Of a DNA stretch of 64,000 bases, positions 1 through 64,000 are shown in pieces. A program made the translations under genes and the position numbers. Numbering within the stretch: position 1 is the first letter of the stretch; each line of letters opens with the position of its first letter. Source of the stretch: Tridacna crocea (taxonomy: Eukaryota; Mollusca; Bivalvia; Cardiida; Cardiidae); contig OX031070.1 in assembly GCA_943736015.1 (NCBI GenBank), positions 42,246,173 to 42,310,172 of the forward strand, in the 5' to 3' direction. Below the pieces are notes generated by a model. The model saw nothing but the letters and a program-made list of their open reading frames with translations, did no database searches and was not told the DNA's origin.

Positions 1-69
1 TATTTTGTCGTATGTAAATGCTTTTGATTTGGACAAGCCTAAAATATTGTCGTTTGGTAAATGAGTTAA
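1..69 (+). mobile_element. TTAA-MITE family A, 3' part only
   Basis: Right third of a piggyBac-like MITE: GTCGTATGTAAATGC...TTTGGACAAGCC, ending near TTAA 66-69. The rest lies left of the window. Confidence 0.8.
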
Positions 70-90
70 ACATATTTTTTAGAGGTGCCT

Positions 91-172
91 ATCTTCTTAT
101 TGGACAGTGTATATTCAAGATCAGACTGCACAGAACATGCAATCTGATCTTGATCTACACTATCTGCAAAGG
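91..172. mobile_element. Family G hairpin element
   Basis: Imperfect inverted repeat: GGACAGTGTATATTCAAGAT, CAGACTGCACAGAACATGCA, then the reverse arm. Family G is a roughly 75-bp hairpin ('GGACAGTGTAGATCAAGATC') found at least 15 times here. Confidence 0.75.
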
Positions 173-243
173 TCAGTGGGTAGCCAAACTATTCCAGATC
201 CTATTATCAAATGTAAATAATCTGTTTTTTTTTTTAATTGCAG

Positions 244-292
244 AAACAAGGTTCTGTTTGATTATTCACAGTTTTCAGCATATGGCACATCG
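244..292 (+). CDS. CDC45: CDC45 exon a (first in window)
   Basis: Acceptor ttaattgcag, donor gtaagt. One base completes a codon, then [16 protein letters not shown]. Matches the conserved LFDY...YHGTSS block of animal CDC45. Ends in phase 0. Confidence 0.93.
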
Positions 293-3200
293 GTAAGTTA
301 AGATTGTAAATTTTGTCACTCTGAGACAAAATCCAACTGTATACAAATAGGATTTTTTAGATGTCAGTATGGAATAACAATATGGGAAAAGAAGGAATTG
401 CTTGTTAAAAGCAAGTACTCCAAGTAATGGTCTTTTTAATCTAATTACTCTCTCTGCTTCAACCCTTTACCAAACAATACCAGGTTTTTACGACCCTGAG
501 ATATAGGCCTTTTGAAAACATTGTGGGAAAAGGAGAAAATGCTGGTAACCAGCATTTTCTCCTTTTCCCACAATGTTTTCTACCCTGCTTGAAACAAATG
601 TCATTTTGTCAGTTACAGTTGTTTTGTTGTGTGCAAGTGCTTCCAATTTGGACTAGTCTGAAATTTTGTTGTGTGGTAAAGGATTAATGAGATGACTTTA
701 TCGTATCCTTCACCATCCATCATGAAGTTTAAGACTAGGGGCACTATATTTCAATTTTATACAGAACTTATTACTGCTTTTAATTGTATAACAGTTACAT
801 CGCTGCAACATAGCTTTGTAACTCTGTAACATGCAAAAAGGGGCATTCGGACATTATTATATTGTTATTTTTCCACCTTCAATTAAGATGAGTCGAAAAT
901 GTTGTTGTGTGGTAGAGAGTTTATCATTTCTTTCATACTATGTTTTCAGTCTGCTCTTTTGATGTTTGAATTAGCGTGGAAAATGTCAAAGGACTCGAAT
1001 GACTTATTGTGGCTTGGTATCATTGGTGTAACAGAACAGTATATTCACTATAAAACATCACGGGAAAAGTATATTGAAGACGTAATGGCCTTGCAATCCC
1101 ATGTCTCAAGATTAAATCACAGGTAAAAAACCAAGGATATCTTTCTGTGTTGAGCTGACCGACCATCTAAGATTTAGAACTAATTCTAAAATTCATTCTC
1201 AGCTATTTGATTGGCTTACACAAACCATCTTGGCCAATCAGATTGTTTGTTCTGGATATGAGGGGGGTATACTGGAATCTGTCAGTGTGTCCGTCCGTCC
1301 ATCTATCTCTTCATCCGTCCCTGTATCCATCTATGTGTCCAAATAATTGCCTGTTTTCTGTCAAAGTGCTGACGGGAGTATTGAGTCACATTCCATGACA
1401 GCTCTAGTTGAATATGGGTCATTATTTCAATATCATCTCCATTGACTGCTAAACAGGGGAGTGAATTGTAGACTTGCCCATATTGAAAGTATTTGCAGAC
1501 AAAATAAATTTGACGCAATTATTGAAATTTGTTTCAGGAGGGGTAGAAAAAAATTGTCGGCAAAAGAGAATTCATAAAATTATACATAAGTATACTGACC
1601 TCTACAATATGAATTACAGTGAGGTTATATTTCATTGTCGGACTTATATATGTGCCATGCTCTAGCAAAATGGGATTAAATGTATCATTGTGAAACATTG
1701 CAGCTACCAAGTAAATCATAGCGTAATTACTGATCTGTAAATCAATTTTGCCTAACAAATAAAACCTGAGGTGAAATGGTCCTTGGACATGAAGAAAATA
1801 AATCAAAAGCACAAACTTTCGACCCAGGTCAGCCTGCGCAAACTGCGCAGGCTGACCTGGGTTGATACTTTTTGCAGATGTCTTAAATCCCTTTTTCCCA
1901 GTGCATGGGTCATAAGCAGTACTGACTTTATGAAAATCCTTTTGTTACAGAGATGATGAAGATATAATATCGATAAACTGTTTAAAGATCATGTATGAGG
2001 ACGAGTTACAGTTGACGATGTATCGCCACTGGTCATTATTTGACAGCTTTTGTCACTCTATCAACTTTGCAAGCAAGTTTAAAGTATGGACGCTGAAAGG
2101 ACAGAAACGGATGCATGAATTTCTAGCAGAAATGGGGTATGACTCTCTTTTTGTTGTTTTGTCTGTCTGTTTGTTTCTGTATCTTTCTCTCTCTCCACCT
2201 CTCCTCTCCCCTCTCCTAATTAAATATTGATGTACCAGTTATCTAAACCCATTACCACACAATCCCTACTTTTGATACCCCTGAGGAAGAAGCCTTTACA
2301 AAACATTGTGGGAAAAGGAGAAAATGCTGGTAACCAGCATTTTCTCCATTTCCCACAATGTTTTCTACCCTTCACCAAAAAATTTCAAATTTTCAGTCAC
2401 TTTTATTTTGTCGTCTGCAAATGCTTTCGATTTGGACAAACCTAAAATATTGTCATTTGGTAAAGAGTTAAGTTTCTCTTTGTCATTGCTTATACATTCT
2501 ACAAACTTTTTTTTTTTCATACTGCTACTAGGAATTTTAACAATGACCTGGATATGTAGATTACAGATGTTTTACAAAGAGTAGATCAAAATTTGCCTTC
2601 ATATCTGTGCTCTGATCTTCCTCTACTGTCATCAGTATCAACCGCATTGTACCTTCTTAATTCTTAAGCAAATAGAAATACTAATTTAATATCAAGAGTT
2701 GGTACATAAAAAACAAATTGACACCATCCAAACTGTTTAACCCTTTCCCAAACAATCCCTGGTTTTTACGGGTCTGGAATAGTAGCCTTTTGAAAACATT
2801 GTGGGAAAAGGAGAAAATGCTGGTAACCAGCATTTTCTCCTTTTCCCACAATGTTTTCTACCCTATCATAGACAGAAATCATCTTTTCAGCAAGAATTGA
2901 ATTGTCGTCTGCAAATGCTTTCAATTTGGTCTAGTCCAAAGGAAAGGGTTAATTAATCCTTTGCCAAAAAAGACAACCTCCTGGAAAAAAGGATTTCAAA
3001 AGCATTGTGGGAAAAGGAGAAAATGCTGGTAAGCAGTATTTTCTCCTTTTTCCACAAAATTTTTTTTCCTCCGGAATAGAAATATCAAATTTTAAGTCAA
3101 TGATTTTGTCATCTGCATTTGCTTTCAATTCAGATGAATTTAAATAATCTCATGTATATATCTCCTGATTTCAGCCTACCTTTAACACAATGCAAACAGA

Positions 3201-6200
3201 AGTTTTCATCAATGGACCCAAGCCTCAAGACGAATATCAGAACCATGATCCAGGAAAATATGAATAAATATGGGTAACTATGGTTAACTTATACAACTTC
3301 TATACTTAATTTTTTATATGTTCAGCTAGGGACCTGTGTAATTGTTGTGAAATCTGTGTATCAGTCTATGATTTTAATATCATCGTGTTGGTTTTAAAAA
3401 AATTTCTCAAAATGGTTGTATATATAGAGAAGATACTTGTTTTTATTGGTGAAAGATCGAAATGTATTTCATTAAGTGAACATTATTAGTAATTTTTTTG
3501 AGTAGCACAGCCACTCTTGAAAATATTACCTATGATGTTCACTTGATGAAATAAATTTTGATTTTTCTCCGGGAAAAAAAAACAACAACAAATATTCTGT
3601 CACATTTTTCTAAACCCCCCCCCCCCCACAAAGAAGTGAAGGGAGGTATACTGCAATCACCATAGTTGTCTGTCTGTCCGTCTGTCTGTAAACACAAATT
3701 TATCAGGCTGAATACTCCAACAGTTTTTCAGGTACTGAATTCAAATTTACACAGTGTTCCAATACATGAAGTTGTGCATGTGCAGGGTCCATGACCCTGC
3801 TGCTACTTGTTTCAGAATTATCTCCCCTTGAACTTTTTTCAACTCTTACATTTGTGCGAAACCATTCTGCATTCTGTGACAAAGACCTGTTTTGTGACAA
3901 GGAGCTGGTGGAAGATCATACTTGGTGATAGCTCTAGTTTTCACTGGTGATAACAATTAAACATCGAATAATATGTATTCCTCTTTTATTTCTCAGTACC
4001 TACAGAAAAGCATGAAATAAATGTCATATTATACATGGGGATGGGATCGATTCCCACAACTTTTTTATTTACTAAATGTTTACACAGCTTGGAATCATGT
4101 CTGTCATAATGACACAAAGCTCTTGACCCTTTATCAAGAGGATAACATTTTAGACTGTTCAACAAATTTTCTCTGTTGTAGTCTTGTGGATGAAGACGTA
4201 ATCTTACCTTCATTCTTTGCCCAGTATGGTTACAAAAACAAACTTTGTGCCACAGATGTTGTACATGTAACTGCTGCTGTTTTAGAAACATCTGTAAGTT
4301 GTGTGTTTACTTGTTGTTCATGTTAAAAAACATCAGTAATTGTCTCACTAAATATTTGTTTTATTCATTGATGAAATGTTTAATCAATCAATTGATTAAT
4401 TAGTTCATTCATTAGTTCATTCATTCATTCATTCATTCATTCATTCACTCACTCACTCACTCACCTACTCACTCACTCACTCACTCACTCACTCACTCAC
4501 TCACTCACTCACTCACTCACTCACTATGTTAACTTATTATATTGTAATCAATTTTGGAGCAGGCCACTTGGACATTATATTCCTGAAATACAGTAATTCA
4601 ACTTAAAAAATTATGTTAGATTCATTTATCTATGTGAAAACATACAGGAAATGCTCAACAAGCAGTTTCTCCAAGTGTCACAATGCCCATGTTATCAGAT
4701 ATTTTTGCCCAAAATTTATGGTATGTTTCAACATCTATCTGTCCTGTAACTTCAGAACTCATTACCAAACGACAATATTTTAGACTTGTCCAAATTGAAA
4801 GCATTTGCAGACGACAAAATAAAAGTGACTGAAAATTTGAAATTTGTTTTGTGAAGGGTAGAAAACATTGTGGGAAAAGGAGAAAATGCTGGTTACTAGC
4901 ATTTTCTCCTTTTCCCACAATGTTTTCCAAAGGCTTCTTTCTCAGGGGCGTCAAAAGTAGGGATTGTGTGGTAATGGGTTAAAGAGAAAATGATAGATAA
5001 CCAACCAGCTTTTTCAGACAAGTTCCAAAGTCGTGTGAGTGATGTTTCATTTGTGGTGTCAGTGACAAAATTGTTTGTCAATATGAACAAGAAAAAAAAA
5101 TGTTTTCAGTTTAAGGTGACCCATATTTAAAGTCTTTTTCTCTCTTTATTTTTCCATTTAACAGGAGAAAGGAAAGTCAATGACCGACTGTTTTTTAAAA
5201 ACCTTGGATGTTCTGAACAGGTTATGTATACTTTCTGTTGATGTTATTTTCAATCTACAAATTTTCCGGATATATTACATCAATCATAAAATCGGACAAT
5301 GAAGGAAAAATGAAATTGTTTCTAACAATATAATACTCGGTTTCGAAGATGGAATGATCACATCTTGCTGCTTAGGAAATTTTGACATACATGTAATTAT
5401 TGCTCTACTTTGTGTCTTAACCCTTTACCACAAAATGACGACTTTTAACGAGAAAGAAGCCTCTTGAAAACATTGCAGGAAGAGGAGAAAATGCTATCAA
5501 CCAGCATTTTCTCCTTTTCCAAGAATGCTTTCTACCCATTTTTTAGTCATGATTATTTTGATATCTGCAAATGCTTTCAATTTAGACTAGTCTAAAACTT
5601 TGTCTGGTAATGGGTTGACCTGTTAGGCAGTTACCACATAATCCTGAGTTTTGACTACCTTGAGCAGGGTTTTCCATGATGCACAAATCCTGCATCATTG
5701 ACGCAATTTTAATTCAAATGACCCCCAAAATAAATGACAGTGCGTCATCGGTGACACAACTTTCCAAAATCTAAATAATGTACGAAGTTGAATGAAGCGT
5801 CATAATTCCAAGTCTGTTCTTGCTTCAACGTCAGACGAACACCGTTCTTTTTTTAACTACAGGGTTTATTTTAGATAAAAGTGGTTTTCCGGTAATTTAT
5901 TTATAGAATAAGATTGGTTTACGCATTATTGCCGAAATGTATATTGGACACGTGTCGTAAATATGGGCCCAGTCAAAGTCGTGGTTGGGTTCTCTGTATT
6001 TCATACCATATTTTACACGACTTCCAGTATATAAAAGTACACATTACCAGTCTGTGCTGTTAGCAGAAAAATAATGTCATGACAAAGAAAACTGTAGCAT
6101 TCTTCTATCGTCTGCTTCCTACAACTGCCGATCAAGCCACATCAAGCAGTGATTCAGACGAAAATGTTTGGTCTGTCAAAAAATAACATCGGCCTTTCCG

Positions 6201-9200
6201 TCAGAAATGATCGACCGACTTTTCAATCTTGGAAGTTGACGTTTAAAAGGTAAATTGCATTATAAATCGTGTTTGAAGTTGATGACGAGGAACTCCATAT
6301 TTTTGACCCGCAAAATTAATGAAATGACCCGCAACTAATGAGGGAGGGGGTCACAATGACCCCCAATTTTCAAAGCCGAGGGAGAACCCTGCTTGAGATA
6401 TACAGGACTTGAAAAACATTGTGGGAAAAGAAGAAAATGTTAGTAAATAGCATGTCTTGCTCTCCCCACAATGTAATCCACTCTTTAAAAGTTAGATCTC
6501 AGAAATGGTGCCACGGTTTTGTTGCCAGCAAATGCTTACATTTTGGACAAGTTTAAAATTTTGTGGTTTTGAAAAGGTTGAAGAGATTTGAAATTCTCCC
6601 ATTCAGGTTGAAGCAAATAGAAAACCCAGAATAGCTTGTGCAACATAATGATCGTCCCCTATATCTGTATTTCATTGTCCAGGTTACCTTAAAGGTGGCC
6701 CTTCAGATTTTGGGACGAAAATTTTACAAGAATACAAAGAAATCATCCTTATACTCCAATTCATTCATAAAACCCCAGTAGTTGAAACCATCCGACAACA
6801 AGAGAAATTAGAAATTTACTACAGCCCAGGTCGACACCGACGGGAAACACGGTCTATTTTTACATGAACACCTCGCTCATTTACACACCGGAAATATACA
6901 GAAGAAACTTCAAACATAGCGTTTGAAGAAGACTTTATGGAAAATAATTACATGTTTGTTATGTTATGGAATTTCAGCGTCATTAGTGACATTCCCACAA
7001 ATCCCTTTTTTATTTTTGGCAGCAAATCTAAAAATAGCGTAAGAGGCTACGTAGCCTTTTGAGGGAATACCATCAAAATTTTTTTTTCTTCTTATGTTAT
7101 GATTCTTAATTATTGACGATTTGTATTGTTTTTTCATATAAATTTCTGTGGTAAATATATTTTCTAATTTGGTGGGGGTGTGAAAATTCTAGATACCCAC
7201 CTTTAACCCTTTCCCACACTGTCCCAAGATTTAATGACCCAGAGAAAGAACATTGTTTGCCAACATTGTGGGAAAGGGAGAAAACAGTTTTCCTATTTTC
7301 CAAAGCAAATCCTACAATCAGAGTCCAATTTAATTTGTTGTCTGTCTATGCTTTGGATTTGGACAGGGCTAAAATTTTGTTAACCCTTTACCCCATAAAG
7401 CATTTCTATGGTATCTCTAATTGACCCTGAATAACAGCAAGGATGAAGCCATTTTATTTGTTTATATGAGACCTTTTGAAAGCATAGAAAACATTGTGAC
7501 AAAAGGTGAAATTGCTCGTCACGAGCAATTTCACCTTTTGCCACAATGTTTTCCAAAGGCTCATACAAGCAATGTGTAGAAATGAGTATCTATGGAGTAA
7601 AGGGTTAACTCATTACCAAACAACAAAATTTTAGGTTTGTTCAAATCAAAAGCATTTGCAGACGACAAAATAAATGTGACTGAAAATTTGAAATTTGTTA
7701 TGTGAAGGGTAGAAAACATTGTGGGAAAAGGAGAAAATGCTGGTTACCAGCATTTTCTCCTTTTCCTACAATGTTTTCTAAATGCCTCTCTCAGGGTAGT
7801 CGAAAGTAGGGAATGTGTGGTAATGGGTTAAGTGATAGAGAGCTACAAAGTCTTAGAATGTAGTACATATTTTATCTGAATTTGGGAAAAGTTTATGAAA
7901 GCCCCTCCCCCAATACCTGGATCACTGACTTGTTTATTGTTTTGCAGGTCGAACACAGCTGGCATGGAGAAAGGTTTAGAATTAGCTAAAAAGCAGTTAC
8001 AAGCCATTGTGACACAAGTGCAAACATTTCTTGACATGCACCAGGTCGTCTCAGCTGGATCTTTCTTATATGTCTTTATGCAGGAGGTACTATGTTATTA
8101 ACAGTTTGTACTATTGTGTGTTACATTCTTATATGTCTTTATGCAGGAGGTACTATGTTATTAACAGTTTGTACTATTGTGTGTTACATTCTTATATGTC
8201 TTTATGCAGGAGGTACTATGTTATTAACAGTTTGTACTATTGTGTGGTACATTCTTTACCAAACAACAAAATTGTAACTCGCCTAAATTGAATGCATTTG
8301 CAGATGTCAAAATAAATGCCACTCAAAATTTGAATTTTGGTAGGGTAGAAAATATTGTGGGAAAAGGAGAAAATGCTGGTTACCAGCATTTTCACCTTTT
8401 CCCACAATATTTTCAAAAGGTTTCTGTTGCAGGGTCATAAAAATCAGGGATTGTTTAATAAAGGGTTAAACAATTTTATACACTTGACTAAAATTAGTAG
8501 CTGAGGAACTATAAGCTTCTTCATAGCAATCCTATGTTTTAATTGCAATCATTTGCAGACAGCAGATAAATTTGCTCAAAAGATAATTCTTCTGAAAAAA
8601 AATCATCTAGAAAAAATAAAGGAAAACATGGTGAAAACATGGAAGAAAAATGTTTGTTATCAGCACTTTCTCTTGTGTCCAAAATATTTTCTAAAACACT
8701 TCTTTGTTATATGCCCGAAGGGTCATATTATGTTATGACTTTCGGTTGTCCATCCACCTGTCCATTAGCAATTTCTTGTGTGTGCAACTCCTCCTACAGT
8801 TTTCATTGGAATAAGTTCAAACTTACAACAATGAATCTTTATGATGTGCAGTTGTGCAGTTGTGCATGTGACTTTTAAAATTTGGATATTGTAGGCGTTA
8901 TAGATTTTAACCCATTCCACTGACAAGCCCATATGAGCTGCTTTGCAAAGCTCTTGTTTAAACTTACAATTGTTTGATTAGGGTTTATGAAATAAAACTT
9001 AACATTTAATTCTTTACCAAAAGACAAAAATATAGACTGGCCCAAATTGAAAGCATTTGCAGATGACAAAATAAATGTGAATGAAAAATTGAAATTTGGT
9101 TGGAGAAGGATAGAAAACATTGTGGGAAAGGAGAAAATGCTGTTTACCAGCATTTTCTCCTTTTCTAACGATGTTTTCAAGCTTCTTTCTCAGGGATGTT

Positions 9201-12200
9201 AACCCATTACCACACAATCCCTACTTTTGACGCCCCTGAGAAAGAAATCTTTTAAAAACACTGTAGGAAAAGGAGAAAATGCTGGTAACCAGCATTTTCT
9301 CCTTTTCCCACAGTGTTTTCTACCATTCCCAGAACAAATTTCAATTTTTCAGTCACCTTGAATTTGTCGTCTGCAAATGCTTTCGATTTGAACCAGTCTA
9401 AAATTTTGTCATGTGGTAAAGAGTTAAGGGTCGTGATTGTGTGGTAAAGGGTTTATAGGAAAAACAACAAATATATTTCTATTTCAAGTCTGTAAAGGCA
9501 AGAATATGAAGACAAACAATGAACTGGATAAATCAAAGATCAGACTGTATGTTCTGTGAAGTCTGGTCTTAGTTCTACTCTCTGCAAAAGCAGTTATAGC
9601 CATGATCAGCAATTTAACCCTTTTTACCACACAATCCCAACTTTTAATGACCATGAAAAAGAATGCTTTTGAAAACATTGTGGGAAAAGGAGAAAATGCT
9701 GGTAACCAGCATTTTCTCCTTTTCCCACAATGTTTTCTGTCCTATCAAAGACAGAAATCATCCTAATAGGAGCATCTAATTTGTTGTCTACAAATGCTTT
9801 CAGTTTGGTTCAGTCCAAAATTTTGCAGTTTGGTGAAGACTTCCCAAACGACAAACTTTTGGACTAGTCCAAATTGGAAGCATTTGCAGATGACAATTCA
9901 TCTCTTGCTGAAAAGATGATTTCTATCTATGAAAGGGTAGAAAACATTGTGGGAAAAGGAGAAAATGCTGTTTACCAGCATTTTCTCCTTTTCCCACTAT
10001 GTTTTCAAAAGGCTACTGTTCTAGACCCGTAAAAACCAGGGATTGTTTGGGAAAGGGTTAAGGGTTAGATTATTAATCTATAAACACTTCCCTGTTTTTT
10101 TCCAGGGTTCCCCTGATGTAAAGCTGTTTGCACATCCACAGTGTATTATGAGGCTGGCGAGATTCACACTTGAAGCCCACTGTTCTGTTGTAAGTACAGT
10201 TGCTCTAGTACCCTTATGTCTAAATTCATCATCTTGGCCACAGAGGCACCTGGCAGAGTGTATGACCATAATTCTAAACAGCACCTAAATCCAAATGCTG
10301 TTTTAAATGCCTTACAATATTGCCAGAATATACTCTGCCTACCTTTTAATGATGCTTTTTGTGATGTCGGGTATGGATCTTTCTCGACTGCCATTTTCTT
10401 TGATGTCACACTCTTTGTAACAGACTTATAATCTTAAGTATCAATTTAGCCTGTAAAGGTAAGTGAAATTATACAAGATGCAATGTTACTGTGAACATTA
10501 CTTTTTCATTGTGTAAACTGATTCTTGCCTGTAACAGGCATATCAAGGTACTTAACACATAAATTCTGCTTAAAGAGCCAAATAAAATAACCCCCAAAAC
10601 TGCTCTCTGAGTGTTACTGTCGTCAGAAAATGTCTCGGCAAAATGAAAGGTACAGATCACAGATCAGATTTCACACTTAATCTGTTGTGAAAGTTGCCTC
10701 TGTGTTAAGATACATTTAAAGTGTTAACATATGATACATATTCTATAAACCGATGTGAATTAGCTACCATTTTTTTGATTCTGCTTTTCAGAGTAGAAAT
10801 AAGAAAGCCAGGAACCTGCCACTTGTGTTAGGTGTACCTCTTAGCAGTGAGCAGGGTACCATGTTGGTGATTGGAATACCTCCGTTATCTCTGGACGATG
10901 ACAGAAAAAAGTGAGTTATAAGAGATCACATTTTGATCTGTGATGTGACGTCTATCACATATCTGTCGCTTATCCACCCCTCCCATATCAGAAATACATG
11001 TAGTCTTCTTGATTATACACACTTGTATACACGGTGTTTTGTCATTGCTGAACTAAGTTCAACAAATAACTGCACTCTTTACCTACAGACAAATTTATCA
11101 ACTGGTCCAAATTTAAAGCATTTGCACACTACAAAATAAATGTGACTGAAAAATTGCAATTTGGTTTGGGAATGGTTGAAAACATTGTGGTAAAAGGAGA
11201 AAATGCTGGTTACCAACATTTTCTCCTGTAACAACAATGTTTTTAAAGGGATTCTTTCCCATTTTCCCACAATGTTTTCAAAACGCTTCTTCCTTGGGGT
11301 TGTTAAAAGTCATGAAAGGGTGGAATGTTGCATGTTGAATTTATCTGCAGTTTGACCCTCCAAAAATGATCATACCCCTTCAAAACAAATGTTTTCGAGG
11401 GTATACTGGAATCAGCCTGTCTGTCCATCTGTCTGTGTCTCTGTCGATGGGTCCATCTGTGTACAAAATACAAGTAATTCTGTGTCCCGATCTCCCCCTA
11501 CAGTTTTCCTTAAACTGTATTGATCATATATTTAAGATTGTGCAAGACGCAATTTTCAAGTGTCAATCCTCCTTATTGAATTATCTCCCCTTGAACTTGA
11601 CACTTTTTTCTGTCAAAGCACTGGCGGGGGTTATTAACCCATTACCAAACGACAATATTTTAAACTAGTCCAAATTGAAAGCATTTGCAGACGACAAAAT
11701 TAAAATGACTGAAAATTTGAAATTTGTTTTATGAAGGGTAGAAAACATTGTGGGAAAAGGAGACAATGCTGGTTACCAGCATTTTCTCCTTTTCCCACAA
11801 TGTTTTCTAAAGGCTTCTTTCTCAGGGGCGTCAAAAGTAGGGATTGTGTGGTAATGGGTTAAGTCACATTCAGTGACAGCTCTAGTTTTGCCACCAATAT
11901 GTCTTTCAGAAAAATCTGTATGATGATGACTGTTAATTTTTTTATCCCTGGCTGAAGGATATAGTTTTAGCATTGTGCATCCATGGGTTTGTCTGTCTGT
12001 CCCTCTCTGTCCTTGTGTTTGTCTGCAATAATATCTCCAATACCATTGGAGGGAATTTATGAAACTTTATACATGTGCACAATAACCTACTCCACTGAAA
12101 TAATTTTGTTGATTTTTTATTTAATGCAAAATGGCCAACTGTAGTTGGTTTTGAATTACCTAATCACATAATTTTTTGGAAAGCTCTTTTTCAGCTTGGG

Positions 12201-14837
12201 GGAAATTATTTCAACAGAATTGCCTTTTTTTACTGCCAGTGATTCTAATTGTATTTTTTGTATTTTCCCTTTCTTACATTTCAGTTTCTTTGGAAAAGCT
12301 TTTGAACAAGCCGCCATCAGCACCAACAGTAGAACCTTACATGACTACTTTGATACTTTTAGTAAGTACATTACATCCTGAACTAACTACTAGTATTTAC
12401 CAGATGACAAAATTTTAAAAATGTTAAAATTGATAGCAGGTCCAGGAGATAAACTCAAAGAGTTGTTTAACCCTTTACAGTTTACCATAGCAGAAAATTT
12501 TAAACTTGTCCAAATTGAAAGCGCTTGCAGAAGAGAAAATAAACATAAATCAAAAATTAAAATTTGTTTCCAGCAGTGTTGAAAGCATTGTGGGAAATTG
12601 GGAAAATGCTGGTAACCAGCATTTTCTCCTTTTCTCACAATATTTTGAAAAGGCTTCTATCTCAGGGTCCTAGAAACCAGGGATTGTGTGGTAAAGGTTT
12701 AAATAATTGAATCTTTTCTGTGAAAAGAGTAAATCAAAGCATTGAGAATGCTGAAGTGGTATTTGTCAAGGAAACCCATTGTGTGGAATTTATAGTTTGA
12801 AAGAAACAGAGACATATTGTTCAAATATTGGCTTAAAAGTCAACCCACTAAGCAAATGAATATCTTTTCGGTTGAAGGGAGAGTACTCATGACAAAGTTT
12901 GGTTTATTTTTGTATAAGCGGTCTCCCTTTGATCCTTAGGAGGAAGCAGGAGTAACGCCCATTGACAGTAGGATGCATGAAGAATAGAGAGAAAAATCCT
13001 GTTGATAAATCAAACAAAATTAAGTTTGTTCCTGAAAACTATAATTTTGAAATATCTCTAGCCTTTTACATTTAATTTCTAACATTTCAATCAATTACCT
13101 TGATCTATAAATATTCATGAGCAATGAAATGGAGTAGTGCGCATTCATAGGACGAACAAGCCATGGAACGAATTGGTTTTGGAACGAAAAAGCCCAGGGT
13201 CAGTTGGCAAATTTGTATAATTGTGCCAATAAAAAGCTATGAGTGAGAGAAGCTATTTTCAATCAAAAATAAGTATCTCAATGATCGATAGCCCAATGTA
13301 TTTTAATATGCCATTTCAAATTACATATCCGAGTGCCACCGTAAAACTCATTTGCCTGAAAAAAAATGAGTTTAACTGGGTTTATTTCCTTCAGCTTTGC
13401 ACAAAATAAGATACATGGTTATCAAAATTCAATCTTGAACTCATAGTGGTATTGTCTTCGACAAATACCACAAAAACCATTTTGAAAAAGAGAGAACGTG
13501 CTTGCTACCAGTGTTCTGTATCTACAATGTCTTCTTCTTCAACATGCCAAGCCCCGGTAGCTTAGTCAGTAGCATGCAGGACTTAATAACAGGGGGTCGT
13601 GGTTTCAATCCCTAACTTGATCAGTTTTTTTTTCTTCTGAGGATTTGTGATAGTCATTGTGCCAGGATACATTTTTCTGCTACTACTGACCATTGTCTTG
13701 ACAATGGCTATTTGGAAAAGCAGCCAGTGGCTTGGAAAGAAAATCGTGTGGAGTACTGTTAATGGACTCCAGGAGAGCATGGATGGGTGCACTGGTCATG
13801 GCGATATGACTGAAATAATGTTGATAATGGCATTAAACACCGTATAATCAGTCTGCAATATATGTGTATAATTCCATCATTGGAGCAATTTTCATTGTAT
13901 CATCTGTATAAATTTTATTTGTGGATACTGGTAAGTCTAATTTTGTGTGGACCAAACTGTTCACATTTTTTACAATCCTGAGGATAAGAGCTGTTGAAAA
14001 CATCGCGGAAAAAGGAGAAAATGCTGAATAACTCCATTCACTTCATACTCTTTGCATGCTTAATTCTTTACCATGTGAGAAAAATTTAGACTTATCCAAA
14101 ATGAAAGCCTTTATCCATAATGTTTTTTTTATAAGGCTACTTTTTCAATGTCTATGTGATGCATACCAAGCTAATCATCACATAATTATTGTATCATAAA
14201 AACCATTTAGTTTTAACAGCTGGCTGAATCCAGATATAGAATGGTCATTTAACATGCAAAAAAAACCCTTACAAATGGCAAAAAGTTTTGAAGACCTAGG
14301 TCGATACATTTTCCCAGATGAACAGATGCAAAAACCCTTTCCCAAACGATGAATTTTGGACCCTTCCAAACCGAAAGAGTTTGCAGACAACAATTGAAGA
14401 TTTGGAGAAAATGGCAGAAAGTTCTCAAAAAGGGTAGAAAACACTGTGGGAAAAGGAGAAATTGCTCGTTACGAGCAATTTCTCCTTTTCCCACTGTGTT
14501 TTCAAAAGACTTTTACTGCAGACAGGTAAAAACCAGGGCTTGTTTAGGAAAGGGTTAAGCCCTCTTTTCGGAGAGTATAGCTCATTTCTGATTCACTTGT
14601 TATACCAACGCAAATCGAATTTATTTGGGGGTATACTTGAATCAGCCTGTCTGTCGGTTTGTCTGTCCATGTACAAAATACTGTTAAGGCTGTGGTGAGG
14701 GTATAAAGTCGACAGCTCTAGTTTTATTTATTCGGTGTTGTGAAGTGTATCCCATGTATCCTTTTTTTGCAGTTCTTGAAATGAAGACGGAAGACAAAAC
14801 CAAGTTCTTTGATGCCCTGATCAGCCTGTTGAATTAA
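244..14837 (+). CDS. CDC45: CDC45, C-terminal two thirds (11 exons, 5' part outside window)
   Basis: CDC45 is the subunit of the CMG helicase (CDC45-MCM2-7-GINS) that unwinds DNA at eukaryotic replication forks in the nucleus. Exons: 244-292, 950-1122, 1951-2136, 3175-3273, 4182-4293, 5165-5220, 7948-8086, 10106-10189, 10792-10910, 12285-12361, 14773-14837. All have AG/GT borders and consistent phases, giving 385 codons without a stop. Blocks recognised as CDC45 include [75 protein letters not shown] and the C-terminus [11 protein letters not shown]. Vertebrate CDC45 is about 566 residues, so this covers roughly residue 180 to the end. The N-terminal RecJ/DHH-like part lies left of the window. 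The C-terminus is complete and no coding lesion is seen. Introns up to 2.7 kb are full of MITEs. Confidence 0.96.
459..687 (+). mobile_element. TTAA-MITE family A
   Basis: CCCTTTACC at left, central 66-bp palindrome (AACATTGTGGGAAAAGGAGA... and its complement), GGTAAAGGATTAA at right. Intronic in CDC45. Confidence 0.9.
950..1122 (+). CDS. CDC45: CDC45 exon b
   Basis: Acceptor tgttttcag, donor gtaaaa. Encodes [20 protein letters not shown] through [16 protein letters not shown]. The helical segment with ELAW and HVSR-NHR is diagnostic of CDC45. Ends in phase 2. Confidence 0.95.
1259..1410 (+). mobile_element. Family P ('GGGGTATACTGGAATC') repeat copy
   Basis: GGGGGTATACTGGAATCTGT followed by a (GTCC/GTCT)-rich stretch, ending GAGTCACATTCCATGACAGC TCTAGTT. 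Same ends occur at 3640, 11393 and 14627. Confidence 0.75.
1765..1915 (-). mobile_element. Family E GC-hairpin element
   Basis: Hairpin CGACCCAGGTCAGCCTGCGC / GCGCAGGCTGACCTGGGT with flank GGTCCTTGGACATG; ends about 35 bp before CDC45 exon c. Confidence 0.8.
1951..2136 (+). CDS. CDC45: CDC45 exon c
   Basis: Acceptor tttgttacag, donor gtatga. Begins [14 protein letters not shown] and contains [20 protein letters not shown] and [14 protein letters not shown], the YQHWSL...GQKRLQEFLADMG region of CDC45. Ends in phase 2. Confidence 0.95.
2244..2471 (+). mobile_element. TTAA-MITE family A
   Basis: Starts AAACCCATTACCACACAATC, central palindrome, ends GGTAAAGAGTTAA. Complete. Confidence 0.92.
2737..2952 (+). 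mobile_element. TTAA-MITE family A ('CCCTTTCCC' ends)
   Basis: TTAACCCTTTCCCAAACAAT at left and GGAAAGGGTTAA at right: the two termini are complementary and both carry TTAA. Confidence 0.93.
2953..3145 (+). mobile_element. TTAA-MITE family A, degraded right end
   Basis: Starts at the TTAA directly after the previous copy (TTAATTAA), has the palindrome, and loses its right terminus just before CDC45 exon d. Confidence 0.8.
3175..3273 (+). CDS. CDC45: CDC45 exon d
   Basis: Acceptor tgatttcag, donor gtaact. Encodes (G)[18 protein letters not shown], then [14 protein letters not shown], matching the LPLKQVKQKF segment of CDC45. Phase 2 at both ends. Confidence 0.95.
3640..3945 (+). mobile_element. 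Family P repeat copy
   Basis: GGGAGGTATACTGCAATCAC, GTCTGTCTGTCCGTC tract, then a decayed body ending near GATAGCTCTAGTTTTCACTG. Confidence 0.65.
4182..4293 (+). CDS. CDC45: CDC45 exon e
   Basis: Acceptor ctctgttgtag, donor gtaagt. Encodes [20 protein letters not shown], then [17 protein letters not shown], matching the FGFKHKFLASDVVFA segment. Ends in phase 0. Confidence 0.93.
4404..4525 (+). repeat. (TTCA)n-(CTCA)n microsatellite
   Basis: Pure tetranucleotide runs, switching from ATTC to ACTC units; intronic, 110 bp after CDC45 exon e. Confidence 0.95.
4755..4982 (-). mobile_element. TTAA-MITE family A
   Basis: ACTCATTACCAAACGACAAT ... palindrome ... GGTAATGGGTTAA. Complete. Confidence 0.92.
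5165..5220 (+). CDS. CDC45: CDC45 exon f (56 nt)
   Basis: Acceptor catttaacag, donor gttatg (GT, non-optimal). Encodes [19 protein letters not shown], aligning to the DHFIQALDSLSR stretch. Phases on both sides fit exactly, which supports this short, less conserved exon. Confidence 0.88.
5417..5617 (+). mobile_element. TTAA-MITE family A
   Basis: TTAACCCTTTACCACAAAAT, palindrome with several mismatches, ends GGTAATGGGTT. Confidence 0.85.
5665..6391 (+). mobile_element. Non-autonomous DNA transposon with CAGGG/CCCTG ends
   Basis: Termini CAGGGTTTTCC and GGAGAACCCTG are inverted repeats, flanked by direct CTTGAG (5659-5664 and 6392-6397). The ends resemble hAT-type termini, but a 6-bp target duplication is not the usual 8, so the class is open. 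Inside are a TATA-like TATATAAAAG near 6031 and a 35-codon ORF (6079-6186). Confidence 0.75.
6079..6186 (+). pseudogene. Short ORF in the transposon, possible 5' remnant of its parent gene
   Basis: ATG about 45 bp after a TATA-like box. The peptide starts [16 protein letters not shown] and ends in an acidic serine tract (SSSDSDE), then TAA. A basic-aromatic start followed by an acidic Ser/Asp tract recalls the N-termini of some hAT-type transposases. This is inference from style, with no family domain visible. Confidence 0.3.
6690..7206 (-). mobile_element. Family M DNA element, about 520 bp
   Basis: Ends TTAAAGGTGGCCCTTCAGAT and CACCTTTAA are inverted. Internal palindrome AGGCTACGTAGCCT. 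A second full copy lies in the other orientation at 31155-31707 and a partial one at 39600-39836. Confidence 0.8.
7203..7383 (+). mobile_element. TTAA-MITE family A, shortened
   Basis: TTAACCCTTTCCCACACTGT to GCTAAAATTTTGTTAA. The palindrome's right arm is mostly lost. Confidence 0.75.
7380..7608 (+). mobile_element. TTAA-MITE family B
   Basis: TTAACCCTTTACCCCATAAA ... palindrome GGTGAAATTGCTCGTCACGA GCAATTTCACC ... GGAGTAAAGGGTTAA. Shares TTAA with neighbours on both sides. Other B copies: 45837 and 55654. Confidence 0.92.
7605..7831 (-). mobile_element. TTAA-MITE family A
   Basis: TTAACTCATTACCAAACAAC ... palindrome ... GGTAATGGGTTAA. Shares its left TTAA with the family B copy before it. 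Confidence 0.93.
7948..8086 (+). CDS. CDC45: CDC45 exon g, 3' end inside a triplicated repeat
   Basis: Acceptor tgttttgcag. Encodes [20 protein letters not shown], then [19 protein letters not shown] and LYVFMQE, then donor gtacta. The last 24 nt and the donor form the first unit of a 63-bp repeat present three times (8063-8251), so two further copies of exon end plus donor follow downstream. Reading through the first donor reaches an in-frame TAA at 8099-8101. Confidence 0.93.
8063..8251 (+). repeat. 63-bp minisatellite, 3 units, carrying an exon end and splice donor
   Basis: Units start at 8063, 8126 and 8189 and are almost identical. Each contains TTATATGTCTTTATGCAGGA followed by GGTACTATG, i.e. 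the last codons of CDC45 exon g plus its donor. The third copy runs directly into a MITE at about 8248. Confidence 0.95.
8248..8469 (-). mobile_element. TTAA-MITE family A
   Basis: Starts CTTTACCAAACAACAAAATT directly after the third 63-bp unit; ends AAAGGGTTAA. Confidence 0.9.
8738..8880 (+). mobile_element. Family P-like degraded copy
   Basis: GACTTTCGGTTGTCCATCCA CCTGTCC then CTCCTACAGTTTTCATTGGA, resembling the body of family P. Ends uncertain. Confidence 0.4.
9009..9452 (-). mobile_element. TTAA-MITE family A interrupted by another copy
   Basis: The outer copy runs CTTTACCAAAAGACAAAAAT to CAGGGATGTTAA (9202), then resumes after the inner copy as GGGTCGTGATTGTGTGGTAA AGGGTTTA (9428-9452). 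Confidence 0.85.
9199..9427 (+). mobile_element. TTAA-MITE family A nested in another copy
   Basis: TTAACCCATTACCACACAAT to GGTAAAGAGTTAA, inserted at a TTAA inside the 9009-9452 copy. Confidence 0.93.
9530..9592. mobile_element. Family G hairpin, decayed
   Basis: AAAGATCAGACTGTATGTTC TGTGAAGTCTGGTCTT, imperfect arms. Confidence 0.6.
9614..9838 (+). mobile_element. TTAA-MITE family A
   Basis: TTAACCCTTTTTACCACACA ... perfect palindrome ... GCAGTTTGGTGAAGAC. Confidence 0.88.
9838..10061 (-). mobile_element. TTAA-MITE family A ('CCCTTTCCC' ends)
   Basis: CTTCCCAAACGACAAACTTT ... palindrome ... GGGAAAGGGTTAA. Abuts the previous copy; 45 bp upstream of CDC45 exon h. Confidence 0.88.
10106..10189 (+). 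CDS. CDC45: CDC45 exon h
   Basis: Acceptor tttttccag, donor gtaagt. Encodes [20 protein letters not shown], then TLEAHCSV, matching G-PDV-LF-RP of CDC45. 84 nt, phase 0 on both sides. Confidence 0.94.
10792..10910 (+). CDS. CDC45: CDC45 exon i
   Basis: Acceptor tgcttttcag, donor gtgagt. Encodes [20 protein letters not shown], then [19 protein letters not shown], matching LPLV-A-PLS-E-GT-TVVGIPP. Ends in phase 2. Confidence 0.95.
11075..11320 (-). mobile_element. TTAA-MITE family A, degraded
   Basis: GCACTCTTTACCTACAGACA to about AAGTCATGAAAGGG. Right half partly duplicated (a second CCACAATGTTTTCAAA). Confidence 0.75.
11393..11892 (+). mobile_element. Family P repeat split by a MITE
   Basis: GTTTTCGAGGGTATACTGGA ATCAGCC through GGCGGGGGTTA, MITE at 11638-11858, then GTCACATTCAGTGACAGCTC TAGTT. 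The uninterrupted form is seen at 1259-1410. Confidence 0.85.
11634..11862 (-). mobile_element. TTAA-MITE family A with proven TTAA duplication
   Basis: TTAACCCATTACC ... GGTAATGGGTTAA. TTAA at 11634-11637 and 11859-11862 brackets a 221-bp body inserted into a family P repeat whose empty site is known from other copies. Confidence 0.96.
12285..12361 (+). CDS. CDC45: CDC45 exon j
   Basis: Acceptor cttacatttcag, donor gtaagt. Encodes (N)[20 protein letters not shown], then YFDTF, matching [20 protein letters not shown] of CDC45. Ends in phase 1. Confidence 0.95.
12467..12702 (-). mobile_element. TTAA-MITE family A, palindrome diverged
   Basis: TTAACCCTTTACAGTTTACC ... GGGAAATTGGGAAAATGCTG / CAGCATTTTCTCCTTTTC ... 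GTAAAGGTTTAA. Confidence 0.85.
12752..13472 (+). mobile_element. Family O DNA element, about 720 bp
   Basis: Inverted ends GTGGTATTTGTC (near 12756) and GACAAATACCAC (near 13460). A second, diverged copy lies at 59815-60598. No ORF of note. Sits in the last CDC45 intron. Confidence 0.75.
13548..13850 (+). mobile_element. tRNA-derived SINE (type 1)
   Basis: tRNA-like head GCCCCGGTAGCTTAGTCAGT with B-box-like GGTTTCAATCC, then the body AAAGCAGCCAGTGGCTTGGA and tail GAAATAATGTTGATAATGGC ATTAAACACC. Seven other copies share body and tail. Confidence 0.85.
13930..14175. mobile_element. Two broken TTAA-MITE fragments
   Basis: GAAAACATCGCGGAAAAAGG AGAAAATGCTG (about 13995) and CTTTACCATGTGAGAAAAAT TTAGACTTATCC (about 14067). 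Ends lost. Confidence 0.6.
14200..14331 (-). mobile_element. Family E-like decayed fragment
   Basis: GCTGGCTGAATCCAGATATA GAATGGTCATTTAACATGCA then GACCTAGGTCGATACATTTT. One hairpin arm only. Confidence 0.5.
14332..14558 (-). mobile_element. TTAA-MITE family C
   Basis: CCCTTTCCCAAACGATGAAT ... core AGAAATTGCTCGTTACGAGC AATTTCTCC ... AGGAAAGGGTTAA. The other family C copy is at 51056. Confidence 0.9.
14627..14727 (+). mobile_element. Family P repeat, internally deleted
   Basis: GGGGGTATACTTGAATCAGC CTGTCTGTC ... GGGTATAAAGTCGACAGCTC TAGTTTT, ending 45 bp before the terminal CDC45 exon. Confidence 0.7.
14773..14837 (+). CDS. CDC45: CDC45 terminal exon
   Basis: Acceptor tttttttgcag. Encodes (I)[20 protein letters not shown] and stop TAA 14835-14837, matching the CDC45 C-terminus. 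The stop lies inside a TTAA (14834-14837) that is also the left target site of a MITE, so the 3' UTR begins in repeat sequence. No AATAAA was seen immediately after the stop; the nearest one noticed is near 15549. Confidence 0.95.
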
Positions 14838-14964
14838 TCCTGTACCAAACAGTCCTGTGATGTCATCATACTGATGAAATAGGCTTTTGAAAACATTGTG
14901 AGAAAAGGAGAAAATGCTGGTACCCAGCATTTTCTCCTTTTCGCCCACTTTTTTCTACCCTTTA
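14834..14964 (+). mobile_element. TTAA-MITE family A at the CDC45 stop codon
   Basis: TTAATCCTGTACCAAACAGT ... palindrome ... truncated at CTACCCTTTAA. Its left TTAA contains the stop TAA of CDC45. Confidence 0.88.
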
Positions 14965-15160
14965 AGTCTTTACCAAACAATCCCTGGTTTTAAAGACCCG
15001 GAGGAAGAAGCCATCTGAAAACACCTTGGGTAAAGGAGCATCCTTTGCCCACAATGTTTTCTTCTCTTCCAAAGTCAAGTTTCAATTTTTTGAGTCACTT
15101 TAATTTTTTCATCTGTAAATGCTTTCAATTTGGACCAATCTAAGATCCTGTCATTTGAAC
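14961..15160 (+). mobile_element. TTAA-MITE family A, palindrome decayed
   Basis: TTAAGTCTTTACCAAACAAT CCCTGG ... CTTTCAATTTGGACCAATCT AAGATCCTGTCATTTG. Confidence 0.78.
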
Positions 15161-15227
15161 TACATTTTGCTGTCTGCAGTTGCTTCCAAATTGGGTAAGT
15201 CTTAAATTTTGTAGTTTTACTTTGTCG

Positions 15228-15635
15228 TCTGCACACAATCCCTACTTTTGACGACCCTAAGAAAGAAGCCTTAACCCTTTACCAAACAGACCCTGGTTTT
15301 TACGACCCTAAGATAGAAAAAGGCTGGGAAAAAGGAAAAAGGCTGGTAACTAGCAGTTTCTCCTTTTCCCACAATATTTCATACCCTGCTTGAAACAAAT
15401 TTTAATTTTTGAGTTATGTTTACTTTTTCCTATGCATCTGGTTTCAATTTGGAGCAGTCTAAAACTTTGTCGTTTGGTAAAGAGTTAAGAAAATATTGTG
15501 GTTACCAGCATTTTCTCCTTTTCCCACAATGTTTTCTACCTTTCACAAAATAAATTTCAAAATTTCAGTCACTTTTATTTTGTCGTGTGTAAATGCTCTG
15601 GATTCGGACAAAACTAAAATTTTGTAGTATGGTTG
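15228..15635 (+). mobile_element. TTAA-MITE family A interrupted by another copy
   Basis: Left part CACACAATCCCTACTTTTGA to AAGAAAGAAGCC (15268); after the inner copy it resumes GAAAATATTGTGGTTACCAG through GGACAAAACTAAAATTTTG. Confidence 0.82.
15269..15487 (+). mobile_element. TTAA-MITE family A nested in another copy
   Basis: TTAACCCTTTACCAAACAGA ... GGTAAAGAGTTAA, both ends TTAA, sitting inside the 15228-15635 copy. Confidence 0.9.
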
Positions 15636-15689
15636 TATATCATTTTGGCTGCTGTAGTGCTAGAAGTTAGCAGCCATTTGTTCCTTTTT

Positions 15690-17715
15690 TAGCTCACCTG
15701 AGCACGAAGTGCTCATGGTGAGCTATTGTGATCAGGCTGTGTCCGTCGTTCGTCGTCCGTCGTCAACTTTTTACTTTGTGTACGCTCTAGAGGCCACAGT
15801 TTTGGTCGGATACTCATGAAAGTTGGTCAGGATGTTTGTCTTGATGAAATCTCGGACGAGTTCGAAAATGGGTCATGTGGGGTCAAAAACTAGGTCACTA
15901 GGTCAAATCTTAGAAAAACCTTGTGTACGCTCTAGAGGCCACATTTTCAGTTGGATACTCATGAAAGTTGGTCAGGATGTTTGTCTGGATGATATCTCGG
16001 ACGACTTTGAAAATGGGTCATGTGGGGTCAAAAACTAGGTCACTAGGTCAACTCTTAGAAAAACCTTGTGTACGCTCTAGAGGCAACATTTTCAGTTGGA
16101 TACTCATGAAAGTTGGTCAGGATGTTTGTCTGGATGATATCTCAGACGAGTTTGAAAATGGGTCATGTGGGGTCAAAAACTTGGTCACTAGGTCAAATGT
16201 TAGAAAAACTTTGTGTACGCTCTAGAGAGCACATTTTCAGTCGGATACTCATGAAAGTTGGTCAGGATGTTTGTCTGGATGATATCTCGGACGAGTTTGA
16301 AAACGGGACATATGGGATCAAAAACTAGGTCACCAGGGCAAATCTTAGAAAAACCTTGTGTACGCTCTAGAGGCCACATTTTCAGTCGGATACTCATGAA
16401 AGTTAATCAGGATGTTTGTCTGGATGATATCTTGGATGAGTTCGAAAATGGGTCATGTGGGGTCAAAAACTAGGTCACCAGGTCAAATCTTAGAAAAACC
16501 TTGTGTACGCTCTAGAGGCCACATTTTCTGTTGGATACTCATGAAAGTTAATCAGGATGTTTGTCTGGATGATATCTTGGACGAGTTCGAAAATGGGTCA
16601 TGTGGGGTCAAAAACTAGGTCACTAGGTCAAATCTTAGAAAAACCTTGTGTACGCTCTAGAGGCCACATTTTCAGTAGGATACTCATGAAAGTTGGTCAG
16701 GATGTTTGTCTGGATGATATCTCGGACGAGTTAAAAAATGGGTCATGTGGGGTCAAAAACTAGGTCACTAGGTCAAATGTTAGAAAAACCTTGTGTACGC
16801 TCTAGAGGCCACATTTTCAGTTGGAAACTCATTAAAGTTGGTCAGGATGTTTGCCTGGATGATATCTCGGACAAGATCGAAAATGGGTCATGTGGGGTCA
16901 AAAACTAGGTCACTAGGTCAAATGTTAGAAAAACCTTTTGTAGGCTCTAGAGGCCACATTTTCAGTCCGAAACTCTTGTAAGTTGGTCAGAATGTTTGTC
17001 TTGATGATATCTCAGACAGGTTTGAAAATGGGTCATTGGGGGTTAAAAACTAGGTCACCAGGTCAAATCTTAGAAAAACCTTGTATATGCTCTGGATGCC
17101 ACATTTTCAGTCCAACACTCTTGAAAATTAGTCAGAATGTTTGCCTTTATAACATCTTGGATGAGTTTGAAAATGGGTCATGTTGGGTCAAAAACTGGGT
17201 CAATAGGTCAAATGTTATAAACACCTTTTGTATGCTCTGGAGGACACATTTTCAGTCTGATACTCCTTAAACTTGTTCATAATATTTGTCCTGGTGATAC
17301 CTTGAACGAGTTTGAAAATGGGTCATGTGGAGTCAAAAACTAGGTCAATGGGTCAAATATTAGAAAAACCTTGTGTACACTCTAGAGGCTACATTTTCTG
17401 CCTGATACTCTTCAGACTTGGTCAGAATATTTGTTTTGGTGATGTCTCAAAAGAGTTTGATAATGGGTAATTGTCGGGTCCAAAACTAGGTCACTTGATG
17501 AAATCTTAGAAAAACCTTTTGTACACTGTAGAGGCCACATTTTCAGTCAAATACTCATGAAACTTGGCCAGAATGTTTGTCTTATTGATATCTCAAAAGT
17601 GTTTGATGATGGGTAATGTCTGATAAAAAACTAGGTCTCTGGGAAACTAGATGGTGCATGTTTGGTCAATAAACTCAGGTGAGCGATTTCAGGGCCATCA
17701 TGGCCCTCTTGTTTG
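15690..17715 (+). mobile_element. Bivalve-type element with a 145-bp tandem array (about 13 units)
   Basis: Left end hairpin AGCTCACCTGAGCACGAAGT GCTCATGGTGAGCT. Units of 145 bp follow (ACTCATGAAAGTTGGTCAGG at about 15813, then 15958, 16103 and onward). Right end is AACTCAGGTGAGCGATTTCA then GGGCCATCATGGCCC and TCTTG. A hairpin-ended element with an internal array recalls Helitron-related non-autonomous elements, but the class is not proven. Open frames of 60-95 codons within it follow the 145-bp period and are not genes. Confidence 0.88.
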
Positions 17716-18127
17716 TACATTTCATAGACCTATGTGTTTTATTTGAATGAAATATGTAATTACTGCTTAAATTAAATTTTGAACTTAAATTTTGGCAAGA
17801 TTTAAATGATTTTTTCTAAGTTTGTTTATAGGTGGGGGGAGGGGTTGTGTGCATGGGAAAAAGAGCACTGTTTGCTTCATAGAAGAAATATTTTTACTAA
17901 GCTCGATAGCTCAGCTTACATCGAACAAGACCAGCATTTTCTTTTCCCACAATGTTTCTTGCTACAGCATTGACTCGTATTTATTTAACATCGATTGGGA
18001 AACAAGTTCTAACAATTTATGCTAATCTCTTTCGAATTTGGGATTGCTCAGTTGGCGCGAGTACTACTATAGTTTCTGGGAAGCATAATTGAGAGAAATT
18101 AGTATAGTTTCTCTGGAAACTACCACA
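17716..18127. other. Unannotated spacer
   Basis: AT-rich. A MITE scrap (ACCAGCATTTTCTTTTCCCA CAATG) near 17931 is the only recognisable piece. No exon seen. Confidence 0.5.
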
Positions 18128-18371
18128 GGGTCTGTATTCACCAATCATTCTTAACAATGTTCTTTGTCTTATTATCCAAAATTTTCCAAATTTGAAAGTA
18201 ACGTGGCTTCTAATTGGCTAAACCATTTGGTTAAGCCAATCAGAAAATGTATTACTTTCAAATTTGGATAGGTTTAGCCAATCAAAAAATATGGGTTTTT
18301 TTTTTCAATTTGGAAAAATCTGGGGAATAAGACTAAGAATGTTCTTAAGAATGGTTGATGAATACAAACCC
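18128..18371. mobile_element. Family H foldback element
   Basis: Outer ends GTCTGTATTCACCAATCATT and AATGGTTGATGAATACAAAC. Inner arms AGCCAATTAGAAG-type sequence around TTGGCTAAACCATTTGGTTA AGCCAA. One arm is partly duplicated. Complete copies: 22916 and 63172. Confidence 0.85.
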
Positions 18372-18653
18372 TGCACTTGTGCCGAATGAACAGTCCCAAA
18401 GTTGACTGGGTATTGAACTTGGGACCTTTATGACAAGGATGAAGCTTTACCCCACAATGACGGACACCACTGAAAGAGTTTGGATATTAGGAAGCGGGAA
18501 AAAAAAGGACACAAGATGGAGAAGTCGATGAAATGCGTTTATTTTGCTCTTTTCTTACTAAATGGTTAAAAAATATATCTTCCATTAAAACGATACCTGT
18601 GAAACATGATAAATAAACATAAATAAAAATGCAAGTTTGGTAACAAAAACAAT

Positions 18654-18878
18654 TTAACTCTTTACCAAATGACAAAATTTTAGACTTGTCCAAATTGAAA
18701 CCATTTTCAGACAATGAAAATAATCATTACTCAAAAATTGAAACTTGACTTTAGAAGAGTAGAAAACATTGTGGGAAAAGGAGAAAATGCTGGTTACCAG
18801 CATTTTCTCCTTTTCCCAAAATGTGTTCAGGTTTCTTCCTCTGGGTTGTAAAAACCAGGGATTGTTTGGTACAGAAAT
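18654..18878 (-). mobile_element. TTAA-MITE family A
   Basis: TTAACTCTTTACCAAATGAC ... palindrome ... GATTGTTTGGTACAG. Confidence 0.9.
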
Positions 18879-18898
18879 AAGTCATTCGAAATCTTACA

Positions 18899-19127
18899 TT
18901 TAAAGCTTTACCATTTGTAAAAAATTTAGGACCCTCAAAATCAAAACTACTTGCAGACGACAATTTAAAAGCAGCTCAAATGACAACATTTTTCTAAATG
19001 GAGTAGAAAACATCCCGGGAAAGGTGAAAATGTTGGTTACCAGCATTTTCTCCTTTATCCACAATATTTCTAAATAGCATTCCACTTTAGGGTCGCCAGA
19101 AGTTGGGATTGTGCAGTAAAGGGTTAA
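18899..19127 (-). mobile_element. TTAA-MITE family A, diverged
   Basis: TTAAAGCTTTACCATTTGTA ... GTAGAAAACATCCCGGGAAA ... GTAAAGGGTTAA. Confidence 0.85.
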
Positions 19128-19443
19128 AAGCTAACAAGACAACAAAAAGATTTGGACTCCTCGAATTGAAAACACTTGCAAACGACAAATTTTATAAAAG
19201 TTAACCTTTTGCCACAAAATCCAATTTTAAAGACCATAAAGCAGAGGGCTCTCAGAACATTGCAAAAAAAAGAGAGAGTGCTGGTAACCAGCATTTTCTT
19301 TTTTTTTTTTTCGCAATGTTTTATACCTTTCCAAAAAAACAAATTTCACATTTGAGTCGCATTTCTTGTCCAAATTCAAAGCAATTGTCGACTGTAATTG
19401 CCTTCAAATTGGACAAATATAAAATTTTGTCCTTTGGTACAAA
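19128..19443 (+). mobile_element. TTAA-MITE fragment plus a diverged copy
   Basis: A minus-oriented scrap (19130-19200) is followed by TTAACCTTTTGCCACAAAAT at 19201 with palindrome AACATTGCAAAAAAAAGAGA and right end GTCCTTTGGTAC. Confidence 0.75.
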
Positions 19444-19517
19444 AGAAGGAAAACGGATGTACCATCCCTTTTGCCTATCCCATCTAAAATGCTTTCATAG
19501 TGCCTAATCCATATGGT

Positions 19518-19773
19518 CTGAAACACGCAAAAAGGACATTCGGACATAGCATTAAATGTCGTATCGGATCATCCTGTGCAGTCAGCGCCAGCTAATCCTA
19601 AACGACAATGTCCGTCTATAATATGGTATTTGCTGTTTTGAAGAAGTCTACCATAGCACATAATCTAATTTAGTCGTAAAGTGCCGTCTCGGATTAGCCT
19701 GCGCAATCAGCGCAGGCTGATCCGAAACGACAATTTACGCAAATGTTCGAATGCCCTTTTTTGTATGTTGCAG
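19518..19773 (+). mobile_element. Family D double-hairpin MITE
   Basis: Ends CTGAAACACGCAAAAAGGAC and GCCCTTTTTTGTATGTTGCAG. The second hairpin is TCGGATTAGCCTGCGCAATC AGCGCAGGCTGATCCGA; the first is decayed. Confidence 0.85.
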
Positions 19774-19815
19774 GTCATATGGTGTCCCTTTTCCCGTGTT
19801 GCAAGCCATATATGG

Positions 19816-20052
19816 CCTGAAAAGTGGCATTCAGACATGCATAAAGTGTCGTCCCGTATCAGTCTGTGCTGGCTGAATCAAGATGACACTGCCCTATCGT
19901 GTATCATGTGTTTCTGTTTCACAGGAGTCTACTGTTGGACAAATTCTAATGTTGACGTAAAGTGCTGTCTCGGATTAGCCTGTGCGGATTGCGCAGGCTA
20001 ATCCGAAAACACACTTTGCAAATGTTTGAATGCCCTTTTTTGCATGTTGCAG
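19816..20052 (+). mobile_element. Family D double-hairpin MITE, diverged
   Basis: CCTGAAAAGTGGCATTCAGA ... CTCGGATTAGCCTGTGCGGA TTGCGCAGGCTAATCCGA ... GCCCTTTTTTGCATGTTGCAG. Confidence 0.85.
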
Positions 20053-20344
20053 GTCATATGGTGTAAATAAATTAAAAAAAGAAAGCAGAAGGCACGTCAA
20101 AGAATTAGTGAAACTATCACAAAATTATTTACAGAAGAAAACTGTAACTATGGTAATATTCTTGGAGTCCAAAAAAAACTGACTGAGATCTATGTCAAAG
20201 AGGTGCACTATGACAGACATGAAAATTTAACCATGGGCGCTTGATTTCTAACAAACTTCTTTGCAGTCTGATCTTGATCAACACTGTCTGTTAAAGGTCA
20301 GCGAGTTGCGCTTAGCAGCCGATGGGTTAACTAATAACGTACTG

Positions 20345-20452
20345 AATTATGAAGCAGAATGGTCCTTTTACATGCAAAAAAAATTAACCAATAGCAAAAT
20401 GTTTCGATGTAGGTGAACCTGTGCCGAGTGCAGATGATCTTTTGCAGATGCG
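20345..20452 (-). mobile_element. Family E-like decayed fragment, preceded by a family G scrap
   Basis: GAATGGTCCTTTTACATGCA and TTTCGATGTAGGTGAACCTG. A family G arm (GCAGTCTGATCTTGATCAAC) lies at about 20264. Confidence 0.45.
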
Positions 20453-20680
20453 TTAACCCTTTGCCACACAATCCCGACTTGTAAAACTATGTGAAAGAAG
20501 CCTTTAGAAAACATTGTAGGAAAAGGAGAAAATGCTGGTAAACAGCATTTTCTCCTTTTCCCACAATGTTTTCTTCCCTTCCTAAAACAAGATTGAATTC
20601 TTTGGTCACATTTATTTTGTCGTCTGCAAATGCTTCCAATATGGACCAGTGTAAAATTTTGTCGTTTGGTATAGAGTTTA
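20453..20680 (+). mobile_element. TTAA-MITE family A
   Basis: TTAACCCTTTGCCACACAAT ... palindrome ... GTTTGGTATAGAGTTTA. Confidence 0.9.
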
Positions 20681-20810
20681 GCCCGCTTCTCACAGAGCAT
20701 GGTTCAAATTGATTAAAACAGACCATTCTAAATGCCCTATATAGAAACTACAAAGCTTATGTTTTACAATTGTCTATAAATATGTATTATGTATTATGTC
20801 TAAATGCTAA

Positions 20811-20911
20811 AGTCCTGTCTACACTAATAAACATTTTTTTTGCAAACACCACCAAAACAATCTTTGCTGATGCTTTCAAACAAAAGTTTGCTAGTGTGTA
20901 CCTGTCACGAA
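20811..20911. mobile_element. Small inverted-end repeat
   Basis: GTCTACACTAATAAAC at left and GTTTGCTAGTGTGTAC at right are near inverted copies around about 70 bp. Confidence 0.5.
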
Positions 20912-20934
20912 ATACAAGCACATCACAAAACAGC

Positions 20935-21433
20935 ATTATCTCCCGCTAGATGGCATTCTACAAATACACATCCATCTAATTTGGGCATTCTGGGTACAGA
21001 AGCGGAGTAATTTTTCAAGACGATATCCGTTACTTTGAATTTCAAATTGCAATAAACATGTACTCATTAAAATGCTACATGGTGCTTTGATCAGCTAGCA
21101 TGTAACCTATGCACCGACCATGTATTAAAACAGGTCCAACAGACTTGGGTATTGCACTCGGTGTACCATGTTGATTTCCCGGTATTTTCAGATACTGTGT
21201 TCAAAGATTGGTAGTATACTGTCCTATTTATTTCAAATAACATTTTCCCAGTAAAAATCATTACAGCTTAGAGAAATCTTGAGCTAAAACAGGCCTGATT
21301 TCCCATAAAACGTATGTATAATAGCCATGTTCTCCACTTTATTAACGTGTATTTCTACATTCCCTCCAAAGCTTGGGGGAGTGATGCGCCATATAAGACG
21401 AATCTCGAAGAGTATGACATGCTCAGACAACGC
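20935..21433 (-). mobile_element. Family I element, longest copy (reverse)
   Basis: TTATCTCCCGCTAGATGGCA at its end and AGAGTATGACATGCTCAGAC at its start. The middle contains CACTCGGTGTACCATGTTG, shared with the copy at 27600. Confidence 0.8.
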
Positions 21434-21671
21434 ATAACAGAACATATCTTTACTTCACCCTGGTCCAAGGTATAGAATATTCAACATGGTGGGTATGATT
21501 AGATCTAGATCTATATCAGTTTTGCCATAAATAAAACAATAAGCAGATTAACTTGTGACTGGAATTCGATCGGTCAAGAGGATATCATAATATTCTTTAC
21601 TGTAAAACTGCGCTGAGAGGTATGAACCTGTAACCGCCTTGAAGTTGAATGTTCAGCTATGCGTATGGCCT

Positions 21672-22222
21672 TTCGGCGTGACATATGTACACAACGGGCG
21701 AATTCCTTTCACCTTTTCTGACACAATGTTCTGTGTTCCGGAATGCAGTTCTGGAGTATGCGAAAGGAATATATCAGAAAACATTTACACTGTTCCGGAA
21801 GTATGTTCTGAATGGAGCATGTTCGTAACATTGTTCTAAACCATATCGAAATGAAAGAGCATTGCCATGATGGTTGTTGCAAGAGCTACTGTCTTAGCTG
21901 TGTTAGTTGAGGATATATTACGGAGAGGGAGTATCTAGAGCCGAGTCTATCATGGCCCCTATTTATGGTGCCCATTCATATCGTAAAAAAGACAATTGCA
22001 AATTTGGCCATGAAGAATTGTCCGTCTTCAAGACATCTTGTATCACCTAGCAACCGTTCAGCAGGTGCGCTGCACCTCGATTGAATTAGAACAGTCAGAA
22101 CATGTCCTGAAGAACATGGCACAGTGTTTCAAAATACTCCATTGACCTAGAACATGTTCGGAGTGTTCAGAGTAGCGAAAGGAACACGCCCAATATGTTT
22201 ACATGCACGCGTTGCTTTGGTT
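21672..22222. mobile_element. Foldback-like element between inverted family I copies
   Basis: Left TATGTACACAACGGGCGAAT TCCTTTC and right GAAAGGAACACGCCCAATAT GTTTACAT are imperfect inverted repeats, and inner pieces (GTTCTGAA, CATGTTC) also mirror. The remainder is AT-rich with no domain. Confidence 0.55.
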
Positions 22223-22431
22223 TCTGTGAATGACATACCATTTTTACAATAGATACTTATTGATGGACACAAGTGTGTGGGATACTACTTGGATATGAAA
22301 AATAAATGATTATTATAGCTCTACAAGGAATTCAAACAGAAGGTAAGTGCTACTACTTAACTCTCGGTTCTGCGATAAACAGTTAAATATGCTACATCTA
22401 ATGTCTCATAGTTTCTACGACCAAACCTCGT

Positions 22432-22800
22432 TGTCTGCGAATGTTACATTCTTCGAAGATTCGACATGTCTGCTATGACAGATTGAACTCTGAACCCATT
22501 CTTTTCTCTCTTTTTTTCTTTAATGGGGGGAGGGGGGGTAGTAATGCGTGCTATAAAGTAGCAATGCAGAAAATGGCTTTTGTCAATACGTTCAAGGGGA
22601 AATCAGGTCTGTTTTAGCGCCAGATTTCTCTAAACTGCTAATCATAGCTGAATGGATCGCACAGGTTGTGTTTTATTGAATGAACGTTTATATTAGTTTG
22701 AAATTGAATGTAACGGTTGTCGCGTAGAAAAGTACCCGGGATGCCAAATCAGATATAGATGCGTATTTGTACAATGCCATCTAGCGGGAGATAATGGTCT
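22432..22800 (+). mobile_element. Family I element
   Basis: GTCTGCGAATGTTACATTCT TCGAAGATTCGA ... GTAACGGTTGTCGCGTAGAA ... GCCATCTAGCGGGAGATAATG. Confidence 0.82.
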
Positions 22801-22915
22801 ACTAGAGTAGACGGGCGATCAGTTTCTGCTCTAACATGGCTCGATAGAAAATGGTAAGATACATTTAACATGCTCTGGAATAAAGAAAGCTCAATTTCCA
22901 TGGCTCATGACCTCC

Positions 22916-23111
22916 GGGCCCGTATTCACCAATCATTTTTAAGAATATTCTAAGTCTTTACAAATACTTTTCAGGATTTTCCAAGCTTAAAAGTTACACA
23001 ACTTCTGGTTGGCTAGACCATTTGTTTTAGCCAATCAGAAGTTCTGTTATTTTCAAATTTAGAAATGTCTGGACCAAAAAAGTTCTAAGAATGGTTGGTG
23101 AATACGGGCCC
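22916..23111. mobile_element. Family H foldback element
   Basis: GGGCCCGTATTCACCAATCA ... AGCCAATCAGAAGTTCTG ... GGTTGGTGAATACGGGCCC. The whole element is an inverted repeat of about 196 bp. Confidence 0.92.
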
Positions 23112-23365
23112 AGATTTTCTCCATGAAGGCTGTAGACAAAGATCAGCATATACATTGGTGTAGATTCATCTTAGCACGCCATGATTCAATATACATATAC
23201 ATGTTCCCTAATTAATGCCTACAGCACCTTGAGCTTACACAGCTTTTGCGAACGAATGGATCAAGATCAGACTGCACTGAACGGTACCGATCGTAAAAAA
23301 TACGTTGAACCCTGTTTTGTCCGAAGCATTGGTCATGCGTTTTATCGCGGAAAGATTTCTTATGG

Positions 23366-23437
23366 TAGTGGACCCGTAATAGAAAACAGCTGTTTCCACT
23401 GTAACATTATCCTACAGAATTTGCTAAGATTAAACAT
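23366..23437. repeat. Unnamed repeat pair, copy 1
   Basis: GTGGACCCGTAATAGAAAAC AGCTGTTTCCACTG... recurs in reverse complement at 44938-45010 at roughly 80-85% identity by eye. Confidence 0.6.
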
Positions 23438-23632
23438 TAGTTTTATTGTACTACTTTCACAGAGCCGCTTTTTCCGTTTTGTCCTTCTTAGAATTATCAT
23501 TCATAAAATCTAAAACCACTATATTCTCATTACAAAGGGAGATAGTAATTACCTCCCTTTTCTGTAAACAAACAAAAGTATGAACAAATAGTCTCAAGAT
23601 GGACATCAAAAGAATTTCTGGTCAGTTAAAAA

Positions 23633-23990
23633 TGCGTTGTCTGCACATGTCATACTCTTCGAAGATTCGACTTGTCTTATATGACGCATCACAAGCCCCG
23701 AAAGCTGGCTGACTGTAATATTACGCTCTATAAAGTACCAATGTAGAAAATAGCTTTTACCAATATGTTTAAGGAGAAATAAGACCGGCTTTACCTCCAG
23801 ATTTCGCTAAACTGCTGATCATAGCTGAGTGAATTGCACCAGGTATAGGGTTTTATCGAGTAAACATTTACTTTAGTTTGAAATTCAAAGTAACGGCTGT
23901 CGCGTAGGAAAGTGGTTCGGTTCTGTACCCAGGATTCCCAAATTAGATAGATGAGTATTTATAGAATGCCATCTAGCGGGAGATAATGGT
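23633..23990 (+). mobile_element. Family I element
   Basis: GCGTTGTCTGCACATGTCAT ACTCTTCGAAGATTCGAC ... ATGCCATCTAGCGGGAGATA ATG. Confidence 0.82.
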
Positions 23991-24307
23991 TGAAAATGTG
24001 TAAAAGTTTTTATAAATGTATAAATCCTTATTTATCAACTAGATCAAGAAATTCTATTCCATGCTTCACTAGAAGTATTACGGGTCAACTACCTTAAACA
24101 TTTTGAGATGGCAATATGGCGCCTAGAAACCAACGTTCATGACAAGACTGCGAATTCTGTTTTTGCTTGATCTTTGATCCTCGCATTCCGTTCAGCTTGT
24201 ATTGTTTCTAAACGCATGTTACAAGTTAACCGATTATAAACCATTGAAGAAAACGAGGAAAAAATCGTTTGGTTTTCATCGCTCGATCATGTACTTGACA
24301 ATTCCTG

Positions 24308-24392
24308 TATATCGTCGGTTTACTTCAAAAACCTCGTAACTACAGCTTGTTTCAAGCTGTAGTTACGAGGTTTTTGAAGTAAAACGACGATA
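24308..24392. repeat. Near-perfect palindrome, arms of about 40 bp
   Basis: TTTACTTCAAAAACCTCGTA ACTACAGCTTG, spacer TTT, then the exact complement. Outer bases TATATCGTCG / CGACGATATA also pair. One decayed arm occurs at 44330-44370. Confidence 0.9.
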
Positions 24393-24493
24393 TATTTAGA
24401 TATTCTTAATCTTTATCATGCCAAATAAATGAAATGATTTTTTTCAAATCCATCATAAAAACGAGAACATTGGTTTTGGGGAAACAATATCTC

Positions 24494-24568
24494 CTTATCG
24501 GACAGTGTAGATTCAAGATCAGACTGCACGTTCTGTGCAGTCTGATCTTGATCTACACTGTCCGCAGA
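24494..24568. mobile_element. Family G hairpin element
   Basis: CGGACAGTGTAGATTCAAGA TCAGACTGCACGTTCTGTGC AGTCTGATCTTGATCTACAC TGTCCG. Confidence 0.9.
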
Positions 24569-24791
24569 AGGTCTGTGAGTCACGCTTAACAGCCTAAGGA
24601 TCAAAGTAGGGAAGAGTATTGAGCCATGTTTTTTTTTTAGGTGTGCGAAGTGTCCCAACCCCATTCCGTTAAAACTTTGGAAACAGAGATATAATTTGGT
24701 GAATTCAGGATATTTTTTACGAAACAAGACCGAAAAAGAAGCCTGAAGTAGAAAAATTTAAAAATATAATAATAAACCCTTTTAAACTCAT

Positions 24792-25018
24792 TTAACTCTT
24801 TACAAAACGACAAAATTTTAGACTGGCCCGAATTCAAAGCACTTGCAGACGACAAAATAAACATAGTCAAAAAATAAAATTAGTTTTCAGCAGGGTAGAA
24901 ATTACTGTGGGTAAAGGAGAATATGATGGTAAACAGCATTTTCTCCTTTTCCCTCAATGTTTTCAAGAGGCTTCTATCTCAGGGTCGTAAAAAAACAAGG
25001 GATTTTCCGGTAAAGGGT
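24792..25018 (-). mobile_element. TTAA-MITE family A
   Basis: TTAACTCTTTACAAAACGAC ... palindrome with mismatches ... GGTAAAGGGTCAA. Confidence 0.85.
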
Positions 25019-25236
25019 CAAGATACAATCCCAAGTTTTACCGGCCATGAAGATGAAAGCCTTTTAAAACATTGAGGGAAAAGGAGAAAGAGCTGGTAAC
25101 CAACATTATTTCTTTTCCCATGTCCACAATGTTTTCTACCGTCTTTATGACAATTTTTCTCCTTTTGAGGAACATTAAAATTGTCGTCTGCAAATGCTTT
25201 CAATTTGGACCAGTCTAACATTTTGTCGTCTGGTAA
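25019..25236 (+). mobile_element. TTAA-MITE family A, left end lost
   Basis: ATACAATCCCAAGTTTTACC ... AACATTGAGGGAAAAGGAGA ... GTCGTCTGGTAAATCA. Confidence 0.78.
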
Positions 25237-25354
25237 ATCATGAAGTGTCTAATCAGAAAGTTTTTCTTTTAAATGATTAAAATCATAGGAAGTCAGTAGC
25301 GTCTTGGCGTATAAGGAGCCTTTCTTGTACATTATGAACCCTTAATGCGCCGAT

Positions 25355-25591
25355 TTAACCCGTTACCACACAAACCCGACGTTTAAGACCCCTTGTGAAA
25401 GATGCATTTTGAAAACATTGCGGGAAAAGGAGAAAATGCTGGTAACCAGCATTTTCTCCTTTTCCCACGATGTTTTCTACCCTTTCCAAACAAAATTTCA
25501 ATTTTTCAATCACATTAATTTTGTCGTCTGCAAACACTTTCAATTTGGACCAGTCTGTAAGTCTATAATGTGTCGTTTGGTAAAGAGTTAA
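25355..25591 (+). mobile_element. TTAA-MITE family A
   Basis: TTAACCCGTTACCACACAAA ... palindrome ... GGTAAAGAGTTAA. Shares its right TTAA with the next copy. Confidence 0.93.
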
Positions 25592-25739
25592 CCCATTACC
25601 ACAATTCCTACTTTTGACGACCCTGAGAAAGATGTTTTTTAAAAAAAAAAAATCAAATTTTCAGTCACTTCTATTTTGTCGTCTGCAAATGCTTTTCATT
25701 TGGACAAACCTAAAATATTGTCGTTTGGTAATGAGTTAA
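25588..25739 (+). mobile_element. TTAA-MITE family A lacking the palindrome
   Basis: TTAACCCATTACCACAATTC to AAGATGTTTT, a poly-A stretch where the palindrome should be, then TTTTCAGTCACTTCTATTTT to GGTAATGAGTTAA. 152 bp instead of about 228. Confidence 0.88.
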
Positions 25740-25888
25740 ACGAATTTTCTTAGGGAAATAAAAAGCTTATAAAAATATCACAGCGTGTACTGGCCAATCA
25801 CTGACAATTTAACAAACAGACAAAAAAGCCTTCCTAACACATGTAAAATATACTACTGAAAAACAATCTTCGTTTTGTGATAACTTAG

Positions 25889-26112
25889 TTAACTCTAAAC
25901 AACAATACTTTGGACTAAATGAAATTTAAAGCATCTGTAGCCGACAAATTGAATATAGCTCAAAGGATGACCTCTGTGTTTTATAGGATAGAAAACATTG
26001 TGAGAAAAAGAGAAAATGTTGGCTACCAGCATTTTCTCCTTTTCTGACAAGGTTTTGAAATGCCTTATTCTTTAGGGTAGATAAAAAATTGGGTTGATTA
26101 GTAAAGGATTAA
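25889..26112 (-). mobile_element. TTAA-MITE family A, diverged
   Basis: TTAACTCTAAACAACAATAC ... AACATTGTGAGAAAAAGAGA ... GTAAAGGATTAA. Confidence 0.85.
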
Positions 26113-26812
26113 AACAGAAATTTGCCCGAATTTGTATCAGAAATTCGTTCATTTTGTCGATGTCAATTAAAACAAAGATGTTTAAATGCGATAAATACGT
26201 AATACTATGTTCTAGCTACTTTTCTAGAGCTTATACTTACTTCGAGCTAATTTGGAAACTTTTGATAGCTGCAGAGACGGAAGGTCGTGGAAGATGTAAA
26301 AAAAATACTTCTTAGCGAGAATGTACCAACACATTGAAAAGAACATTTACAATAAGATAATGCAATCATTTACAGTGTTATTTAACAAACAAACACTGGT
26401 TAAGTAGCTAATACTTGTAACTTCGCAGATTTTAAATGGCGGATGAATTTCTTCGTTTATTGGCCAACCAAACGTTGTAAACAAAACCGGAAGTAGTCGT
26501 CCATATGCTGGTTACGTCGTCATAACATATTCAGAACCGTATTTGAAACTATGTGTAGGTATTACTTTTTTACCGTTTTGCCCGATCTTATTGTCTGGCT
26601 ATGTCTGCTTATCAGCCGAAAAATTTATAGGCATTTAATTAATATGAGCCTTTTCTCAATTCCCTACATCGTTTTATAACCTTTTAAGACAAATCAATCT
26701 TTTTAGAGCCACAAAGAATTTGCCGTCTTCAAATACTGTTCATGTAAAAAAAAATGTCGCTTGGTAAGGAGTTCAACTTATTACATTAAAACCGTTTTCC
26801 TGTTTCTTTTCA
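26113..26812. other. Mostly unique stretch with promoter-like features
   Basis: Few repeats (a MITE scrap near 26650-26775). Contains AACCGGAAGTAG (26486), an ETS-type motif, just after a 14-codon ORF (26436-26480, MADEFLRLLANQTL) with a favourable start context. No long ORF. Significance unknown. Confidence 0.35.
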
Positions 26813-27252
26813 GTGAACAGCTTCAGAAAACAGAATTATGATAAATAACAATATTGAGAAACCAATGGTAAATTGACGCATTCTTATATGCAGTCTCTAA
26901 CCTGCAGTCATTTAATCTGTATTAAACCGGAAGTACTTTGACACTCAGTACTCTTAGTACTTTGATTTGTTCTATGGTTTCTATGAAACACCGAACTTTA
27001 TTCCAGTCGTGCGGACTTAAGGCACTGTCAAACCAGGCATAAATGATTATATCTAGCTTTGTAGTTCAAACCTTTTCCGTGTTTCTTTTCTTGAAACTTA
27101 GCGATGCTTCGTGGACATAAAACCAGGAAAAGGTCTACCACTGTCCTCGTGAAAGACTAGGCTTTCGTTAAATAAATTATGGCTTAAATATCATAACCTA
27201 AGTATGAGTATCTAGTCGATGCTTTACTCTGTCATGTGCTTTTTACGCTCAC
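26813..27252. other. Unique stretch, no gene recognised
   Basis: A plausible acceptor (tgtttcttttcag) at 26813 and donor GTAAAT at 26868 bracket 54 bp on the + strand, but two frames stop within it. A second ACCGGAAGTAC lies at 26927. Confidence 0.3.
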
Positions 27253-27537
27253 TTTCTTTTAGTTTCGATGGAGGAAGAGTCCCGCCAAATGGCGAGAAAG
27301 GCCTCATCTGCGCATGTTCCGGAAGTCCAGAAGGTGCGCGCCACATTTTCTTTCCTAGTCCTGTATTGGTTGGTTTCTGAATGCTGGTAAAGGACGAGTT
27401 CATTGATTGGCTAATAGTTGGATCGTGTCTTGCTCGAATCGGAACTGACTTTCCGCCGGGAGACTGTCGTCTTGGAGAGTTCAGGTCCTGGAGAGATTTT
27501 CGGATGTCCTTGTCATCTCGGGTGAGGTTAAGTTTAA
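27253..27537 (-). CDS. Probable internal exon of an unrecognised gene
   Basis: On the minus strand a strong pyrimidine tract and acceptor (ttccttttctttctttcag) is followed by 94 codons without a stop and then a good donor (gtgagc). The exon starts with two bases completing a codon and ends with one extra base. The peptide is hydrophilic and rich in S, P, R and K, e.g. LTRDDKDIRKSLQDLNSPRR, QSPGGKSVPIRARHD, KKMWRAPSGLPEH, MRPFSPFGGTLPP. It looks like a disordered region with several S/T-P sites. The exon is visibly more GC-rich than its surroundings and is not a copy of any repeat family in the window. I do not recognise the family. The phase fits the exon at 63863-64000 on the same strand, which suggests one gene running leftward. 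Confidence 0.6.
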
Positions 27538-27599
27538 CTGAAAGAAAGAAAAGGAAATAACTTGAATCAGATTATCAGATCTTCGATCTTGTCGGCAAG

Positions 27600-28027
27600 G
27601 CGTTGTCTGCGCATGTCATATTCTTCGAAGATTCGACCTGTCTTATATGACGCATCACTCCCCCCATTATAGGGGGATTGTAGTAATGCCCGTTAATAAA
27701 GTAGCAATTGGGGAAATGGTTTTTATCAATTCGTTTGAGGAGAAATGAGACATATTTTAGCTCCAGAGTTCCCTAAACTATAATAATTTTTAGTGGCAAA
27801 AATTATTTGAAAAAAAAAACACGATCGATTCTCGCAAATCTTTGTATACAGTATCTAAAAAAATATATCAACACGGTACACCGAGTACATGTGCATTACT
27901 GAAGCCTATTTTAGTTTGAAATTCAAAGTAACGGTTGTCGCGTAGTAATGAAATCCGGTTGTGTACCTAGAATGCTCAAATTAGATAGATGAATATTTTC
28001 AGAATGCCATCTAGCGGGAGATAATGG
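27600..28027 (+). mobile_element. Family I element, long form
   Basis: GCGTTGTCTGCGCATGTCAT ATTCTTCGAAGATTCGACC ... ACACGGTACACCGAGTACAT ... GCCATCTAGCGGGAGATAATG. Begins 62 bp upstream of the minus-strand exon. Confidence 0.85.
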
Positions 28028-28117
28028 TCGGTAAGGAATTTTAATGCTAGTAACCAACAATTAAATCATTTTCCATCAATTAAAGTCACACTGAAGTTGT
28101 CCTCTGCAAATACATTT

Positions 28118-28330
28118 TAGCCAAGCTCTGTGAAAAGGGGGATTGATGTATCAACGAAAAGTATCGACTCAGGTCAGCCCTGCGCGGACTGCGCAGGCCT
28201 ACCTGGGTCGATATTTTTCGTTTATGGTGGATTTTTTGTATGTAAAAGGACCAGTCTACCTCATGATCAAGTTGGTTGGTTAAGATTGTGGCTCTTATGG
28301 ATCCATAACTATGTGATGAATAGGGCTGGT
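28118..28330 (+). mobile_element. Family E GC-hairpin element
   Basis: CTCTGTGAAAAGGGGGATTG ... ATCGACTCAGGTCAGCCCTG CGCGGACTGCGCAGGCCTAC CTGGGTCGAT ... GGACCAGTCTACCTCATGAT. Confidence 0.85.
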
Positions 28331-28567
28331 ATCAGGGAGATGATATGGGGGTGTGGACTGTAATCGGTGTTCATGTACATGCAGATTGGTCCCAGTGCCA
28401 CCTACCCGCACTTTAGTCAGAAATATTTAGCAACATATCCCTTCTCTGTTAACATTTATTTTTCCTATTTTTCTCCCTTTCAAATGTTCCATGTCCTACA
28501 TACTTTGTGTATTATATTTTGTATTAATTATAATTATGAATATGTAGATATTCAACGCAATAAAGGT

Positions 28568-28615
28568 GTATGTATGTATGTATGTATGTATGTATGTATA
28601 TATGTATGTATGTAT
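28568..28615 (+). repeat. (GTAT)n microsatellite
   Basis: About 12 GTAT units with one interruption. The preceding stretch (AATATGTAGATATTCAACGC AATAAAG) recurs at 49573, also followed by GTATGTATGT. Confidence 0.93.
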
Positions 28616-28764
28616 TAAGCCCCCTTTCGTCATAGCGAAATTTAAATAAGTCAACATTTGTGTCGAGTGGTTAACAGTAAGTAAAATGGTGGTTGTGCCG
28701 CTTGCTTTCAACATGAAACATAAAACTAAGTCAAAACACAGAGGCAGCTAAGTAATTCATGGGT

Positions 28765-28920
28765 TTCCCGGCTTTCACGTTATAGTGATAGAATGTGTCT
28801 CTGAAGCGCCTTGTCCAAGTGCCCGAGGACATTCCCACCTAAAGCCCGGTGCCTCGGGTTAAGATCGAACCCTGAACCCATGGATTACCAAACCCACCTA
28901 TTGACCATTGAGCCAAACAG
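28765..28920 (-). mobile_element. tRNA-like SINE head (type 3), reverse
   Basis: The minus strand reads TTTGGCTCAATGGTCAATAG and, downstream, GGGTTCAGGGTTCGATCT, i.e. tRNA A- and B-box spacing. No paired acceptor stem, so not a tRNA gene. Confidence 0.6.
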
Positions 28921-28921
28921 G

Positions 28922-29235
28922 GCCGAGCCCCAACAGCTCAGTCGGTAGCGTACAGGACTTAAGAACATGGGTTTGTGGCTTCATTCCCCGGCTCGGCGGA
29001 TTTCTTTCCAATGATTGACTGATAGTCATTTCGACACGGTTCATTTCGACCCTCTCTCAACCCTGACCATGGTTCCGATGATGGTTATTTGGAAAAGCAG
29101 CCAGTAGCTTGGAAAGAATATTGGGCGGAGTACTAGAAGGAGAAAAACCTCCAGGAAAGCATGGATATGTGCACTGGCCGCCGCAATATAACTGAAATAA
29201 TGTTGAAAACGGCGTTAAGCACCATACGATGAATC
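28922..29235 (+). mobile_element. tRNA-derived SINE (type 1)
   Basis: AGCCCCAACAGCTCAGTCGG TAGCG head; body AAAGCAGCCAGTAGCTTGGA; tail GAAATAATGTTGAAAACGGC GTTAAGCACC. Confidence 0.88.
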
Positions 29236-29288
29236 AAGCAAGCCACACAGCAGGACCCCACATAAGCTAGAAACATCACAGAGTTTAT

Positions 29289-29490
29289 TTAAACTCTTTA
29301 CCAAATGACAAAATTTTAGACTGGTCCAAATTGAAAGCACTTGCAGACGACAAAATAAACATATCTTAAAAAATGAAGCTAGACTTTCAAAAGGTAGAAA
29401 ACATTGTGGGAAAAGGAGAAAATGCTGGTTACCAGCATTTTCTCCTTTTCGCACAAAGTTTTCACAAGGCTTCTTCCTTAGGGTCGTAAT
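29289..29490 (-). mobile_element. TTAA-MITE family A, right end lost
   Basis: TTAAACTCTTTACCAAATGA ... palindrome ... TTCCTTAGGGTCGTAATC. Confidence 0.85.
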
Positions 29491-29660
29491 CTAAATCTAG
29501 TCTGAGTATTTTTATTGAGTTCATTTTGCCATTCCTGTCTCTAGGATACAAACAGTTGTTGTGTTTAAGCATTTCAATAAACTCTCATCTCGCGGTTGTC
29601 CATTTTATTTTTAGTGCGGATTTGGACAACGTAGGGGAGAAAACCGTGACTCAATTTCCA

Positions 29661-30027
29661 TTCGGCAAACCTCGGGTGATCCGTTGTCCCGGCATGTCAT
29701 ATTCTTCGAAGATATGACCTGTCTGCTATGACGGATCACCCATCCCAAATATACGGGAAAAGTAGGGCTTACAACAAAGCTATTGCCCAAGCTTGTAGGA
29801 AGGCTATTTTAATAAATGGCTGGTGCATAGATTACATGACAGCTGATCATAGCTGAATGAATCGCACCAGGTAACGTTTTAATAAACTAAACGTTTATTT
29901 TGAAATTCTAAGTAACGGTTGCCATTTTGAAAAGTAGGCCGGTTCTCTACCCAGAATGCCCAAATTAGATCGACGAGTGTTTGTAGAATGCCATCTAGCG
30001 GGAGATAATGTTCGGCAAACCTCGGGT
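29661..30027 (+). mobile_element. Family I element with flanking 17-bp direct repeats
   Basis: TTCGGCAAACCTCGGGT occurs at 29661-29677 and again at 30011-30027, directly at the GAGATAATG end. The left end also forms the hairpin GGGTGATCCG ... CGGATCACCC. Confidence 0.82.
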
Positions 30028-30225
30028 CATCTGTATATATATTATCAAACGAGTTGCGTGGGAATTTGTATGTGTAAGGAAACTGTATGGAAAATGAAGA
30101 GTGGCAAAAATTTTATTGGTCGTAAAAATTGTGACAGCTGTGAGACACGGTATATCGCTAGAACCACCTGAACAAGTTCTTCGTAGGAGTGTCCGAAATT
30201 TCGTATTCATTGTACATATTTATTG

Positions 30226-30482
30226 CCTGCAATACGCCAAAAGGGATATTCGGACATTTGCGTAAAGTGTTGTCTCGAATCAGCCTGCGCAGTCCGCGCA
30301 GGCTAATCCGAGACGGCACTTTACGAAAGCACTAGATTTTATCCTTCATTAGACTTGCGCAAAACAGAAAATCACATAAAAACGGAAAGTGACGTTTCAG
30401 ATTAGCCTGCGCGGGGTGCGCATGCTCATCCGAAAAGCCTTTTTATGCAAATGTCCGAATGCTCCTTTCCGCGTCTTGCAGG
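30226..30482 (+). mobile_element. Family D double-hairpin MITE
   Basis: CCTGCAATACGCCAAAAGGG ATATTCGGACATT ... first hairpin AGCCTGCGCAGTCCGCGCAG GCT, second hairpin GATTAGCCTGCGCGGGGTGC ... TGTCCGAATGCTCCTTTCCG ... CTTGCAG. Confidence 0.9.
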
Positions 30483-30512
30483 TCAAATTTGACGGCATTG
30501 TGATTATCTATT

Positions 30513-30827
30513 TTAACGCTTTACCTAACGACAATATTTTAGACCAGACCAAATTCAAATTCAAATTTCCAGACGATTCACTAGATGTAGTTCTTAACTC
30601 TGCCAGACAATAAAATTCTAGACTGGTCCAAATTGAAAGCACTTGCAGATGACAAAATAAACAAACCTCAAAAAATGATATTAATTTGTTTTCAGGAGGG
30701 TAGAAGACGTTGTGGGGAAAAAGGAGAAAATACTGGTTACCAGGATTTTCTCCTTCTACATATGTTTTCAAGAGGCTTTTTTTTTTCCAAGGTCTTATAA
30801 AGTCGGGATTGTGTGATAAGGAGTTTA
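30513..30827 (-). mobile_element. TTAA-MITE copy with a second start (partial duplication)
   Basis: TTAACGCTTTACCTAACGAC (30513) is broken off by a second start, TTAACTCTGCCAGACAATAA (about 30595), which continues through the palindrome to GTGTGATAAGGAGTTTA. Confidence 0.78.
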
Positions 30828-31154
30828 GGAAATTAAAAAAAGGGGCGGTAAAATGTAGCTAGGAATTTGCTTCTCTCCAGATGTTATCGAAAACTGTTCA
30901 CCTTTAGTTAATAAAAAATTCACACACGTGTCGTAATAATTAAATAATATTTCCAAAATGTGCTGATTCATGAACGATATGACACTGTAGAATATGTTTA
31001 ATATCTAGACATTTTTGTAAAGCTTTAACAATCATATTTGATAATAATAATAATAAAAAAGATACGAGCCATGCTCTGACAAGAGGAAGCTTAATGAATC
31101 TCCGCGGCGTATTATACCACATGTAATCATATATCCATAATTAGCCACTTGTTT

Positions 31155-31707
31155 TAAAGGTGGGTATTTAGAATTTTCACATCACACCAAATTAAAAAAT
31201 ATATATGTCACTGAAATTTAAAAATGAAGATACAATACAAATCATCAGTAATTAAGAATCATAAATTTACACAAAACTTTTTTTTTTGGTGGTATTCCCT
31301 TAAAAGGCTACGTAGCCTCTTAAGCTATATTTAGATTTCTTGCCAAATTAAAAAAAAAGCATTGTGGGAATGTTAAGTGACTTGCACGTGACTAATGACT
31401 ATTAAATTCCATAACATTACACCATGTAATTATTTTCCGTAATGTCTAGAACTTCCGCCGCTATGTTTGAAGCTGCGTTTGTATATTTCCGGTATGTAAA
31501 TTAGCCAGTTGCTCATGTAAGAATAGACCGTGTTTCCCTTCAGTGTCGACCTTGGCTGTAGTAAATATCTAATTCATCTTGTTGTCGGACGGTTTTCGAC
31601 TACTGGGTTTTAATGAATGAAAAATATAAGGCTTTGGGAGTATAAGGATGATTATTTTTTGTATTTTTGTAAAATTTTCGTCCCAAAATCTGAAGGGCCA
31701 CCTTTAA
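31155..31707 (+). mobile_element. Family M DNA element, about 550 bp
   Basis: TTTAAAGGTGGGTATTTAGA ... AAAAGGCTACGTAGCCTCTT ... CTGAAGGGCCACCTTTAAA. Same family as 6690-7206, opposite orientation. Confidence 0.85.
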
Positions 31708-31717
31708 AAATCGACGC

Positions 31718-31865
31718 AATCATAAGGTAGACTTCTCCTTGGACATACCGAAAATTGACCGATAGCGAAAAGTTTCGGCCCAGGTCAGCCTGCGCGGACT
31801 GCGCAGGCTGATCTGGGTCGATACTTATTCGCAAATGTACTAAGCCCCTTTTTCACAGAGCACTG
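31718..31865 (-). mobile_element. Family E GC-hairpin element
   Basis: ATAAGGTAGACTTCTCCTTG GACAT ... GGCCCAGGTCAGCCTGCGCG GACTGCGCAGGCTGATCTGG G ... CCCCTTTTTCACAGAGCA. Confidence 0.88.
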
Positions 31866-32042
31866 CTGTAATATAGTCATTTAATCGTCAATTTATTACA
31901 GAAATTAAATGTCAATAATTTCTTTACAGAAAATGACGTCACACATATTTTGTAAGAGAGACCAGAACAAAAAGGAAAGCAGAAATATGTAATTGAAGAT
32001 TTTTCTGAATATGGCAATGACAAATATTCATTCGCCTTTCCC

Positions 32043-32272
32043 TTAACTCTTTACCAAACGACAACATTTTTAGACTAGTCCAAATTGAAAGCACTTGCAG
32101 ACGACAAAATAAACATAACTCAAAAATTGAAATTTGTTTCCAACAGGATGGAAAACATTGTGGGAAAAGGAGAAAATGCTGGTTACCAGCATTTTCCCCT
32201 TTTCCCAAGATATTTTCGAAAGGCATCTTTCTCAGAGTCGTAAAAACCAGGGATTATTTGGTAAAGGGTTAA
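32043..32272 (-). mobile_element. TTAA-MITE family A
   Basis: TTAACTCTTTACCAAACGAC ... palindrome ... GGTAAAGGGTTAA. Shares the TTAA at 32269-32272 with the next copy. Confidence 0.94.
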
Positions 32273-32487
32273 CCCTTTATCGCACAATCACCTGTTTTTA
32301 CGACCCAGAGAAAAAGATCTTTTGAAAACATTGTGAAAAAGGGACAAAATGCTGTTAACCAGCATTTTCTCCTTCTCCCACAGTGACTTGTTCTCTTTTA
32401 AAAACAGATTTCACCATTTAAGCTACATTTAATTGTCGTCTGCAATTGCTCTCGAATTCGAAAAGTTGTTTTCTCTTGGTAAACGAT
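32269..32487 (+). mobile_element. TTAA-MITE family A
   Basis: TTAACCCTTTATCGCACAAT ... imperfect palindrome ... TCTCTTGGTAAACG. Confidence 0.85.
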
Positions 32488-32707
32488 TACAACACAATCC
32501 CTAATTTTGACGACCCTGAGAAAGACGCCTTTAGAAAACATCGTGGGAAAACGAGAAAATGCTGGTAACCAGCATTTCCTCCTTTTTCCACAATGTTTTC
32601 TACCCGTTACAAAGCAAAATTCAAATTTTCAGTCACTTTTATTTTGTCGTTTGCAAATGCTTTCGATTTGGACAAGCCGAAAACTTTGTCTTTTGGTCAT
32701 GAGTTAA
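32488..32707 (+). mobile_element. TTAA-MITE family A, third in a row
   Basis: ATTACAACACAATCCCTAAT ... palindrome ... TTGGTCATGAGTTAA. Confidence 0.88.
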
Positions 32708-32819
32708 TTGGTAATCTCCCGCAGAGAAATTTGTTTTTTGAAACCAGCAGGAGAAAAAATTGAAGTACATTATGGCATAAAGAAGCCGACTAATCTGTAT
32801 AGATATTTTCTTTCACCTT

Positions 32820-32929
32820 TTTCCATTGTGTTTTCTGTGCTTTTTTAAGACAAACTTTGCATTTGTACTACACATGTGTCGTTTGCAAATGCTTCAAAAT
32901 AGGTTTTGTCCAAAAAAATTGCTGTTTGG
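32820..32929 (+). mobile_element. TTAA-MITE remnant
   Basis: TTTCCATTGTGTTTTCTGTG ... GTCGTTTGCAAATGCTTCAA ... GCTGTTTGG, cut by the Mutator-like insert that follows. Confidence 0.6.
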
Positions 32930-32938
32930 TATATATTA

Positions 32939-33251
32939 CTCAGTTCCATTAAAAAGTGCACTTAATTTTCTTACAAGATATCGATTGAAAAATTACAAAA
33001 ACTTTAAGAAAAACCTAACTTTAATGTTACCTTAGTCTTTGAGTACTTTTGCTACTTTGGTTTTAGTACGACCTTCATTTAAACTGCAGAAAACCTAACT
33101 TAAACTTTCTATTAGTCAAAATCTGATTAGCCTGGCACTTTCTACCGACTCTGAGCTATATAAGGTATGATAACAATTTTGTTGGTCTTCAGCAAAATAT
33201 GCGCCGAGAAATAAAAGAAAAATTAAGTGCACACTTATTTATGGAACTGAG
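32939..33251. mobile_element. Mutator-like mini-element with perfect 9-bp target duplication
   Basis: Inverted ends CTCAGTTCCATTAAAAAGTG CACTTAATTTTC and GAAAAATTAAGTGCACACTT ATTTATGGAACTGAG. TATATATTA occurs immediately outside on both sides (32930-32938 and 33252-33260). A 9-bp duplication is typical of the Mutator superfamily. 313 bp, no ORF of note. Confidence 0.85.
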
Positions 33252-33581
33252 TATATATTACGAGTATGTCAGTCCAAACTGGAATCTAGGCAGATCGGAA
33301 TCTGCCCGGACAAAACTGGAATTCTGTCTAGACCGAATTCGGATTCCCACTTATTGCAAAGTTGAGACAATTTTCGCGTTGATTTAGGAAAATATTTAAC
33401 TTCTCTAGCAAAGACTACCATATCCCTCAAAAAAAAAAAAAAGTTTTTGGCCCGCTAAGACTCGAACCTACTTCACTTAGGCAACACACCTCGTACACAA
33501 TCATCAGAGTAAATAAGGCTTGGTAGAAACACCCATGGGTAACGATTATAAAGTTTATTGACACTTCAGGTTTACCCTTTA

Positions 33582-33827
33582 CCGCCCGCCCGGATGGGTC
33601 AGTGATGAGCGTGTCGGGCTCATGACCTGGTGGTTGTGAGTTCGATACCGGCGTATTTTCGTCTCTGACCTTTGCTGAAGCATCTGAGAAAAGTAGTCGG
33701 TGGCTTTGGAAAGAAAGTTGTGTTAGTACCGGTGTAAGAAAGCCAGGACACACGTGTGCGTCACCCACCGCCATGATATGACCTTAGCTGTTAAAGTGGC
33801 GTTAAACCCCAATACAACCAACCAATA
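33582..33827 (+). mobile_element. tRNA-derived SINE (type 2)
   Basis: GCCCGCCCGGATGGGTCAGT head, GGTTGTGAGTTCGATACC B-box region, body AAAAGTAGTCGGTGGCTTTG, tail GATATGACCTTAGCTGTTAA AGTGGCGTTAAACCCC. Related copy at 54739. Confidence 0.85.
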
Positions 33828-34053
33828 ACCTTTTACCACACAATGACGACTTTTAACGATCCTGGGAAAGAAGCCTTTTGAAAACAATTTGGAAAAAGGA
33901 GAAAATGCTGGTAACCAGCATTTTCTCCTTTTCCCAAAATGTTTTCTACTCCATCAAAAAATGATTTCACTGTTTGAGCCACATTGAAATTGTCATCTGC
34001 AAATGCTTTCAATTCTGACAAGGCTTAAATTTTGTCGTCTGTTACAGGATTAA
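33826..34053 (+). mobile_element. TTAA-MITE family A
   Basis: CCTTTTACCACACAATGACG ... palindrome ... GTCTGTTACAGGATTAA. Confidence 0.88.
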
Positions 34054-34086
34054 CTATTAAGCGGGCGACATGACGTTAGTAATGTC

Positions 34087-34285
34087 CAAATTGACAGCAT
34101 TTGCAGACGACAAATTACATGTGATTCACCTGATAAAATTCGTTTTCGAATGGATAGAAAACAGTTTGAGATAAGGAGAAAATGCTGGTAACCAGCATTT
34201 TCTCCTTTTCCCAAAATGTTTTCAAAGGCCTTAAATATCTTGTAGGGTTATATAAGTTTGGATATTGTTTGATGCAGGGTTTAGG
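34087..34285 (-). mobile_element. TTAA-MITE family A, left end lost
   Basis: CCAAATTGACAGCATTTGCA GACGAC ... palindrome ... TTGATGCAGGGTTTA. Confidence 0.8.
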
Positions 34286-34454
34286 AGAAGATATAAACGT
34301 GTGAAGTGGCCAGAGGTCATGAAGGGGTGATAATAAAAGGTATAATAAAATAATAAATTCTGCTCTTTAAAACTGACATGTGAATACTAATGAAGGGGAC
34401 ATTTCCTCTGTGACTCATGTATAATAATCTCTTTAAGATGACTCGCTTAGTTCT

Positions 34455-34527
34455 TTCGGACGATGTAGATCAAGATCCGACAGCGCAGAACGTGCACTCT
34501 GATCTTGAATATACACTGTCTGTTTAT
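34455..34527. mobile_element. Family G hairpin, decayed
   Basis: GGACGATGTAGATCAAGATC CGACAGCGCAGAACGTGCAC TCTGATCTTGAATATACACT GTC. Confidence 0.7.
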
Positions 34528-34555
34528 ACAAGCTAAATCTGTGTTGTTTATTGTT

Positions 34556-34558
34556 ATG

Positions 34559-34591
<33 letters not shown>

Positions 34592-34607
34592 ATTATTATT
34601 ATTATGA
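34556..34607 (+). repeat. (ATT)n microsatellite
   Basis: About 15 TTA units with two single-base breaks. Confidence 0.93.
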
Positions 34608-34889
34608 TTTTTCTTAAAATGAAACTTCTTTTCCGTCATGTTATCAAAAGGTTTCTAAGGCAGGAACGGGAAAAAGTCGTTCTTGTATTGTCATCGATTT
34701 TATTTTTGAAGTTGGGGTAAACTCCATTGTTTACGATGTTTTCTAAAGGTCGACAGGAAAGACAAAAAAAAAATACGTCCATGTATCCTAATTGGTATCT
34801 AGCATGCTAGTGGGAATGCTCCTTCTTCCGTAATATTTTGACAAGGTCGAAAGCAGAGACATTCGCAAAAGGATGAACTGTGTAATAGC

Positions 34890-35240
34890 TTATTACGACA
34901 TTTGGGGTCCAAGCCCTGTACATAGTGCAGTTGGTAGCAAATGTAGTGGGGGTGGGGAAAGGGTTGGTTTGACAAGACAACGGGATCGCTGAATTGAATA
35001 CCCAACTTGGCGAATCTCTTTTCGCGGATTGATGATAGTCATTGCGACAAATTCCACCCCTCTATCACAGCCAAATATTGCTTCGACGAGTGTTATGTGG
35101 GAAAGCAGTCATTGGTTGGGGGGGGGGAATTCTGGCGAACAATTGGAAAAAAAGAAACTCAGGGTCAGTGTTGATAGGTGCACTGGCAACCGAGATATAA
35201 CTGAAACATTGTTCAAAACGGCATTAAACACATTCTAGAT
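34890..35240 (+). mobile_element. tRNA-derived SINE (type 1), degraded
   Basis: Head remnant CAAGCCCTGTACATAGTGCA GTTGGTAGC; body GCGGATTGATGATAGTCATT; tail GAAACATTGTTCAAAACGGC ATTAAACAC. Confidence 0.72.
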
Positions 35241-35254
35241 AAACGACTATATTA

Positions 35255-35392
35255 CATGGAAGAACAGTCCTTTGATATGAAAAAAAAAAAAAAGATTAAT
35301 AGCTAGAAGTTTCGACCCAGATCAGCCGGCGTGGACTGTGCAAGCTGACCTGGGTCGACCTTTTTATACCGATGCATTAAACCCCCTTTTAT
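35255..35392 (-). mobile_element. Family E GC-hairpin element
   Basis: GAACAGTCCTTTGATATG ... CGACCCAGATCAGCCGGCGT GGACTGTGCAAGCTGACCTG GGTCG ... TTAAACCCCCTTT. Confidence 0.82.
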
Positions 35393-35441
35393 CGGTACGT
35401 AGCCAGTGGGCCTCATAAGCTACTTCATCTCTAGTATTTGT

Positions 35442-35700
35442 GGCCCCATCACGCAAAAAGGGACCATCTTGGAATTCTGTACATCAATTAGATGAAAACA
35501 GATCAACGATACTGCAGGTCAGTTTAAGTTGTTAATTAAGAAATGATGGTATAACAAGGTACAATGACCACTTTTCATACTGAAAATGTCATTAAAGCGA
35601 AAAGTTTCAACTCTGGTCAGCCTGCGCAATTCGCGCAGTCTGACCAGGGTTGACACTTTTCGCAGGTCCCAGATGGTCCCTTTTGCGTCATGGATCACAT
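35442..35700 (+). mobile_element. Family F GC-hairpin MITE
   Basis: CCCCATCACGCAAAAAGGGA CCATCT at left and AGATGGTCCCTTTTGCGTCA TGG at right are inverted. Hairpin CTGGTCAGCCTGCGCAATTC GCGCAGTCTGACCAG. Confidence 0.9.
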
Positions 35701-36029
35701 ATGTATAACTATATACTTCATCATGTATGTTATTATGATTCTACTATATCGTGTGCTGTTATAAGCTGGAAACTTAAGTACTCAAATAGACTGTACGTCT
35801 GTCCACTTGTCTGCTCCCCCCTCCCGAACCTCCGTCCATCTGTCCTTTCGAATGTCTGTCTGTTGGAGTTTTACTGTATAGCTGTTTATTAGTTTGTACG
35901 ATGGTGCATTATGGCCAAGAGACCTAAGAACTAAAATAAGCTGTCTGTTCATATATACATCTGTCCGTCTGTCTGTCCGTCTGTCTGTCCGTCCTTCTGT
36001 TCAGAAATTTGCCATTCCGAACAAAACAT

Positions 36030-36135
36030 TGTTACGGGAGACCACTCCTTCAAGCCTGATGACTTCGTCCCGATTTAAATATAATACCAACAACCGCATC
36101 GGAAAAAGGTCTTTTAAACTCAGTGGTTATGATAT
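36030..36135 (+). repeat. Inverted relative of the insert at 36535-36738
   Basis: GTTACGGGAGACCACTCCTT C here and GAAGGAGTGGTCTCCCGTAA C at 36719-36739 are exact complements. CGATTTAAATATAATACC also mirrors, so the two form an inverted pair around a MITE. Confidence 0.75.
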
Positions 36136-36142
36136 TAGTCTT

Positions 36143-36371
36143 TTAACCCATTACCACACAATTCCTATTTTTGACGCCCCCGAGAAAGAAGCCTTTTGAA
36201 AACACTGTGGGAAAAGGAGAAAATGCTGGTAACCAGCATTTTCTCCTTTTCCCACAGTGTTTTCTACCCTTCCCAGAACAAATTTCAATTTTTCTGTCAC
36301 CTTTATTTTGTCGTCTGCAAATGCTTTCAATTTGGACCAGTCGAAATTCTTCTCGTGTGGTAATGGGTTAA
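36143..36371 (+). mobile_element. TTAA-MITE family A
   Basis: TTAACCCATTACCACACAAT ... palindrome with ACACTGTGGG/CCCACAGTGT ends ... GGTAATGGGTTAA. Confidence 0.94.
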
Positions 36372-36518
36372 ACCTTGAAATAAACGAGAACATTTGCTCG
36401 TCATGGGTTCGAATCCCGGTAGAGGCTGTTTGTATTTCATCTATGCCTTTGCTGCGAACTTCCGGGTTTGTAAGAACACACAGACACTGCGCAAATAACA
36501 ACGTACTTGCCTCACTGA

Positions 36519-36957
36519 TTAACCCATTACCACTCTTACGAACAAGGTCCGTAACAAAGAAACAAATGAATAAATGCATGGCAGAAATAAGGTACCGAGC
36601 GGGATTCGAACCCCGAACTCCCGGACGCAAGGCCAATACCATAACCACTGAGCCAAAGAGATATCTCCCTGACGCAGTAGCCAGGTATTGTATTTAAATC
36701 GGGAGAATGCCATGCGGGAAGGAGTGGTCTCCCGTAACACCACACAATCCCTACTTTTGACGCCCCTGAGAAAGAAGCCTTTAGAAAACACTATGGGAAA
36801 AGGAGAAAATGCTGGTAACCAGCATTTTCTCCTTTTCCCACAGTGTTTTCTACCCTTCCCAGAACAAATTTCTTTTTTTCAGTCACCTTTATTTTGTCGT
36901 CTGCAAATGCTTTCAATTTGGACCAGTCGAAATTCTTCTCGTGTGGTAATGGGTTAA
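36519..36957 (+). mobile_element. TTAA-MITE family A split by a tRNA-like element
   Basis: TTAACCCATTACCAC (36519-36533) is separated from CCACACAATCCC (about 36740) by about 205 bp; CCAC is present on both sides. Ends GGTAATGGGTTAA. Confidence 0.85.
36535..36738 (-). mobile_element. tRNA-like SINE (type 3) inside a MITE
   Basis: The minus strand reads TTTGGCTCAGTGGTTATGGT ... GTTCGGGGTTCGAATCCCGC. Good A and B boxes but no acceptor-stem pairing, so not a functional tRNA. Confidence 0.75.
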
Positions 36958-37117
36958 ACCTCGAAATAAACGAGAACATTTGCTCGTCATGGGTTCGAAT
37001 CCCGGTAGAGGCGGTTTGTATTTCATCTATGCCTTTGCTGCGAACTTTCGTGTTTGTAAGAACACACAAACACTGCGCATGCGCATACAACAAATAACAA
37101 CGTACTTGCCTCACTGA

Positions 37118-37347
37118 TTAACCCATTACCACACAATCCCTACTTTTGACGCCCCTGAGAAAGAAGCCTTTAGAAAACACCATGGGAAAAGGAGAAAATG
37201 CTGGTAACCAGCATTTGCTCCTTTTTCCCACAGTGTTTACTACCCTTCCCAGAACAAATTTCTTTTTTTCAGTCACCTTTATTTTGACGTCTGCAAATGC
37301 TTTCAATTTGGACCAGTCTAAAATTTTCTCGTGTGGTAAAGAGTTGA
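37118..37347 (+). mobile_element. TTAA-MITE family A
   Basis: TTAACCCATTACCACACAAT ... palindrome ... GTGGTAAAGAGTTGAA. Confidence 0.92.
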
Positions 37348-37442
37348 AGACCCTGATAAGATTGCGTGGAAGAATCCCTCGGATATTTTTTAAAATGTTA
37401 AGTTTTGCTTTTAACCGTTAGGCTTCTAAGTGCGGCTCACTG

Positions 37443-37512
37443 ACCTTTTGAGGACAGTGTAGATCAAAGATCAGACTGCACGGAATGTGCTGTCTATACT
37501 GTCCAATAAGAA
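37443..37512. mobile_element. Family G hairpin, shortened
   Basis: GGACAGTGTAGATCAAAGAT CAGACTGCACGGAATGTGCT GTCTATACTGTCC. Confidence 0.75.
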
Positions 37513-37668
37513 CCTATTTTTTTTTTTGCAAATTGAATACCTTTGGCAATGGCAAAAACTTGTTTTTTTTTTCCCCTCCATTATAAAAAGTTTCAATGCA
37601 CTTATATTGAGCAGGATAAATGTTAATGGCTGATAAAGACAGGTTATAATGAACCTTGGTCTGGAATG

Positions 37669-37922
37669 TTAACTTGTTATCAGACGACAAGCAGTTTTAG
37701 ACGGTCCAAATTCAAAGCATTTGCAGACGACATCTTCGACGTGGCTCAAACGCCGAGATTGGTCTGTTGAAGGGAAGGAAACATTGTAGGAAAAGGAGTA
37801 AAATGGTTAAATCACTCATTCATTTGGTGCTTAACCCTTCACCACGTAATACCAACTTTTAACACCCCTGTGAAAGAAGCCTTTTGAAAATATTGTGGGA
37901 AAAGGAGAAAATGTTGGTTAGA
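37669..37922. mobile_element. Two truncated TTAA-MITE copies
   Basis: TTAACTTGTTATCAGACGAC (minus) breaks off in the palindrome at about 37812. TTAACCCTTCACCACGTAAT (37831, plus) breaks off at GAAAATGTTGGTTAGAC and runs into a family E scrap (37920-37985). Confidence 0.72.
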
Positions 37923-37989
37923 CTTCGCAGGCTGTTCGCACATGTATTAAGTCCCCTTTTTACAGAGCATGGGTCATATAGTTTGAGAA

Positions 37990-38555
37990 GGCTTCAATGC
38001 ACTTATCAAGCAGTGTGAAATTTAACAAGAATTTCAGGGTCGTACGCATGGCGCAAATTCAGACGTTATAAGCATAATTTATTATTTAAAGTCTTATCAA
38101 AGTACCTGGAGTATCACAACGTTATGTATGTTTACACAAACAAATGTAAACAAAACGTTGACGCGTCCCTAGTTCCTGTAAATAAGTGGTTATATTTCCT
38201 TCATTGAAATGTTCGATTTTTTTTTTTATAGTTTATAGACTGAGTAAATTATGCTTTACGCCTCTTTCAACGATATTTCGGTTACCTCACGGTGATAGCT
38301 ACCCCCCTTTTATGTGTGTCCTGGGATTCAACAGAATAGGCCAGGACTCTGAACTGTTTTAGCCAAGGAAACTCCTGCGTAAGCTCAGAGAACAAAGTAA
38401 GGATTGAACGCGGAATTCCCTTCATTAAGAATCTGATCAGCATCGGAATACGCAGGACCCGAGTCTAGTTTCTATACATACGTGTTTTTATATGTTCCTC
38501 GCTGAAAGGCAAGACACTTCAAAGCCTAGACTAGTACTGGTGAAACCCAGGAAAC
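37990..38555. other. Unannotated stretch
   Basis: AT-rich. CTGAACTGTTTTAGCCAAGG AAACTCCTGCG (about 38353) resembles 50293-50325, so an unnamed dispersed repeat is present. No exon seen. Confidence 0.4.
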
Positions 38556-38628
38556 ATGAATATGTGAATTGTCGCCGTGATATGACTGAAATACTGTTGA
38601 AAGCGGCGTAAAACACCATTCCAACCAT
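38556..38628 (+). mobile_element. SINE tail fragment
   Basis: GGAAACATGAATATGTGAAT TGTCGCCGTGATATGACTGA AATACTGTTGAAAGCGGCGT AAAACACC. Confidence 0.7.
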
Positions 38629-38930
38629 CGTCGAAAGGCCCATTACATTGTCTTAAAGATACGGGTCGTTTCTATTTCCTTTGAGTACAGTAAAACGTTT
38701 AAGGAATAAATTCTTTCCCACAGTATTTTGAAATAATTCAGTAAATAGATTCAATGAAATCGTTTCAAGCTTTGTTTATATATAAGTCGAACTGCTCTTG
38801 CACTCTGCACCAGCTAAGCTGATTTGCATATATAAAGGGAGGTAAGTGCGGAGGGCCTCATAAATTTACAAAATGATAATATATTGAATCATGAATACAT
38901 GACAGCACAGCTTGAATATATGACTCGAAG

Positions 38931-39159
38931 TTAACCCTTTTCCAAACAATCCCTGGTTTTAACGGGTCTGGAATAGTAGCCTTTTGAAAACATTGTGGGA
39001 AAAGGAGAAAATGCTGGTAACCAGCATGTTCTCCTTTTCCCACAATGTTTTCTACCCTATCATAGATAGAAATCATCTTTTCAGCAAAAGTTGAATTGTC
39101 ATCTGTGAATGCTTTCAATTTGGTCTAGTTCAAAAATTTGTCGTTTGGGAAAGGGTTAA
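38931..39159 (+). mobile_element. TTAA-MITE family A ('CCCTTTTCC' ends)
   Basis: TTAACCCTTTTCCAAACAAT ... palindrome ... GGGAAAGGGTTAA. Closely matches 2737-2952. Confidence 0.94.
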
Positions 39160-39599
39160 GCGATGTTTGTACTCGACTGAAATAAACAGCATGTTTGATC
39201 CATGACTCAACTGACAGATTAAACGTCTTGAAAACTTAATGTAGATTTGATGTATGTATGTATGAGATTCTTTAACTATTAAACTTGAATTAGATTTTAT
39301 CCTGCCTTTAGGCTGTCATCATATGTACAGTCTGATCTCATCCTGCATTCATGTATTTTTCAAACTTAAGACTTTTTTTTTCTGAAAAGAAATAACTTAC
39401 AGGTGAAAAATAAAACTTGAATGTAATGATGTCTTTGAAAGTTTAAAAAGAAGCAGTCACCAGCTTGCAGACACTGTCGTTCGAAGTACTAATGCCGGAG
39501 CGAACTAAGCGAAAGAATTTCAGACGAATATGGTTCTGTTGATGAGATATGCCCTTGAAAACATTATTTTGAAGACATTAAAGTCTTTTTCGTATGCTA
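39160..39599. other. Unannotated stretch
   Basis: AT-rich, no exon and no clear repeat other than a short GTAT run at 39253. Confidence 0.4.
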
Positions 39600-39836
39600 T
39601 TTTTTAAGCTTTTTAAGTGTATTTCCGGTATATAAATGAGCAAGTTGCTCATGTGAAAATAAATCGTGTTTCCCGTCGGTGTCGACCTGGGCTATAGTGA
39701 ATCTCTAATTTCTGTTGTTGTCGGATGCTTTTCGACTGCTGGGGTTTTATGAGAAGAAAATTATAAGGTTTTGGGAGTATAAGGATGATTTTTTTTGTAA
39801 AATTTTCGTTCAAGAATCTCAAGGGCCACCTTTAAG
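39600..39836 (+). mobile_element. Family M, 3' half only
   Basis: TTTAAGTGTATTTCCGGTAT ATAAATGAGCAAGTTGCTCA TG ... AATCTCAAGGGCCACCTTTA A. Confidence 0.8.
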
Positions 39837-39866
39837 AGAACTTTCTAAATAAACAGATAGACAAAT

Positions 39867-39975
39867 ATGGAATATTGAATTTCTGAATACGGCAGCTATA
39901 TAGACCTACAAATAAGGAATATTGTATTTCTGAATACGGCAGCTATATAGACCTACAAATAAGGAATATTGTATT
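39867..39975 (+). repeat. 47-bp tandem repeat, 2.3 units
   Basis: GGAATATTGAATTTCTGAAT ACGGCAGCTATATAGACCTA CAAATAA repeats at 39869, 39916 and 39963. Confidence 0.92.
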
Positions 39976-40082
39976 TTATTCTTTTCTAAATAAAAGAAAA
40001 CAAATAGGAAACTCTAGCCTATGTTTATTTCAATTATAAAGCTATTTTACCCCGACACAAAACCAAATCGTTCACACAAAAT

Positions 40083-40679
40083 ACTTTACCAAACGATAAA
40101 ATTTTAAATTTTGGACGGGACCAGATTCAAAGTATTTGCAGACGACAGTTGCGATGGTGCTGAAATGGTGCAATCTTTCTTTGAAAGGGTAGAAAACATT
40201 GCGGGAAAAGGAGAAAAATTGCAGCAAAAGACATTAACCCAAACCGAAAGCTTTCGCAGACGACAAAATGATTTTATCTTCAAGATGGAAATTCGACTTT
40301 TGAATGAAAGAAATATCGTGGAAAAAGAGAAAAAGCTTGCAACCAGCACTTTCTCCTTTTCCGACAGTGTTTTCAACAGCCTTCCCTACAGCTTCGTTAG
40401 AATTCGGGATAGAATTTCTTTCTGTAAAGGGTCAAAAACATTGTAGGAAAAGAAGCAAATATTGGTTACCAGCATTTTCTTTTTGCCCAGAATGTAAAAG
40501 ACCTCCCTCTCATGGGTCGTAAAAACTTAGGATAGAACTTTTACTACAAAAGGGTCGCAAACATGGTGGGTAAAGGAGAAAATGCTTTTTACCAGCATTT
40601 TTTCCTTTACTTACAATGTTTTTTACAAGCCCTTTCTCGGAAGGTCGTTAAAACTCAGAATTGTATCGTAAAGGGTTAA
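40083..40679. mobile_element. Composite of broken TTAA-MITEs
   Basis: Several starts and ends are fused: CTTTACCAAACGATAAAATT (40085), TTAACCCAAACCGAAAGC (40234), GAAAGAAATATCGTGGAAAA, GTAGGAAAAGAAGCAAATAT, ending CGTAAAGGGTTAA (about 40679). The open frames across it follow the repeats. Confidence 0.7.
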
Positions 40680-40793
40680 AAGATAGCTGAAGATGACGAA
40701 AATTAACGTGATAAGCAGTGTGATAGTATCAAATAGATGTAAATAGATTGTGACAGAAGGCGAAATTGCTAGTTACAGTTAATTCCATATAAC

Positions 40794-41051
40794 TTGCAAC
40801 ACGCGAAAAGATGCATTCGGACATCTGCGTAAAGTGTCGTCTCGGATGAGCCTGCGCAGTCCGCGCAGGCTGATCCGAGACCACACTTTCCGTTTTGATG
40901 CAATTTTCTGTTTTGCACATGTCTACTGAAGGACAAAATCTAATGTAGTCGTAAAGTGCCGTCTCGGATTAGCCTGCGCGTACTGCGCAGGCTGATCCGA
41001 GACGACACTTTATATACGCAGATGTCCGAATGCACCTTTTTGCGTGTTGCA
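40794..41051 (+). mobile_element. Family D double-hairpin MITE
   Basis: TTGCAACACGCGAAAAGATG CATTCGGACATCTGCG and GTCCGAATGCACCTTTTTGC GTGTTGCAA. Two GC hairpins, each with GCCTGCGCA...TGCGCAGGC-type cores. Confidence 0.93.
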
Positions 41052-41073
41052 ACCATATGTTTCAAGATTGAGG

Positions 41074-41133
41074 ATACAAGATCAGACTGTACAGGATGCA
41101 CATTCTATGCAGTCTGATCTTAGATCCACGTTA
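41074..41133. mobile_element. Family G hairpin, decayed
   Basis: ACAAGATCAGACTGTACAGG ... TATGCAGTCTGATCTTAGAT. Confidence 0.7.
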
Positions 41134-41439
41134 TCCGTATAGATTATGAACAATATTTTTGTTGGCAGCATGAGAAACGTAATGTAATGTATACTATTAG
41201 ATATATGTAATATGAAAGCGTATGTATAATGGGGGAAAAAAAACCCACGGGTTAATCCGTTAAAAATCGATCATTTTCTAGATTTGAACAAAAAAGTTTG
41301 CCGAAACTCAATTTCCTGAAATTTCAAAAGCTTTGTAAATAATCAATCAAGTAATCAAGTGACTTGTGCATGGTAGAATCAAAGTGCTGACAGCACTGAG
41401 ATCCAAATATTTACTTTTTTCCCGTATTCATTTTATATG

Positions 41440-41690
41440 GCCTTCAGAAAAGACATTTGGACATTTGCGTAGTGTTTCGTCTCGGATTAGCCTACACAGT
41501 CCGCGCAGGCTAATCCGAGACGGCACTTCACGACAGTTTTAAGATTTTGGCTTACATTAGACTTGTTTTAAACGGAAAATTACATAAAAACGGAATGTGC
41601 CGTCACGGATAAGTCTGTAAAGAATGCACAGGCTGATCTGAAACGACACTTCAAGCAAACGTCCGAATGCCCCTTTTCTGGCGTTGAGGG
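41440..41690 (+). mobile_element. Family D double-hairpin MITE
   Basis: CCTTCAGAAAAGACATTTGG ACATTTGCG ... TCGGATTAGCCTACACAGTC CGCGCAGGCTAATCCGA ... GTCCGAATGCCCCTTTTCTG. Confidence 0.88.
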
Positions 41691-41706
41691 ACAATTATAA
41701 AGTAGT

Positions 41707-41870
41707 CTTGGTCTGTTTTCACCATTCATAATTTTATTTTTGGTCTTGTTATAGATTTAGAAAGTGACGCAATTTCTAATTGACTTAACCAAATGCATTA
41801 GCCAATCAGAAGTTGTGTTACTTTCAAAATTGGAAATTCTTCAGAATAAGACTAAGAATGTTGATCCTGA
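41707..41870. mobile_element. Family H foldback, one end diverged
   Basis: TTTTCACCATTCATAATTTT ... ACTTAACCAAATGCATTAGC CAATCAGAAGTTGTGTTACT TTC ... GAATAAGACTAAGAATGTTG. Confidence 0.7.
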
Positions 41871-42599
41871 TGTGCATCTTCGCAAGCCAAGGCTGACGAT
41901 TCACTACGCTACTCTACCCATGTCGGATCGAGCTTGATTTTTACATTCCCCCGATCGATACGCTTTTTCATTGGATACAGCCAGCTCTAACTACAACGAG
42001 TGAAATCGCTCGTAGCATTTCATCTTTGATAAAAATGGAATAGAAGGTAAACATGGAAACCCACGTGGATGTCTGCTTATTGCTTCATGTTGATTAATTG
42101 TATTCGTAAGCGGTTTGTAAAACGATATTTCATTGGCTTTCAGAAATATGATGTAAAGAGGGGGGGGTTATAACCAGTATCCAATGGAGGGCGCATCGCA
42201 GGAATCTCGAAATCGGGCTCATTCAGCCAAGGTGAGGTCCACGAAGTGATTGTAACCTTGGCTCTCGAAGATGCCTGATGTGGTAAGTTGAAATTTTTTT
42301 TGCTTCATAGCAAACTTTTATAGCGACGAGGTATTACGGACCAGGAGGTTGTGGGTATGATTCTCCAAGCAAGTTATTCGCAAGAGGTGAACTCCAAGGT
42401 TCCTAACGAAAACCTCTGTGTGTCTACTTGTGAACCTGTGACCTATACCTTCCGCTATCTGAGACCATAGTTTGTCAGCAAACATGGAATCGTTCATAAA
42501 TTATCGGTGAAATTTGGCATGCGTACAAAATGACGTCAAGCCTATCGAATTAAACATGATAGATGGAAGCTGATACGTAAAAATTGCACCGTAGCCAAC
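41871..42599. other. Low-repeat stretch, candidate exon not proven
   Basis: At 42184 on the + strand, ATGGAGGGCGCATCGCAGGA ... GCCAAG is followed by GTGAGG, a donor-like site after 16 codons. A tRNA-like B box (GGGTATGATTCTCC, about 42353) nearby suggests SINE material, so I do not call a gene. Confidence 0.3.
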
Positions 42600-42832
42600 T
42601 TAACTCTTTACCAAATGGCAAAAATTTAGACTGTAAAGGTATTTAAAGAATTAACAGACGACAAATTAAATTTGGAGAAAGTAGCAGAAATTTTTCATGG
42701 TATGTTTAGATATCATTATTGGAAAATAAGATAATACTTGTTGCTAGCATTTTTTCCCCCTTTTCCCATTATTTTTTCAAAAGGCTCCTTCCTCAGGACC
42801 GTTGAAATACGGGATTGTTAGGCAAAGGGTTA
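42600..42832 (-). mobile_element. TTAA-MITE family A, palindrome decayed
   Basis: TTAACTCTTTACCAAATGGC ... GATTGTTAGGCAAAGGGTTA. Confidence 0.82.
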
Positions 42833-43035
42833 GCTCTTTACCACACAATCTTGAGTTTTAACGATACTTAAGACAAACCCTTTTGAAAACATTGTGGGAA
42901 AAGGAGAAAATGCTGGTAACCAGCATTTTCTCCTTTCCCAAAAATGTTTTTACCCTTCCAAAAACTGTTTTAAATTGTGCTACAATAAATTTGTCGACAA
43001 CAAATTCTTAGAATTTGGACATGTATAGAATTTAA
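42829..43035 (+). mobile_element. TTAA-MITE family A
   Basis: GTTAGCTCTTTACCACACAA TC ... palindrome ... TTTGGACATGTATAGAATTT AA. Confidence 0.82.
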
Positions 43036-43112
43036 TCGAGTATAAACGCTATGCACATTTTAAGTTGCGCTTGTGTGCATTGACTATAAACGGGGAAAAA
43101 ATGTCTTTCGCG

Positions 43113-43175
43113 GACAGGATAGATTTAGATCAGACTGTTAGAGAGTATAGTCTGATCTAGTATCTTCATTGTCTG
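43113..43175. mobile_element. Family G hairpin, decayed
   Basis: CGGACAGGATAGATTTAGAT CAGACTGTTAGAGAGTATAG TCTGATCTAGTATC. Confidence 0.65.
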
Positions 43176-43339
43176 TTATTTTGCGAAATATTCTGGTAAA
43201 AACACCTGTTAAATCGCTGTGTTTTGTTATGTGTTTCAGAAAGTCTACACTTAATTTGTATACATCTGGTACTTTTAGAATTATATTATAAACCTCTCAT
43301 TCGGAAAAATAGTCTATAATTTGTTATTTTATAAAGAGT

Positions 43340-43500
43340 TAATCTGAAGATTACTAGCATTTTCTCCCTTCCCCACAATATTTTCTACCATATCACCAAT
43401 CTATGGCTAATTCAAATGAAATCTAAACGTATCGTCTCCAGTTACACTCAATTTGGAAGAGTCCAAAATGTATCGTTTTCGGCAAAGGGTCAATTTAAAG
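43340..43500. mobile_element. TTAA-MITE remnant
   Basis: TTACTAGCATTTTCTCCCTT CCCCACAATATTTTCTACC ... GGCAAAGGGTCAA; left half missing. Confidence 0.65.
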
Positions 43501-43527
43501 GTTAAATCAATATACATAGATTAATAT

Positions 43528-43755
43528 GAACCCTTTACAAAATAATGTCGTCTTTGTAACGACCCTGACGAGTAAAAATGGTTGAAAACATTGTTGGAAA
43601 AGGAGAAAATGCTGGTAACCAGCATTTTCTCCTTTATCAACAATGTTTTCTACATTATAGGACAAGTTCCATGACTTATAATATATTCAATTATGTCGTC
43701 TGCAATTGTCCCCAAAGTTCGATCAGTATTATATTTTGTCGTTTGGTAAAGAGAA
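43528..43755 (+). mobile_element. TTAA-MITE family A
   Basis: AACCCTTTACAAAATAATGT ... AACATTGTTGGAAAAGGAGA palindrome ... GTCGTTTGGTAAAGAG. Confidence 0.86.
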
Positions 43756-43799
43756 ATTCGATAAAGCATATAGAGCAATCTGATAAATTGAAACTAATT

Positions 43800-44900
43800 T
43801 AGTCCTTTACTATATATAACCTTGAGGAGAACAGCTTTCGGGGAGAAAATGCGGAAAAAAAAAAGAAGAAAATGATGGCAACCAGTATTTCCTACAATGT
43901 CTTCAATACTTTTAAAGACAGTTATTAACATTTAAAAAGCAGTTTTTGGTCGTCTGCAATGGATCTTAATTTGGGCATATCCAAAACTCATGGCGTTTGG
44001 TACAGAATTAAAGTTATTTTGACACTTCGCCAAAATGTTGTAAGACGTAAAATGGGGCGGATCGATTGAATCATGAAATATTTTAGATCACCTCGCGTGA
44101 TTATGATTGTATAGTTTTGGGAAACACGAGTGTTGTTTCTTCGACAATACCAAAGTGATGAACTCTATCAGACGACAAAATTTTTAGACATTTTCCAAAT
44201 TCAAAGCGTTTGCAGACGACAAGTTAAATGTGGCTAAAATGATAGGTTTTGTCTGTTTATTCAAAACGCATTGTAGGAATTGACCAATCAGGGCTTTTTA
44301 GTGATCATTTGACATTCCCATATGTAACAAGCCGTAGTTACGAGATTTGGAAGTAAATGGACGATATCTGTCATCTTTGGAGAAATCTAAAATTTTGTCG
44401 TCTATAAAGCAATGTAAGTAAGAATCGCACCTGGTGGCTATTATTAAATTAAATCTATTCTCCATGACCTCAGATCTGTATTAGAGCTTTTTTACGTCCC
44501 AGTCTTTACTGCTTGACAAAAAATAAAAGGAGAACCAATTCAATGTGGCTGAAATGAGGACACAGCATTTTTATCCACAATGTTTTCTACGGCCCTCCCT
44601 GTCAGGGTCATTATAATTCGGGATAGAATTAAGTCCTTAAAACCGGGGGAAAGGGGGGGGGGGGGGTTGGGGGAGGAGAATGCTAGTTTCCAGCATTTTT
44701 ATCCACAATGTTTCCTACGGCCCTCCCTCCCAGGGTGGGTGTAATCCGGGATAGAATTAAGTCCTTAAAACCGGTCAAAAACATTGTGGGAAAAGAAGAA
44801 AATGCCGTTTATGTTGGGATTTTGCTTTAAAAGATTGAAGAACATTGTGAAAAAAGGAGAAAATGCAGGAAACCAGTGATAATTCTAGGAAGGACAAAAA
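43800..44900. mobile_element. Cluster of decayed TTAA-MITE pieces
   Basis: Pieces at 43800-44015, 44160-44250 and 44560-44880. Within it, CAGCATTTTTATCCACAATG TTTTCTACGGCCCTCCCT ... GTCCTTAAAACCGG occurs twice (about 44566 and 44692), a local tandem duplication of about 125 bp spaced by a poly-G run (44653-44666). Confidence 0.6.
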
Positions 44901-44937
44901 TGAAAAGGTGGCTCGGTGAAAGTGGTACAATCATACT

Positions 44938-45010
44938 GATTTTTAATCTTAACAAATTTTATAGGATAATATTATAGTGGAAATAGCTGTTTTCTATTAC
45001 GGGTCCACTA
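44938..45010. repeat. Unnamed repeat pair, copy 2
   Basis: Reverse complement of 23366-23437: CCACTATAATATTATCC-type sequence ending CTATTACGGGTCCACTAGG. Confidence 0.6.
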
Positions 45011-45125
45011 GGTTAAATTCAGGTGGCCAGACATGGGGATCGAACCAACATCCTCAAGAGGCCTGAAACTGGGGCAGGTCGTAATCTCCTTATTCTACCA
45101 CATTGAGCCATTGGGGACAGGTCCC
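45011..45125 (-). mobile_element. tRNA-like SINE head (type 3), reverse
   Basis: GCCAGACATGGGGATCGAAC CAACATCC ... ACCACATTGAGCCATTGG: B and A boxes read on the minus strand. Confidence 0.55.
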
Positions 45126-45151
45126 AGAACACCTTTCAAACAGCAGTTCAT

Positions 45152-45335
45152 ATGAGAAAAGGGGGCTTTATCCTTTTGCGAAAAGCATCGACTCAGGTCA
45201 GCCTGCGCAATCCGCGCAGGCTGACCTGGGTCGATACTTTTCGCAGATGGTCAATTTTATGTATGTACAAGGAACAGTCTACCTCATAATTAAGTCGATT
45301 TTAAATAGAAGTGGCTGTTATAGATCCATAAGCCA
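45152..45335 (+). mobile_element. Family E GC-hairpin element
   Basis: GAGAAAAGGGGGCTTTATCC ... ATCGACTCAGGTCAGCCTGC GCAATCCGCGCAGGCTGACC TGGGTCGAT ... GGAACAGTCTACCTCATAAT TAAGT. Confidence 0.9.
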
Positions 45336-45836
45336 CCTTTTGCCAGAGCATGTCTCATTTATATTTGAAATCTTAAGTACATATACAAATAAAAAAAATT
45401 CTTTGTTTTCTTTTGAAAGAATTTTTCCTACACAACGTTTTACAGATGTTTTTATCTACTTTTTTAAAGATTTTTTTTTCTTTAACAAGCGATCGAATAT
45501 CGGCCATTTAAATTGAAATTACGAACTATTAGCGTGTCAGTTGGGACAAATTGCTGTGTGTAACTTACAAACCGTCAGAGGTAGAAAATTACTTTCTAAT
45601 GACAAATAACTCAAAATTATCCGCTTTCAAGATCAGATAGATACTTATGCGCTTAGAGGTTTTCTTTATTCAATTTTTTGAAGGTTGCGTTTTGGGGTAG
45701 ATAACTATCGGACTGCACGGAAACTGCAGCCTGATCTTGAATCGACATTTTCTAATAACCTTAGACGTTCTAGCTGATAGCTTCTTTGAAATAAAACCTT
45801 CGTGAATTAGCCTGACTGGAAATGTCGATTTCGTTT
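45336..45836. other. Unannotated stretch with one family G hairpin
   Basis: The hairpin relic CTATCGGACTGCACGGAAAC TGCAGCCTGATCTTG is at 45707-45741. The rest is AT-rich with no exon seen. Confidence 0.45.
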
Positions 45837-46058
45837 ATTACCCCTTAAGGCATTTCTATGGTATCTCTAATTGACCCTAAATAACAGCAAGGATGAAGCT
45901 GTTTCATACGTGTATATGACACCTTTTGATAGCATAGAAAACATTGTGGCGAAAGGTGAAATTGCTCGTCACGAGCAATTTCACCTTTTGCCACAATGTT
46001 TTCTAAAGGTTCCTACAAGCAATGCGTAGAAATGAGTATTTATGGAGTAAAGGGTTAA
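45837..46058 (+). mobile_element. TTAA-MITE family B
   Basis: TTACCCCTTAAGGCATTTCT ATGG ... GGTGAAATTGCTCGTCACGA GCAATTTCACC ... GGAGTAAAGGGTTAA. Confidence 0.92.
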
Positions 46059-46113
46059 GCGCTTGGAGGGGGTGGGGATGGGGGCTGATAAACATTCAAA
46101 CCTCTTTTTTCAT

Positions 46114-46334
46114 TTAAATCTTTTTCTCACAACAAAATTTTAGCCATATCTAAATTGAAAGCAGATGACAGACGACAAAATCAATATTGAACAAAACATG
46201 AAATTTTGCCTTTTATAGGGTAGAAAACATTGTGGAAAAAGGAGAAAATGCTGGTAAACCAGCATTTTCTCCTTTTCCAACAATGTTTTTAATAGCCTTT
46301 TCTGTAAAATTGGGATTGTGTTGTAAAAGGTTGA
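46114..46334 (-). mobile_element. TTAA-MITE family A, diverged
   Basis: TTAAATCTTTTTCTCACAAC ... AATGCTGGTAAACCAGCATT palindrome ... GTAAAAGGTTGAA. Confidence 0.82.
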
Positions 46335-46611
46335 ATTTCATTTCCATCCAGTCAGAAAACAGTCCTGGGTGACTGGGTCTATCGTGTCTCAGGGACTCAG
46401 TCGTTTGGCCTTTTGTACTTAGAAAATACTGCTCTCGAACCCCGCTCTGGGCGCTGGTACAATCAGAGTGTCTTTGGGCAAGGGACTGCAAAGCATCCGT
46501 CAGGTGTTGGTGAAAGCAAACCAAAACAAAAAAAAAGTGGGTTGTTGCTGATAACATTGTATTTGAATTATTGTGAAAAATTACTATAAAAACCAAAACC
46601 GATCTGAATGG

Positions 46612-46825
46612 ACTTTCTGTCTGTCCGTCCGTCCGTACGTTCGTCCGCTCGCCTTCCAATCTCTGTCTCTCTGTCTTCACCTCTCTCTCTAAAGGTCTCT
46701 CTGTCACTATATCTGTCTGTCTCTGTCTCTCTCTGTCTGTCTCTCTCCTTCTGTCTCTCTCTCTCTTTCCCTCTCTCTCTGTCTCTGTTTCTCTCTATCT
46801 CTCTCTGTGTGTGTCTCTCTCTATT
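46612..46825 (+). repeat. CT/CTGT-rich low-complexity tract
   Basis: GTCTGTCCGTCCGTCCGTAC then over 150 bp of CTCTCTGTCT-type units. Open frames across it are products of the repeat. Confidence 0.93.
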
Positions 46826-46956
46826 TCGTATTGAAAAAAGGTATGTGTTCTTTAATGGTATAAGAGGCGTGTTTATAAAGTTATAAAGTCAACATTTTTA
46901 AGATGTTATCCTAAACGGCCTTCCAACCCTTTACACTTTCTCTAGTTTTATTTCTT

Positions 46957-47193
46957 TTAACCCTTGACCGAACAATTCCGAGATTTTAACGACCCTGAGA
47001 GGTTTAGCTTTTAACAGCAAATCCTGGGAAAAGTAGAAAATGCTAGTTACCCGAGCATTTTCTGCTTGTTTTTGCACAGTATTGTCTATTCTATCAGAGA
47101 GCTTAAATCTCATTTGTACCAATTTTGAATTTATTATCTGCTTATGTCCAAAAATGGAACACCCTAAAATTTATCGTTTGGTAAAAATGTTAA
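46957..47193 (+). mobile_element. TTAA-MITE family A, diverged
   Basis: TTAACCCTTGACCGAACAAT ... AGAAAATGCTAGTTACCCGA GC ... GTTTGGTAAAAATGTTAA. Confidence 0.82.
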
Positions 47194-47404
47194 GGAAAAT
47201 AGAGATCAAGGATCAGACTTTAATAATTTCCATCCTATAATGTCAAAATTTCGACCACGACCGTTCGAAGTGTTAAAAGGATGCTCTATTAAGATTAAAT
47301 CATCGTTACTTTTATTTATTCGTTACGGAAAAAAATACTCCTTCTTTTGCCACAATGTTTTCAAGCATATCTTAATGAAGAAAGTGTTACGTACACTCTT
47401 TATC

Positions 47405-47635
47405 TTAAGTCATTACCAAACAACAAAAAAAATTCGTTTTGTCCAAATCGAAAGCATTTGTAGACGACAAAAGACAAATAACTGAAAATTTGAAATTTAT
47501 TTTGTGAATGGTAGAAAACATTGTGGGAAAAGGAGAAAATGCTGGTTACCAGCATTTTCTCCTTTTCCCACAATGTTTTCTAAAGGCTTCTTTCTCCGGG
47601 GCGTCAAAAGTAGGGATTGTGTGGTAATGGATTAA
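47405..47635 (-). mobile_element. TTAA-MITE family A
   Basis: TTAAGTCATTACCAAACAAC ... perfect palindrome ... GGTAATGGATTAA. Confidence 0.93.
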
Positions 47636-47734
47636 AAGGGAAAAGGTGATCGCCCATTTTCAACAAAAAAAGTGCGAAAGTGTTTGTAGTTTGGATTATA
47701 GAAATTAGACCTACACTCGCTTTATAGTCAAGGT

Positions 47735-47860
47735 CGACCCTTTACCACAGTACAAAATGTTTAGAAAACATTGCAGCATAAGGAGAAAAAATGCTGCTTA
47801 CCGGCTTTTACTTGTTTTCGAACAATGTTTCCAAACTTCTTTCCCCTCGCAGGGTCTTTC
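47735..47860 (+). mobile_element. TTAA-MITE remnant
   Basis: ACCCTTTACCACAGTACAAA ATG ... AACATTGCAGCATAAGGAGA ... CGCAGGGTCTTTC. Confidence 0.65.
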
Positions 47861-48086
47861 ACCCATTACCACACAAAGCCTACTTTTGACGACCTTGAGA
47901 AAGAAGCCTTTAGAAAATATTGTTGGAAAAGGAGAAAATGCTGGTAACCAGCATTTTCTCCTTTTCCTACAATGTTTTCTACCCTCCACAAGACATATGT
48001 CAAATTTTCAGTTACTTTTATTTTGTCGTCTGCAAATGCTTTCGATGTGGACAAACTTAATATTTTGTCGTCTGGTGATGAGTTAA
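47858..48086 (+). mobile_element. TTAA-MITE family A
   Basis: TTTCACCCATTACCACACAA AGCC ... palindrome ... CTGGTGATGAGTTAA. Confidence 0.9.
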
Positions 48087-48179
48087 GTTTCAGTTGTTCG
48101 ATAAAAAGGCAACGCTTGTAATGTCAGAGTATATGTATATTTTTGATAGCGAAGAGTGTGTAGATTAAGATCAGGCTAC

Positions 48180-48263
48180 AAAAAGGTAGTCCGGTTCTGT
48201 ACCCAGGATGCCCATATTAGATAGATTAATCTTTGTAGAATGCCATCTAGCGGGAGATAATGA
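48180..48263 (+). mobile_element. Family I, 3' end only
   Basis: AAAGGTAGTCCGGTTCTGTA CCCAGGATGCCC ... GAATGCCATCTAGCGGGAGA TAATG. Confidence 0.85.
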
Positions 48264-48436
48264 CATTAGTCAGCACCGAAAGAGAGAGAGAGAGAGAGGA
48301 ATAAATCCTAACGCAATGAATAATGAATATCATACATTTTAGGAAAACGAATTTCGCCCAGAGTCTTGTAGGCTACCGACTTCTCTACCGGGGCTGGGCA
48401 AATGTGTTTCATAAACATGTCTTTTGTTCCAAGATT

Positions 48437-48770
48437 TATGACCCATCATGCAAAATAGGGACCTTCTGGGAACTGCGTAAAGTGTCAACCCTGGTCAGAC
48501 TGCGCGAATTGCACAGGCTGACCAGGATTGACACTTTTCGCTTCAATGACATTTTCTGTATAAAAAGTGGTCAATGTACCTTGTTATATAATCATTTTTG
48601 AATTATCAACTTAAAATGACGTGCACTATCGTTGATCTGAAAAAGAGAAAATGCTGGTCACCAGCATTTCTCAGGGCCGATAAAAATTGGGTTTTTAAAA
48701 ACAAAATCTGCAATCTAATTGATGTACAGAATTCTCAGATGGTCCTTTTTTTGCGTGACGTGTCACATTT
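48437..48770 (-). mobile_element. Family F GC-hairpin MITE with a MITE scrap inside
   Basis: GACCCATCATGCAAAATAGG GACCTTCTGG ... CAACCCTGGTCAGACTGCGC GAATTGCACAGGCTGACCAG GATTG ... CAGATGGTCCTTTTTTTGCG TGACG. GAAAATGCTGGTCACCAGCA TTTC (48648-48671) looks like a mini family A palindrome. Confidence 0.85.
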
Positions 48771-48923
48771 TTAAAAAAAAGTTTTGCGCTATACATGTAC
48801 TTTTATTGTTCTCGCCCCGTATCTTAAGAAACGGAACTAGAATTTACTTATCGAAATCACTCTGGAAGTTTTTTGTCACCGTTTAGATCGATCTCCGTGA
48901 CGCTTTGACCCTTTTTCAAACCC

Positions 48924-49137
48924 CTTCACAACACGACCTTATTGTAAACTAGTCCTAATTATAAATCTTAATATTGCAGGTGACAAAAAAATATATTGCC
49001 AAAAAAAAAAAAGAAGACCTATGGGGTTTGTCTGAGAAAGGCGGGAAAACATTGTGGAAAAAGGAGAAAATGCTGGTAACCAGCATTTTCTCCTTTTTCC
49101 ACAATGTTTTCTAAAGCCATCCATGTCTGGTCCGTTA
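48924..49137 (-). mobile_element. TTAA-MITE family A
   Basis: CCCTTCACAACACGACCTTA ... perfect palindrome AACATTGTGGAAAAAGGAGA ... GTCTGGTCCGTTAA. Confidence 0.85.
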
Positions 49138-49376
49138 AATATCCCATTACCACACAATCCCTACTTTTGACGACCCAGAGAAAGAAGCCTTTGGAAAACA
49201 TAGTGAGAAAAGGAGAAAATGCTTGTAACCAGCATTTTCTCCTTTTCCCACAATGTTTTCTACCCTTCACACACACAAAAAAAAAATCAAATTTTCAGTC
49301 ACTTTTATTTTGTCGTCTGCAAATGCTTTCAGTTTGGACAAACCTAAAATTTTGTCGTTTGATGATGAGATATTGG
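49134..49376 (+). mobile_element. TTAA-MITE family A
   Basis: TTAAATATCCCATTACCACA CAATCCC ... palindrome ... GTCGTTTGATGATGAGATA. Shares TTAA with the preceding copy. Confidence 0.88.
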
Positions 49377-49662
49377 GAACTCTGTGGTCAATGGCTTAAA
49401 TCCTGACAGTACAGGAATTCAGACTTTAGGTATCGATATATAGAACAATAGATCCAATACAAACAAGATTAAGGCGTACTGATACGTTTATTTCTCCCAT
49501 TTTCTCCCTTTCATATGTTCCATGTCCTACATACTTTGTGTCATATATGTTGTTATAAATCATAATGCTGTGAATATGTAGATATTCAACGCAATAAAGA
49601 AACGTATGTATGTATGTTTATATAAATTATACACGCAAGTCATGATCTGGCAACAGGGGGCT

Positions 49663-49890
49663 TAACTCTTTACCAGACGACAAAATTTTAGACCGATCCA
49701 AATTGAAAGCACTAGCAGACGACAAATTAAACATATCTCAAAAAATGAAATTTATTTTCAGCAGGGTAGAAAACATTGTGGGAAAAGGAGAAAATGCTGG
49801 TTACCAGCATTTCCTCCTTTTCCCACAGTGTTTTTTAAAAGGCTTCTATCTCAGGGTCGCAAAAACCAGGGATTGTTTTGGCAAAGGGTT
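49663..49890 (-). mobile_element. TTAA-MITE family A
   Basis: TTAACTCTTTACCAGACGAC ... palindrome ... TTTTGGCAAAGGGTT. Confidence 0.92.
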
Positions 49891-49949
49891 GCATTATCCG
49901 TGTAAGCAAGTTATCACGTGACCATGGACCCATGAAGTTCATTTTGTTT

Positions 49950-50045
49950 AAGAGCTGGCTGAATCGTGAGGTAGACTGGTCCTTTGACTGGCAGAATATT
50001 GATTGCTAGCGAAAAATGTAGACCTAGGTCGGCCTGCGCGGACTG
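49950..50045 (-). mobile_element. Family E element, truncated
   Basis: GAGCTGGCTGAATCGTGAGG TAGACTGGTCCTTTG ... GACCTAGGTCGGCCTGCGCG GACTGG; the second arm is missing. Confidence 0.75.
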
Positions 50046-50070
50046 GTCGTTTGTTTGATAAAATAAAATA

Positions 50071-50071
<1 letters not shown>

Positions 50072-50118
<47 letters not shown>

Positions 50119-50119
50119 G
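50072..50119 (+). repeat. (GATA)n microsatellite
   Basis: Twelve uninterrupted ATAG units. Confidence 0.96.
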
Positions 50120-50660
50120 TGGGTTGTTGGGAGAGTGGGTTAGCCTAATGGATAGATTGATGGATTCACTGATTGATTGATTAATTCAACGGTTTTTCCA
50201 CAGGTTACAACGTTATTGCAATCAAATCACGGCTCATATACGAATGTTTACATATCTCCTGGGTTTCACAAGTAATAAGCCAGAGAGCCCTGAACTGTTT
50301 TGCCTACAGACACTCCTACGATAAACAGTCGAGTTTTATTTCATGCTGCAGCGTAAAAAATGAGAGAGGGGATAAAAAAAATGTTCATGTATTTATTTAT
50401 ATATCGCTCAATAAGCTGAATGTTCTATTTCAGTATTGATCTTCGATACGTTATCGCGGTCACCACATATCTTAACCTTTTGCCATAAAGTCCCGTGGTT
50501 TGACGATCTTTAAAGATTAATTGTATACTTGCTCTCAGTCAGTTTTTTAGCCACTTTTAATCCATTTCATTGCGGCACCGCATGAGCGGCGGCACTATAT
50601 TTTTATTCGGTTTTGAAAAGTGCCTATGGAGTCAGCCATATTAATTATATGTACTCGGCT
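50120..50660. other. Unannotated stretch
   Basis: AT-rich. CCTGAACTGTTTTGCCTACA GACACTCCTACG resembles 38353-38385. No exon seen. Confidence 0.4.
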
Positions 50661-50812
50661 TCCAGTCATTTCGTAATAAGATCATTTCGTACCTAGGCCA
50701 TTTCGTACAGTTTTTCATATTTCATACCCACCCATACTTTTTTTATTTTGGTCATTTCGTACTCACTTTGATCATTTCGTTCCAACTCTGGTCATTTCAT
50801 ACCCAGCTTTTA
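50661..50812 (+). repeat. Degenerate 'TCATTTCGTACC' tandem repeat
   Basis: TCATTTCGTA, GATCATTTCGTACC, CCATTTCGTAC, GGTCATTTCGTACTC, GATCATTTCGTTCC and GGTCATTTCATACCC occur in irregular succession. Confidence 0.85.
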
Positions 50813-51055
50813 ATATAAATTTGGTAATTTATCTACAACCTATAGTTTTGCCACTATTTTCTTGTGATGTTTGCCGAATGACGGCTGCTTTGTGCATAGT
50901 TCCAATTGAACTTACGTTAAATTTCGCCCAAGAATCACGGGCTATGATTGTACCTTAGCATTATTGCTTCTTTCTTTTTTAAGTTGAATTCTAAGGATTG
51001 TATATCTCCATTTTACTAAAAACTGTGGCGAAATGAATGAATTGAATATATAATC

Positions 51056-51291
51056 TTAACCCTTTCCCAAACAACAGATTTTAGACTCTTCCAACCTCAA
51101 AGAGTTTGTAGACGACAATTTCAAATTTGAAAAAAAAAAAAAATGCCAGAAAGTTCTCCAAATGGGTAGAAAACACTGTGGGAAAAAGGAGAAATTGCTC
51201 GTTACGAGCAATTTCTCCTTTTCCCACAGTGTTTTCAAAAGAATTGTACGGCAGACACGTAAAAACAAGGGCTTGTTTGGGAAAGGGTTAA
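51056..51291 (-). mobile_element. TTAA-MITE family C
   Basis: TTAACCCTTTCCCAAACAAC ... core GAAATTGCTCGTTACGAGCA ATTTC with CACTGTGGG/CCCACAGTG ends ... GGGAAAGGGTTAA. Confidence 0.94.
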
Positions 51292-51403
51292 CTACCGATC
51301 GCTTGCGGTTAACCTATTGAGAAAGCTAACAGATTAATCTGCAAATGTCTCAGCTACACTTAAGTTGTTTATGCACTCATTTTAGACGAAGATCAGGCTG
51401 CTT

Positions 51404-51472
51404 TTTGCGGACAGTATGGATTAAGAGCAGACTGAGCCTAGAGTGCGGTCTAGTCTTTTTCTATATTGTCCG
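51404..51472. mobile_element. Family G hairpin, decayed
   Basis: GCGGACAGTATGGATTAAGA GCAGACTGAGCCTAGAGTGC GGTCTAGTCTTTTTCTATAT TGTCCG. Confidence 0.7.
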
Positions 51473-51555
51473 ATATTCAGTAAATATATTTGCAAAAATC
51501 CCGAGGAAATTATATTGTTTCGGTTTTCTTGCCCGATTGGATATAGTCAATTTAA

Positions 51556-51785
51556 TTAAACCTTTTCCACAAAATCCGGACTTTTAACGACTAAGAGGAA
51601 GACGGCGTCGAAAAACATTACGGGGAAAGGAGAAAATGCTGGATGCAAGCATTTTCTCCTTTTTTTTAAACATTGTTTTGTACACATTAAAAGACAATTC
51701 CCATCATTTGAACTACTCCAAATTTATCTGCAAATGTTTAAAATTTTAATTTGGGCGAGGCCAAATTCTACCTTTGGGCAAAGAG
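51556..51785 (+). mobile_element. TTAA-MITE family A
   Basis: TTAAACCTTTTCCACAAAAT CC ... AAAATGCTGGATGCAAGCAT TTT ... CCTTTGGGCAAAGAGGC. Confidence 0.82.
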
Positions 51786-51884
51786 GCAATATAGCGTTAG
51801 GTTAAAACCGAGTTTTCAACTCACCAAACAAGATATGAATTGTTTGTATTTTGAATTATTTATGGTGAAAAACATCTTGAAATA

Positions 51885-52040
51885 TCGGACAGTGCAGATC
51901 CAAGATCAGACTGCAGACTTTAAGCTTAGATAGATTGAGTGGCTGCCGCGATAAAACTGAAATAATGTTGAAAACGGCGTTAGACATTATACAATCGATC
52001 GTTCTGTGCAGTCTGATCTTGCATCTACACTGTCTGCAGG
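51885..52040. mobile_element. Family G hairpin split by a SINE tail
   Basis: Left arm CGGACAGTGCAGATCCAAGA TCAGACTGCA and right arm TGTGCAGTCTGATCTTGCAT CTACACTGTC are separated by the SINE tail at 51938-51998. Confidence 0.85.
51938..51998 (+). mobile_element. SINE (type 1) tail fragment inside a family G hairpin
   Basis: GTGGCTGCCGCGATAAAACT GAAATAATGTTGAAAACGGC GTTAGACATTATACAATCGA. Confidence 0.85.
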
Positions 52041-52083
52041 CATCGAATGCCACTTTTGCATCCACGGATCAACGGCGATTTTA

Positions 52084-52314
52084 AATAAACCCTTTACCAC
52101 ACAATCTCGACTTTTAACACCCCTGTGAAAGAAGCCGTTTAAAAACATTGTAGGACAAGGAGAAAATGCTGGTAAGCAGCATTTTCTCCATTTCCAACAA
52201 TGTTTTCTACCCTACCCAAAACAAATATCAAATTTTCAGCCACTTTTATTTTGTCGTCTACAAATGCTTTGAATTTGGACAAACCTAAAATTTTGTCGTT
52301 TGGTAATGAGTTTA
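52084..52314 (+). mobile_element. TTAA-MITE family A
   Basis: TAAACCCTTTACCACACAAT CTCGAC ... palindrome with TAAGCAGC loop ... GGTAATGAGTTTAA. Confidence 0.9.
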
Positions 52315-52431
52315 ACGTTTGATTCTCATCCATTTTTGGTGTGGTTTTTTTTTTCATTCGCACATGGATGATCAATCTGTATTCAAACTTTAAATACAAG
52401 TTATCAAATGATGCGAACATCTTTATATTGA

Positions 52432-52694
52432 TATGTGACCCGTCACGCAAAAAGGGACCATCTGAGAATTTCTGTACATCAATCAAATGAAAACAGATCA
52501 ACGATAGTTCAGGTCAGTTTAAGTTGATAATCCAAAAATGATTGTATAACAAGGTACAATGACCACTCTTCATTCAGAAAATGTCATTAAAGCGATAAGT
52601 GTCAACCCTGGTCAGCCTCCACAATTTGCGCAGGCTGACCAGGGTTGACACTTTTCGCAGGTCACAGAAGGTCCCTTTTTTGCGTGATGGGTCT
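52432..52694 (+). mobile_element. Family F GC-hairpin MITE
   Basis: GTGACCCGTCACGCAAAAAG GGACCATCTG and AGAAGGTCCCTTTTTTGCGT GATGGGTC are inverted. Hairpin CAACCCTGGTCAGCCTCCAC AATTTGCGCAGGCTGACCAG GGTTG. Confidence 0.93.
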
Positions 52695-52801
52695 TACATT
52701 TAAACACGAATATTTTGAATACGAATACTGTGTTTCTGTCCAATCCATGCATTACTTTTTTTTTTTACAAATTTCAAGTCTCTTCCTTATTGCAAACAGG
52801 T

Positions 52802-53104
52802 CTAGCCCCGGGAGTTCACTCGGTAGCTTACAGGACTTTAGAACGGCAGGTCGCCGGCTCGATCCTCGGCTAGGCCAATTTCTTTCCGAGGATTGATGAT
52901 AGTCATTGCAACAGGATTCATTCCTCTCTCATCCCTTACCATTGTTTGGACAATGGTTATGTGGGAAAGCAGCCAGTTGCATGGAAAGAATATTGTGCTG
53001 AGTACTGGTAAATGAAACTCCAGGAAAGCTTAGATAGGTGCATTGGCCGCAGCGATATAACTGAAATAATGTTGAAAACGGCGTTAAACACCATTCAATC
53101 AATC
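52802..53104 (+). mobile_element. tRNA-derived SINE (type 1)
   Basis: AGCCCCGGGAGTTCACTCGG TAGC head with GGTCGCCGGCTCGATCCTCG; body AAAGCAGCCAGTTGCATGGA; tail GAAATAATGTTGAAAACGGC GTTAAACACC then (CAAT)n. Confidence 0.92.
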
Positions 53105-53411
53105 AGCTTCTTCTCCAGAAGCCATATTTTTTAGAGTTTTAGAAATCAAATGATTTCCATCAATTTCATGTCGTTGACACGAAATTAATGGAAATGAATT
53201 GACGTTGATACGTCAGCATTTTTAGATGATGACGTCATCATCACCTTCTTGTTTATGTTTGAAAGTGTGTAAAAAATATAACTAGAAACGCAGAAAAATG
53301 CCGGTCAAGCCTGTGTAAATTATAAGATTTTTGAAAGAAGTGCAAAGATTTATCAAATGGATCTGTGGCTCCCCCCCTCCCAAATGAGCAATCCGAAGTT
53401 GATATAACATG

Positions 53412-53670
53412 GCTTTGCAATACTCAAAAAGGGGCATTTGGACATTTGCGTAAAATGCCGTCTCGGATCAGCCTGCGCAGTCCGCGCAGGCTGATCCGAG
53501 ACGGCACTTTACGACTACATTAGATTTTTTACTACAGTAGACTTGCGCAAAACAGAAAATTGCTTAAAAACGGAAAGTGTCGTTTCGGATCAGCCTGCGC
53601 GGACTGCGCAGGGTGATCCGAGACGCCACTTTACGCAAATGTCCGAATGTCCCTTTTTGCGTGTTGCAGG
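53412..53670 (+). mobile_element. Family D double-hairpin MITE, best copy
   Basis: GCTTTGCAATACTCAAAAAG GGGCATTTGGACATTTGCG; first hairpin TCGGATCAGCCTGCGCAGTC CGCGCAGGCTGATCCGA; second hairpin TCGGATCAGCCTGCGCGGAC TGCGCAGGGTGATCCGA; end GTCCGAATGTCCCTTTTTGC GTGTTGCAG. Confidence 0.95.
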
Positions 53671-53881
53671 CCGTATTGTATACCAATCTGCTGATTTATA
53701 AATTTTCTTTTATCAGATTATGGCTCTGTAAGCTCGACTTCTTTCTACCCCAGAAAATACAATGCATTGCAACTCAGAAAAATTCTTATTCTATAGGCTT
53801 CAGTAAACAAGCGCAAAAAATCTAATTGTATATCCTTCACGAAAGAAGACCTATACATTTGGCGCGAATAATGTTACTACT

Positions 53882-54020
53882 AGGTCCATATTCACCAACC
53901 ATTCTTAAGAACATTCTTTGTCTTATTCTTCAAGATTTAATGACAGTGAAAGTAACAGAACTTCTGACTGGTTAAACCAAATGGTTTAGCCAATCAGAAG
54001 TTCTGTTACTTTCACACTGA
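53882..54020. mobile_element. Family H foldback, outer right arm replaced by (CT)n
   Basis: TCCATATTCACCAACCATTC TTAAGAACATTC ... GGTTAAACCAAATGGTTTAG CCAATCAGAAGTTCTGTTAC TTTCA, then the microsatellite. Confidence 0.85.
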
Positions 54021-54021
54021 C

Positions 54022-54172
54022 CAATCTCTCTCTCTCTCTCTCTCTCTCTGGCTCCCCATCTCTGGCTATCTCTCTCTGGCTCCCCCTCTGTGGCTCTCTG
54101 TCTCTCTCTCCCTCTCTCTGTGACTCTCTGGCTCTCTGGTTCTCTCTGGCTCTCTCCCCCCTTCTCTCTCTC
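54022..54172 (+). repeat. CT-rich microsatellite
   Basis: (CT)n with CTGGCTCC, CTGTGGCT and CTCTGACT variants. Confidence 0.93.
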
Positions 54173-54175
54173 CTT

Positions 54176-54398
54176 TTAACCAAACATTTTTGACTGGGAC
54201 AAATAACTGATTTCAAGCATTTGCCGACTATAAATTAAAAATGCAACAGAATGGTGAGTTCTCTCTTAGACGGAGGCAGAAAATATCATGGGAAAAGGAG
54301 AAAATGTTGGTTACCAGCATTTTCTTCGTTTCCCACGATGTTTTCAAAAGTCTTCCTACCCAGGCTCGTTAAAAACTCTGGGTTGTTTGGTTAAGGGT
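54176..54398 (-). mobile_element. TTAA-MITE family A, diverged
   Basis: TTAACCAAACATTTTTGACT GGGAC ... AGAAAATGTTGGTTACCAGC ATTTTCT ... TTGTTTGGTTAAGGGTCGA. Confidence 0.82.
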
Positions 54399-54738
54399 CG
54401 ACATGCCTTTTATAACTTCGGTATAGGGATAAAGATATAAAATAAGAAGACGACAATAACATTTGCATATTCTATCATCGGTAATATTAAACCGTTCCTG
54501 GATTTCTGCCAATGAGATGCGTCAACATCGGATGAATCGGGCTTGAAATCTAAATGCCTTTTTAAAGTCTTTTTAAAATCTTTTTTAAAATCTTGATTTA
54601 CGCTAACCCATTCCTTCACAAGCTATTTTTGATTTCCGAAATATTTATGTGAAGTAAAACGGAAGACAGAACAATTTTTAGGAAAAGAAAATACGGTTTA
54701 TAAAATATCGAAAAGTTCGTGCGGTTATAGGAGAATTG

Positions 54739-55245
54739 GACCCGCCTGGGTAGCTCAGTAGTAAGAGTATCAGACTCGTGACCTGGTGGTTGAACGCTCG
54801 ATACCAGGTTAAAGCATAACCTTCTTTCCTGCGATCACGGTTTTGCCTCTCACCTCTGATGCATGTAAGAAAAGTAGTCAGTTACTTGGAAAGGAAGTTG
54901 TATCAGAACTAGATTGTATGATGTTTTAACACCCTTTTCATCATTATTTCAGTTATATATCGCGGTGGCCAGCAGTGCACCTATCCATGCTTTCCTGGAA
55001 TTTCTGTTACCAGTACTCCGAACAATATTCTTTCCAATCCACGGGCTGCTTTCCCACATATCCAACGATCAGCGGTTAGAGAGGAATGAATCCTGTCGCA
55101 CTGACTATCATCAGTCCTCGGAAAGAAATTAGCCAAGCCGGGGATCCTATCAGAAGTAGTGTGAGAATGCTAGGGAACACATGCGTAGGTGAACTGATCG
55201 CTGTGATATGACATAAGCTGTGGAAACGACGTTATTCGATTGTTT
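54739..55245 (+). mobile_element. tRNA-derived SINE (type 2) split by a reversed type 1 SINE
   Basis: Head CCCGCCTGGGTAGCTCAGTA GTAAGAG with GGTTGAACGCTCGATACC; body to TTGTATCAGAACTAG (54912). It resumes at 55143 with AGTGTGAGAATGCTAGGGAA CACATGCG and GATATGACATAAGCTGTGGA AACGACGTTATTC. Confidence 0.82.
54918..55142 (-). mobile_element. tRNA-derived SINE (type 1), reversed, head truncated
   Basis: Minus strand: GCCAAGCCGGGGATCC-type junction, TTTCTTTCCGAGGACTGATG ATAGTCAGTG, then tail GAAATAATGATGAAAAGGGT GTTAAAACA. Confidence 0.88.
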
Positions 55246-55279
55246 CAAACACTCGCCACTTGCCCCACAATGCTCCTTT

Positions 55280-55411
55280 ATGTCCCATAAACGTTTATTT
55301 TAGTTTGAAATTAAAAGTAACGGTTGTCGCGTAGAAAACGTAGTTCGTTTCTGTACCCAGAATGCCTAATTAGTATCAGTAGTTATAATGCCATCTAGCG
55401 GGAGGTAATGA
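55280..55411 (+). mobile_element. Family I, 3' part
   Basis: AAACGTTTATTTTAGTTTGA AATTAAAAGTAACGGTTGTC GCGTAGAAAA ... AATGCCATCTAGCGGGAGGT AATG. Confidence 0.85.
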
Positions 55412-55612
55412 AAAAGTATCGCTTCAGGTCAGCATACGCATTTTGCGCAAGCTGAAGGGTCAATTTTCTGCATATTAAAGGATCAGTCTACCCAATAATT
55501 CAGCCTTTTGTTCGTCAGAGTGGATTTTACGGATCCATAACTATAATGTGATGACTTGCCAGGTATAATACATTACGCAGGTGCAGTAAACCCCCTTTAC
55601 ACAGAGCATGGC
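55412..55612 (+). mobile_element. Family E GC-hairpin element, decayed
   Basis: AAAAGTATCGCTTCAGGTCA GCATACGCATTTTGCGCAAG CTGAAGG ... GGATCAGTCTACCCAATAAT TCAG ... TAAACCCCCTTTACACAGAG CATGG. Confidence 0.82.
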
Positions 55613-55653
55613 TAAAATGAAATAAATGTCATTGTATTCAGAAAACGTCGACA

Positions 55654-55881
55654 TTAACCCTTTACCCCATAAGGCATTTCCATGGTATCTCTAAATGACC
55701 CTATATAACAGCAAGGATGAACCCTTTCTTATGTGTATCTGACACTTTTTGATAGCATAGAGTACATTGTGACAAAAGGTGAAATTGCTCGTCACGAGCA
55801 ATTTCACCTTTTGTCACAATGTTTTCTAATGGCTCCTACAAGCAATGCGTCGAAATGAGTATCTGTGGAGTAAAGGGTTAA
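55654..55881 (+). mobile_element. TTAA-MITE family B
   Basis: TTAACCCTTTACCCCATAAG GC ... TTGTGACAAAAGGTGAAATT GCTCGTCACGAGCAATTTCA CC ... GGAGTAAAGGGTTAA. Confidence 0.95.
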
Positions 55882-56021
55882 AAGAGTTGCGATGTTTTGT
55901 TTTGATATTGCAGGAAGTGACTGTTTTTAATATTTAATTGTGATCGTATTTCAAAATCAATATTCAACTCGACCGACAACTATTGTGGTGTATAAACCGA
56001 TTGTTCGCTTCCTATGCTTTT

Positions 56022-56307
56022 TTAACCTTTTTTTCCAAATAAGCCTGAAGAAGATGACAAAATAAAAACATCGTGAGAAAAAGAAGAAATTACGGATAAA
56101 CAAACGATCCTGAATGAGTAGCCTTTTGGAAAAAAAAACACTGTGAGAAAAGAAGAAAATGCTGATAACCAGCATTTTCTTCTTTTCCCACAATGTTCCC
56201 TACCGATCCCAAAACAATTTTTTATTTTTGATTCACATTACTGCTGTCGTCTGTTAATGCTTCCAATTTGGACAAGACTCAATTTTTGTCGTCTGGTAAA
56301 GAGTTAA
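56022..56307 (+). mobile_element. TTAA-MITE family A with extra internal sequence
   Basis: TTAACCTTTTTTTCCAAATA AGCC ... a partial duplicate near 56060-56110 ... palindrome ... GGTAAAGAGTTAA. Confidence 0.8.
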
Positions 56308-56518
56308 CAGACCTTCTGAAACAAATTTGCTGCAGACGATTTTGAAATTTTATCCTATTGCCATATATAATATCCCTCATGCATGACCCATGTCCTGACA
56401 AAAAGAGGGAGGGGGGTTGACGTATCCCCGTTATCGTTATACAAAAGTCATCACTTAATTATTGTCCAACAACCAAATGAACCCTGAAACCTGGCGCTGA
56501 AAGGTTAAGCAAGCACCG

Positions 56519-56825
56519 GGGGGGGGGGGCGGGTACTAAAAGGTGTGCTCGCTTAAGACAGTTGGTCGCCTAATACAGGTACATATATAAATATCTGCCG
56601 TTCGGCGCAACTCAAAGCATGTATATTGGTCGCTTTATACAGGTACTTTCTAAATATCTGCCGACCGGCGCAACGCAAAGTGTGTATATTGGTCGCTTTA
56701 CACAGGTACTTTCTAAATATCTGCCGACCGGCGCAACTCCAAGTATGTATATTGGTCGCTTTATACAGGTACTTTCCAAATATCAGTAGTCTGGAGAAAC
56801 TCAATAAATGTATACTGTTCGCTTA
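56519..56825 (+). repeat. 63-bp tandem repeat, about 4 units
   Basis: GGTCGCTTTATACAGGTACT TTCTAAATATCTGCCGACCG GCGCAAC... starts at about 56564, 56628, 56691 and 56754, with a partial unit at about 56816. Preceded by a poly-G run (56519-56529). Period divisible by three, so both strands stay open, but no coding signal. Confidence 0.93.
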
Positions 56826-57033
56826 ATACAGGTTGAATGCTAAAAAAAGGTGGACACTTAGATTTTTCTTTGTTTGCACTTAAACTGTTGGCTTAAATTT
56901 TTTATTTAACTCGTTTAGCATTTTGAGAGGTAAAACTGAAACGTGAAATTTCTTTTTGTGTTTATATGCTTCGTAGACAGTATACTAGAACCTGTTATTT
57001 CAGATAACTTCATCTCTTTATGTGAAATATTTG
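56826..57033. other. Unannotated spacer
   Basis: AT-rich, nothing recognised. Confidence 0.4.
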
Positions 57034-57298
57034 CCCAGGTAGTGCAGTTTGAAGTGCAAAGGACTTGAAAACAGGTGGTCCCTGGTTCGGTGAATTGACG
57101 ATAGTCAGTGCTACAAGATTTTTTACACTTTAATCGCTAATAAATACTCGGATGATGGTAACGTGGGAAAACGAAAATATTATTGTGCGAAATATTAATA
57201 AAAGACACTCTAGAACAGCATTGATAGGTGCACTGGTCACAACAATTGTAACTGAAATAATGTTGAAAACGACATAAACGCCATACAATCGATCAATC
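57034..57298 (+). mobile_element. tRNA-derived SINE (type 1), degraded
   Basis: GCCCAGGTAGTGCAGTTTGA AGTGCAAAGGACTTG head; tail CACTGGTCACAACAATTGTA ACTGAAATAATGTTGAAAAC GACATAAACGCC. Confidence 0.75.
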
Positions 57299-57377
57299 CT
57301 TTTCTACAAACCCTGGTTAAAAAGTAAAATGAATAGACTGATTAGTCACTGGGTAATTACTTTCTAAGCCTTGCCTC

Positions 57378-57574
57378 AGAGCTCCAGATAAGGGGGGGGG
57401 GGGTTTGATGGTATTCTAAAGTCATTATTTCTCTTCAAAACCCTACGTTGTGAATATTAATTAGAATCGTCTCATCGAGACGATTCTAATGAGTACCCAC
57501 AACATGGGGTTTAGTGGAGAATGATTAATATTTCAATTTTGAAATAAAAATTACTCACCCGCTCTGGAGCTCTT
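57378..57574. mobile_element. Small element with AGAGCTCCAGA inverted ends
   Basis: AGAGCTCCAGA (57379) and TCTGGAGCTCT (57563) are inverted. CAAAACCCTACGTTGTG / CACAACATGGGGTTT also mirror. The centre is TTAGAATCGTCTCATCGAGA CGATTCTAA (57461-57489), a perfect hairpin. Confidence 0.8.
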
Positions 57575-57987
57575 TTGGTTTATATAGAGATATACAAGTA
57601 TCTTGTAAGTAGTTAACAAAAAATATCTATTTCAATCTGTGCTCAACAAAACTTTAGATATACAGTAATAACTAATGACGGATATTTTTCTCAAAGTTTT
57701 GACATATTAATAAAGTATTCTAAAACTCGACCATATAAACAAGGGTCATTATACTGTACATAAGACTTTTATTTACAGAACAAATATACTTGTCTAACAT
57801 TTTAATGGCAAAAACTTATCTTTACAGCTGCAAAGGGAAGAAATTTGTGTACAGCCAGCAGAATTCATTAAAAGTAAGTCTATTTTGGATATACAAATAT
57901 CCCCCCCCCCCCCACCTCCCCAACCTCCTGCATCAGGTTGCCATCCTGTTGCTCAGAATTAACTCAAAAAAAAAATCCAATAACCCC
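57575..57987. other. Unannotated stretch
   Basis: AT-rich, with a poly-C run at 57901-57913. No exon accepted. Confidence 0.4.
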
Positions 57988-58232
57988 CCTTTAACTTTTA
58001 ACCAAACGTCTCAATTTCAGACTGGTCCAAATTGACAGCTTTTTCAGACGACAAAGTTTGATTTGATTCAAAAATTGAAATTTGTTTTTGGAAGGTAGAA
58101 AAAATATTGTGGGGAAAAAGGAGAAAATGCTGGTTTCCAGCATTTTCTCCTTTTCCCCCCTACAATGTTTTCAGAAGGTTTCTTTTACAGGGTCGTGAAA
58201 ATAAGGGGTTGTTTGGGAAAGAGTTTTAAGTG
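57988..58232 (-). mobile_element. TTAA-MITE family A
   Basis: CCTTTAACTTTTAACCAAAC GTCTC ... AATGCTGGTTTCCAGCATT palindrome ... GTTTGGGAAAGAGTTTTAA. Confidence 0.85.
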
Positions 58233-58289
58233 GGTAAAAATAATCATGTTCATTGGGAATTCTAGGTGAGTGGGTGGGGATAACTTGCT

Positions 58290-59330
58290 TGTTTTATAAA
58301 TTTGTGGTCTTGGTGTTTGTTTTTGAGTGTCACATTTTGGTCTGTTATATACCCGTCCTGTGTGATTTGTTGTTTTATACGGTCTTTTAAACAGGTTTCT
58401 ATTATGATTTATGCTGTATTCTGCCTTACAGTCCGTTATTATATAAATATAATAGAATTGTGGCCTTTTATTTTATGTCACTTATAAAGTTATCTTGCAT
58501 CCAGTTATTGGTCAAATTTGCTCCCTACGTCATGATCTTTTAATATATTGCTGTTACGTAGCTTTGGTTTGATTTTGGCGGAGGTTGTCTGTTTTAAAGT
58601 ATAGTATAGTGGTCTGTAGGGGTCTTTTTATACATTTATGTTGTGTAATAGTCTGTTATATGGTTATTCGTTATATAGTGTACTGTTATACACTGGTCTG
58701 TTTTATACATTTATGTTCCACCAGCGGATACAGCTCAGAAGGTGGAGCGTAGGACTCGTGAACACAGTGTTTCGGGTCACTACAGGTTGTGGGTTCGAAT
58801 CCTCGGCTGGCCAACTAAAATTACTAATAGTCTTTCGGATGAGACAGTAAATCGAGGTCCCGTGTGACGGTGCTATACGCCGAGCACGTTAAAGAACCAG
58901 GCGAAGCTCTAAGTAGTTTGGACCTGTATCCTTGCACTATCCCCCGTAACAACTAACCGTCCTCTGGGGGCGTTGCTCAGATTGGCAACCGGTAGCGACA
59001 ATAAATAAACGAAAATAACCAACTGGTCTTTTATATACATTTATGTTATTTACTGGTCGTTATAAATTAGTCTGTTATATACTGTTCTTTGATATTGTGG
59101 CTTTTTTGTTTTACAATATGGTATGTTTTAAAGTTGTCTGTGATGTGATTGTGTCTTATTTAGCAGTCATTTATAATTGATGTTCGTTAAATGTTGGTCT
59201 GTTATTTTGATTTGTGTTATAAAGGAGTGGGTTTTATTGACGTCTGATGTATGGTGATCAATTATTTAGTCGTCTGTAATATGGTGAATGTAAATTACGT
59301 AACTGACTGCTTCATATAAGCTTATTATAA
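58290..59330 (+). repeat. Degenerate 'GGTCTGTTATATAC' repeat region hosting a SINE
   Basis: Variants of TGGTCTGTTATATACNTTTA TGTT recur irregularly on both sides of the SINE at 58717-59025. TTTTATACATTTATGTT lies directly left of the SINE and TTTTATATACATTTATGTT just right of it. Confidence 0.7.
58717..59025 (+). mobile_element. tRNA-derived SINE with conserved central domain (type 4)
   Basis: CCACCAGCGGATACAGCTCA GAAGGTGGAGCG head; GGTTGTGGGTTCGAATCCTC B box; central CTTTCGGATGAGACAGTAAA TCGAGGTCCCGTGT, a motif widely conserved in metazoan SINEs; (AATAAA)-like tail. Confidence 0.85.
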
Positions 59331-59554
59331 AGTTGCACAGTTTTTTTTTTTCAATGACTTTTTATTTCAAAAAAAGAAATGGCCACTTATTGTGGTCTAT
59401 AACATAGGTGTCTGTGAACGACACGACGAAAGGAGAAAGCACGCGTGACGAAAACGTTATTCCTTTTATTACAATGTTCATCTTTCTATTGAACCTTAAT
59501 CCATGTTGTTTGTATTAAAGTCGTCTGCTCCATATTTGTTTCAGGAAGTAATGA
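59331..59554. other. Decayed MITE-like spacer
   Basis: ACGAAAGGAGAAAGCACGCG ... TCCTTTTATTACAATGTTCA ... TTGTATTAAAGTCGTCTGC recalls a highly decayed family A copy. Confidence 0.4.
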
Positions 59555-59782
59555 TTTAACCCTTTACCACAACAATTCCTGATTTAATGATCCTAAGGGA
59601 AGATTTTTCAAAACATTGTGGGAAAAGGGGAAAATGCTGGTAACCAGCATTTTCCCCATTTTCCACAATGTTTTCTACCCTAACATAAACAATTAAAAAT
59701 TGTGGAGACACATGCATTTTGTCGTCTGCTAAGGCTGTCAATTTGGACAAGTCAAACATTTTGTCATGTTGTACAAAGTTAC
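59555..59782 (+). mobile_element. TTAA-MITE family A with a compensated palindrome
   Basis: TTAACCCTTTACCACAACAA ... GGGGAAAATGCTGGTAACCA GCATTTTCCCC, with the change made on both arms ... GTCATGTTGTACAAAGTTA. Confidence 0.9.
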
Positions 59783-59814
59783 GGCCAGAATTCAATGTAT
59801 CTCAATACGATATA

Positions 59815-60598
59815 AATCAAAGCGTTGAGAACGCTGAAGTGTATTTGTCAAGGAAGCCATTGTGTTGAATTATAACATGAAAGAAAAAGGGAATTATTAA
59901 AATATTGGCTTGACAGTCAACCTACTGAGCAGATGATACCTTTTTTGGTCAGATGGAGAGTACTCATGACAAATTTGGTCAAAGGGAGAGTACTCATGAC
60001 AAAGTTAGGATTATTCGTGTATTGGTGGTCTCTCTTTGATCATAAGAAGAAATCAGGAGTAACGTCCCTCGACAGTAGGATGCATGATGGGTAGAGAGAG
60101 AAATCATGTAAATAGATCGAATAGAATTAAGTTTAGACGAGAAAACTTTGATTTGAAATATATATTTGGCTGTTAACATTAAATTCCGAACATTACTGTC
60201 AATTATTTCGATCTATACATATCCATGCCCTCTCGAATGGAGTAGCACAAAATCATGCGATGAGCAAGCCATGGGACGAACTGGTTTTTAAACGAAAAAG
60301 CTCAGAACCAAGCGATCAGTAGACAAATCATTGCGCTAATAGAAGGCTATGACCGAGTAAAGCTATTTAAATAAAAAAAGAAATAGTATTTCCACGATCG
60401 ATGGCCTCACCCAGTAAATCTTAACATGCCATTTCCAACTACATATCTCAGTGCTACCGAAAAACTCGTTTGCCTTGCAAAAATTGAATTTAATTGGGTT
60501 TATTTCCTTCGGTTTTGCACAAAACGCGATACATGGTCTTCAAAATTCAATATTGAACTCATAGTGGTATTGTCTTCGACAAATACTAGTACCACAAA
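59815..60598 (+). mobile_element. Family O DNA element, second copy
   Basis: AAATCAAAGCGTTGAGAACG CTGAAGTGTATTTGTC to TTGTCTTCGACAAATACTAG TACCAC. A 25-bp stretch (GGAGAGTACTCATGACAAA) is locally doubled near 59960-60005. Confidence 0.85.
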
Positions 60599-60692
60599 AA
60601 GGAGCCTTCTTTCGACAGCTGTATATGCAATCCACAAAAATTCAGAAAAATTCCTTTTTATCGTACAGACTATGGAAACATGCACACAAAAT

Positions 60693-60748
60693 AGATCCGA
60701 GATCAGCCTGTATGATCTGTGCAGTCTGATCTTGATCCATGCCGTTCG
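60693..60748. mobile_element. Family G hairpin, decayed
   Basis: GAGATCAGCCTGTATGATCT GTGCAGTCTGATCTTGATCC, followed by a poly-A run. Confidence 0.65.
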
Positions 60749-60794
60749 CAAAAAAAAAAAAAAAAAAAGTTTTCCGCATACGTCGCTGGAAGAA

Positions 60795-61005
60795 TTAAGT
60801 CTTTACCAAACGACAAAATTTTAGACTGGTCCAAATTCAAAGCAGACGACAAAATGAACGTAACTCAGAATTGAAATTTGTTTCCAGCAGGGGAGAAAAC
60901 ATTGTGAGAAAAGGAGAAAATGCTGGTTACCAGTATTTTCTCCCTTTCCCACAATTTTTCCAAATTCTCATGATCTTAAAACCAGGGCTTGTTTGGTAAA
61001 GGATT
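60795..61005 (-). mobile_element. TTAA-MITE family A
   Basis: TTAAGTCTTTACCAAACGAC ... palindrome ... CTTGTTTGGTAAAGGATT. Confidence 0.9.
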
Positions 61006-61364
61006 CAGCTAGAACACGAGCCGGTGCGAATCCTTTGAGAGTTTGATAATAGAAAGTGTGACATTATTTTCTGCAAAAAAATGCCCTAACATAGGAATTT
61101 CAAGGTTGTTTTAATAGAAATATCATGTCAAAAATCGTGTGGTATAGATCTTAGATCAGACTGCACATTTCTGTACAGTCCGATTTTGATCTCGATCACA
61201 AGGAAAAGCAACTTACGCAAAAAAAAAGAAAAAAAAAAAAACAGAAATCTTTCGCCGCTCATAGAAAACTTAATCCTTATTCTTGTGAATAAAATAATTA
61301 GACACCTGCAAGTCGGTAGTGAAGACCCCAGGTCGCTATTTCTCTTTTTTTGAGAAGAAATATA
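61006..61364. other. Unannotated stretch with one family G relic
   Basis: Hairpin GATCTTAGATCAGACTGCAC ATTTCTGTACAGTCCGATTT TGATC at 61147-61192. No exon seen. Confidence 0.5.
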
Positions 61365-61371
61365 GACTTTA

Positions 61372-61443
61372 TCGGAAAGTGTAGATCAAAGATCAGACTG
61401 CACGTTCTGTGCAGTCTGATCTTGATCTACACTGTCCGCGAAA
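61372..61443. mobile_element. Family G hairpin element
   Basis: CGGAAAGTGTAGATCAAAGA TCAGACTGCACGTTCTGTGC AGTCTGATCTTGATCTACAC TGTCCG. Confidence 0.9.
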
Positions 61444-61639
61444 AGGTCGGCAAGCCACGCTTAGCAGCTTAAGGGCAAAGGGATAATCTGGGCTAAATTA
61501 TTACTAATTACAACAGCTTAGACTTAACGCATGTATACAACTAATAATCTTGTCCAAATCTATAATCCTATTTGAGAATACGATAGTAAAATTGCACGTC
61601 TGTTCCGTTTATAAATGTGTCCGATGAAATACACATATA

Positions 61640-61890
61640 TGTTCTGTGAAAAGGGGGCTTAATGCATCTGCAAACAGCATCGACTGAGGTCAGCCTGCGC
61701 AGTCCGCGCAGGCTGACCTCAGCCGATACTTTTTGCTATCGATCAATTTTCTGCATGTCAAAAGACCAGGTTACCTAATAATTGAGTTGGTTTGTTGAAC
61801 AGAATTTTTTTTTGTAGACCGCGAACCTATGTGATGACTTGCTTGGTATAGAAAATCGTGGAAATGTATTGAACCCTGTTTTGCTAGAGA
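61640..61890 (+). mobile_element. Family E GC-hairpin element
   Basis: TCTGTGAAAAGGGGGCTTAA TGC ... ATCGACTGAGGTCAGCCTGC GCAGTCCGCGCAGGCTGACC TCAGCCGAT ... AAGACCAGGTTACCTAATAA TTGAG. One arm pair (CTGAGGTCAG/CTGACCTCAG) is changed on both sides. Confidence 0.9.
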
Positions 61891-61959
61891 ATAGCCCATA
61901 ATTATATAGATTGTTGAAATTACCGACAAGTGCTGTGGGTTTTCATTTTGTTTGAAAAA

Positions 61960-62050
61960 GGAGAAACTCCAGGAAAGCATGACCGGGTGCACTGGCCGCC
62001 GCGATATAACTGAAATAATGTTGAAACGGCTTTAAACACCATACAATCAA
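61960..62050 (+). mobile_element. SINE (type 1) 3' part
   Basis: GAAACTCCAGGAAAGCATGA CCGGGTGCACTGGCCGCCGC GATATAACTGAAATAATGTT GAAACGGCTTTAAACACC. Confidence 0.9.
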
Positions 62051-62079
62051 CCAATAAATCAATCAATCAGTCAACGAAC

Positions 62080-62120
<41 letters not shown>

Positions 62121-62121
62121 T
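62044..62121 (+). repeat. (CAAT)n tail microsatellite
   Basis: CAATCAACCAATAAATCAAT then (CAAT)n, expanded from the SINE tail. Confidence 0.93.
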
Positions 62122-62310
62122 TCCAATTTGAAAGCATTAGTGGACGACAAATTCGGTCTAAAATGACGAGATTTATCTCTGGGACGGATGAAAACAACGT
62201 GGAAAAAGAAGGAAAAATGTTGGGTACCAGCATCCTCTCCTTTTCCAAAGATTGGTTAAAAGACCCTTCTGATCAATGGCCGTGAACATTCAGGTTTGTC
62301 TATATATTAC
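62118..62310 (-). mobile_element. TTAA-MITE remnant
   Basis: CCAATTTGAAAGCATTAGTG GACGACAAATT ... GTTGGGTACCAGCATCCTCT CC ... decayed end. Confidence 0.65.
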
Positions 62311-62394
62311 CTTAGAAACTAAGATCGACTGGTCGTAACTTTTTACCAAATAATCTGGAGCTTAAACAACCCTTAGGTGGCTTGGCGGGACCTT

Positions 62395-62470
62395 CTGTGG
62401 ACAGTGTAGATCAAGATCAGACTGCACAGAACGTGCAGTCTGATCTTAGATCTACACTATCCGATAAGGA
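62395..62470. mobile_element. Family G hairpin element
   Basis: GTGGACAGTGTAGATCAAGA TCAGACTGCACAGAACGTGC AGTCTGATCTTAGATCTACA CTATCCG. Confidence 0.92.
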
Positions 62471-62568
62471 CATATTATACCCTAAAACGTAACTATGAAA
62501 TTTAAAAAAAATGGAGGTTTTGATATTGAATTGAAAAATTAAATTACAGTCATTTAGATAGATAAGAG

Positions 62569-62798
62569 TTAACCCATAACCACACAACCCCTACTTTAAA
62601 CGCCCCTGAGAAAGAAGCCTTTAGAAAACATTGTAGGAAAAGGAGAAAATGCTGGTGACCAGCATTTTCTCCTTTTCCCACAATGTTTTCTACCCTTCAC
62701 AAAACAAATTTCAAATTTTCAGTCACTTTTTATATTGTCGTCTGCAAATGCTTTCGATTTGGACAAGCCTAAAATACTGTCGTTTGGTAATGAGTTAA
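62569..62798 (+). mobile_element. TTAA-MITE family A
   Basis: TTAACCCATAACCACACAAC ... palindrome with TGGTGACCA loop ... GGTAATGAGTTAA. Confidence 0.94.
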
Positions 62799-62859
62799 CA
62801 TGCCCGTAGACGGAAGTCTTTTAACCCTTAAGGTGGTAAGCGCGACTCACTGGCCTTTT

Positions 62860-62936
62860 GCGGACAGTGTAGATCAAGATCAGACTGCACAGAACGTGCA
62901 GTCTGATCTTGGATCTACACTGTCCGATAAGGGCAT
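62860..62936. mobile_element. Family G hairpin element, near perfect
   Basis: GCGGACAGTGTAGATCAAGA TCAGACTGCACAGAACGTGC AGTCTGATCTTGGATCTACA CTGTCCG, flanked by CTTTTG and ATAAGGGCATATTATCCC. The extended context matches 62380-62480. Confidence 0.92.
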
Positions 62937-63130
62937 ATTATCCCTCAAATCATAACTTTGAACTAGTAGTAATTAGATATTTATTATCGCTTTGAAAATT
63001 TAATTTTAGTTTATTTAGAAGGATAGGGGCTGAAAGTTTTTTTTTTAAAATGACACAAACGATAGCATTTGTTTTTGAAAAGGTAAAAAAATTATTGGGA
63101 GATTGAATCGATCGATTCAATAGATTTGAA

Positions 63131-63625
63131 CGCCATTTTTCACATTATTTCAGCTATATCCGTGCTTTCCTGGGCCCGTATTCACTAAATTCATCAACCA
63201 TTCTTGAGAATATTCTTAGTCTTCTTCTCCAAGGTTTTTTTAAATTTGTAAGTAAGACAATTTCTGATTGGCTAAACCGAATGGTTTAGCCAATCAGAAG
63301 TTGTGTTACTTACAAATGTAGAAAATTCTAGAGAATAAGACAAAGAACGTTCTTCAGAATGGTTGGTGAATACGAGCCCAAGTGTTTTTCTCACATGTAC
63401 CATTACTGCGTACGATATTCCTTTAAAGCCACCGGCTGCTTTTAAACATAGAAGTTGCCGTCGTCGAAACAACGATCCACGACGAGACAAGAATGAATCC
63501 CGTCGCAGTATAGGTATCATCAGTCCTCGTAAATATATCGGCCAATCTGGGAATTCGAAGCAACGACCCCATGTTCTCAACTCTTGTGTGCTACCAACTG
63601 CGCAAACAGGGCTCGACCAAATACT
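63131..63625 (-). mobile_element. tRNA-derived SINE (type 1), reversed, split by family H
   Basis: Minus strand: CGAGCCCTGTTTGCGCAGTT GGTAGC head (63625), GATGATACCTATACTGCGAC body to 63380, then after the family H insert the tail GGAAAGCACGGATATAGCTG AAATAATGTGAAAAATGGCG TTCAA (63171-63131). Confidence 0.85.
63172..63379. mobile_element. Family H foldback element inside a SINE
   Basis: GGGCCCGTATTCACTAAATT ... GGCTAAACCGAATGGTTTAG CCAATCAGAAGTTGTGTTAC TTACAA ... GGTTGGTGAATACGAGCCC. Confidence 0.92.
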
Positions 63626-63862
63626 TTGAGTGGAAAAAAGGGGGTGGGGAGAGAATAAGATACTCGGCATGTAGCCACCTAAACAACCACTACCCCCCGA
63701 ATACTGTAAACTTGCATTGTAATTGATAACTCGATGTCGTGGTCTTCTTTCAATGGTGAATAATATATATCCGAGCGAAAAAATAGTGCGAAAATCATCA
63801 TAGTAAAAGAAGGTAAAAAATGGTCAAAGATAAGAAAGTTAAAAGAAAAAAAAAAAACTTAC
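63626..63862. other. Unannotated stretch (intron of the minus-strand gene, if real)
   Basis: AT-rich, ending in a poly-A run that is the T-rich intron start behind donor gtaagt on the minus strand. Confidence 0.4.
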
Positions 63863-64000
63863 CATTCATATTCAGGGTCATTGTTTTAATGTCTTTCAAA
63901 CTTTTGGCGGTACTTAACGGTTGTCGTAAAACCTTTGGTCGAATCACTTCACTTCCATTATTATCCAATTTATAACCGCCATTTCCGCTTTCCGGTACGA
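63863..64000 (-). CDS. Probable exon (cut by window edge) of an unrecognised gene
   Basis: On the minus strand the last 138 bases are open in only one frame (45 codons) and end at a consensus donor, gtaagt, at 63862-63857. Peptide pieces: VPESGNGGYKLDNNGSEVIR, PKVLRQPLSTAKSLKDIK, TMTLNMN. The other two frames hit stops quickly. It ends with one extra base (G), which joins in frame to the two leading bases of the 27537-27253 exon. It is not part of any repeat family seen. Function unknown; a 5' UTR or chance open frame cannot be excluded. Confidence 0.5.

Follow-up and report, generated by a model that had tools for sequence, protein, structure and literature searches.

A probable minus-strand gene convergent with CDC45

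Two open segments of Tridacna crocea DNA, here called exon A (right-hand) and exon B (left-hand), are probably adjacent coding exons of a single ordinary minus-strand gene, present in one copy and convergent with CDC45. Exon B lies within the window (the whole stretch analysed, 64,000 nucleotides), while exon A begins beyond its right edge. A single convergent gene had been proposed in a preliminary description of this DNA; the gene and its convergence with CDC45 are well supported, and the model needing fewest assumptions joins the two exons directly. Shown here are a long open frame with 3-base periodicity in exon A, the splice signals, the match of phases and the single-copy status, while the junction, the coding status of exon B, the start codon and the polyadenylation site are inferred. 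The features discussed below are as follows (window positions, continued past the right edge).

65650-63863 (G000:C15:42311822-42310035), minus strand: exon A, whole, 1,788 bases, first ATG at 65648
63863..64000, minus strand: 3' end of exon A inside the window, the remainder extending past the window edge
63857..63862, minus strand: splice donor GTAAGT after exon A (phase 1 end), 10.1 bits, top 0.31% of GTs
27538..63862, minus strand: predicted intron, 36,325 bases, ~60% repeats
27538..27564, minus strand: acceptor CAG with its polypyrimidine tract, upstream of exon B, 12.5 bits, top 0.07% of AGs
27224..27537, minus strand: exon B, probable last coding exon, with two codon-completing bases, 103 codons and TAA at 27226-27224
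26997..27002, minus strand: candidate polyadenylation signal AATAAA, ~220 bases past the exon B stop and followed by GTTCGGTGTTTC
950..14837, plus strand: CDC45, convergent neighbour, with pieces at 950-1129, 1976-2140, 10792-10910 and 12285-~12361 and a last exon reaching TAA at 14835-14837

Transcription would start at a 5' exon above window position 65650, and exon A would encode most of the protein. The intron, enlarged by copies of small DNA transposons, would be spliced out, and exon B would contribute the final 103 codons together with the stop codon and 3' UTR.

Exon A

The segments 63863-64000 and 27253-27537 had been described as open on the minus strand only, and this was confirmed, with no stops in that frame and 1-6 stops in each of the other five. 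Their extents required revision, as the right-hand exon reaches 65650 and is 13 times longer than its part in the window, and the left-hand one probably ends at the TAA at 27226-27224. Exon A carries 595 codons from its first ATG, the probable start codon, with no stops, while the five remaining frames across the interval have 10-61 stops; the ORF containing it spans 63801-65708 when listed from stop to stop. The probability of 615 open codons arising here is ~1e-16 to 1e-19, depending on the composition assumed, and the open frame certainly exceeds chance. Its period-3 signal (11.2) is 4.7 times the maximum of 115 overlapping intron windows (median 0.77, maximum 2.4), base composition varies between the codon positions, and G+C is 45% versus 38% in the intron. 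When exon A is divided into 25 windows, four, all within its last third, have a period-3 signal of only 0.37-0.93. The exon is bounded by an acceptor of 12.4 bits and the donor of 10.1 bits (sum 22.5).

Both exons occur at one genomic place each in the 1.05-Gb assembly. The second-best matches of exon A and exon B in the protein search, in which only the best candidates were scored, had E values of 2.2 and 7.1, and multiple genomic copies, as expected of a transposable element, were not found for either among those candidates. Neither exon matches repeats common to the 184-kb region, in agreement, for exon B, with the preliminary description. Codon usage, scored after training on 30 kinase loci, was dropped as a criterion, since exon A, exon B and two CDC45 pieces were all inseparable from background.

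Splice junction and intron

The splice signals reported earlier at the borders of the two segments are good, the donor at 63863 scoring 10.1 bits, the acceptor at 27537 12.5 bits and a donor-like site at 27253, inside exon B, 7.5 bits (top 1.3% of GTs), all with approximate matrices. Of the 9,903 minus-strand GTs in the 184-kb region, 31 (0.31%) score as high as the donor, and the acceptor lies in the top 0.07% of 10,199 AGs. A CTGAT just upstream of the polypyrimidine tract is branch-point-like. The predicted junction has canonical splice sites and compatible phases, as had been claimed: exon A stops after the first base of a codon (AAT G/GTAAGT at 63863) and exon B supplies the other two (ttctttcag/TT at 27537), giving GTT (Val).

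A scan of splice sites and phases found no convincing phase-compatible intermediate exon of at least 30 bases within the intron. Twenty-one candidates of at least 30 bases, whose two splice sites each score 4 bits or more, enter and leave in phase 1, and the best of these (sum 15.6 bits, against 22.5 for exon A) consists entirely of repeat. Since no convincing exon of that size lies between, one intron of 36,325 bases is the simplest model, and exon A would most economically be joined directly to exon B.

The intron had been described as a giant one made of MITEs, which is true in part. One MITE hairpin core occurs in it 41 times, and 60.1% of the intron is repeat, defined by matches elsewhere in the 184-kb region or at any of 34 further short genomic loci; ~40% is non-repetitive by the same comparison. 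The repeat mask used in the scans also covers window positions 1-4000 wrongly, owing to two overlapping loci, and removing these loci leaves the intron at 60.1%. A hairpin-cored mobile element, at ~0.8 copies per kb, is more striking than the gene, and an element of this density may merit more attention.

Exon B

Exon B is most simply the last exon, because its frame meets the TAA at 27226-27224 and AATAAA follows ~220 bases on; the donor at 27253 is then unneeded, and the AATAAA at 26997..27002 would be the polyadenylation signal. Between 5 and 63.8 kb the minus strand has 74 acceptors scoring 8 bits or more, from which 19 acceptor-and-phase candidates with at least 40 open codons were drawn. 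Exon B has the strongest acceptor among these 19 and is their only repeat-free phase-1 member with more than 42 open codons. In the control sets (84 acceptors on the plus strand, 156 on the reversed and 133 on the complemented sequence) no listed repeat-free frame reaches 103 codons, the longest being 77; these lists hold the ten longest frames of at least 50 codons, and the minus-strand list runs from 40 codons up. Among 100 Markov-1 simulated 59-kb sequences, none had an in-phase ORF of at least 103 codons after an acceptor of at least 12.4 bits, and four had an ORF of that length in any phase after an acceptor of at least 10 bits. Stop-to-stop ORFs of at least 100 codons are not uncommon in the region (112 in 184 kb, six frames).

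The period-3 signal of exon B (0.91) is at background level, being equalled or exceeded in 46% of 67 intron windows with less than 30% repeat, and with 309 bases the test has low power. Four of 52 kinase-coding windows are equally low, and three CDC45 pieces give 0.75-1.23. Even so, periodicity lends exon B no support. The evidence that exon B exceeds chance is good but weaker than for exon A, and the segment is probably coding.

Alternative gene models

The lack of 3-base periodicity in exon B speaks for a model in which exon A is real and its next exon is not 27537-27224, either because short exons lie in the 36 kb or because exon B is spurious and the true 3' exon is elsewhere. Short exons could slip through a scan that covered lengths of at least 30 bases, and the interval holds 69 candidates whose sites each reach 5 bits, ten of them under 30% repeat, such as 56394-56313 (18.5 bits, phase 1 to 2). 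That candidate, however, would fit only together with a second exon of phase 2 to 1, most of the 21 single phase 1 to 1 candidates lie within repeats or have poor sites, and among the listed candidates exon B combines the strongest acceptor with the longest repeat-free phase-1 frame; a different next exon is considered unlikely. It is quite improbable that exon B is internal, ends at 27253 and is followed by further exons towards CDC45. The GTGAGC after 27253 would delimit an exon of 285 bases, phase 1 to 1, and a repeat-free phase-1 acceptor (9.3 bits, 42 open codons) is present at 22106, but the frame of exon B runs on to its TAA and the AATAAA beyond, and between 15 and 27 kb the longest listed frame of at least 40 codons (24742, 108 codons) does not fit, being in phase 0.

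The right-hand side of the junction can also be drawn differently. Two donors inside exon A, at 64887 (phase 0, 12.3 bits) and at 64154 (10.3 bits), score at least as well as that at 63863, and the latter of the two exits in phase 1 and is also compatible with exon B, so that exon A might end at one of them, always or sometimes, with 63863-64000 as intron or alternatively used sequence. This is very improbable: the frame stays open across both inner donors through to 63863, and the period-3 signal beyond them is 4.87 (63864-64886) and 2.21 (63864-64152, the last 288 bases tested), the latter compared with a 95% point of 1.92 for 72 intron windows, one of which reaches 7.2. Little credence can be given to exon A as the last coding exon, unspliced at 63863 and terminating at the stop at 63800-63798. 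The open frame does continue for 21 codons, but these extra residues (GKFFFFLLTFLSLTIFYLLLL) translate a T-rich tract that follows a donor in the top 0.31%. That the open frames are remnants of transposable elements rather than a host gene is scarcely credible, for while the surroundings are repeat-rich and include a reverse-transcriptase frame to the right, neither exon is repeated in the region and each was placed uniquely among the best candidates scored in the protein search.

Predicted protein

Translated from the first ATG in exon A, the conceptual product has 699 residues, with low W, Y and F and high S, P, T and N contents. S/T-P sites had been singled out as a feature of the encoded segment, but the 11 in 699 aa are no excess over the shuffled mean of 11.7, and none of ten short-motif patterns (S/T-P, KEN, RxxL and others) gave P <0.10 against 500 shuffles. 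Exon A has no Pfam-A match above the curated cut-off, and there were no Pfam-A matches at all for exon B or for the joined 149-residue end. PDB chains searched with phmmer (E up to 10) gave no matches to exon A or to the joined 149-residue end, which includes exon B. A match of exon A to Bul1_C, a yeast family, was treated as chance (E 0.008, 16.1 bits versus a cut-off of 24.2). AlphaFold2 on exon A as a single sequence gave a mean pLDDT of 36.6 with no residue at or above 70, which fits disorder yet is frequent for lone sequences. From its composition, scored on a disorder scale, the product looks disordered and without a detected domain; as a guess, it might be an intracellular adaptor or regulatory protein working through short linear motifs.

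Comparison with other genes

Orphan or fast-evolving disordered proteins without known domains are a recognised category among the spliced genes of metazoans. The present gene resembles ordinary members of that group in its open exon, GT-AG sites, compatible phases, single copy, disorder-type composition and lack of a family, and no structural difference from them was found. An ordinary gene without known family, involving no new mechanism, is most likely. There is a tentative, rather doubtful case for a lineage-restricted gene (perhaps mollusc- or bivalve-only) for a disordered protein, which standard annotation would have overlooked because its coding exons are 36 kb apart in repeat-rich DNA. 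As in the long, repeat-filled introns of bivalves, the 36-kb length comes from interspersed repeats. It is ~13 times the mean of 2,805 bases given for introns of Arctica islandica (PMC11899663). With a long tail to be expected, it is unexceptional in kind. If the favoured model of neighbouring exons A and B is right, it adds one more single-copy gene, with family unassigned, beside CDC45, and offers a plain case of repeats lengthening an intron until annotation could drop the terminal exon; the gene has no bearing on any open mechanistic question.

CDC45 and surrounding sequence

CDC45 was recognised by two matches to Pfam PF02724 above the cut-off, one of 62.6 bits at 1976-2140 and one of 54.6 bits at 950-1129, the latter crossing one TAA and having inexact edges. 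Collinear matches below the cut-off cover profile positions 543-571 (E 0.054) and 581-604 (E 0.062), and the last exon was placed by a motif of the human protein. The 5' part of the gene extends further left. Upstream of exon A, a stretch of 58 kb contains 43 minus-strand ORFs of at least 55 codons with less than 40% repeat. The longest three lie at 101-106 kb, and the one tested matches RVT_1, placing a reverse-transcriptase frame ~36 kb further right.

The predicted gene

The right-hand exon is real coding sequence. The preliminary description drew on its 3' tip in the window (63863-64000), where the minus-strand frame is indeed the sole open frame of six; in the adjoining DNA the exon extends past the window edge to 65650 (coordinates above 64000 lie to the right of the window). 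The first ATG lies at 65648 and is followed by 595 codons without a stop, and the probability of a 615-codon open stretch, given the base composition, is 1e-16 to 1e-19. The exon scores 11.2 for 3-base periodicity, while 115 intron windows of that length have a median of 0.77 and never exceed 2.4. A protein search of the whole 1.05-Gb assembly, in which the window occupies G000:C15:42246173-42310172, placed the exon once, the second-best match having an E-value of 2.2. The model is as follows (a slash marks the splice site).

65650-63863, minus strand: right-hand exon, preceded by an acceptor of 12.4 bits, ttttttttttatcttccag/TAATG
27538-63862, minus strand: predicted intron
27537 to 27224, minus strand: left-hand exon, ending in a TAA stop codon (27226-27224)
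27002, minus strand: candidate polyadenylation signal AATAAA, downstream of the stop, with a GT-rich stretch behind it

Alternative ends of the right-hand exon are possible, as it contains two further donors that score equal to or above that at 63863, namely 64887 with 12.3 bits and 64154 with 10.3 bits. The end at 63863 is the most likely, since the frame is open over both of these donors and the part beyond 64154 has a periodicity of 2.21, which exceeds the 95% point (1.92) of 72 intron windows, whose highest value is 7.2.

Across 27253-27537, too, the minus-strand frame is the only open one of six, as had been reported. The proposal of an internal exon ending at 27253 is less economical, since the frame continues for 103 open codons from the acceptor to the TAA, with the AATAAA and its GT-rich stretch downstream, and a terminal exon would be the simpler model and is preferred. 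Among 74 minus-strand acceptors of at least 8 bits between 5 and 63.8 kb, that at 27537 is the sole repeat-free one with more than 42 phase-1 codons after it (phase 1 denoting a splice one base into a codon); one frame is longer (108 codons, after 24742), in phase 0 and 44% repeat. In the controls listed (84 plus-strand, 156 reversed and 133 complemented acceptors), frames of 145, 139 and 113 codons exceed that of the left-hand exon, all of them 77-100% repeat, and the longest repeat-free frame has 77 codons. Of 100 Markov-1 simulated 59-kb sequences, none contained a 103-codon phase-1 frame behind an acceptor of 12.4 bits, and 4 contained a frame of that length in any phase behind a 10-bit acceptor. 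DNA and protein searches both show the exon to be single copy (next protein match, E 7.1). Its periodicity of 0.91 is at background level, which counts against it as coding; the test is weak at this length, since values as low came from 4 of 52 equally long kinase-coding windows, and 4 of 25 such windows from the right-hand exon scored 0.37-0.93.

The two exons, proposed as parts of one unrecognised gene, are likely joined to each other. The claimed phase fit stands, AAT G/GTAAGT at 63863 and ttctttcag/TT at 27537 together giving GTT at the junction, and the splice signals are as good as had been stated: among the 9,903 GTs and 10,199 AGs that the 184-kb region around and including the window has on its minus strand, the donor ranks within the best 0.31% and the acceptor within the best 0.07% when scored with approximate matrices. 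A scan for internal exons of at least 30 bases gave 21 candidates entering and leaving in phase 1, and because none of these pairs good sites with unique sequence, direct joining would be the simplest reading. The gene appears real and ordinary, with nothing categorically new.

Predicted product

The predicted product has 699 residues and is rich in Ser (12.3%), Pro (8.4%), Thr (7.6%) and Asn (7.2%), with W, Y and F scarce. Searches of it gave no Pfam match over the cut-off and no PDB match, short-motif counts were at chance level, and a single-sequence structure model of the right-hand exon had no confident region. In charge and hydropathy it lies barely beyond the boundary to disorder (0.410 vs 0.414), and 31% of its residues score above 0.2 on a disorder scale, values consistent with disorder and not proof of it. 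It may act as a disordered adaptor inside the cell, which is our best guess. The CpG observed/expected ratio is highest in the right-hand exon (1.11), followed by the left-hand exon (0.96), the intron (0.86) and three CDC45 pieces (0.63). High values in bivalves are usually taken as a sign that gene-body methylation is sparse, which is typical of tissue-specific genes.

Neighboring genes

CDC45 is confirmed as the neighbor by Pfam matches, two pieces lying above the cut-off and two further pieces giving weak collinear matches below it. Its last exon ends at 14837, as placed with a motif of human CDC45, and the genes converge as proposed, their stop codons 12.4 kb apart. To the left of the window is a UFD1 exon, about 13 kb from the first located CDC45 piece:

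L013:7496-7615 (a fetched locus), minus strand: UFD1 exon (Pfam E 3e-17, PDB E 3e-16)

Since this exon is on the minus strand and left of CDC45, UFD1 and CDC45 lie near each other in divergent orientation; the human genes are divergent as well. A gene table of human 22q11.2 has UFD1L and CDC45 as consecutive entries (PMC4487986).

Intron and repeats

The preliminary description had a giant intron made of MITEs. This is partly right: the predicted intron has 36,325 bases, 60% of them matched elsewhere, either within the 184-kb region or among 34 other short loci, and it holds 41 copies of one hairpin-cored element; the remaining 40% is without such matches. For comparison, a bivalve paper puts the mean intron length of Arctica islandica at 2,805 bases (PMC11899663).

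A mobile element of about 230 bases is very dense in the intron and the whole region, for example:

43524-43754: mobile element copy
49656-49891: mobile element copy
59548-59784: mobile element copy

It has TTAACCCTTTnCC-type ends, a TTAA target type and a 65-base core that forms a near-perfect hairpin; we guess its class to be piggyBac or Kolobok. Searches with nhmmer (E up to 0.01) found 155 core copies in the 184-kb region and another 97 in 33 other genome loci with 120 kb in all, about 0.8 per kb, the intron copies being among these 252 in 304 kb. If this density were simply extrapolated, the genome would hold several hundred thousand copies. Ungapped comparison of 201 of the 252 core matches (51 were left out for low identity) showed a common consensus of the arms, 958 changes in one arm only and 139 symmetric identical changes, against 43 expected and a maximum of 68 in 1,000 between-copy arm shuffles. 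Inherited subfamilies with intact palindromes may account for the symmetric changes, since six variants supply 88 of the 139.

To the right of the window, two long plus-strand open frames with closely alike starts lie at 124298-127117 and 153157-156051 (940 and 965 codons); a Pfam search with the former gave no match up to an E-value of 0.1. A minus-strand cluster of long frames at 100821-105830 is probably a non-LTR retrotransposon, given the RVT_1 match (E 1e-25) of one of its frames (7460-8581 of fetched locus L005).
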